IMG/VR virus record: IMGVR_UViG_3300036799_000072 | Location: 1-20,131 of that record | Strand: one strand, 5' to 3' | Source: a virus | DNA: 20,131 nt | Shown: positions 1 through 20,131 of the stretch, piece by piece | How positions within the stretch are numbered: position 1 is the first letter of the stretch | Layout of the letters: every line of letters begins with the position of its first letter | Position numbers and translations under genes: made by a program | The notes under the pieces: model-generated | What the model was told of the DNA's origin: nothing | Database searches by the model: none | Seen by the model: only the letters and a program-made list of their open reading frames with translations

Positions 1-1019
1 ATCGGGGGGGGGGGGGGGGCCCCCCCGGGGGGCGCCGGGGGCATACCCGGGGCCCCCGGGGGTCCGCCCGCCGCAGCGAGGCCAGCAGGCGGCCCGCCAG
101 CCGGTCCGGGCATGGGCCCGGGGCGTACTGGGCCCCCAGCCATAGGCGGGGGCGCGGGCGGTCCTGCGGGGGGCGCCGGGGGCGGTCCCGGGGGAGGTTT
201 AGGCGGGGGGGGCGGGGGCGTCGCCGCATCGCCTTTGGGCGCATTCGTGCCGGTCGGCGGGGGCGGGCCATGGCGGACACTATGGGTAATGCTCGCGGCC
301 TGTTCCGCTGCGCCCTGCGGGTAGCCTGCGCCGGTCAGCGCGCGAATCATCGCCTGCTGTTCCGCGTACTGTTCGCTGGCAATTTGAAACTGCGCCTGCG
401 CTTGGTGTAGCGCGTCGGGGTCCGGGTAGGCGGTATGCTGAATCGGTTCTACGCTGTCGTCCTCTAGCAGGTCGGTTAGCTGGTCCTCGTCCAGCCCCCG
501 GTAAAACTCCATAACCTGTTCCGGGGCGCTGTCCCAGTAGCATTTCATAATCCCGACTTTCTGGATCAGCGCGTCTTTGAACCATGTATAGAGTTCCTGC
601 CAGCCCGAATTGCGCTGATAGAACAAGTAGTTTAGATATTCGGTCGCCTGCTGCGCCTCGTCCTCGTCGCCCTCTTTGCGCGGGGTGAATTCGAGAACGG
701 ACGGGCCCGCCGTGAAAATCGACATCAGCGCCGGTAGCAGCCATTCAATCGTGTCTGATACGTCGGTCGACACTGCCGCGCTACGGTCGGGGATATCCGG
801 GGGCGCGAGATCATCCTCTGCGAGCCCCAGATAATACGACATGGCTTTATTACGTTCTGTCGCGAGGTCGTCGCCGCAAAAATTCGCGGCCTGCTGGATT
901 TCGCGGTCCGTAATCGCCCGTATGTCGTCGTCCGTCATCCGGTCTTTAGTCTTAGGTTCCGTAAAGGTTTCATGCGTAACCGTTACGTCCTCTACGTCCT
1001 GTTTAACTATGCTGGGCAT
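1..1019 (-). CDS. Phage portal protein, N-terminal part (truncated by window edge)
   Basis: The reading frame starts at the ATG at 1019 and stays open to the left edge, so about 339 residues are present and the C-terminus is missing. Portal proteins form the dodecameric ring at the capsid vertex through which DNA enters and leaves. The first 230 or so residues look like a P22/T7-type portal N-terminus: an acidic helical start, then WLLPALMSIFTAG, a Glu/Asp-rich stretch, LNYLFYQRNSGWQELYTWFKDAL and KVGIMKCYWD. From about residue 250 to the edge the protein becomes an extreme Pro/Gly/Ala low-complexity tract. At the nucleotide level that tract contains runs of 16 G, 7 C and 6 G at 4-32. The gene begins 1 bp after the terminase large subunit stop, the usual TerL-portal order. 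The family call is good; the Pro-rich insertion is unusual, and the homopolymers there may hide sequencing errors. Confidence 0.75.
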   Translation of the reverse strand, partial: MPSIVKQDVEDVTVTHETFTEPKTKDRMTDDDIRAITDREIQQAANFCGDDLATERNKAMSYYLGLAEDDLAPPDIPDRSAAVSTDVSDTIEWLLPALMSIFTAGPSVLEFTPRKEGDEDEAQQATEYLNYLFYQRNSGWQELYTWFKDALIQKVGIMKCYWDSAPEQVMEFYRGLDEDQLTDLLEDDSVEPIQHTAYPDPDALHQAQAQFQIASEQYAEQQAMIRALTGAGYPQGAAEQAASITHSVRHGPPPPTGTNAPKGDAATPPPPPPKPPPGPPPAPPAGPPAPPPMAGGPVRPGPMPGPAGGPPAGLAAAGGPPGAPGMPPAPPGGAPPPPP

Positions 1020-1020
1020 G

Positions 1021-2457
1021 TCAGGCCGCCGTCAGTTTCGGATAGTTCAATTTGCCCCCCCAGCCGCCTAGCTGGTTCGTTATGTACTGCGAGGACAGCG
1101 CCCAGTACCTGCAACTGTCCGAACCGTGACTGGCCCAATCGTGCTCAGGCGTTATCGAAAATTCGCCTAGCTTTTCGTTATATTTGCGCCGGTAGTTCGT
1201 CAGGCATTCAATCCCGCGCTGGCATTTTTCCGCGTCAAACCAGACCGTCGGCAGGAAAACGCGACAGGCGTGTATCCCTTCGTCCAGCGGCAGATTCGGG
1301 GCTATTTCGAAATTGATGCCCAGATTCTGCGCGACCTCTAAACGGCTTTTCCCGGTGCCCAGTTCGCGGACCGCGATATCGTGCGGGGCGAAATGCTGGC
1401 CGTACACATAGCGCTTATCCGCGAGGACGCGCGCGTAATGCTGTAGCCCTTCGCCTGCCGCCTCGTAGTAGTCAATCGCGCGCCGTTCGCCGCCGATATG
1501 CTGGGCGAACCAGATAGCGGTACTGTCACCCATGCCTAGGTCCCATATCGTATGGACAGGCAGCGCCGGGTCATACGGAACCCGCGTTATACGGCCCTCA
1601 AAATAGGCCGTTTCCATTTCCTTTTTATAAATCGCGCCCGGAATCTCGATCACGTCCCAGCGTCCCGACAGCAGCGCGCGCCGCGTCATTTCGTCCAGCA
1701 GTAATAGATTCGCCTCGTAGTCCGCGCCCAGATACGGGTTATCGGCCAGCCGCGCGGGTATGAACCGGCGCGACATAACGCGCTGGCTGCCATCGGCTAA
1801 TGTAACGATAAGGCGCTGTAGTGTTGCACTACCATCGTCTTTGATACCCCAGCGTTCGCGTACCCATTTATGCCCGCGCCCGCCCGGGTTGCAGTTCGCG
1901 CGCATCAGACAGCGCAGATTCGGGTTCGACGTGCGCAGCCGTGAAAACAGGTACGTGTAGCAGACGTCAGTCGCCCATTGGGTCAGTTCCTCAAACGCGA
2001 TGAACTGGAATTCGAACGACTGCCAGCGGAACCGGTCGTCCTCTGTCTGCATGTAGGACGTCGCGATTTCCGCGCCGCTGGGGAACGTCCAAATATGGTC
2101 TGTCTTGTTAAAATCCGCGCCCGGATAAGCCAGCGGATAGATTTCGTGCATGCGCGCCTCTAGCTCGCGCAGTTCGGGAAAGGTCGGGCGAAAGATAATC
2201 GCCCGATAGTCGGGCTGTAGAACCGCCTGCTGCCAGAGGCCCATCGCGTCGATAACCAGCGCGTCGGTTTTGCCCCCGCCTGCGGCCCCCCCGTATAGGA
2301 CCTCGTGTTCATTCGCCGCGAGGTATTCCGCCTGTTTGGGCGTCGGGGTCCATGTCGCGCCCTGCGGGTCCTCGTCGTCGTCCTCTAGCGCGACGTCGTC
2401 CCAGCCTTCCGGGTCCCGGCTAAGGCTTAGACGGGGGTTCGACAGCCTGCGCGGCAT
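1021..2457 (-). CDS. terL: Terminase large subunit (packaging ATPase/nuclease)
   Basis: 478 residues, normal for TerL. This motor pumps DNA through the portal and cuts concatemers. The Walker A motif GGAAGGGKT is at residues 56-64, the Walker B segment QFIAFEE at about 151-157, and a C-terminal RNase H-like nuclease domain begins near HTIWDLGMGDSTAIWF with Asp306 as the likely first metal ligand; the next acidic residue is near 329 (AIDYYEA). The N-terminal TPKQAEYLAANEHEVLYGG is the typical adenine-recognition lead-in. The start at 2457 overlaps the small subunit gene by 38 bp, as is common. A perfect copy of the phage-wide 15-bp palindrome lies inside the gene at 1818-1832 (codons around residues 209-213). 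Confidence 0.93.
   Translation of the reverse strand: MPRRLSNPRLSLSRDPEGWDDVALEDDDEDPQGATWTPTPKQAEYLAANEHEVLYGGAAGGGKTDALVIDAMGLWQQAVLQPDYRAIIFRPTFPELRELEARMHEIYPLAYPGADFNKTDHIWTFPSGAEIATSYMQTEDDRFRWQSFEFQFIAFEELTQWATDVCYTYLFSRLRTSNPNLRCLMRANCNPGGRGHKWVRERWGIKDDGSATLQRLIVTLADGSQRVMSRRFIPARLADNPYLGADYEANLLLLDEMTRRALLSGRWDVIEIPGAIYKKEMETAYFEGRITRVPYDPALPVHTIWDLGMGDSTAIWFAQHIGGERRAIDYYEAAGEGLQHYARVLADKRYVYGQHFAPHDIAVRELGTGKSRLEVAQNLGINFEIAPNLPLDEGIHACRVFLPTVWFDAEKCQRGIECLTNYRRKYNEKLGEFSITPEHDWASHGSDSCRYWALSSQYITNQLGGWGGKLNYPKLTAA
1797..1832. promoter_or_regulatory. Paired 15-bp palindromic sites inside terL
   Basis: GTAGTGTTGCACTAC at 1818-1832 is a perfect match to the repeated phage operator. 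A degraded partner, CTAATGTAACGATAA, sits exactly 21 bp away at 1797-1811 and matches the consensus at 10 of 15 positions. Read leftward, the 36-bp block matches the paired sites at 11898-11933 at 29 of 36 positions, including part of the spacer, so it looks like the same module rather than a chance palindrome. It lies well inside an essential gene, so it may be a transcription-blocking site or a partition site rather than a normal promoter operator. Confidence 0.6.
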
Positions 2458-2980
2458 AGTCCTGTTCTACCGCTGTGTCCTCGCGTTCCATCGTTTCCAT
2501 GGTCGTTTCCATGGTCGCTTTCATCGGGTATTCAATCGGGCGCGCGTTCAATGCGTCCGCGCCCGGGGGCGTCGTGTCGACCAGTTTCGATTCCGGTTTC
2601 CATTTCGACGGGCAGCGATTCACTAACCACCATTTGCAGGCCGCGACGTCGGGCGGGAAATACTCGCGTTTGATTGCCTCGCGCCCGTCTACCTGAATTT
2701 TCATTTCATGTTCGAACCCGACGCAGCGCTTGTAGAGCGCCTCGACGACCTCGTAGTCCGCGATCACGCGCCCCGCGTCTATCGCGGCGTCGAACTGCGG
2801 GTAAAGGTGCCGCCATTTGTTGAACGTATGGCGGTCCGCGCCCAGATTGCGGGCGATTTCCGCATGCGACAGACCCAGCAGCGCGAGCTTTCGCGCAAAC
2901 ACGACAAAACGCGGGTCGAACGATCCCGGGTCCTCGCGTTCATAGATAATTTTTTCGGTCAGGTTTCGACTAAGCGTCAT
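2420..2980 (-). CDS. terS: Terminase small subunit
   Basis: 186 residues. It recognises the packaging site and loads the large subunit. The N-terminal half carries a helix-turn-helix (LALLGLSHAEIARNLGADRHTFNKW). This is followed by the segment seen in many small terminases: a helix with DYEVVEALYKRCVGFE and then PPDVAACKWWLVNRCPSKW. The C-terminus is acidic and Met/Glu/Thr-rich, as expected for a tail contacting TerL. The ATG at 2980 is preferred over longer readings because it overlaps the upstream stop codon as ATGA. The 3' end overlaps terL by 38 bp. Confidence 0.88.
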   Translation of the reverse strand: MTLSRNLTEKIIYEREDPGSFDPRFVVFARKLALLGLSHAEIARNLGADRHTFNKWRHLYPQFDAAIDAGRVIADYEVVEALYKRCVGFEHEMKIQVDGREAIKREYFPPDVAACKWWLVNRCPSKWKPESKLVDTTPPGADALNARPIEYPMKATMETTMETMEREDTAVEQDYAAQAVEPPSKP

Positions 2981-3477
2981 CGCGGGATACCGCCAAACTT
3001 TTGTCCTGCCAGCATTTGCAGCAGGTTTTGCTGGCCGGTCGCCGCAGTCAATCCTGCGGGCTGCGCCATCATAGAGGTCTGCTGCGGAACGAAATTGATA
3101 GGCTGGCCGCTGCCCGGACGCGCGCCTGCCGGGGCATGCGGGGGGGTCTGCTGGTCTAGCCCGCCTGTCTTGCCTGCCGCGCCCGCCAGCGCCCCCCAGT
3201 TCGGGCCCCCGCCCGCGTCTTTCATCGCTTGGGTCCAATCCTGCGCGTCCTGTACGCCCTGAATGCCGCCTAACGCCGCTGGCTGCATCTGGACGCCCTG
3301 ATAGTTCGCCTGCTGGCCCCCGGGCATCGTGAACTGAGACGCGGCCCCGCCATCGGACGTAAAAGGCGACGCGACCGCGCTCGCGTCCGCGCCGCTGCCG
3401 AAACGGTCTTTCAGGCTGGACCAGAGGCTATCCATACCGGCGCCGCTGCCGTCTGCGCCGCTCGCATTGCTACCCAT
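2977..3477 (-). CDS. Gly/Ala/Gln-rich phage protein of unknown function
   Basis: 166 residues, rich in Gly, Ala, Gln, Met and Pro, with no membrane segment and no motif I recognise. Only a short N-terminal stretch (MDSLWSSLKDRFGSG) looks able to form an amphipathic helix; the rest appears disordered. Its stop codon overlaps the small terminase start as ATGA, so the two are translationally coupled. A GGGGG ribosome-binding site precedes the ATG. The position between an Ig-like-domain protein and the terminase suggests a virion or assembly role, such as a scaffold, decoration or head-associated protein, but that is inference. Confidence 0.75.
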   Translation of the reverse strand: MGSNASGADGSGAGMDSLWSSLKDRFGSGADASAVASPFTSDGGAASQFTMPGGQQANYQGVQMQPAALGGIQGVQDAQDWTQAMKDAGGGPNWGALAGAAGKTGGLDQQTPPHAPAGARPGSGQPINFVPQQTSMMAQPAGLTAATGQQNLLQMLAGQKFGGIPR

Positions 3478-3486
3478 GGCGACCCC

Positions 3487-4275
3487 CTAGGTAAAGGTCA
3501 CGCTAGCCGTGCCGGATACCGTGCCGCTGGTCGCGGTCAGGACGACGCTTTCCGGGACCGTGTCGACGACGTCGACCGCGAGCGTCCCATCTGCGGCTGT
3601 CGTGCCGCTGGCAGGCGTCGGGCTTGCCGTGCCCATATCGCAGGTCATCGACAGAGGCGCCGCCATCGGGGCGCTGTTCTGGTCCAGCACGGTAAAGCGA
3701 ACCGTGTTAGCCGCTGCGCCATCGGCCAGCGCGCTATCGGCTACGACTGCGCCACTAATGCTGGTCACGCGCGAGGCGCCGTCGATTGCCGCGTAGGCTT
3801 TGCGAATCAGCCCGACCGCGATTTCCTGCGCGATGCCCGACGCGTAGACCTCTATTTCGGTCGCGTCGCCGCTGGTAATCGCTTGTTCGATTACGGCAGA
3901 CATGGCCGTCAGGTATTCCGCATTGATGGTTTGCGGATACATGCGCAGGTCCGCGACCGGGTCCGCGCTGGTCGTCGCCGGATTACCGGGAATGCCCGGG
4001 GCGGTTCGTTCTGGCAGGGTCGGGGGAACGCGTCCGCTGCGCCATGCGAGGCGGATAGCTTCGTTGCGCAGGTCTGCGGGACTGATTGGATAGATAGGCG
4101 CGCTGCCGGGTTCGCCGTTCGCCGCTGCGCGCGCTGCCTCTGCGTCCAGATAGGGGCTCGCCGCTGGCGGGGGCATGTCGCCCGGGGCGCCGGTCGGACC
4201 GACTGCGGTCGTCGCGGGGGCGGTCGGGGCGGGTCCCGGTGCCGGGGGGATTTCCTGCGTTTGCGGGTCGCTCAT
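3487..4275 (-). CDS. Ig-like (Big_1-type) domain protein, probable virion component
   Basis: 262 residues in three parts. Residues 1-60 are Pro/Ala-rich and probably disordered. About 60-160 is helical (SPADLRNEAIRLAWRSGRVPP, then AEYLTAMSAVIEQAITSGDATEIEVYASGIAQEIAVGLIRKAY). About 175-262 is an all-beta segment (VRFTVLDQNSAPMA ... GTTAADGTLAVDVVDTVPESVVLTATSG ... ASVTFT) with the rhythm of bacterial Ig-like Big_1/invasin domains. Such domains decorate phage capsids and tails and can bind carbohydrate weakly. It is the first gene after the candidate late promoter and terminator. Its GGAGGG ribosome-binding site lies directly after the terminator T-tract. Function is inferred from domain type and position only. 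Confidence 0.75.
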   Translation of the reverse strand: MSDPQTQEIPPAPGPAPTAPATTAVGPTGAPGDMPPPAASPYLDAEAARAAANGEPGSAPIYPISPADLRNEAIRLAWRSGRVPPTLPERTAPGIPGNPATTSADPVADLRMYPQTINAEYLTAMSAVIEQAITSGDATEIEVYASGIAQEIAVGLIRKAYAAIDGASRVTSISGAVVADSALADGAAANTVRFTVLDQNSAPMAAPLSMTCDMGTASPTPASGTTAADGTLAVDVVDTVPESVVLTATSGTVSGTASVTFT

Positions 4276-4290
4276 TTCGGGCCGCCCTCC

Positions 4291-4322
4291 AAAAAAAAAC
4301 GCCCGCTATTGCGTAGCGGGCG
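4291..4322 (-). terminator. Intrinsic terminator in the late leader (tR'-like)
   Basis: A 9-bp stem CGCCCGCTA/TAGCGGGCG (4300-4308 and 4314-4322) with loop TTGCG is followed, reading leftward, by nine T. It lies between the candidate late promoter and the first late gene, and the next gene's ribosome-binding site begins straight after the T-tract. As placed it should stop leftward transcription before the late genes unless polymerase is made terminator-resistant, which is what Q proteins do. Confidence 0.9.
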
Positions 4323-4395
4323 ATTGTGAAAAACGAGGGGTTGATTCTGCATCGAACCGAAAGGCCCATTGATGGAACCTATCGAATCAGGCCGG

Positions 4396-4425
4396 ATTAT
4401 AGGCGGTTTTGTTGACCGTCCCCAA
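4396..4425 (-). promoter_or_regulatory. Candidate late promoter (leftward, pR'-like)
   Basis: Reading leftward there is a perfect -10 hexamer, TATAAT (4401-4396), with TTGGGG (4425-4420) 18 bp upstream as a weak -35. A start near 4389 would give a leader of about 65 nt before the terminator hairpin. A GGTCAA copy lies in the promoter spacer and two more, as an inverted repeat, lie just upstream. The arrangement Q gene, promoter, terminator, late genes is the lambdoid late switch. Confidence 0.6.
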
Positions 4426-4454
4426 AGACTTTATTTTGACCATTTCGGTCAAAA
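4412..4454. repeat. TTGACC/GGTCAA repeats around the late promoter
   Basis: TTTTGACC (4434-4441) and GGTCAAAA (4447-4454) form a perfect 8-bp inverted repeat with a 5-bp spacer. A further TTGACC is at 4412-4417, inside the spacer of the candidate late promoter. The hairpin overlaps the stop codon of the Q-like gene. It could be a weak terminator for that gene (no T-tract follows) or, together with the third copy, a binding element for the Q-like protein. Confidence 0.5.
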
Positions 4455-4877
4455 CGCATGCTGGTAAAGGCCCAGCGGTTCGTTTTCGGGACGTTGCAGG
4501 CGCGCGGCCCGGTTGATTTCGTCCAGCCGGATAGCGGCCCGATACGCGCGTTTGCGGAACGTGCGCAGCCGCTTATAGATTGCGTCGTCGGATAGCGCGC
4601 AGGCGTCCGATAACTCTTTGACGCTGCGGGCTGGAAACAGGTAGTAAATCAGGAAGGTTCGCCGCGTATCGTCGTCGGGCTGGGCATTGATTGCCGTGTT
4701 GAACAGCGACATTTCAGAGGACAGCCAAACGACCGGCGCGTTACGCAGTTTGCCGGGTTGCAGGCGGGCCAGAATGCCCTTTTGCATCGGGGGCGCTATC
4801 AGACCGTGGGCGCGATGCCATGCGGCCCAGCGCAGACAGAATAGGTGTAACTGCTGGTCGCTCAAGGTTTCGCGCAT
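4449..4877 (-). CDS. Q-like late antiterminator
   Basis: 142 residues. The layout resembles the phage 82-type Q family: an N-terminal WAAWHRAHG segment, a middle LPGxLRN-like stretch (LQPGKLRNAPVVW), and a C-terminal sigma-region-4-like helix-turn-helix (DDDTRRTFLIYYLFPARSVKELSDACALSDDAIYKRLRTFRKRAYRAAI). Q proteins bind near the late promoter, join paused RNA polymerase and let it pass terminators. The ATG at 4877 is chosen because GGAGG lies 8 nt upstream; the longer ATG at 4892 has no ribosome-binding site. It ends the parA operon and is followed at once by a TATAAT promoter and an intrinsic terminator, which strongly supports the assignment. A simple HTH regulator is the alternative. Confidence 0.68.
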   Translation of the reverse strand: MRETLSDQQLHLFCLRWAAWHRAHGLIAPPMQKGILARLQPGKLRNAPVVWLSSEMSLFNTAINAQPDDDTRRTFLIYYLFPARSVKELSDACALSDDAIYKRLRTFRKRAYRAAIRLDEINRAARLQRPENEPLGLYQHAF

Positions 4878-4920
4878 GGGTCGTTCCTCCATACGAGAAT
4901 GTAGCGCGCAGGCGACCTGT

Positions 4921-5133
4921 TTACAATCGTTCCGGGCTTTCCTGTTCGATCCATTCCCATTGGTAATGGACCCGCGCGAGGCGTTCGCGGGCCGCCTGCG
5001 GGTCCATTCCGACCAGCCAGCGGATTATGGGCGCGGCCCGCGTACAGCGCCATGGCTGGCCCGGGCCCTCGCGCACATAGACCGCGCCCGCGTCAAAATG
5101 CGGGGCCATCACGCGCAGGATTTTCTGTTCCAT
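4921..5133 (-). CDS. Small conserved phage protein (APHF...AAPIIRW type)
   Basis: 70 residues. The pattern APHFDAGAVY ... CTRAAPIIRWLVGMDPQAARERLARVHYQWEWI matches a small uncharacterised family I have seen in many temperate phages, often in the stretch before the late antiterminator. No membrane segment or catalytic motif is visible. The start at 5133 overlaps the upstream gene by 41 bp and the stop lies about 40 bp before the Q-like gene start, so it belongs to the same leftward operon. Function unknown. Confidence 0.7.
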   Translation of the reverse strand: MEQKILRVMAPHFDAGAVYVREGPGQPWRCTRAAPIIRWLVGMDPQAARERLARVHYQWEWIEQESPERL

Positions 5134-5338
5134 GGTTCATCAGTCGCTCGCGGTCCGTGCGTAGCTGGGCCGCGATGGTTTCGAGTAGTTCGGGCAGAAC
5201 CGCGAGCGTCGCCGCGTCTGCCTGTACGGCAAAGCCCGGGCCCAGTTTGCCGTTCGTCAAAATCAATAGCACGCCGGTACTTTCGGCCTGTTCCCGGCAG
5301 TAGGTCGCGAGGTCGTCGTATTTGCCCGGGCCGTTCAT
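5093..5338 (-). CDS. Hypothetical phage protein
   Basis: 81 residues from the ATG at 5338, whose ATGA overlaps the stop of the upstream gene; the longer in-frame start at 5389 would run deep into that gene. The sequence is mixed: a helical start (KYDDLATYCREQAESTG), a central strand (VLLILTNGKLGPGFAVQAD) and a leucine-rich helix (LAVLPELLETIAAQLRTDRERL). No family recognised. It sits in the tightly packed leftward operon between parA and the Q-like gene. Confidence 0.7.
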   Translation of the reverse strand: MNGPGKYDDLATYCREQAESTGVLLILTNGKLGPGFAVQADAATLAVLPELLETIAAQLRTDRERLMNHGTENPARDGPAF

Positions 5339-5715
5339 GGTTCCGCCCGCGCTGCGCGGTCCAGCAGGTCTGCTAGGTCTAGCCCGCATTCGTCGCGGAT
5401 TATGTCGCCTATCTGCGCTATGCGCGTCGCTTCAAATTCCACGCGTTCGCGATAGTAGGCGGGCGCGTCGTCGAACTGCTGGACGAACGCGCGTAATTCG
5501 ATCAGGCCGCCCAGCAGTAGCAGGTTATCGCCATTGCGGGCGATTTCGTCCTCTATCGCGTTCGCGCGAACGCGCGCGGCGTCCACACATTCCTGATAGC
5601 TATGTTGTCGCCCGCGCGCCATGCCCGCGTCGCGCATAATCGCCAGCAGTAGCATAAGGGCGGAACTGTCCACGACTGCGACCCGCAGGCCGTTGTCGTC
5701 GTCGGGTTTGTTCAT
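5335..5715 (-). CDS. Hypothetical helical phage protein
   Basis: 126 residues, mostly predicted helix (VDSSALMLLLAIMRDAG, ECVDAARVRANAIEDEIARNGDNLLLLGGLIELRAFVQQF), with an acidic C-terminal helix ending in DLADLLDRAARAEP. No motif or family recognised. A GAGGAC ribosome-binding site precedes the ATG at 5715. The stop overlaps the next gene as ATGA, so translation is probably coupled. Part of the parA-to-Q operon. Confidence 0.75.
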   Translation of the reverse strand: MNKPDDDNGLRVAVVDSSALMLLLAIMRDAGMARGRQHSYQECVDAARVRANAIEDEIARNGDNLLLLGGLIELRAFVQQFDDAPAYYRERVEFEATRIAQIGDIIRDECGLDLADLLDRAARAEP

Positions 5716-5724
5716 GTCGTGTCC

Positions 5725-6099
5725 TCACCAATTGACGTATTCTCGCGCCGGGTCGCCGTCCGGGCGACGTCTGCCGGTCGTCGGGTCGCGGTGCCATCCC
5801 CCGGGTTCGTCCTCGCCGTCGCGGGTCGTCCATTCGGCCAGCGCCCGCAGCGCGTCCGCGTAACTCTCATAGCACCATCGCCGCTCATAGCCCCAGCGAT
5901 CAATGCCCGCCAGTATCGCGTAGGTGAACCTCAGTTTGGTAATGCAGGCGTCCTGCCCGTCCGGGAATATGACGTAGTCCGTATAGCCGTTCGCCGCGCA
6001 TATGTCGGGCCCAGTGTCAGCGGTCGCGGTCGCTGCGACTTCCTGCATGATAGCGACCGCTGCGCGTAGCCGCGTTAGCAGCAGTTCGTCGTCGCTCAT
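5725..6099 (-). CDS. Hypothetical phage protein
   Basis: 124 residues starting at MSDDELLLTRLRAAVAIMQE. The ATG at 6099 is chosen because it forms an ATGA overlap with the membrane protein gene upstream; the longer open frame to 6315 has shadow-like Arg/Pro/Gly composition. The N-terminal third is helical. The middle has aromatic residues (NGYTDYVIFPDGQDACITKLRFTYAILAGIDRWGYERRWCYE) and the C-terminus is Asp/Arg/Gly-rich. No family recognised. Confidence 0.7.
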   Translation of the reverse strand: MSDDELLLTRLRAAVAIMQEVAATATADTGPDICAANGYTDYVIFPDGQDACITKLRFTYAILAGIDRWGYERRWCYESYADALRALAEWTTRDGEDEPGGWHRDPTTGRRRPDGDPAREYVNW

Positions 6100-6566
6100 A
6101 GAGCGACCCCTGATAAATGCTGCTGGACGTGTTCCGCTGCCTGCGCGACGCGAAACGGCTGGACGCGCCGGACGAGTGCCGCCGTATCGTAGCCCATCGA
6201 CGTCGCGCGCCATAGATGGACCTGTAGCAGCAGGAACGGCTGGACCCAGAGAACCCAGACCGCGAGGACGCCCATTTCGACCGCGAGGCCCGTACCGGAC
6301 AGATAGACGCCCCATAACCAGCTAGCCGTAACAATCGCATAGACGACCAGCGGCCCCGCGCAGATTGACGCTTTTTCCGCCCAGAATGCGAATGCGTCGC
6401 GACTGCGGCAGCGTTCAATAAACGCCTCTGTTTCGTGCGGGTCGCATAACGGCGCGAGTAGGCAGGCCATGCCCGAATGGACCCGGTAAATGAACGCTGC
6501 CATTTCGATGCCGCGCAGATACCAGCCAAAAATCCAGTCGAAAATCCGGTCTAACATTCTATCCAT
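6096..6566 (-). CDS. Small membrane protein
   Basis: 156 residues with hydrophobic segments around residues 70-95 (ICAGPLVVYAIVTASWLWGVYL) and 95-118 (GLAVEMGVLAVWVLWVQPFLLL), so probably two membrane helices; the aromatic N-terminus (IFDWIFGWYLRGIEMAAFIY) may associate with the membrane. The rest is cytoplasmic-looking with charged helices. A GAGGG ribosome-binding site precedes the ATG at 6566. It follows the RHH gene by 14 bp. Function unknown; a role in superinfection exclusion or lysis is possible but nothing in the sequence decides it. Confidence 0.72.
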   Translation of the reverse strand: MDRMLDRIFDWIFGWYLRGIEMAAFIYRVHSGMACLLAPLCDPHETEAFIERCRSRDAFAFWAEKASICAGPLVVYAIVTASWLWGVYLSGTGLAVEMGVLAVWVLWVQPFLLLQVHLWRATSMGYDTAALVRRVQPFRVAQAAEHVQQHLSGVAL

Positions 6567-6580
6567 GGGTCTGCCCTCGT

Positions 6581-6982
6581 TTATTGGGCGCGCGCGCGTT
6601 TTCTGGCTGCCGCCCGGGTCGCCGCGCGTCGCGCGTCGCGTTTCGCTTGTGCCGCCGCGCGGTTTTTTTCGACCTGTTCGCGCGCTGCGACCTCTGCCGC
6701 TTCCTGTTCGCGCAAATGTTCAAAATGCGCCGCGATAATGCGCTGTAAATACATCGACCGGCTATAACCGTATTCTGCCGCGCGTCGGTCCAGTTCGGGA
6801 ATCATGTCCGGCTGTAAATTGACCATCACGCGCTGGCGCGGCTGTTCCAGCCGGGGCGCGCGCCCGACGCCTGCGCTGCTGCCGTTACGTTCGCTGCGCG
6901 CGTCGTGCGCTGCCGCTTCAATTGCTGCCTGTTCCGCGTCCGGGTCAAGTTGCGGGACCGCTGCGGGTTTGGTGATTGCCAT
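6581..6982 (-). CDS. Ribbon-helix-helix DNA-binding protein, ParB-type centromere binder
   Basis: 133 residues. A clear RHH domain lies at about 51-90: the strand QRVMVNLQPDMIPELDRRAAEYG supplies the ribbon and first helix, and YSRSMYLQRIIAAHFEHL the second helix. The N-terminal 50 residues are acidic and probably flexible. The C-terminal 40 residues are an Ala/Arg/Lys-rich, coiled-coil-like basic tail. The gene starts 9 bp after the parA stop. In type Ib partition systems an RHH protein binds repeated centromere sites, stimulates ParA and represses the operon promoter. The palindrome cluster at 7660-7738 just upstream of parA is its likely target. Part of the N-terminal tail may stimulate the ParA ATPase, as in ParG. 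It could also be a plain transcriptional regulator. Confidence 0.75.
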   Translation of the reverse strand: MAITKPAAVPQLDPDAEQAAIEAAAHDARSERNGSSAGVGRAPRLEQPRQRVMVNLQPDMIPELDRRAAEYGYSRSMYLQRIIAAHFEHLREQEAAEVAAREQVEKNRAAAQAKRDARRAATRAAARKRARAQ

Positions 6983-6991
6983 TTTCTTACC

Positions 6992-7642
6992 TTAGATCAA
7001 TGCTTCAATAAAACCGTTTATCTCATTCTGGGCGGTTCTGTCCAGTGGCTTGTATTCCTGCAACGTCAAACCCAGCGCGGCAGCGCGGGAAATGGACTTG
7101 CGCTTGACAATTTGCGTTGTCAATACCTCGAACTGTTTCGATTCGTTAAGCATGTCGCGCGCGTCGCGATTATCTGGGCTGTCGTAATCCGGGTCCGCGC
7201 CATTGATAACCGCATAACACGGCAACGAACGGTGACGGATTTTATTCATTTCATGAATCAGTTTTATAAATTGATCCAGCGTCCAGAGGTCGGGCGCGGC
7301 AGGCCCGAACGGCGCGACCAGTAACTGGCTAACTAGCAGCGCCTGCCGCAGCGCCTGCGTATCGCGCCCGCCCGCGTCGATCACGACGTAATCGCAGTGT
7401 TTCGCGCGGTTCTGCACGACGCTTTGCAGGCCCTTGGCAGTCGGGACCAGTTCATTAGCGACTGGCTCGCGGCCTGCCGTCTGAACCCGGTTGATTAGCT
7501 GCTGGGTCGTCGTCGCCTGTTCGTCCGCGTCCAGAATCAGCGTTTTGTAGCCGCGTTCCGCGAGCCCCAGCCCCAGATGCGTCGCCAGCGTCGATTTTCC
7601 GACGCCGCCCTTGGTTTGGCCTATCGTAATGATGCGACCCAT
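6992..7642 (-). CDS. parA: ParA-family partition ATPase (type Ib)
   Basis: 216 residues, the short form without an N-terminal DNA-binding domain. The deviant Walker A box KGGVGKST is at residues 11-18 with the signature lysine at 11. The second box reads DYVVIDAGGRD, a variant seen in many plasmid ParA proteins, and LLVAPFGPAAPDLWTLDQF follows. ParA moves plasmid copies apart by ATP-dependent binding to the nucleoid. The ATG at 7642 has a GGGGG ribosome-binding site; a longer frame to 7699 would run through operators and is rejected. It is the first gene of the leftward operon leading to the Q-like gene, so partition and late control share one transcript. Confidence 0.88.
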   Translation of the reverse strand: MGRIITIGQTKGGVGKSTLATHLGLGLAERGYKTLILDADEQATTTQQLINRVQTAGREPVANELVPTAKGLQSVVQNRAKHCDYVVIDAGGRDTQALRQALLVSQLLVAPFGPAAPDLWTLDQFIKLIHEMNKIRHRSLPCYAVINGADPDYDSPDNRDARDMLNESKQFEVLTTQIVKRKSISRAAALGLTLQEYKPLDRTAQNEINGFIEALI

Positions 7643-7672
7643 GTATCGACCCCCTTTCGTTGGTGTAACACT

Positions 7673-7678
7673 ACTATA
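7673..7678 (-). promoter_or_regulatory. Candidate -10 of the leftward parA promoter
   Basis: TATAGT, 5 of 6 to the consensus, lies between the palindromic sites at 7660 and 7681. No good -35 is visible 16-18 bp upstream. A start near 7666 would give a leader of about 25 nt. Binding at either flanking palindrome would block it. Confidence 0.45.
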
Positions 7679-7708
7679 GCATAGCGTTACGTTACGCATT
7701 TTCTAGTG

Positions 7709-7736
7709 TTGCACTAGCGTGTCTTAGTGTTACACT
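7709..7736 (+). promoter_or_regulatory. Candidate rightward promoter embedded in two palindromes
   Basis: TTGCAC (7709-7714, inside the 7703 palindrome) and TACACT (7731-7736, inside the 7724 palindrome) are spaced by 16 bp and could serve as -35 and -10. The same arrangement recurs at 19795-19822. Both hexamers are weak by consensus (3 of 6 and 4 of 6), so an activator or partial use is possible. Confidence 0.42.
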
Positions 7737-7772
7737 ACGCATGTTCTAACAAGGGTTACAGAGGGGTTGCAG

Positions 7773-7982
7773 ATGGTAACAGTCCGCGTCAAACGAAATA
7801 TCTGGGGGAACTGGGCCGCATTTGAGGGTCCCCAGCGGGTCCGGGAATTCGGGGCGGACGAATGGCTGGCGGTCGACTGGTTAAGCGAACGCCTACAGCG
7901 CGGCGCCTGCCGACTGTCCCGGCATTCCGATATGACGCTGGCAGAGGTAGAAGCGCATCGCGCCCGCCTCGCCAGCATGTAA
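7773..7982 (+). CDS. Hypothetical protein, first gene of rightward cassette
   Basis: 69 residues. The ATG at 7773 is preferred over the TTG at 7767 because GAGGGG (7761-7766) is correctly spaced from the ATG and would abut the TTG. The sequence begins VTVRVKRNIWGNWAAFEG, a strand-like basic start, followed by a helical, charged C-terminal half (EWLAVDWLSERLQRG, LAEVEAHRARLASM). Small proteins of this look occur in phages but I cannot name a family. Transcription probably starts in the palindrome cluster just upstream. Confidence 0.72.
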   Translation: MVTVRVKRNIWGNWAAFEGPQRVREFGADEWLAVDWLSERLQRGACRLSRHSDMTLAEVEAHRARLASM

Positions 7983-7989
7983 GGGGGAA

Positions 7990-8142
7990 ATGATGGAAAC
8001 GCTGTTTAACGCATATGACGGGGCGACGCTGCTGGGTTCCGTCTGGGGCCGCGACCTGCGGGACGCCAAACGGGCAGCCGCTGCCAAGTATCCGCAGGCG
8101 GTCGCGCTGGTCGTCAGACTGGCCCAGATCAAACACCACTAA
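7990..8142 (+). CDS. Small hypothetical protein
   Basis: 50 residues from the ATG at 7990 (a second ATG follows directly at 7993). AAGGGGGA just upstream is a strong ribosome-binding site, best spaced for the second ATG. The protein is a short alpha-rich chain (WGRDLRDAKRAAAAKYPQAV, ALVVRLAQIKHH) with an N-terminal ETLFNAYDGATLLGSVWG. It lies 8 bp after the preceding gene. An inverted repeat GCCCGC/GCGGGC follows its stop near 8151-8166. Confidence 0.65.
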   Translation: MMETLFNAYDGATLLGSVWGRDLRDAKRAAAAKYPQAVALVVRLAQIKHH

Positions 8143-8186
8143 TCACACCGCCCGCCTCGCGCGGGCTACCGAAGGGAAACGCTGTA

Positions 8187-8429
8187 ATGAAACGCTTTTT
8201 TATCGCTTTAACCGCTGTCGCGCTGGTTTCGAGTCTGTCGGGTTGCGCTGCCTTTTGTGACTCAAACGACGCGGGCTGTATCAACAAAGCGAACGCGGTT
8301 AGCGGCGCCATCGCTGCCGCTGGCGTCGCGACGCTGGGCGCCGCTGCGGCCTATGCCGCTGCCCAGCCGGTCTATGTCCAGCCGGTCTATGTCCGACCTG
8401 TTTACTATTGCCGCTGGCCGTACTGCTAA
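8187..8429 (+). CDS. Small lipoprotein
   Basis: 80 residues. A lysine-arginine start (MKRFF), a hydrophobic signal and the lipobox LSGC with Cys20 mark a lipoprotein exported by Sec and cleaved by signal peptidase II. After the Cys are two further cysteines, an Ala/Gly-rich hydrophobic segment and the repeated QPVYVQPVYVRPVYY, then a C-terminal CRWPYC. GAAGGGA lies about 9 nt before the ATG. Its place in the operator-controlled rightward cassette suggests expression in the prophage or early state, where surface lipoproteins can block superinfection. A spanin outer-membrane subunit is an alternative, but no partner endolysin or inner spanin is seen. Confidence 0.82.
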   Translation: MKRFFIALTAVALVSSLSGCAAFCDSNDAGCINKANAVSGAIAAAGVATLGAAAAYAAAQPVYVQPVYVRPVYYCRWPYC

Positions 8430-8445
8430 CCTGTCACGACACGAC

Positions 8446-8532
8446 ATGAGACACACTGTATTTTTTGCCGCCCTCGTCGCCGGGGGCGTTTTGCTGCTGG
8501 GGCTGGGCGTCAGACTGATAGGGGTTCTGTAA
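8446..8532 (+). CDS. Single-pass membrane micropeptide
   Basis: 28 residues. Almost all of it is one membrane helix (VFFAALVAGGVLLLGLGVRLIGVL) after a short MRHT start. Its stop overlaps the next start as TAATG, which supports real translation. No strong ribosome-binding site is visible. Function unknown. Confidence 0.6.
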   Translation: MRHTVFFAALVAGGVLLLGLGVRLIGVL

Positions 8533-8774
8533 TGACATTTAATACGCATGCGGCGTTTAAGGCGCTGACAGGCGGGGGCGGGTTCAGTTCCGAACAGGCG
8601 GAAATCCTCGTTTCTGTGCTGGGACAGAGTAACGACGACGTCGCGACGAAATCGGACCTAAACGCGGTCGCGGTCGAACTGCGAGGCGAGTTCAAAGCGT
8701 TGCGTATGGAAATCCGGGTATGGGTCCTAACGGGCGTTGTCGTCCTGCTGGGCGCTATCCGGTTTTGGCACTGA
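8532..8774 (+). CDS. Coiled-coil protein with C-terminal membrane anchor
   Basis: 80 residues. The order is a helical head (FKALTGGGGFSSEQAEILVSVLG), then DDVATKSDLNAVAVELRGEFKALRMEIR, a heptad-like coiled coil, then one membrane helix (VWVLTGVVVLLGAIRFW). This matches the small DUF1640-like proteins common in proteobacterial phages and genomes, whose role is unknown. It overlaps the preceding micropeptide by 1 bp (TAATG). Confidence 0.78.
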   Translation: MTFNTHAAFKALTGGGGFSSEQAEILVSVLGQSNDDVATKSDLNAVAVELRGEFKALRMEIRVWVLTGVVVLLGAIRFWH

Positions 8775-8783
8775 GGGGGAACC

Positions 8784-9260
8784 ATGAATAACGATTCGAT
8801 TTTTTCAGGCGTAAAAGCCTATCCGGCGCGCGAGGTCGCGGACCTGCTGCATGGTCGCGGCTGGGACAGCAATAACGGGGACTTTTTGGCCCTTGTCGGG
8901 GCCGTTACGACGCTGGCCCGCGAGGTCGCCGACATGAGTAAGGCGGTTGATAGCTTTAAGCGCACAGAAAACGGGTGCGCCGAAATGCTGGGCCGCCCGT
9001 TTCCGTATCCAGAGGCAGGCGCGCCACGTATGCCCGCGAATGCCCCCCTGCCGCCGCTGCCATCGCCTGCGGAACAGTTAGCGCTGGTCTACGAGGGTCT
9101 GCGCGAGGTCGCCCAGATGCTAGAAACGGGCCATGCGCTGGCCGTGCGCGAACCCAGCGCGAACCGCGCGTATGCGCTGGGCGGGGTCATTCAGGCCGCG
9201 CAGGCGCGACTGTATGCGATGCTAGAGGCCGCGAACGAACCGACCGGGGGCGACCGATGA
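8784..9260 (+). CDS. Hypothetical helical protein
   Basis: 158 residues. The N-terminal half is helical (YPAREVADLLHGRGWDSNNGD, ALVGAVTTLAREVADMSKAVDSF). A Pro-rich linker follows (about 75-98, MPANAPLPPLPSP), and the C-terminal half is helical (EQLALVYEGLREVAQMLETGHALAV, VIQAAQARLYAMLEAANE). No family recognised. GAGGGGGA gives a strong ribosome-binding site. The stop overlaps the next ATG as ATGA. Confidence 0.78.
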   Translation: MNNDSIFSGVKAYPAREVADLLHGRGWDSNNGDFLALVGAVTTLAREVADMSKAVDSFKRTENGCAEMLGRPFPYPEAGAPRMPANAPLPPLPSPAEQLALVYEGLREVAQMLETGHALAVREPSANRAYALGGVIQAAQARLYAMLEAANEPTGGDR

Positions 9261-9469
9261 AAATCGTTCTGGATTTTCGGAACCCGACGTCCAGCCATTG
9301 CGACGTCGCGGTTTTCGTCAATGGCGCCTATACGGGAACCCTCAAACTGCGACAGGACGAGATCGGAGAATTCCATCAGATTATGTCGAACGGGTTAAGC
9401 CTGCCGACTGACGAGTTTTTATCGACCGGAAACCCAGACCCGGGACCCCTAGAGGGGCCGCCCGCGTAG
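9257..9469 (+). CDS. Small hypothetical protein
   Basis: 70 residues starting MKIVLDFRNPTSSHCDVAVF. The N-terminal half looks like paired strands (KIVLDFRNP, CDVAVFVNGAYTGTLKLR) and the end is Pro/Gly-rich. The ATG overlaps the stop of the gene before (ATGA), which sets the start. No family recognised. Confidence 0.72.
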   Translation: MKIVLDFRNPTSSHCDVAVFVNGAYTGTLKLRQDEIGEFHQIMSNGLSLPTDEFLSTGNPDPGPLEGPPA

Positions 9470-9511
9470 CACTATACTTTTCGAACCTGACGCGAGGACG
9501 AGGACTAAACC

Positions 9512-9721
9512 ATGGCAGAACAAAACCCCGACGAACTGGACCCCGCTATCGCGCGCCTGATTGGGCGCTGCTGGGGCGACGTGCTGGCCCGCCTGACCGA
9601 TAGCGGATACGAACCCGCAGGCCGCGACCGGGGCGACGCAGACCGCGAGTTTAAAGGCGCGATTCTGCGTTACGTCGGGCATTGGCGCCCGGTAGGTGAG
9701 AATAAACAGGAACTGTCGTAA
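9512..9721 (+). CDS. Small hypothetical protein, last of rightward cassette
   Basis: 69 residues, acidic and helical (DELDPAIARLIGRCWGDVLARL), then Arg/Asp-rich, ending with AILRYVGHWRPVGENKQELS. GAGGAC provides the ribosome-binding site. A TATACT hexamer at 9473-9478 could be an extra -10, but no -35 is evident. A strong terminator follows 45 bp later. Confidence 0.72.
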   Translation: MAEQNPDELDPAIARLIGRCWGDVLARLTDSGYEPAGRDRGDADREFKGAILRYVGHWRPVGENKQELS

Positions 9722-9766
9722 ACTATCCGCGTCCGCCCCAGCACGGCGCGACATGCGAGTAGGCAG

Positions 9767-9806
9767 GCCCCCGGTTAGGTGATGCTATCCGGGGGCTTTG
9801 TCTTTT
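9767..9806 (+). terminator. Intrinsic terminator of the rightward cassette
   Basis: The 8-bp stem GCCCCCGG (9767-9774) pairs with CCGGGGGC (9789-9796) and is followed by TTTGTCTTTT. It closes the rightward cassette and runs up to the stop codon of the convergent leftward gene. No matching T-tract exists on the other strand, so it acts rightward. Confidence 0.9.
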
Positions 9807-10554
9807 AGGCGAACAGCCCGCGCTGGATAGGCGCATGCTGGCGCTGCCAGAGGGTCGGGGCCTGATACGCTTCGATTCGCTCGCGCATAACCTGCGCCCT
9901 GCTTTCCTTCGTCTGCGGGGGTAGCATGCCTATCCATTTGCTATCTATGCCCACGTTGCGCGCGATATTCGTGCTGTCGGCACTAGCGAACGGAAAACGC
10001 GTGAAAATGTCCGGGTTCAGCATACGCAGGCCGTGTATCTTGCAGACGGGCCGCCCCTCGCGGTCGCAAATGACGTCCATCGCCTCAGCCATGCGGTTAA
10101 ACCATTGCGGCGTCCCAATCACGGCATAGGCGCCGCTACTGCCCAGACAGACGCGCGGGTAGGTCAGCGCGAGGCGTTCCAGCCGGTCTAACCCCTCGTG
10201 CAAATGCCAGACCGGCGCGCCTATCCATGGCGCGGTTTCCCGCCATGCCCATTCGCTCAATAGCGCGTCGTTTGCTGCCTCGTCGCCGTCGATCACGTCG
10301 GGAATGACCGCGAAATCGAACTGCGGGTAACGATGAATCAACGCTATCCATTCGTAGAACAGCGACCAATCGGTTATGGGGCTCCCGCTACGCCACGCCG
10401 AAAACGCCCCGTTATCGACCGCGAACGTCTGGGCGACGTCCAGAACCAGCCCAAACTGGCGGGTATCGATAAACGATACGAACGCATGGCCCGCCATAAT
10501 GACGCGGGCCGCAGCGGTCGCTGGGTTGATTCGCAGGCCGTGGTAGTGAATCAT
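9805..10554 (-). CDS. TGT/DpdA-like 7-deazaguanine transglycosylase-fold protein
   Basis: 249 residues. The pattern resembles phage DpdA and tRNA-guanine transglycosylase (TIM-barrel) proteins: FAVDNGAFSAW with Asp47 as candidate catalytic residue, FDFAVIPDVIDGD (about 79-91), VCLGSSGAY (135-143), KIHGLRML (172-179) and PFASADSTNIARN (188-200), the last two matching the conserved H-x-G and SxDST elements near the active site. Known DpdA enzymes swap guanine in DNA for a 7-deazaguanine, usually with FolE/QueCDE genes nearby; none are seen here, so the base would have to come from the host or from genes outside the window. It overlaps the DUF7694 gene (ATGA). The fold call is moderate; the activity is inference. 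Confidence 0.6.
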   Translation of the reverse strand: MIHYHGLRINPATAAARVIMAGHAFVSFIDTRQFGLVLDVAQTFAVDNGAFSAWRSGSPITDWSLFYEWIALIHRYPQFDFAVIPDVIDGDEAANDALLSEWAWRETAPWIGAPVWHLHEGLDRLERLALTYPRVCLGSSGAYAVIGTPQWFNRMAEAMDVICDREGRPVCKIHGLRMLNPDIFTRFPFASADSTNIARNVGIDSKWIGMLPPQTKESRAQVMRERIEAYQAPTLWQRQHAPIQRGLFA

Positions 10555-10925
10555 GCGCGCGCCAGTTTCAGCCCTTTAATCCCGACCATCCACGCAGGCG
10601 GCAGCGGAATAGTCTGGAACTGGGGGCGCCATAAATGCAGGACTTCCCAGTTATTGACGTAGTCCGACTGCGGGGGGTGTAACTCCATAACAGCGTCCTC
10701 TGCATCGAAAAATAGCACCTTCACATAGGCCATTTCGGGCCATGTCGGCAGCCGTTTTACCCCCATGCACGATACGGAAACATGGTCCCAGCCCCCGCCA
10801 TCGCTGGCGATTACCCATAGTTTCGCTTTCGTGGGCGCGGTCAGCAGAAACGCGCCGTTGGTCGCGTCGCCCCGATTGCCATCCAGCGCCTCGCGCCGGT
10901 TATCCAGATGGTTTAGGGACCTCAT
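10551..10925 (-). CDS. DUF7694-family phage protein
   Basis: 124 residues. The central signature GGGWDHVSVSCMGVKRLPTW, followed by PEMAYVKVLFFDAEDAVMELHPPQSDYVN and EVLHLWRP, is that of a widespread small phage family (DUF7694) of unknown function. The conserved His, Trp and PPQ/YVN positions are present. The N-terminus is Asn/Arg-rich. The stop overlaps the start of the DpdA-like gene as ATGA and its own start overlaps the stop of the small gene upstream, so three genes are coupled in a row. Confidence 0.8.
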   Translation of the reverse strand: MRSLNHLDNRREALDGNRGDATNGAFLLTAPTKAKLWVIASDGGGWDHVSVSCMGVKRLPTWPEMAYVKVLFFDAEDAVMELHPPQSDYVNNWEVLHLWRPQFQTIPLPPAWMVGIKGLKLARA

Positions 10926-11113
10926 TTTTTCGGGCGTCCGACCGGGACGTCCGGGGCGCCCGGGTCGCCCAGTTCGCGAAATTCGACGGTCCCTTGGTCG
11001 TGCGAATTGAACGCGGCCTGTTCGTCGGGTTCCAGCGTCAGGTCGTTAACGTTGTCGCCGTCGACAATCACGCGCAGCGCAAACGGGCCGTTATTCGTGA
11101 CGAGTATGTCCAT
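10922..11113 (-). CDS. Small beta-rich phage protein
   Basis: 63 residues. The pattern LVTNNGPFALRVIVDGDNVNDLTLEPDEQAAF, then TVEFRELGD, suggests a small beta sandwich or barrel; similar small proteins occur in phage early and structural regions. The tail GAPDVPVGRPKK is basic. It is coupled by ATGA to the DUF7694 gene. No function known. Confidence 0.72.
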   Translation of the reverse strand: MDILVTNNGPFALRVIVDGDNVNDLTLEPDEQAAFNSHDQGTVEFRELGDPGAPDVPVGRPKK

Positions 11114-11136
11114 GGTTCATGTTCTCCGTATCGGGT

Positions 11137-11190
11137 CGCCAGCGCCCCCCCCGGGGCCGCTGGCGGCACGCGCATGCCTGCCCGATAGGC
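11137..11190. repeat. Two inverted repeats in an 88-bp gap
   Basis: CGCCAGC/GCTGGCG (11137-11143 and 11159-11165) encloses a C/G-only loop, and TGCCTGCC/GGCAGGCA (11175-11182 and 11188-11195) has a 5-base loop. Neither is followed by a T-run in either direction, so they are not classical terminators. They may act in RNA processing or as weak Rho-type barriers between the disordered-protein gene and the next genes. Confidence 0.45.
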
Positions 11191-11201
11191 AGGCAGCAGG
11201 G

Positions 11202-11882
11202 TTAGACGGGTTCCGGTTCGGGCGGGGGTTCTGTGCTGGCCGGTTCCGCTGGCTGCGGCTGGCGCTGATACGCGTAAGGGTCGCCCGGGGGGTTCGCTTT
11301 GGGCTGGTCCGCGTAGGGGTCCGCGCGCAGGCGCGCGACCAGTGCCGGGTCCTCCGCGTTTTCGTCGTGCTGGGCGGTCGCCGGGTCAGGCGTCGCCCAG
11401 CTAATCGGACTGGCGCCCGGGGGCGTCAGAACCCCGTTTTGCGGGTCGCCCGCGCCCGGTATGAGGTCATTTTCAAGCGCATCCACAGCCGGTTTCGCCG
11501 CAGGAAAGGGATTACCCCGAATCTGGTCCGCCGCCTGCATGTCCGTAGGTTCCGCAGGCTTATGTTCGTTCTGGACCGCGCGCGGCGCATCGGTAAGCGT
11601 ATCGCCATCGTCGCCCCGTTTAATCGCCTGTCCCGGGCCTGTTCTGCCCTGTTCGCGCCGGTAGGCTGCGTCTAGGTCGTCGTCCCTATGGTGCCCCTGT
11701 CCGGGCCGCGCGTCGGGGTTGTCCGGGTCGTAGAACCGGACGCCCGCGCCGGTTACGCTTTCGTCCTGCTGTTCCTGCGCCAGCGTTTCGTCCGGCTGGT
11801 CTGCCTGCGCCTCGTCTAGCGTCTTTTGGTCCGCTGCCTGCGTTTCCTCGTCTGCCGTCGTCGCTGCCTTGCGTCGTGCCAT
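11202..11882 (-). CDS. Disordered acidic, Pro/Gln-rich protein
   Basis: 226 residues, very rich in Asp, Glu, Gln, Ala and Pro, with a basic start (MARRKAATT) and a C-terminus of EPPPEPEPV. A possible short module is VRFYDPDNPDARPGQG. No fold, membrane segment or family recognised; it looks mostly disordered. The ATG has a GTAGGGGGATATC leader. That leader nearly matches the leader of the gene at 14522, and a paired palindromic operator lies immediately upstream, so it is probably transcribed from its own regulated promoter. Confidence 0.72.
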   Translation of the reverse strand: MARRKAATTADEETQAADQKTLDEAQADQPDETLAQEQQDESVTGAGVRFYDPDNPDARPGQGHHRDDDLDAAYRREQGRTGPGQAIKRGDDGDTLTDAPRAVQNEHKPAEPTDMQAADQIRGNPFPAAKPAVDALENDLIPGAGDPQNGVLTPPGASPISWATPDPATAQHDENAEDPALVARLRADPYADQPKANPPGDPYAYQRQPQPAEPASTEPPPEPEPV

Positions 11883-11897
11883 GATATCCCCCTACCT

Positions 11898-11933
11898 GTA
11901 GTGCAACGTTAAAGCGCTGTAGTGTTGCGCTAT
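11898..11933. promoter_or_regulatory. Paired palindromic sites upstream of the disordered-protein gene
   Basis: GTAGTGCAACGTTAA (11898-11912) and GTAGTGTTGCGCTAT (11919-11933) are imperfect copies of the 15-bp operator, 21 bp apart. They lie between the DUF2303 gene stop (11944) and the ATG at 11882, leaving only 15 bp between the inner site and the start codon. Confidence 0.75.
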
Positions 11934-11943
11934 GGACGTAAAT

Positions 11944-12789
11944 TCATGGATTGCCGTTATAGAACGGCAGCCCGGTTTCTGTCTTGATATGCTCGGTCAG
12001 GTCCGCCGCTGCCGCCTCTATGATTTTGTGCGGGCGGACGAGGTCATACCAGAACGACAATTTGCCGCTGTTCAGCCGGAACCGCAGCCGCGCCTGTATG
12101 CAGTAGGCGGGCCCGTTCTGGAATACGGGTATCCCGATTGCGAATTTTTCCGGGACCTCAAACGCGCCGTTACCTGCGGTCGCGGTAATGTCCTCGTGAT
12201 ACTTGAATTGGGACGAGCCGTTCGACAGCCGGATAGCCGCGCCAAACTGGGCGCTGGTCGTCGCCTGTAGGGTCGTCGCAACTTCCATCATGCGGGCCGC
12301 GTCGGGGTCGTTTTGTAGCTGCTGGACGATATCGGGGCTGTTCTGTTCGATGAATTCCGCGAATTCCGCCTGCGCCATTTTCTGGCCGTTCGCTTTGATC
12401 CAGACCTGCCATTCGGGCGACGTGGGCGGGTTATAGGTCGCGCGCCAGTCGCGCCAGTACGGGGCTATCCCGCCGTCGTCGCTTTCGGTTTCGTTCAGAA
12501 CCGCGCAGTATCCGACGCCCTGCGCGGCATTGCAGAACCCATAGACCGCGCTGGCAGGCAGTTTATGCAGAGTGACGTAGGCGATAAACGAAACGAGGTC
12601 ATACAGCGCGACCGTCCCGCGCGGGCGGCTGGGCGTCCCCATGTAGCGCGACAGGTCCTCTACATGGAACCCGTCGGGTATGACCGTGTACGGGTCGCCG
12701 CCCGGTAGCTGGCGTTTCGCCTCGCCTACGCTGGTCGCGAGCCCGACGACGTCCCAGAGGACGGATTTTGCCTCTGCGTCGCTCATCAT
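11944..12789 (-). CDS. DUF2303 (YfdQ-like) protein
   Basis: 281 residues, normal length for this family. Recognisable elements are GTVALYDLVSFIAYVTLHKL, YCAVLNETESDDGG, YWRDWRATYNPPTSPEWQVW, AEFAEFIEQNSPDIV, FQNGPAYCIQARLRFRL and GKLSFWYDLVRP. DUF2303 proteins are common in phages and prophages (YfdQ of prophage CPS-53) and usually sit next to recombination or early genes; the function is unknown. The first ATG at 12789 overlaps the upstream stop as ATGA. The small gene upstream is the usual partner in this context. Confidence 0.88.
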   Translation of the reverse strand: MMSDAEAKSVLWDVVGLATSVGEAKRQLPGGDPYTVIPDGFHVEDLSRYMGTPSRPRGTVALYDLVSFIAYVTLHKLPASAVYGFCNAAQGVGYCAVLNETESDDGGIAPYWRDWRATYNPPTSPEWQVWIKANGQKMAQAEFAEFIEQNSPDIVQQLQNDPDAARMMEVATTLQATTSAQFGAAIRLSNGSSQFKYHEDITATAGNGAFEVPEKFAIGIPVFQNGPAYCIQARLRFRLNSGKLSFWYDLVRPHKIIEAAAADLTEHIKTETGLPFYNGNP

Positions 12790-13157
12790 GCGGCCCCCGT
12801 CTGCTGAACCGGGGCAGGGGTCGCCGTGTCGACGACGCGAGGCGCGGGGCCGTCCGTATCGACCTGTCGCAGGTCTAGGTTCGTCTGACGCGGATTGTTC
12901 CGAATCAGGTTGTTTTCAGGGGTTGCGAAAAACAGGCTGGACCCGCGTTCTGGTTTGGGACCCGCGACCGTGACCGCGTCGGTTATTTCAATGGCGCCCG
13001 ACTTGCTGGGTTTCAGTTTCAGTTTTAGCGTCAGTTCGCCGGGTTTGTTGCTGGCGACGCAATGCGCGACCAGTTCGTTAAGCGCAGCGCTCAGTTCGTC
13101 CAGCGCCTCGCCGTAGCGCAGTTCGCGCAGCAGGTCGGAAAACGGCCGTATAGACAT
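12786..13157 (-). CDS. DUF2303-associated early phage protein
   Basis: 123 residues. The pattern RPFSDLLRELRYGEALDELSAALNELVAH, ELTLKLKLKPSKSGAIEITDAV and RGSSLFFATPENNLIRNNPRQTNLDLR is one I know from phages where it precedes DUF2303 proteins; function unknown. The C-terminus is Pro/Thr/Ala-rich. A GGAGGG ribosome-binding site lies before the ATG at 13157, and a perfect 15-bp palindrome is just upstream of it. Coupled by ATGA to the DUF2303 gene. Confidence 0.82.
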   Translation of the reverse strand: MSIRPFSDLLRELRYGEALDELSAALNELVAHCVASNKPGELTLKLKLKPSKSGAIEITDAVTVAGPKPERGSSLFFATPENNLIRNNPRQTNLDLRQVDTDGPAPRVVDTATPAPVQQTGAA

Positions 13158-13173
13158 GCGTAGACCCTCCGTT

Positions 13174-13188
13174 TAGTCGATTCGACTA
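13174..13188. promoter_or_regulatory. Perfect 15-bp palindrome TAGTCGATTCGACTA
   Basis: Seven-base arms TAGTCGA/TCGACTA around one central base. It lies 17 bp upstream of the start at 13157, directly before the ribosome-binding site. It is not the repeated GTAGTG operator: arm length and core differ. Possible operator for another regulator, or an mRNA hairpin affecting translation. Confidence 0.45.
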
Positions 13189-13284
13189 GCCGGGGCCTAG
13201 CGGTTCGTTGCATCCTCGTGTACAGCATGCCCTCTGTCGGGGCTGTCTGGCAGTGTAGGCGCGCGCCTGCCATGAAACAAGGGG

Positions 13285-13635
13285 CTAGTCCTCCGGATGA
13301 AACAGGCCCCTGTTCGCTTTCGTCCATTTGAACAGTTCGACGGTTCGCCGTCCTATGACTTGACGCACGGCCAGCGGCCCGTCGTCCCCGACCGCTAACA
13401 ATGTTTCGTTCGCTTTCGTCCATTTGAACAGTTCGACGGTTCGCCGTCCTATGACTTGACGCACGGCTAGCGGCCCGTCGTCCCCGACCGCTAACAATGT
13501 TTCGGCTAGCATGCCTAACAGCAGCGTAACAGCGCAGGTTTGCGCATAGCGGGCCGCGCTCGCGCTCTGTTCGGGCGGTCGGTCGTCCAGAATCGAATCC
13601 AGCAAACTGCCAAAATCATCGAATGGTTTGTCCAT
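13285..13635 (-). CDS. Hypothetical protein with internal 32-residue tandem duplication
   Basis: 116 residues. An N-terminal acidic part (DKPFDDFGSLLDSILDDRPP) and a hydrophobic helix (TCAVTLLLGMLA) are followed by two copies of a 32-residue unit that begins ETLLAVGDDGPLAVRQVIGR and ends VELFKWTKAN. The tail is RGLFHPED. Without the duplication the protein would be 84 residues. The two copies are identical in amino acids, and at the DNA level differ by one synonymous base. Family unknown. Confidence 0.75.
   Translation of the reverse strand: MDKPFDDFGSLLDSILDDRPPEQSASAARYAQTCAVTLLLGMLAETLLAVGDDGPLAVRQVIGRRTVELFKWTKANETLLAVGDDGPLAVRQVIGRRTVELFKWTKANRGLFHPED
13312..13503. repeat. 96-bp tandem direct repeat inside a gene
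   Basis: Copy 1 is 13312-13407 and copy 2 is 13408-13503. They differ only at 13372 (C) versus 13468 (T), a synonymous leucine change. The period is a multiple of three, so the reading frame is kept. The near identity indicates a very recent duplication, or an assembly artefact. Confidence 0.95.
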
Positions 13636-13638
13636 CTG

Positions 13639-14088
13639 CTAGCCTTCCCGGTTCGCTGCGTCTTTCATGGCCCGAATCGTCGCACGTAGCGCCTTTGACT
13701 TTTCTTTTGCTGCGCGTAGTTCGTGCCGTAACTGGCGGATTAGCTGGTCTTTTTCTTCGCCCGCCATGATTCGGCTAACGCTTTGCAAATGCCGGACGAC
13801 CGGGCGCTGGTCCAGTTCGCTTTCCCAATACGGCGCGGGCTGTAGTGCAAAATCCATGCAATTGTCGAACCCTTTAACCGCGACCCGGTCGACGGTCTTT
13901 TCACACCAGCCCGCGATGGTCTGTAGTTCGTCGATACCCGCGCGCCGAATGTTGACGAGCTTTCCATCGTCGCCCGGTTTCTGCGTGAAACGGGAACAGA
14001 GGAAACAGGCGACGCCGGGAACATTCGTTGCAAAAACGTCCATGCCCATTTCGTCCTGACGACGCAGTATCCAGTCCATGCCTGCCAT
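13639..14088 (-). CDS. Hypothetical protein with C-terminal coiled coil
   Basis: 149 residues from MAGMDWILRRQDEMG (an inner ATG at 14079 is possible). The N-terminal part has three scattered cysteines (CFLCSRF, WCEKTVD). The C-terminal 45 residues form a strongly charged heptad-like helix (EEKDQLIRQLRHELRAAKEK, ALRATIRAMKDAANREG). CFLC is suggestive of a metal site but no paired CxxC follows. It begins 3 bp after the upstream stop. Confidence 0.74.
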   Translation of the reverse strand: MAGMDWILRRQDEMGMDVFATNVPGVACFLCSRFTQKPGDDGKLVNIRRAGIDELQTIAGWCEKTVDRVAVKGFDNCMDFALQPAPYWESELDQRPVVRHLQSVSRIMAGEEKDQLIRQLRHELRAAKEKSKALRATIRAMKDAANREG

Positions 14089-14091
14089 CGG

Positions 14092-14367
14092 TTAGTCCGC
14101 CTGCTGGCGGGGCGCCATAGGCCAGATATCGACCGTGTCCGGGGCGCCCTCGCGGTCCTGTTCCAGCCGCAGGATATTGGCGCGCAGGTCCGCCAGCACG
14201 TTCGGGGGTTCGACGCCCTGCGCCAGCGCATTGTCGACATGCAGTAGCGCGGCCTGCGCGCCATACTTGAACCATAGCGCCCAGTCTGCATGCTCGCTAC
14301 TCGCTGCGATGTCGTTACGCAGAACCAGCAGCAGGTCGCCGATTTCGACGTCGCGAAAGATAGTCAT
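14092..14367 (-). CDS. Hypothetical helical protein
   Basis: 91 residues starting MTIFRDVEIGDLLLVLRNDI. It is mostly helical (HADWALWFKYGAQAALLHVDNALAQG, NVLADLRANILRLEQDREG). The ATG at 14367 is set by the ATGA overlap with the upstream gene; the longer open frame to 14679 is shadow-like. No family recognised. Confidence 0.74.
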   Translation of the reverse strand: MTIFRDVEIGDLLLVLRNDIAASSEHADWALWFKYGAQAALLHVDNALAQGVEPPNVLADLRANILRLEQDREGAPDTVDIWPMAPRQQAD

Positions 14368-14522
14368 TGTCTGCCCCCGAACAGCCAGCGTTTCTGTTTC
14401 ACATTCGTGCGCCTGCGTCGGAGTGCCAGCAGGCGGAACAATCGGACTACGCGCGACCAGCCGCGCGGGCTGGCGTCGTATGACACGAAAACAGGCCGTT
14501 TCGACGGTATCCAATCGTCCAT
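14364..14522 (-). CDS. Small basic protein
   Basis: 52 residues starting MDDWIPSKRPVFVSYDASPR. The C-terminal half is strongly basic and leucine/arginine-rich (VVRLFRLLALRRRRTN, KQKRWLFGG). The ATG at 14522 has a GTAGGGGGATAC leader and a palindromic operator 12 bp upstream. The same leader-plus-operator module precedes the gene at 11882. Coupled by ATGA to the next gene. Function unknown. Confidence 0.65.
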   Translation of the reverse strand: MDDWIPSKRPVFVSYDASPRGWSRVVRLFRLLALRRRRTNVKQKRWLFGGRQ

Positions 14523-14534
14523 GTATCCCCCTAC

Positions 14535-14570
14535 GTAGTGCAACACTAGGGCGCGCTACCGTTACGCTTA
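14535..14570. promoter_or_regulatory. Paired palindromic sites upstream of the 14522 gene
   Basis: GTAGTGCAACACTAG (14535-14549) is a near-perfect operator copy. A degraded copy, CTACCGTTACGCTTA, sits 21 bp away at 14556-14570 and resembles the degraded site at 7681. The pair overlaps the last codons and stop of the gene ending at 14546, so an internal leftward promoter with tight spacing is likely. Confidence 0.68.
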
Positions 14571-14869
14571 GGCGCGAACGCGTCCGCCAGCCGCTGCTGG
14601 GTCGCCGCGAGCGTTCCCGGTTCCAGCGTAGGCGGGGCTTTGCCTGAATCGCGAAACGCCTGTAGCTCGTTCTGGGCATGCTGTAACGCCGCCCGCAGGC
14701 CCAGAATCTGGCTATGCAGTGCCGATACCTCGCGTCGCTGGGCGTCTATGCGTGCCTCGTAGCGTTCGCGTAGGGCGCGCGTTTGCAGTGCCGCGCGGCG
14801 TTCCAGTTCGTCCAGAATCGCGACGACCGAAATCGGCAGTTCCGCAAAACGGCGCGCAGGGTTAGGCAT
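14546..14869 (-). CDS. Coiled-coil hypothetical protein
   Basis: 107 residues from MPNPARRFAELPISVVAILD. A run of GGGGGGG upstream of this ATG favours it over the ATG at 14881. The middle 60 residues form a long charged helix (DELERRAALQTRALRERYEA, EVSALHSQILGLRAALQHAQ) typical of a coiled coil. The C-terminus (about 80-107) is Pro/Ala-rich. Operator sequence overlaps its stop. No family recognised. Confidence 0.74.
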   Translation of the reverse strand: MPNPARRFAELPISVVAILDELERRAALQTRALRERYEARIDAQRREVSALHSQILGLRAALQHAQNELQAFRDSGKAPPTLEPGTLAATQQRLADAFAPKRNGSAP

Positions 14870-15059
14870 GGGCCCCCCCATTGGTCAATCCGCAGGGGCG
14901 CAGGCCCGGGTTTTCCGGTTCTGCCGAGATCAGCGCAGCGCGCGCAATGCGCCCGACGTCGACCAGTCGCTGCGTATCCGCGAGGTCGCGAATCAGGCGC
15001 AGCGCCTCGCGCAGGCGTTCGTTATCCCTTTGCAGACGTTCCAATGCTGCCGCGTTCAT
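14862..15059 (-). CDS. Small leucine-zipper-like protein
   Basis: 65 residues. The first 40 (AALERLQRDNERLREALRLI, RDLADTQRLVDVGRIARAAL) have leucines at heptad spacing, so a dimeric coiled coil is likely; the last 25 are Pro/Gly-rich. Its ATG overlaps the stop of the upstream gene as ATGA, and its 3' end overlaps the next gene start by 8 bp. Function unknown. Confidence 0.7.
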   Translation of the reverse strand: MNAAALERLQRDNERLREALRLIRDLADTQRLVDVGRIARAALISAEPENPGLRPCGLTNGGAHA

Positions 15060-15334
15060 TCGTTCGGTCCTCCAATCAAACGGGGCTCGCGCGACGCTTC
15101 TAGGGTCGCCAGCCGCCTATCCGCTTCGTCGTAAATGTCCGCTGCCGCGTCCAGCAGGTCCCAGCCCGGGCCGTCGATCATCTGGACCAGCAGGCCCAGC
15201 GCGTCCAGCGCGCCCGCGACGTAGAACGCCTCTGCGACGTTCGCGCCGGTCGGGTCCAGCAGCAGGCTACAGCCAGCGCCGGTTAAGCCTATGGCGTATC
15301 GGTTCCGCCAGCGTGTTTGCAAACTCTCGTTCAT
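15056..15334 (-). CDS. Hypothetical protein
   Basis: 92 residues from the ATG at 15334 (MNESLQTRWRNRYAIGLTGA); a GTG at 15343 with GGAGG 9 nt upstream is an equally good start. The central part is hydrophobic and helical (NVAEAFYVAGALDALGLLVQMIDG) and the end is acidic then basic (DLLDAAADIYDEADRRLATL). The first 68 bp overlap the preceding gene in another frame, longer than usual here. No family recognised. Confidence 0.65.
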   Translation of the reverse strand: MNESLQTRWRNRYAIGLTGAGCSLLLDPTGANVAEAFYVAGALDALGLLVQMIDGPGWDLLDAAADIYDEADRRLATLEASREPRLIGGPNE

Positions 15335-15653
15335 AGCCCTCACTCTCCATTTCCTCCCGAACGAACGCTAGCTGCTGGTCGATATAGGCGCTGGCGCGGC
15401 GCATATGAACCCGCAGGTCCGCGTCGGGTCGGTCTAGTATATGTCGGACATGAACGCGCGCGCCCTCCAAAAAAGCCCGATGCAGTAGCAGGTAGAGGCC
15501 GCGCGACAGGTAGCGGTCGTCCGCGTACAGGTCCGCGAAAAACGCTAGTTCCTCTAACGTTTTCCCGGTCGTGGGCGGACGTCGCCAGACGGTTTTTTTG
15601 ACGACGCGGCGCGACACGTAGAGGGGGATAGGGTTAGTGCGATGCCGTCCCAT
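15267..15653 (-). CDS. Hypothetical basic protein
   Basis: 128 residues. The N-terminus is basic (MGRHRTNPIPLYVSRRVVKK). A helical middle follows (KTLEELAFFADLYADDRYLS, RGLYLLLHRAFLEGARVHVR), then a charged C-terminal half (ADLRVHMRRASAYIDQQLAFVREEMESEG). No family recognised. It overlaps neighbours at both ends, by 20 bp upstream and by about 68 bp downstream. Confidence 0.7.
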   Translation of the reverse strand: MGRHRTNPIPLYVSRRVVKKTVWRRPPTTGKTLEELAFFADLYADDRYLSRGLYLLLHRAFLEGARVHVRHILDRPDADLRVHMRRASAYIDQQLAFVREEMESEGYEREFANTLAEPIRHRLNRRWL

Positions 15654-15936
15654 GGTCCGGCTGGCCTGTGTCTTGCAGGTCGGGAAACATGCGTTCCCGG
15701 GCGACGACCGCGAGGTAATTCGTAGGCCAGTCGTCGGGGAATTCGTCGATACCGGGACGCAGGCCGCGTTCCTGCATCGTCATTTCCAGCAGTTGCCACG
15801 CGTCGCGTAGCAGCGCGCCTGCCGCTACTTCGATCATCGCCCACGCCAGCGTTTCGGGCGCGACGCCCATGGTCTGGGCGACCTCGACGACGTGAAACTG
15901 GACCAGCGTCCCGCCCTGTATCGTCCTCGTGTCCAT
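15634..15936 (-). CDS. Hypothetical protein
   Basis: 100 residues from MDTRTIQGGTLVQFHVVEVA. The ATG at 15936 has GGGAGGG about 7 nt upstream; a TTG one codon earlier is less likely. A helix-rich centre (QTMGVAPETLAWAMIEVAAGALLRDAWQLLEM) is followed by a Pro/Asp-rich end. The opening resembles a small helix-turn-helix-like lead, but nothing firm. First gene after a 220-bp gap in the leftward operon. Confidence 0.72.
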   Translation of the reverse strand: MDTRTIQGGTLVQFHVVEVAQTMGVAPETLAWAMIEVAAGALLRDAWQLLEMTMQERGLRPGIDEFPDDWPTNYLAVVARERMFPDLQDTGQPDHGTASH

Positions 15937-16156
15937 CAAAAGACCCTCCCTACGTGTTTAAAAGACCGACCGCCTACGGTTTTGGCCCCGCCATGCCGTT
16001 TCCTGGCCCTGTCTGGGGCGGACATAGCCTGAATTTTCGCCAGCCCGCCAGACGGGCTTAAAACGCGTTTAAACGAGTATCGCAGCTGTAGAACATTACA
16101 AAATCCTTTCTTGATAGCCAAATGCTATTAGTTAACTGGCTACCTTACTGTTTCTG
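15937..16156. other. 220-bp gap in the leftward operon
   Basis: No convincing gene. It holds a hairpin AGCCCG/CGGGCT (16042-16047 and 16053-16058), flanked by A/T-rich GTTTAAAC-like and TTAAAACG motifs, and a GTTAAC near 16132. A 61-codon frame begins at a TTG (16121) and ends as TGATG at the next start, but it lacks a ribosome-binding site and looks non-coding. A weak promoter here is possible; I see no clear -10/-35 pair. Confidence 0.4.
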
Positions 16157-16417
16157 CTATCGCTGCGCATCCCTGCGGGCTTTGACGGCCATTCGCAAAA
16201 ACCGCAGCATTCCCGCTGGGGTTCCGTTCCGCTCTGCGACCGACAAAACCGCGACCAGCGCCGCTATCGCCCGGTAGGCGGATTTATGCGCGACCTTTCG
16301 CTGCGCCGGGTCTTTCAGGTCCGCGTCCATGGCTGCCGCGACTGCGTCGATTAGGTCTAGCGCGAGTCGCAAGCCTTCTGCGTCGTCTACTGGGCCGTCC
16401 ATCGGCTGAAATTTCAT
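16157..16417 (-). CDS. Hypothetical protein downstream of rep
   Basis: 86 residues from MKFQPMDGPVDDAEGLRLAL. The ATG at 16417 has AAGGAA about 8 nt upstream and overlaps nothing essential; longer frames run into rep. Mostly helical (LALDLIDAVAAAMDADLKDP, SAYRAIAALVAVLSVAERNG) with a basic C-terminal helix (MLRFLRMAVKARRDAQR). It begins right after the rep stop. No family recognised. Confidence 0.7.
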   Translation of the reverse strand: MKFQPMDGPVDDAEGLRLALDLIDAVAAAMDADLKDPAQRKVAHKSAYRAIAALVAVLSVAERNGTPAGMLRFLRMAVKARRDAQR

Positions 16418-16421
16418 GTCG

Positions 16422-17705
16422 TTATTCCTTCCGGTTTCCATAGCGCAGTTTCCCGCGCAGTTCATCGATAGCTGCCAGTCGTGCCGGGTCGTCGGGTTCG
16501 CCTGCCGCTAGCCGTCGTCGTCGCTCGCGGTCCGCGCGGTCGAACGCGTCCATGCGGGCCAGCGTGTCGTTTGGTATCGACGCTGCATGTCCGCCTACGG
16601 GGGTATGGCCGCGCGGTTTCGCCTCGCGCAGTTTGTCGCGGACGCCGGGGGCGACCGTGTCGAACCAGCTAAACGTTCGTATCGGCTGGGCGTTGCTGTC
16701 CGCTTTCTGGGCGATAGCTGCCGCGACGTCGGGCGTAATGCCGTGTCGCTGGCAGAGGCTGGAAACGGCCCCGGGGGCTACCGGAACGGCGTGTCGTTCT
16801 ACGACCTCGTCCAGTATTGCGACCGCGCGCTGTAGGTCGGTCTGCGCGGTTTCGTCCCCATGATAGTCTGGGACTATTACATGCGTCGAACGGTCGATAG
16901 CGTTAGCACTATCGTTCGGTTCTGACGTTGGTTCTATTTCGTCGTCGGTCCCGGGCCCGCGAACGTCCGCTGGCATTGACTCGCGCGCGCGGCTGTTTGG
17001 TTTTATATGGTTTTTAACCTTATTAGTACTTACCGCTACTGGCGGTTCTACGTGCCGGTAGTAGCGGGTATGGCCCTCATTTTCGCCCGAGTTATCCACA
17101 GGTGAAGGGGTCATAACCGCTACTAGCGGGTATGGCCCCATAATAGGCTGCGCTAAATGACCATTGCGAACTCCATAGTCATAGGCTAATTCGCTAAGAT
17201 AGTCCGCCTCTAGCCAATAGCTATACATGGACGGATGCCTGCCCGGGGGGGGCGGGCCGCGTTTGACTATCTGTTTCGCCATCAGCGCGTCGCGGATTTT
17301 TTCCAGCAGGTCGGTACTTACGCCGACGTCGCGCGCGAAATCCTCGTTTTTTTTGCACCAGCGCCCGACGCCCTGCCCTAAGCGCCAGCCGAACATGGAC
17401 GCGATAATTGCCTGCGTCTTAGACAGGCCGGTCGCCTCTGCGATAGCTGCCGCGTCGTGCAGATTGACCATGCGCATCCCGGTATCGCGCCATTTCTGGA
17501 ATGGTTCCGCGTTCGCGGGGTCGTCCAGCGCGTGCGGGGCGGGCGGGGCGGGCGGGTCGTCCGGGTCCAGCGTCCGGGCTATCTGCGCGGCGCGTTCCGC
17601 GAGTATCGCCAACATGTCGTCGCGGTCGCGGTCGGTCCATTGGTCCGCCAGCGCGACCAGCGCCGGGTTATGGGCGGTCTGGGCGACCTGCTGGGGCGTA
17701 TTCAT
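16422..17705 (-). CDS. Lambda O-like replication initiator
   Basis: 427 residues. The N-terminal part has helices and a Pro-rich linker (DDPPAPPAPHAL, about 49-60). A winged-helix-like domain follows at about 105-170: GWRLGQGVGRWCKKNEDFAR, DVGVSTDLLEKIRDALMAKQ, IVKRGPPPPGRHPSMYSYWL. Residues about 185-260 are a hydrophilic linker, and the C-terminal third is helical and charged. Phage O-type initiators have this layout and carry their origin inside the gene at the linker. Here a perfect DnaA box and iterated repeats lie exactly in that part. The ATG at 17705 overlaps the upstream stop (ATGA). It is one of the first genes of the leftward early operon. A plasmid-type RepA is the alternative name. 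Confidence 0.7.
   Translation of the reverse strand: MNTPQQVAQTAHNPALVALADQWTDRDRDDMLAILAERAAQIARTLDPDDPPAPPAPHALDDPANAEPFQKWRDTGMRMVNLHDAAAIAEATGLSKTQAIIASMFGWRLGQGVGRWCKKNEDFARDVGVSTDLLEKIRDALMAKQIVKRGPPPPGRHPSMYSYWLEADYLSELAYDYGVRNGHLAQPIMGPYPLVAVMTPSPVDNSGENEGHTRYYRHVEPPVAVSTNKVKNHIKPNSRARESMPADVRGPGTDDEIEPTSEPNDSANAIDRSTHVIVPDYHGDETAQTDLQRAVAILDEVVERHAVPVAPGAVSSLCQRHGITPDVAAAIAQKADSNAQPIRTFSWFDTVAPGVRDKLREAKPRGHTPVGGHAASIPNDTLARMDAFDRADRERRRRLAAGEPDDPARLAAIDELRGKLRYGNRKE
16863..16877. repeat. 15-bp palindrome ATAGTCTGGGACTAT inside rep
   Basis: Six-base arms ATAGTC/GACTAT with a 3-base centre, the same geometry as the phage operator and matching its consensus at 10 of 15 positions. A second imperfect palindrome, ATAGCGTTAGCACTAT, is at 16897-16912. 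They lie within codons and are not 21 bp apart, so they may be chance. Confidence 0.3.
17001..17138. other. Probable replication origin inside the rep gene
   Basis: Within 140 bp there is an AT-rich run (17001-17031, with TTTTATATGG and TTATTAGTAC) and three related 13-mers: CCGCTACTGGCGG (17033-17045), CCGGTAGTAGCGG (17055-17067) and CCGCTACTAGCGG (17117-17129, a perfect palindrome). TAGCGGGTATGGCCC occurs as a 15-bp direct repeat at 17062-17076 and 17124-17138, and a perfect DnaA box TTATCCACA is at 17092-17100. Iterons plus AT-rich DNA plus DnaA box inside an initiator gene is the lambda O/ori arrangement. It encodes residues about 190-235 of the initiator, a linker-like stretch. Confidence 0.68.
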
Positions 17706-17887
17706 GCGAGCCCCCGCGCAGCAAACCAGAACGCACAAGCGACCGCGACCGACAATTCGTTCGGAATAGGCGGGAACGGGTATAGGCGGTCGAACTGGTC
17801 GCGCTGATCGTCGGTTAGCTGGGCGACGAACGCGGCCCGCGTAAGCGAAAACCGACGTAACGCTTGGATAGATTCGGGCGAAATCAT
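17702..17887 (-). CDS. Small protein upstream of rep
   Basis: 61 residues starting MISPESIQALRRFSLTRAAF. The ATG at 17887 has a GGGGGG-type ribosome-binding site; the longer frame to 17983 starts without one. It has a short helix (VAQLTDDQRDQFDRLYPF), PPIPNELS and a hydrophobic end (VAVACAFWFAARGLA). Its stop overlaps the rep start as ATGA, so it controls or is coupled to rep translation. It could be a small regulator of replication, but no family is recognised. Confidence 0.7.
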   Translation of the reverse strand: MISPESIQALRRFSLTRAAFVAQLTDDQRDQFDRLYPFPPIPNELSVAVACAFWFAARGLA

Positions 17888-18046
17888 TCCGGCCCCCCTA
17901 TTTTGTAGGCAGGTTCGGGGGGGGATTTTAGGCTGCACCGGGGCGCAGAACGCCGCCTGTAACGGCTTCGTGTTGTTATTCACGGCTACGTGTCCCTATT
18001 GTGCGGACGCGCGCCTACAGGGTCGCCAGCTAGCCGGAAACCGCAG

Positions 18047-18061
18047 GGGGTTTAAAACCCC
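18047..18061. repeat. Palindrome GGGGTTTAAAACCCC
   Basis: Seven-base arms around a central A, in the non-coding leader of the rep operon. It may form a hairpin in either transcript or bind a protein. No T-tract follows. Confidence 0.45.
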
Positions 18062-18082
18062 TTGCATCGCTAGCAGAGTTAC

Positions 18083-18189
18083 TGGCAAAATCAAGACTGG
18101 CCTGCAAGCCCCGACTGATTTTCTGTGGCGCACATCCTCTGTTATCGGTCGCAAAAGCCCCCTGCTATCAACAGGGGGTTTTTGTTTTT
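18083..18189 (+). ncRNA. Candidate short rightward RNA antisense to the rep leader
   Basis: A strong rightward terminator at 18158-18189 has no rightward gene before it. Weak promoter hexamers (TTGCAT at 18062-18067 and CAAAAT at 18086-18091, 18-bp spacer) could start an RNA of about 80-90 nt near 18098. Such an RNA would be complementary to the untranslated leader of the leftward rep operon, as counter-transcribed RNAs of plasmids are. The boundaries are uncertain and no expression evidence exists. Confidence 0.35.
18158..18189 (+). terminator. Intrinsic terminator, rightward
   Basis: Stem CCCCCTG (18158-18164) pairs with CAGGGGG (18172-18178), loop CTATCAA, followed by TTTTTGTTTTT. On the opposite strand the hairpin is followed only by CTTTTG, so leftward termination would be weak. 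Confidence 0.9.
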
Positions 18190-18258
18190 CTGGGGTCGGA
18201 AAACGGGCCCAGAGCCCCGCCCGGTCTACGTTTGTGACGTTTTTGGGCGCGAAAAGGA

Positions 18259-18287
18259 AGTCTGCACGTTTACCGCGTAAACGTCAA
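18259..18287 (-). promoter_or_regulatory. Candidate leftward promoter covered by a 19-bp palindrome
   Basis: TTGACG (18287-18282, 5 of 6 to -35) and CAGACT (18264-18259, 3 of 6 to -10) are 17 bp apart reading leftward. The perfect palindrome ACGTTTACCGCGTAAACGT (18266-18284) fills the spacer and overlaps the -35, a classic repressor position. It would drive the rep operon with a leader of about 365 nt. The palindrome is unlike the repeated GTAGTG operator, so a second regulator may act here. Confidence 0.45.
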
Positions 18288-18368
18288 TATTTCCTCATTT
18301 CCTGCATTTCCCGCGCCATATCGGCAAACGTTGCGCGGTCCTACGCAATGTTTTTGCGCGTTTCCGGG

Positions 18369-18404
18369 CTAGTGCAACGTTATGTTCCCGTAGTGCAACA
18401 TTAA
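18369..18404. promoter_or_regulatory. Paired operator sites upstream of the rep operon
   Basis: CTAGTGCAACGTTAT (18369-18383) and GTAGTGCAACATTAA (18390-18404) are 21 bp apart. Each has one good half-site and one degraded one. Reading leftward they give TTGCAC and TGCACT hexamers at promoter-like spacing. They lie about 480 bp from the first leftward gene. Confidence 0.72.
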
Positions 18405-18422
18405 GGCATCATTAAGGCATCA
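18401..18422. repeat. Tandem 11-bp repeat TTAAGGCATCA x2
   Basis: Two exact copies, 18401-18411 and 18412-18422, are followed by GATGCTTAA (18429-18437), a near-inverted copy. The 11-bp period is one helical turn. The first copy overlaps the end of the operator at 18390. Possible binding site for a replication or regulatory protein. Confidence 0.55.
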
Positions 18423-18636
18423 TTACCGGATGCTTAAACCGGTCGTTTTGTCGCTGGTCTGTCCACCTTTCGTTATACCTTCTCCCTCGTCTTAAACCCG
18501 TTTACCCTTCATTGGTGCGGCGCAGCGTCCTGGCCCTTTATTCGGCTGCGGACCGCTGGCGAGTTTTTGTCTATCCTATATAAGATAGCTGTCTGACCGC
18601 CTGACCGTCTGGTCAGGATTTATTAGTTAGTTCTCC

Positions 18637-18672
18637 CTAGTGCAACATTAGGTTGCGCTAGTGTTGCACTAC
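18637..18672. promoter_or_regulatory. Paired operator sites at the rightward promoter
   Basis: CTAGTGCAACATTAG (18637-18651) and CTAGTGTTGCACTAC (18658-18672) are 21 bp apart. The second lies exactly between the -35 and -10 of the promoter for the gene at 18719. Confidence 0.8.
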
Positions 18673-18681
18673 GGTTAGAAT
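18653..18681 (+). promoter_or_regulatory. Rightward promoter with operator in its spacer
   Basis: TTGCGC (18653-18658) and TAGAAT (18676-18681, 5 of 6 to TATAAT) are 17 bp apart. The spacer is filled by the palindrome at 18658-18672, so binding should exclude RNA polymerase. A start near 18688 gives a leader of about 30 nt to the ATG at 18719. Confidence 0.62.
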
Positions 18682-18718
18682 TCTCTTTGTCGCAACTTAC
18701 TTAACAGGCAGAAAAAAA

Positions 18719-18853
18719 ATGAAACACAAAGACGAGGTCGTATCACGCTGGATTGGACAGGACGGTAACGAATGGCGCGAACTGCGCTGCTGGGTCGGAA
18801 ACGGTTATCGGTATTTCACACAGCGCCATGCCGGAAACGACATCTGGATTTAA
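18719..18853 (+). CDS. Small basic protein, first of the right operon
   Basis: 44 residues, aromatic and charged, with beta-like rhythm (RWIGQDGNEWRELRCWVGNG, YRYFTQRHAGNDIWI). The ATG follows the run GAAAAAAAA, and AGGCAG further up is a weak ribosome-binding site. It is too short to name, but it sits directly behind the best operator-covered promoter in the window, so it is likely expressed early and tightly regulated. Confidence 0.65.
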   Translation: MKHKDEVVSRWIGQDGNEWRELRCWVGNGYRYFTQRHAGNDIWI

Positions 18854-18858
18854 TCCCC

Positions 18859-18874
18859 CGGGGCTGAGGCCCCG
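18859..18874 (+). repeat. Hairpin CGGGGC-TGAG-GCCCCG between genes
   Basis: A 6-bp GC stem with a 4-base loop just after the stop of the 44-residue gene. No T-tract follows, so it is not an intrinsic terminator; it may stabilise the upstream mRNA end or affect the next gene. Confidence 0.5.
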
Positions 18875-18907
18875 AAATCTGTCCTACACTACGAACGAGG
18901 AAAAAAC

Positions 18908-19228
18908 ATGAACCGCACGCCTGCCCCTTTCCGCTTTGATCCCGTCCTGCGCGACCTGTCGAACCATCTGCATGCCGTCGACCGCGCGGACGCTATCGCG
19001 ACAGAGGCGGTCGACTGCCCGGGCCTGCTGGAATTCCGCGACGCGCTGGCGGCAGTCGCCGCAGACTGCGACCGGAACCTGCGCCGCCTGCGCGACGCAT
19101 GGATGGAAAACCCGGGCGCGTTCATGCGCGAAATGTCCGACCAGCTATGCGATTCGCTGGCCGAAGGGGCAGACAATCATCTGGACGCGCTGGAATGCGA
19201 CGCGCGCGAGGTCTTAGGCGACTGGTAA
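18908..19228 (+). CDS. Hypothetical acidic helical protein
   Basis: 106 residues, acidic and mostly helical (PVLRDLSNHLHAVDRADAIA, LLEFRDALAAVAADCDRNLR, FMREMSDQLCDSLAEGADNH). A GAGGAAAAAAC ribosome-binding site precedes the ATG. The next gene starts on the base after its stop. No family recognised; the context is an early rightward operon leading to the exonuclease. Confidence 0.76.
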   Translation: MNRTPAPFRFDPVLRDLSNHLHAVDRADAIATEAVDCPGLLEFRDALAAVAADCDRNLRRLRDAWMENPGAFMREMSDQLCDSLAEGADNHLDALECDAREVLGDW

Positions 19229-19600
19229 ATGATCGTTGGCTACTATTATCTGCATACGGACGGGTCGGTTATCTGGAAACGGATAGCCCCCGGACTGATA
19301 GAGGACTTCGAGAATTCGGACCTCGTTCGCTGTTACTGGCCCTGCGACCCTAGCGATAGGCGCGGGGCTTATCGCATTCTGATAGAGGCGACCGCCAAAG
19401 GCGCGGACCCGGTCAAACTGGCGAACCTTGCCGCGCAATGGCAATGCACGCACGACGACGCGATAGAGTACGCGCGCCGCGAGGGTATCGACCTCGTCAC
19501 GGTCGCGGGCCAGTTCGTCGCCAGCCTGCCCGGGTTCGTCGGCAAAGGCGATACGCCGCTGCTGGCGCTGGTCGCCCTGTACCGGGCCCAATATAGCTAG
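19229..19600 (+). CDS. Conserved early phage protein (MIVGYYYLHTDG type)
   Basis: 123 residues. The opening MIVGYYYLHTDGSVIWKRIA, then VRCYWPCDPSDRRGAYRILIEATAKGADP and LANLAAQWQCTHDDAIEYA, matches a small family I know from phages of proteobacteria, usually near recombination genes; function unknown. It begins immediately after the preceding stop codon, so it is coupled to it. The helix-rich second half may be a dimerisation or protein-binding part. Confidence 0.78.
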   Translation: MIVGYYYLHTDGSVIWKRIAPGLIEDFENSDLVRCYWPCDPSDRRGAYRILIEATAKGADPVKLANLAAQWQCTHDDAIEYARREGIDLVTVAGQFVASLPGFVGKGDTPLLALVALYRAQYS

Positions 19601-19788
19601 ACCCCTTGTAAACGCCGCCAGCAGGTCCTACAGTGCCTGTAACCCTTGGTTTCCAGCCCGTCCACACTCCCGCAGGATAGGTTTGCGATTCGACAGCCGG
19701 GGCCAGACGCCGCGCGCGGGGTTCCCGAAACGCGATGCAGTACCAGCCCCCCGCGCGCGAGTGTCGCCAAACCCCCTATTTACCGTCT
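19601..19788. other. Gap before the exonuclease promoter
   Basis: 188 bp with no supported gene and no T-tract terminator. GC-rich, with a CCGCGCGCGGGG-like patch near 19710-19722 and a similar CCCCCCGCGCGCGAG at 19747-19761. Confidence 0.4.
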
Positions 19789-19824
19789 GTAGTGTTGCAC
19801 TACGGCATAGTAGTGTTACACTAC
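19789..19824. promoter_or_regulatory. Two perfect operators with embedded promoter upstream of the exonuclease
   Basis: GTAGTGTTGCACTAC (19789-19803) and GTAGTGTTACACTAC (19810-19824) are both perfect in their 6-bp arms and 21 bp apart. TTGCAC (19795-19800) and TACACT (19817-19822) inside them have a 16-bp spacer and could be -35 and -10. This is the best-conserved pair in the window and defines the consensus. It lies 28 bp before the ATG at 19853. Confidence 0.85.
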
Positions 19825-19852
19825 GCATTCCTTTTGATGGAGTGCCAGCCGC

Positions 19853-20131
19853 ATGTCTACCCCCGCTACCGAAGTTATCGACCTGTCCCAGTTTATCGAC
19901 CCGGAACATTACGACCGTTCGCAGTTCGTCGGTTCGTCCGACCTGCCCGCGATTCTGGGCGTTTCGCCGTACCGCTCGCGCCTCGACGCGTTTCTGGACA
20001 AAACCCAGCCGCAGACCCGCCCCGACGTCGACAGCGTCCCGATGCGTCGCGGGCGCATTCTGGAACCCTACGTAGCGGAACTGATTCGCGCAGAGGTCGG
20101 GCTGGAACTGGCGCACAGGAACCGACGTTTT
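19853..20131 (+). CDS. YqaJ-family exonuclease/recombinase, N-terminal part (truncated by window edge)
   Basis: 93 residues visible. VGSSDLPAILGVSPYRSRLDAFLDK and MRRGRILEPYVAELIRAEVGLEL are the N-terminal signature of YqaJ-type viral exonucleases, related to lambda Exo: the S-S-D-x-P-A-I-L-G-x-S-P segment followed by R-G-x-x-x-E-P. They degrade double-stranded DNA 5' to 3' for single-strand annealing recombination. The later catalytic Asp, Glu and Lys residues are beyond the edge. GATGGAG upstream is a ribosome-binding site. It follows the strongest operator pair in the window, so its expression is directly controlled by that regulator. Confidence 0.85.
   Translation, partial: MSTPATEVIDLSQFIDPEHYDRSQFVGSSDLPAILGVSPYRSRLDAFLDKTQPQTRPDVDSVPMRRGRILEPYVAELIRAEVGLELAHRNRRF

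Follow-up and report, generated by a model that had tools for sequence, protein, structure and literature searches.

The stretch of viral DNA analysed here (the window, 20,131 bp) is a fragment amounting to about half of a G004-type genome. Its minus strand carries a parA gene (6992..7642) encoding a 216-aa protein that matches the ParA-like family phrog_164 (1.4e-38) and the Pfam families CbiA and AAA_31. The Walker motif KGGVGKST occupies residues 11-18, near the N terminus, and the alignment covers only positions 223-469 of the 500 in phrog_164; the protein is without the N-terminal DNA-binding domain. Downstream of parA, on the same strand, lies a gene for a 133-aa probable ribbon-helix-helix (RHH) protein (6581..6982). 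Between parA and a divergent called gene on the plus strand (7773), four 15-bp palindromes at 7660/7681 and 7703/7724 form a block (7660..7738) presumed to be the operator of the parA-RHH genes.

The palindrome, GTAGTGYWRCACTAC, and its variants occur in 16 copies in the window, arranged as eight pairs at seven loci; all 16 were found where the sequence-only reading had placed them. The start-to-start distance is exactly 21 bp in every one of the eight pairs, and 22 bp from 7681 to 7703. Allowing up to 3 mismatches, GTAGTGTTRCACTAC gave 19 strand-wise matches in the window, against a mean of 0.28 and a maximum of 4 in 100 dinucleotide shuffles of it. The core TAGTGN3CACTA, again with up to 3 mismatches, formed 7 pairs at 21 bp where 200 Markov shuffles predicted 0.070 and never gave more than 1. 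An unbiased dyad scan (1024 boxes, spacers 0-9, distances 14-33) returned TAGTG-N3-CACTA at 21 bp as its best result. When the window was scanned with a symmetrised position weight matrix, 15 of the 16 sites were its 15 top-scoring places (at least 16.6 bits, the next place scoring 10.5), the exception being site 14556 (10.49 bits, 17th; rank 20 when left out of the matrix). The proposed grading of the sites needs correcting. Both GTAGTG arms, said to mark the strong copies, are present in only 3 of the 16 sites. The GTAACG-TA core assigned to the weak partners is exact in three of five (1797, 7681, 14556), and a looser form, GYWACG.T, matches all five but is absent from the remaining 11 sites. 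Judged from this grading of sequences, the sites might constitute a ladder of affinities; adjacent dimers, to go by the spacing, may bind cooperatively.

The remaining pairs are scattered along the window. Pair 1 (1797..1832) lies within the terminase large-subunit gene, terL, and combines a weak site at 1797, CTAATGTAACGATAA, with a strong one at 1818, GTAGTGTTGCACTAC; it is deep within the gene and far from any start. Synonymous-site conservation across it is not uniform, 10 of 11 codons being identical in contig L020 (gene average 0.70) and 5 of 8 in G001, L008 and L022 (gene average 0.72). Pair 4 (11898..11933; sites 11898/11919) separates a DUF2303 gene from gene 11202-11882. Pair 5 (14535..14570), made of a strong site at 14535 and the weakest of all sites at 14556, is 20 bp upstream of a called minus-strand start at 14514 and overlaps the 3' end of gene 14546-14881. 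Pairs 6 (18369..18404; 18369/18390) and 7 (18637..18672; 18637/18658) share a region of about 1 kb, 17705-18719, that has no called genes, pair 7 being upstream of the plus-strand genes 18719 and 18908. The strongest pair, pair 8 (19789..19824; 19789/19810), precedes by 28 bp the called start (19853) of an orthologue of the RecE-like gene of G004. Scans for consensus promoters and terminators were uninformative: none of the pairs had a predicted sigma-70-like promoter, and the list of terminator-like sites, which includes palindromes 1818 and 19810, holds 27 entries against 22.8 expected.

A syntenic relative, G001 (ParA 76% identical), has 21-bp pairs in matching places, as expected of the conserved pairing and constant helical phasing claimed for the window; random spacing and lack of conservation in relatives had been named as the outcomes that would count against pairing, and on both points the results came out for it. 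The sites of G001 have moved as a set at a single base (C to G): position 7 of the half-site is T in 22 cases, C in 10 and G in none in the window, and T in 11, G in 17 and C in none in G001. This concerted change argues for one trans-acting factor reading all sites, in keeping with the single regulator proposed earlier. Between the window and G001 the RHH protein differs at residues 53 (M to A) and 57 (Q to S). In the unbiased scan of G001, the top result shared its rank with a second, overlapping way of describing these sites. G001 also has one lone, unpaired site at 2854. No TAGYGN3CRCTA site was found in a more distant ParA relative, G002 (33% identity), and a nucleotide search of phage and plasmid collections, run in near mode only, gave no match to the window.

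Three ParA phages at a greater distance than G001, namely G003, G004 and G017, two of which are apparently complete at about 41 kb, contain a different element, TTGCAn3TGCTAGCAn3TGCTA, at 10, 13 and 12 loci, respectively; the reversed-pattern control gave 0. These counts apply to matches with up to 3 mismatches, a cut-off that drops weaker sites. The unbiased scan of G003 and G004 gave only GC-rich top results and is thus blind to this element. Both elements share one dyad geometry (5+3+5, with a half-site offset of 8) and comprise about four half-sites, and in all five genomes (the window, G001, G003, G004 and G017) an element lies upstream of parA. Relatives with another motif in the same arrangement, placement close to start codons and a unit of four half-sites are features beyond the sequence-only reading, whose claim of a phage-wide distribution is borne out by the relatives but, the window being a fragment, by them only.

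The second element is found partly at the same gene junctions as the pairs of the window. At the junction of pair 4 an element is present in G001 and G004 and, in G003, at the same gene end; none was above threshold in G017. The junction equivalent to that of pair 5 has a pair at 4308/4329 in G001, which also carries two pairs (482, 740) upstream of its orthologue of gene 16422-17705. The orthologue of gene 18908 has upstream sites in G003, G004 and G017, and the junction of pair 8 has an element in G004 and G017 and a degenerate cluster in G003. Taken over the window and its relatives, 35 of 48 loci lie within the 60 bp that precede a called start codon; such 60-bp zones make up 10-14% of these genomes. 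Gene positions come from our own simple gene caller, which makes the intergenic counts approximate; these and the upstream-of-start counts also depend on each other.

This placement would suit sites that serve solely as transcriptional operators of the RHH protein, silencing genes in the way of CI or of stoperators, with parA incidental or acting elsewhere and no centromere involved. The retention of positions at several orthologous junctions despite the change of motif points the same way, as does a PHROG comparison of 52 of the 57 called genes of G004, in which none was identified as a known lysogeny repressor; one G004 gene did match Pfam HTH_Tnp_1 (E 2.5e-5), and many have no family. (Left out of the G004 family scans were five genes, namely terL, terS, parA, DUF2303 and one more; the Pfam scan covered 43.) We nevertheless regard a purely operator function as unlikely. 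The RHH gene directly follows parA in the window, G001, G003 and G004; the terL pair, not near a start, is yet kept in all five contigs of its clade (the window, G001, L008, L020 and L022); and elements of about four half-sites agree with the threshold at which omega activates its ParA. The RHH-ParB sites of pSM19035 lie across promoters, and ParA there is fully activated only by four or more contiguous repeats (PMC9499535). The converse proposal, that the sites are nothing but a dispersed partition centromere like that of N15, lying before genes merely because non-coding DNA exists there, draws on the linkage to ParA and on the several SopB sites of N15 (IR1-4; PMC7205306). The tight placement at start codons and the junctions shared across a motif change are more specific than a centromere needs, making this proposal very unlikely.

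Replication iterons or packaging signals were a further conceivable identity for the palindromes. The TTGCA/TGCTA pattern matched 112 stretches, including those of G003 and G004, and of 10 further contigs chosen from these matches ParA was found in one, G017, the other nine having 1-5 matches each. In the three inspected (L215, L224 and L239), TAGCA arrays with an 11-bp pitch lie within genes that by eye resemble replication initiators. These arrays are probably origin iterons, and these contigs were therefore set aside as evidence. The sites considered here are, on the contrary, dispersed over the genome, not gathered at one origin, and stand upstream of many unrelated genes; an iteron or packaging role, already disfavoured, is hardly tenable.

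The assignment of the ParA-linked protein to the RHH class is weakly suggested by profile and model comparisons. A joint profile of the 133-aa protein and seven homologues matches the RHH proteins MazE6 (E 0.0017) and CopG (E 0.0028), and fold matches of the protein itself were to CopG, ParD, AtaR, ParG and Arc, all at E 0.25 or worse (ParG, 0.87). Its predicted model has a pTM of 0.41 and forms no strand. There was no match to Pfam or PHROG at 0.01, and thresholds relaxed up to E 1 brought only ELF and HicB-like matches; at 0.01, Pfam RHH_1 was likewise absent from G001, G003, G004 and G017, and a search with the 133-aa protein alone found no viral relative. The features of a type Ib partition system are present, namely a short ParA, an adjacent RHH-like gene (with weak E-values) and a site array at the par operon.

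Nine other viral contigs were selected purely by the 21-bp pair pattern. Homologues of the RHH protein of the window were found in four of them, directly in L014 (E 2e-5) and by way of L014 in L010, L012 and L016; these four appear mutually related, and the pair lies 1.6-3.7 kb from the RHH gene. Pfam RHH_1 was matched in the same four and in L015, and in L011 two divergent Arc-family genes flank the pair, bringing contigs with RHH or Arc-family genes to six of nine. No RHH_1 or Arc match was obtained in L017, L018 and L019. RHH_1 is common, being matched in 9 of 14 control genomes. The sites might instead be read by another DNA-binding protein of the phage. One possible reader is the product of gene 16422-17705, which has no recognised family (Pfam, PHROG) and is preceded by a region that holds pairs. 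Another is a repressor of the helix-turn-helix type: the window covers about half of a G004-type genome, and the HTH_Tnp_1 match in G004 also fits. The elements at the parA-RHH promoter in five of five genomes and the RHH or Arc-family genes in six of the nine contigs chosen by pair leave such a reader little chance, and the RHH protein (6581-6982), already put forward by the sequence-only reading, is upheld as the best candidate.

A de novo scan of the known ParA phages KS14, FLC5, PARCL1pr and Dfl-JY14 found no comparable AT-containing dyad; the highest-ranking dyads mostly had GC-rich boxes and numerous sites, for example GCCGC-N7 in PARCL1pr (44 sites, 3 pairs at 21 bp). Recurrence elsewhere of palindromes from upstream of parA is, as a general trend, weakly positive: log P exceeded 4 at 22 of 114 loci and in 20 of 342 control regions, and exceeded 8 at 5 of 114 and 5 of 342. 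All five genomes of the window's group were in the top 12. A stricter test for dispersed perfect 6+6 dyads, which left out loci shorter than 5 kb and which the G003 and G004 loci failed, was positive at 3 of 79 viral ParA loci, 1 of 69 bacterial ones and 0 of 125 controls.

Partition proteins that double as gene regulators are known from plasmids (omega, KorB). By analogy, we favour, with a probability of roughly 60%, the reading that the sites are operators and probably also dispersed centromeres of the RHH protein encoded behind parA. One protein, most likely this one, would read all pairs. Each 15-bp palindrome would be an Arc-like operator with two half-sites, TAGTG-N3-CACTA, each taking one RHH dimer, and with two palindromes two helical turns apart, four dimers would sit in line along the same side of the double helix. 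Binding at the parA promoter would repress the operon that encodes the protein; binding at the remaining junctions, in most cases a short way ahead of a start codon, would shut down or tune neighbouring genes. All sites together would make up a dispersed centromere moved by ParA, keeping the prophage as a low-copy plasmid. The paired arrangement may exist because ParA activation in pSM19035 needs at least four RHH-ParB sites. The virus is probably carried as a plasmid: G003 and G004 have 127-bp terminal repeats, and tyrosine and serine recombinase families (PF00589, PF00239) were found in none of the four records searched, the fragment G001, G003, G004 and G017. It is conceivable, if not probable, that the RHH partition protein of this tailed-phage family has come to act as the prophage repressor too, a genome-wide net of four-dimer units silencing lytic genes and serving as dispersed centromere; lysogeny and segregation would then be one system, and the number of dimers that ParA requires to fire would dictate the size of the unit. 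One candidate protein would thereby link repressor operators, centromeres and prophage maintenance. The system offers a sharp test of why the sites occur in fours, and the two related clades, with different motifs and some shared junctions, are a natural experiment in the co-evolution of a regulator and its dispersed sites.

No RHH-type, genome-dispersed, phase-locked set of sites in a tailed phage was among the matches listed from the open-licence literature. SopB of N15 is a type Ia ParB whose sites are dispersed over the genome; KorB is a helix-turn-helix ParB, not an RHH protein; and Arc of P22 acts at one operator and one promoter, with no ParA known. The spacing of the Arc operator, TAGA-N5-TCTA, is that of TAGT-N5-ACTA here. 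In PMC12645479, two RHH dimers associate as a dimer of dimers and occupy a single 21-bp operator that contains TAGA boxes. The comparison with L5 stoperators made by the sequence-only reading is weak. Like the present sites they occur many times over the genome of a phage, both at promoters and within short gaps between genes, but PMC9283540 presents them as asymmetric, orientation-dependent 13-mers read by a monomeric helix-turn-helix repressor, whereas the sites here are symmetric and paired. The likeness to N15 drawn in the same reading holds as a concept: N15 is a low-copy plasmid prophage with several separate centromere sites (IR1-4; PMC7205306), and the elements of the window and its relatives are spread over the genome and may act as centromeres. 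SopB palindromes differ, however, and are not built as phased pairs, and the partner gene here encodes a 133-aa RHH-like protein instead of a helix-turn-helix ParB. KorB/IncC of RK2 also joins partition by a ParB-type protein with global gene control: studies cited in PMC11790492 describe for KorB 12 binding sites and a hierarchy of binding. KorB works as a CTP-dependent DNA clamp (PMC11790492), and on a plasmid, not a phage. The parFGH system of TP228 (ParF/ParG) also combines a ParA homologue with an RHH protein, ParG being among the fold matches noted above; ParG has a flexible N-terminal region and represses its own operon (PMC7308502). Its parH is one continuous centromere adjoining the operon (PMC5016525), in contrast to the dispersed sites here. 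The delta/omega system of pSM19035 (type Ib), which serves partition and copy control, is similar in its small ParA, its RHH protein and its parS in several places (PMC9499535 and PMC5016525). Omega, however, binds 7-10 non-palindromic heptads in a row, at few plasmid loci, whereas the units described here, each with about four half-sites, stand singly at 6-13 loci of a tailed phage.

All 16 palindromes claimed by the sequence-only reading (starts at 1797/1818, 7660/7681, 7703/7724, 11898/11919, 14535/14556, 18369/18390, 18637/18658 and 19789/19810) are present in the 20,131-bp virus record. A search with GTAGTGTTRCACTAC, allowing up to 3 mismatches, returned 19 strand-wise matches in the window against 0.28 expected. 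A symmetrised matrix run over the whole window gave its 15 highest scores to members of this set of 16; only 14556 falls outside them, a weak site identified mainly through its spacing. The constant start-to-start distance of 21 bp was borne out in all eight pairs. Under a simple core criterion, seven pairs are found at this distance against 0.07 expected from 200 Markov shuffles, and when boxes, spacers and distances were scanned without bias, exactly TAGTG-N3-CACTA at 21 bp came out best for the window. The GTAACG-TA core proposed for the weak partners is exact in three of the five and inexact in the other two; GYWACG.T matches all five.

The pairs are conserved in the closest relative of the window, IMGVR_UViG_3300046533_000812 (G001; 18,572 bp, ParA 76%), whose gene order is syntenic with it. 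Pairs at 21 bp are found there at matching places: two upstream of parA, one inside terL, one where the DUF2303 gene adjoins the next gene, one at the junction corresponding to 14535 and two upstream of the gene orthologous to 16422, along with one unpaired site. The terL pair is also present in three further contigs of the clade (L008, L020 and L022), and L008 and L022 each have one more pair outside the part that the window covers. At position 7 of the half-site, the window has T 22 times, C 10 times and G never, against T 11 times, G 17 times and C never in G001 (C vs G, Fisher P 1e-7, the half-sites being not fully independent). A concerted shift of this kind across all loci would be the expected product of one changing reader protein.

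The candidate reader is the 133-aa product of the gene at 6581-6982 (-), directly behind parA (6992-7642, -). On its own, this protein had no hit in Pfam or PHROG at 0.01. A profile combining it with seven homologues matches the ribbon-helix-helix (RHH) proteins MazE6 (E 0.0017) and CopG (E 0.0028), and four of the eight profile members, the window's protein not among them, match Pfam RHH_1 at E ≤1 (best 1.4e-5). Whole-record searches for RHH_1 at 0.01 gave matches in G005, G007, G008, G009 and G010 and none in G001, G003, G004 and G017, so the Pfam support comes from short homologues and not from the ParA-linked ones. The predicted fold has a mean pLDDT of 78.6 and a pTM of 0.41; its best structural matches include CopG, ParD, AtaR, ParG and Arc, all at E ≥0.25. 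From the window to G001, residue 53 changes from M to A and residue 57 from Q to S. An alignment by eye places these residues at positions 9 and 13 of Arc, both base-contacting according to PMC12645479; the position-7 shift alongside these changes concerns one comparison, window against G001.

Searching 2.9 million viral contigs by the pattern of the 21-bp pair alone, independently of ParA, recovered G001 and nine other contigs. Homologues of the RHH protein lie 1.6-3.7 kb from the pair in four of the nine (L010, L012, L014 and L016), which are apparently related to one another. The L015 record has an RHH_1 match, and in L011 two divergent Arc-family genes flank the pair; record searches found neither RHH_1 nor Arc-family matches in L017, L018 and L019, nor ParA in L019. 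Since RHH_1 is also found in 9 of 14 control genomes, the association of pairs with RHH genes is suggestive only. L019, a 183-kb phage contig, has a tandem row of TAGCG-type palindromes at 8486-8586 (three good ones, two poorer), with spacings of 22, 21, 21 and 22 bp. In L018, three TAGCGAATCGCTA-type sites (4942-5031) lie near a gene whose product resembles, by eye, a ParB N-terminal domain.

A different element occurs in three more distant ParA phages (ParA identity 39-41%): G003 and G004, contigs of ~41 kb with 127-bp terminal repeats, and G017, a 39.7-kb contig. In G003 and G004 parA is followed by an RHH-like gene, of which G017 has a homologue. Loose TAGTG-core pairs at 21 bp number 0, 0 and 2 in G003, G004 and G017, respectively (0.12-0.17 expected). 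TTGCAn3TGCTAGCAn3TGCTA, with up to 3 mismatches, matches 11, 20 and 16 times, merging into 10, 13 and 12 loci, and the reversed-pattern control gave 0 matches. Nine other contigs, picked for matching this pattern, have 1-5 matches each, and ParA was not found in them. Forward and reverse half-sites are offset by 8 bases, as in TAGTG-N3-CACTA; the step from one dyad to the next is 11 bp, with overlap, against 21 bp in the window. The four half-sites per element follow from the pattern definition, and some elements hold more. TAGCA half-site arrays of 11-bp pitch were also seen in L215, L224 and L239, within genes judged by eye to resemble replication initiators; these are probably origin iterons that resemble the element by convergence.

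Both clades have sites upstream of parA (5/5 genomes). The position upstream of the 18908 orthologue is common to the window, G003, G004 and G017; the 19229/19853 junction has sites in the window, G004 and G017 and a degenerate cluster in G003. Sites at the DUF2303 junction occur in the window, G001 and G004, and in G003 at the same gene end; G017 shows none above threshold there. Not among these shared positions is the terL pair, which is absent from G003 and G004, where it was looked for, and from the contig L024. In genomes 87-93% coding, site centres fall outside called genes at 5/7 loci in the window, 5/6 in G001, 8/10 in G003, 11/13 in G004 and 10/12 in G017. At 5/7, 4/6, 9/10, 11/13 and 6/12 loci, respectively, a start codon follows no more than 60 bp downstream of the site edge (35/48 in total, such upstream zones making up 10-14% of the genome); the two measures overlap, and both rest on our own gene caller. 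Elsewhere in the window, the gene at 9805-10554 matches phrog_887 (queuine tRNA-ribosyltransferase, E 1e-64), and the ORF at 13285-13635 (-) encodes an exact 32-residue tandem repeat (ETLLAVGDDGPLAVRQVIGRRTVELFKWTKAN twice, ~13312-13503).

Dispersed palindromes were also noted in other ParA-bearing contigs. In L164 (IMGVR_UViG_3300049255_000074), a TGCAATTAATTGCA palindrome lies just upstream of parA and in about 10 dispersed clusters (1478 to 16051), and the gene behind parA resembles RHH by eye; this is possibly an independent ParA-linked set. L092 (IMGVR_UViG_2690315746_000001) has palindromes of the CATATC type (CATAT-N3-ATATG) scattered over 8 places (12980-20406 and others) and TGTACG-N3-CGTACA at 8 clusters; dispersed TTCGG-N3-CCGAA palindromes occupy 8 places in L150 (IMGVR_UViG_2908155829_000001), and dispersed TTCTGTCRTGACAGAA palindromes occupy 10 in L300 (Succinivibrio MAG contig JAFUGP010000091.1).

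The Arc operator is TAGA-N5-TCTA, and for this reason one palindrome should, by analogy, bind two RHH dimers; a pair, spaced two turns apart, would hold four. According to PMC9499535, the ParA ATPase of pSM19035 is fully activated only by four or more contiguous omega sites, and omega sites overlap promoters. On these grounds, we propose the pair as a unit of four dimers, which would repress the adjacent gene and count as one centromere unit. Tyrosine and serine recombinase families had no match in the four records searched, which, with the presence of ParA, is compatible with an episomal prophage. In G004, RecE- and RecT-like genes adjoin sites. Among the 52 of its 57 called genes that were scanned, none is named as a known lysogeny repressor, leaving room for such a role of the RHH protein; many G004 genes have no family, and one matches HTH_Tnp_1. 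Repression, partition and episomal life are what we infer for the system.

By gene content, parA and the RHH gene are a type Ib-like cassette of putative function. Known systems were compared through PMC5016525, PMC12645479, PMC7308502, PMC7205306, PMC9283540, PMC9499535 and PMC11790492; among the matches listed from the open-licence literature, this site arrangement is not described. The sequence-only reading had likened it to N15 and to the L5 stoperators. The former parallel holds for the several sites on a phage genome, but the partner here is RHH-like and not SopB, so the system is not N15-type; the latter falls, because the sites here are symmetric. The likeness to omega of pSM19035 and KorB of RK2 would lie in the joining of regulator and partition protein in one.

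Follow-up and report, generated by a model that had tools for sequence, protein, structure and literature searches.

The question raised by this locus is how transcription reaches the late genes of a virus in which an intrinsic terminator stands between their sole promoter and the first of them. The window, by which we mean the whole stretch of 20,131 nucleotides that was analysed, comprises positions 1 to 20,131 of the IMG/VR virus record IMGVR_UViG_3300036799_000072. A sequence-only reading had proposed that positions 4,291 to 4,877 hold a compact lambdoid late switch, composed of a Q-like gene, a TATAAT promoter and a terminator ahead of the terminase genes. The core of that proposal is well supported, given the Q21-like predicted fold and the co-varying site layout described below, while its Q82-like and lambdoid details are not, and we put the probability that the locus is a Q-type processive antitermination switch at about 85%.

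The whole switch is on the minus strand, and the genes that concern it are these:

6992–7642, minus strand: ParA-like ATPase (PHROG 164, E 8e-39), heading a series of co-directional genes, the last of which is the Q-like gene
4449–4877, minus strand: Q-like gene, 142 aa, encoding an N-terminal helix and loop region followed by a C-terminal sigma-R4-like helix-turn-helix (HTH)
3487–4275, minus strand: first late gene, 262 aa, with a C-terminal Big_1 Ig-like domain (E 4e-11)
2977–3477, minus strand: late gene of 166 aa, function unassigned, conserved in the clade
2420–2980, minus strand: TerS, terminase small subunit (PHROG 309, E 1.5e-28)
1021–2457, minus strand: TerL, terminase large subunit (PHROG 979, E 4e-49)

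As had been read, the first late genes are an Ig-like protein and then the terminases (in the order Big_1 protein, 166-aa ORF, TerS, TerL), and no lysis genes were found between the promoter and the terminases. The description of the switch as lambdoid is unsupported, the terminase sharing less than 60% identity with each of the phage records it matched; at the DNA level there was no match among the phage records. The start of the Q-like gene is likely 4877, although 4892 is possible (ORF 4449–4892). The gene order from parA to the Q-like gene is conserved within the window's own clade and is not general to the switch, and the earlier suggestion that the two genes share one transcript may hold in so far as gene order in this one clade points to it.

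Several observations concern the surrounding sequence. The listed start of parA, 7699, lies within repeats and the ATG at 7642 is more likely, which would leave 7643–7760, with its 43-bp direct repeats, as an operator or centromere region. The 15-bp palindrome GTAGTGTTRCACTAC is found at about ten places in the window (1818, 7660, 7703, 7724, 11919, 14535, 18390, 18658, 19789 and 19810), giving 17 strand-matches at three or fewer mismatches against 0.22 expected; three copies are just upstream of parA and one is inside TerL, and, like those of phage-plasmids, they may be dispersed sites for partition or for a repressor. An ORF at 13285–13635 carries the stretch ETLLAVGDDGPLAVRQVIGRRTVELFKWTKAN twice in tandem, a recent duplication, and the long G run at positions 1–20, the start of the contig, is probably an assembly or sequencing artefact.

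Between the end of the Q-like gene and the first late gene we recognise the following elements:

4448–4454, minus strand: half-site A, TTTTGAC, overlapping the stop codon of the Q-like gene
4434–4440, minus strand: half-site B, GTCAAAA, paired with A in inverted orientation and lying 39 bp from the -10
4420–4425, minus strand: weak -35-like hexamer, TTGGGG, with an 18-bp spacer to the -10
4410–4416, minus strand: half-site C, GTCAACA, a direct repeat of B, 24 bp downstream
4396–4401, minus strand: promoter -10, TATAAT, with predicted transcription start at 4389
4376–4381, minus strand: putative pause hexamer, TAGGTT, -10-like, at about +9 to +14 and 35 bp from half-site C
4291–4322, minus strand: intrinsic terminator, a 9-bp stem at 4322–4300 (7 G-C) and a T-run of nine T at 4299–4291

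Half-sites A and B form a perfect palindrome at 4434–4454, TTTTGACC-GAAAT-GGTCAAAA, inside which the Q-like gene ends, and the exact form TTGACC-N5-GGTCAA occurs once in the window. The third copy of TTGACC/GGTCAA, at 4412–4417, overlaps half-site C. Such repeats had been noticed earlier and said to surround the promoter; the three copies are placed between the gene and the promoter, the third in the spacer, and this three-half-site arrangement was matched in none of 500 shuffles of the region. A perfect -10 does follow closely on the HTH gene, at a distance of 47 bp rather than the 48 bp first given, and our predicted transcription start falls at the same position as before, 4389. There is a single TATAAT in the window against 4 expected by chance, and the hexamer by itself therefore proves nothing. 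The letters of the -35-like TTGGGG are identical in two relatives (L007 and L005). The strong 9-bp terminator directly before the first late gene was correctly read: it ranks best among the 13 terminator-like sites in window positions 1–7500 and adjoins the ribosome-binding site of that gene; the predicted leader is about 98 nt long. A different pause hexamer, TTCGAT (compare AACGAT of lambda), was dropped, since it has no A at position 2 while TAGNNT is present in every clade member. The elements named by the sequence-only reading were confirmed; it had missed the pause hexamer, the role of the third half-site and the spacing rules.

The order seen in the window, with A facing the inverted B and C, then the -10, the -10-like pause hexamer and the terminator, is kept in about 14 divergent relatives, with identity down to about 26%. 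A blind search downstream of the gene for an inverted pair plus downstream direct repeat returned the same geometry for every conserved group, TGTNNAC ... GTNNACA, in which A and B are 5–8 bp apart and C follows B by 15 bp or by 24–25 bp, depending on the group. Dinucleotide shuffles equalled the layout in at most 2 of 500 per group. The half-site letters themselves vary by group: TTGAC/GTCAA in the window, and elsewhere TAGAC/GTCTA, GTGAAC/GTTCAC, GTGCGG/CCGCAC, GTATAG/CTATAC, GTAAAC/GTTTAC, TGTCAAC/GTTGACA, TGGAAAC/GTTTCC and TGTACGG/CCGTACA. Differences between half-sites correlate with differences in the recognition helix (r 0.43, p 0.007), and the correlation extends to the N-terminal region (r 0.40, p 0.04), which leaves specificity confounded with shared descent. 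In the relatives, too, the terminator lies between the promoter and the first late gene, and a further promoter would not fit in the space that is left. A few groups escape a strict T-run rule, although their hairpin is visible by eye. Three relatives (L014, L018 and L020) have a small extra ORF between the Q-like gene and the half-sites, and hence the site need not overlap the stop codon of that gene. The three-half-site layout is absent in L023, L057, L059, L067–L070, L088–L091 and L098. In L023 and L088–L090, which are without A, B and C, TAGTAT precedes TAGGTT or GAGGCT (NANNNT) by 11 bp, ahead of a terminator, and this is possibly a simpler form of the switch.

Measuring the layout across groups gives two fixed distances and one that varies. 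From A/B to the -10 it is 38–40 bp in both layouts, and from C to the pause hexamer 35–36 bp, while the distance from C to the -10 takes two values, 15 (as in the window's clade) or 23–24. Counted from the start of C, NANNNT (the -10 letters A2 and T6) is present at C+35/36 in 9 of 9 groups, and no other NANNNT offset between 28 and 59 is found in more than one group. Where C comes 15 bp after B it coincides with the -35 (TNNACA, spacer 16–17); in the window's clade C lies in the spacer between -35 and -10, and the pause hexamer is TAGGTT, TAGTGT or TAGGCT. The pause hexamers of some groups keep just two or three of the six -10 letters. Given that A/B-to-(-10) and C-to-pause are fixed and C-to-(-10) is variable, two modules, A/B with the -10 and C with the pause hexamer, appear to have shifted by about 9 bp relative to each other in evolution; on the tree, the long layout requires at least two origins.

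All four loci that were examined after this rule had been formed obey it, with the -10 at 15 and the pause hexamer at 35. They are L071 (TAAAAT at 15, AAGGCT at 35), L096 (from a new genome; -10 GAAAAT, pause hexamer CAAGTT), L097 (likewise from a new genome; -10 TAAAAT, pause hexamer TAGTCT) and L112 (TAGAAT at 15, TAGGCT at 35, B to C 25; read by eye). The preset script missed the site of L097 because its B is weak; inspection by eye then located it. Both L071 and L112 come from the same genome search as some of the training groups, but were unused in forming the rule. For Xanthomonas phage PBR31, TAGACT was preferred to TATACT as the -10 since it agrees with the other groups, a choice that is not independent evidence.

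Which protein would act on such sites? Pfam, PHROG and NCBIfam give the Q-like protein no assignment, and its best PHROG matches when searched alone are weak (0.25–0.33). The Q families of the literature are PF06530 (Q21), PF03589 (lambda Q) and PF06323 (Q82) (PMC7171158). A profile search of the gene product against them, which had been proposed along with a Q82-like layout, was run and matched no family: PF06530 matched none of 21 members at E≤1, nor did it match PBR31 and two other records when these were searched, PF03589 found no match among the 21 members, and PF06323 is absent from the families matched by any of them. The Q82-like label falls with this result, the nearest solved fold being that of Q21 and then, at weak scores, that of AlpA. 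PHROG 79, 'anti-termination protein Q-like', was matched by four members of the 21-member scan with a best E of 0.012, which we take as a lead only, and a search of PDB chain sequences with the Q-like protein matched neither a Q protein (Q21 included) nor AlpA. As judged by sequence, the Q-like protein is a separate family, outside the known Q families.

An AlphaFold (AF2) model built with 18 relatives is of fair quality (pLDDT 78, pTM 0.71); an earlier model from 5 sequences was poor (pLDDT 58) and was set aside. Aligning the AF2 model by VIA-align, the top seven matches are all Q21 (Z 7.6–9.8 over 98–118 residues), the best alignment of the predicted model having Z 9.8 over 114–118 of its 142 residues at 12–13% identity. 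Behind these come sigma region-4 domains (Z 6.7, about 70 residues), as is to be expected because the C-terminal half of Q21 resembles that domain (PMC6606751). The first four Foldseek matches are Q21 and AlpA with weak E-values, AlpA standing at ranks 3–4 (E about 0.7, TM 0.26–0.29). In its predicted fold, then, the Q-like protein looks like a Q protein, closest to that of phage 21.

From the DNA elements, the spacings and the predicted fold we infer a role for the Q-like protein as binder, together with pausing, loading and read-through, in the following way. The Q-like protein would be produced earlier, from the gene just upstream. RNA polymerase would start at 4389, using a promoter whose -10 is perfect and whose -35 is poor, and would stall after about 24 nt, with sigma region 2 re-binding there to the -10-like hexamer TAGGTT. 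This expected position, +24, is close to that of the pause of phage 82, near +25. Unaided, the polymerase would terminate at 4300 at the end of the leader of about 98 nt. We propose that half-site C, between the -35 and the -10, is the loading site (QBE), to which the Q-like protein would bind with help from a pair of molecules on the A/B palindrome. Once loaded, it would let the stalled polymerase read on beyond the terminator, through the Ig-like and terminase genes and those that follow. As expected of Q-type switches, the sequence has an initial transcribed region with a -10-like element at a constant position relative to the putative site, a putative binding element embedded in the promoter (C in the spacer or on the -35) and an intrinsic terminator between the promoter and the first late gene; with that terminator between the sole promoter and the late genes, read-through is required. 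A fixed distance from site to pause together with a free distance from site to -10 would be expected if the protein loads onto a sigma-stalled polymerase, and would not be expected of an ordinary activator.

That A/B keeps its distance to the -10 suggests a further action when transcription starts, with A/B as an activator or holding site. The likeliest division is that A/B works during initiation and C on the stalled complex. One protein may do two jobs, a pair on A/B (about -54) activating the promoter with the weak -35 and a single unit on C antiterminating, a reading that we consider possible but less likely than not. A rival explanation is that the protein is a classical late-gene activator of the Mor/C or Ogr kind, a dimer of which, on A/B near -54, recruits polymerase to a bad -35, the terminator just ending an early transcript. 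Such an activator would account for the constant 38–40 bp between A/B and the -10 in both layouts and for the poor -35 of the window, and there are weak profile matches to Mor (E 0.21, confined to the HTH) and, at E 0.3, to the 'late transcriptional activator' PHROG 532. However, with a terminator downstream of the promoter, activation without read-through would stop short of the late genes, half-site C and its constant spacing to the pause hexamer are left unexplained, and among the top fold matches of VIA-align, all of them Q21, Mor does not appear; we consider this explanation improbable.

We give far less credence to a repressor or autoregulator that would sit on A, B and C over the promoter and keep the late genes off until its removal. 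Such a protein would suit the groups in which C comes 15 bp after B and coincides with the -35, but in the window's clade C is in the spacer and A/B upstream, the pause hexamer and terminator are given no role, and the fold and gene order match Q. Least credible is coincidence, in which an ordinary HTH gene would happen to lie ahead of a promoter and terminator that have nothing to do with it: one TATAAT or one terminator does not exceed chance expectation, but the same spacing recurs, its half-site letters changed, across about 14 divergent groups, among them the loci examined after the rule was formed. Antitermination is the reading we retain, and the switch is real and conserved and very probably works like Q.

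The nearest known system is phage 21 Q (21Q) with its promoter PR' (PMC6606751), which is alike in the predicted fold, in the gene lying directly upstream of its own promoter, in direct-repeat sites, in a -10-like pause sequence within the first transcribed bases and in a terminator before the late genes. Unlike it, the window's family does not match PF06530, and where the QBE of phage 21 consists of two direct repeats 8 bp apart, there are here three half-sites, inverted and direct, with 15 or 24–25 bp between the direct pair. From the loading site to the pause hexamer the distance is about 26 bp in phage 21 (which we derived from the positions -21 and -13 and the bubble at +3 to +15; PMC6606751) against about 35 here, about one helical turn further, and the loading geometry must therefore differ. 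AlpA of Pseudomonas aeruginosa (PMC7969949, PMC9371919) is comparable, being a sigma-R4-like HTH antiterminator with its element between -35 and -10, a -10-like pause and a terminator ahead of the first gene; it differs in having a single binding element, bound by one protomer, in serving a host cell-death operon and in lacking an upstream palindrome. GafY and GafZ of the Caulobacter gene transfer agent (PMC11150451) switch on a structural gene cluster by activation and antitermination, as is proposed here; GafZ has a sigma-like HTH, and the -35 is poor. There, however, the jobs are split between two proteins, whereas here one protein may use both sites, and the GafZ palindrome is between -35 and -10 rather than upstream.

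In lambda PR', the pause hexamer AACGAT comes 12 bp after the start of the -10, as it does in the 15-spaced groups, but lambda Q is of a different family (PF03589, unmatched here), with a long leader and with the lysis genes first. We noticed no three-half-site layout in lambda; a palindrome, TTGCCA-CGGA-TGGCAA, lies between the end of Q and PR' (L094, about 1017–1032), with no matching direct repeat by eye.

Close relatives of the Q-like protein are about 90% identical (L003–L005), others are mid-range at 48–58% (L006, L007, L028 and L030), and the distant ones, at 26–42%, include L014–L022, L042–L044, L072 and phage PBR31, the only named relative, whose copy is independently annotated as antiterminator Q. 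The carriers are many phages and prophages, many in Burkholderia-related bacteria, and uncultivated phages. Of 398 genomes sampled from the Burkholderiaceae, the family of a Paraburkholderia genome, 22 have the gene, in prophages; wider samples are sparse, with a match in 4 of 399 genomes of the order and 1 of 369 of the class, at thin coverage. Comparing 12 window genes, synteny from parA to TerL is confined to the window's clade, and PBR31, L014, L020, L042, L043 and L072 share only the Q-like gene and, in some cases, a remote terminase. Of two scans of genome contigs, the first gave no match and the second one decayed copy, a frameshifted Q-like gene of Paraburkholderia translucens without a downstream switch (L041, 5917–6300). 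One 80-kb IMG/VR contig (L021 and L022) has two copies of gene and switch about 40 kb apart, either two prophages or a tandem.

What is new here is the protein family, as defined by sequence, and the layout of its DNA sites, while the mechanism is of a known kind. The family adds to the three Q families of the literature one with a predicted Q21-like fold, and it offers many matched pairs of protein and site with differing specificities. The two site layouts of one switch form a natural experiment for telling the distance that counts in antiterminator loading, and the sequence data point to the distance from site to pause, rather than that from site to promoter.
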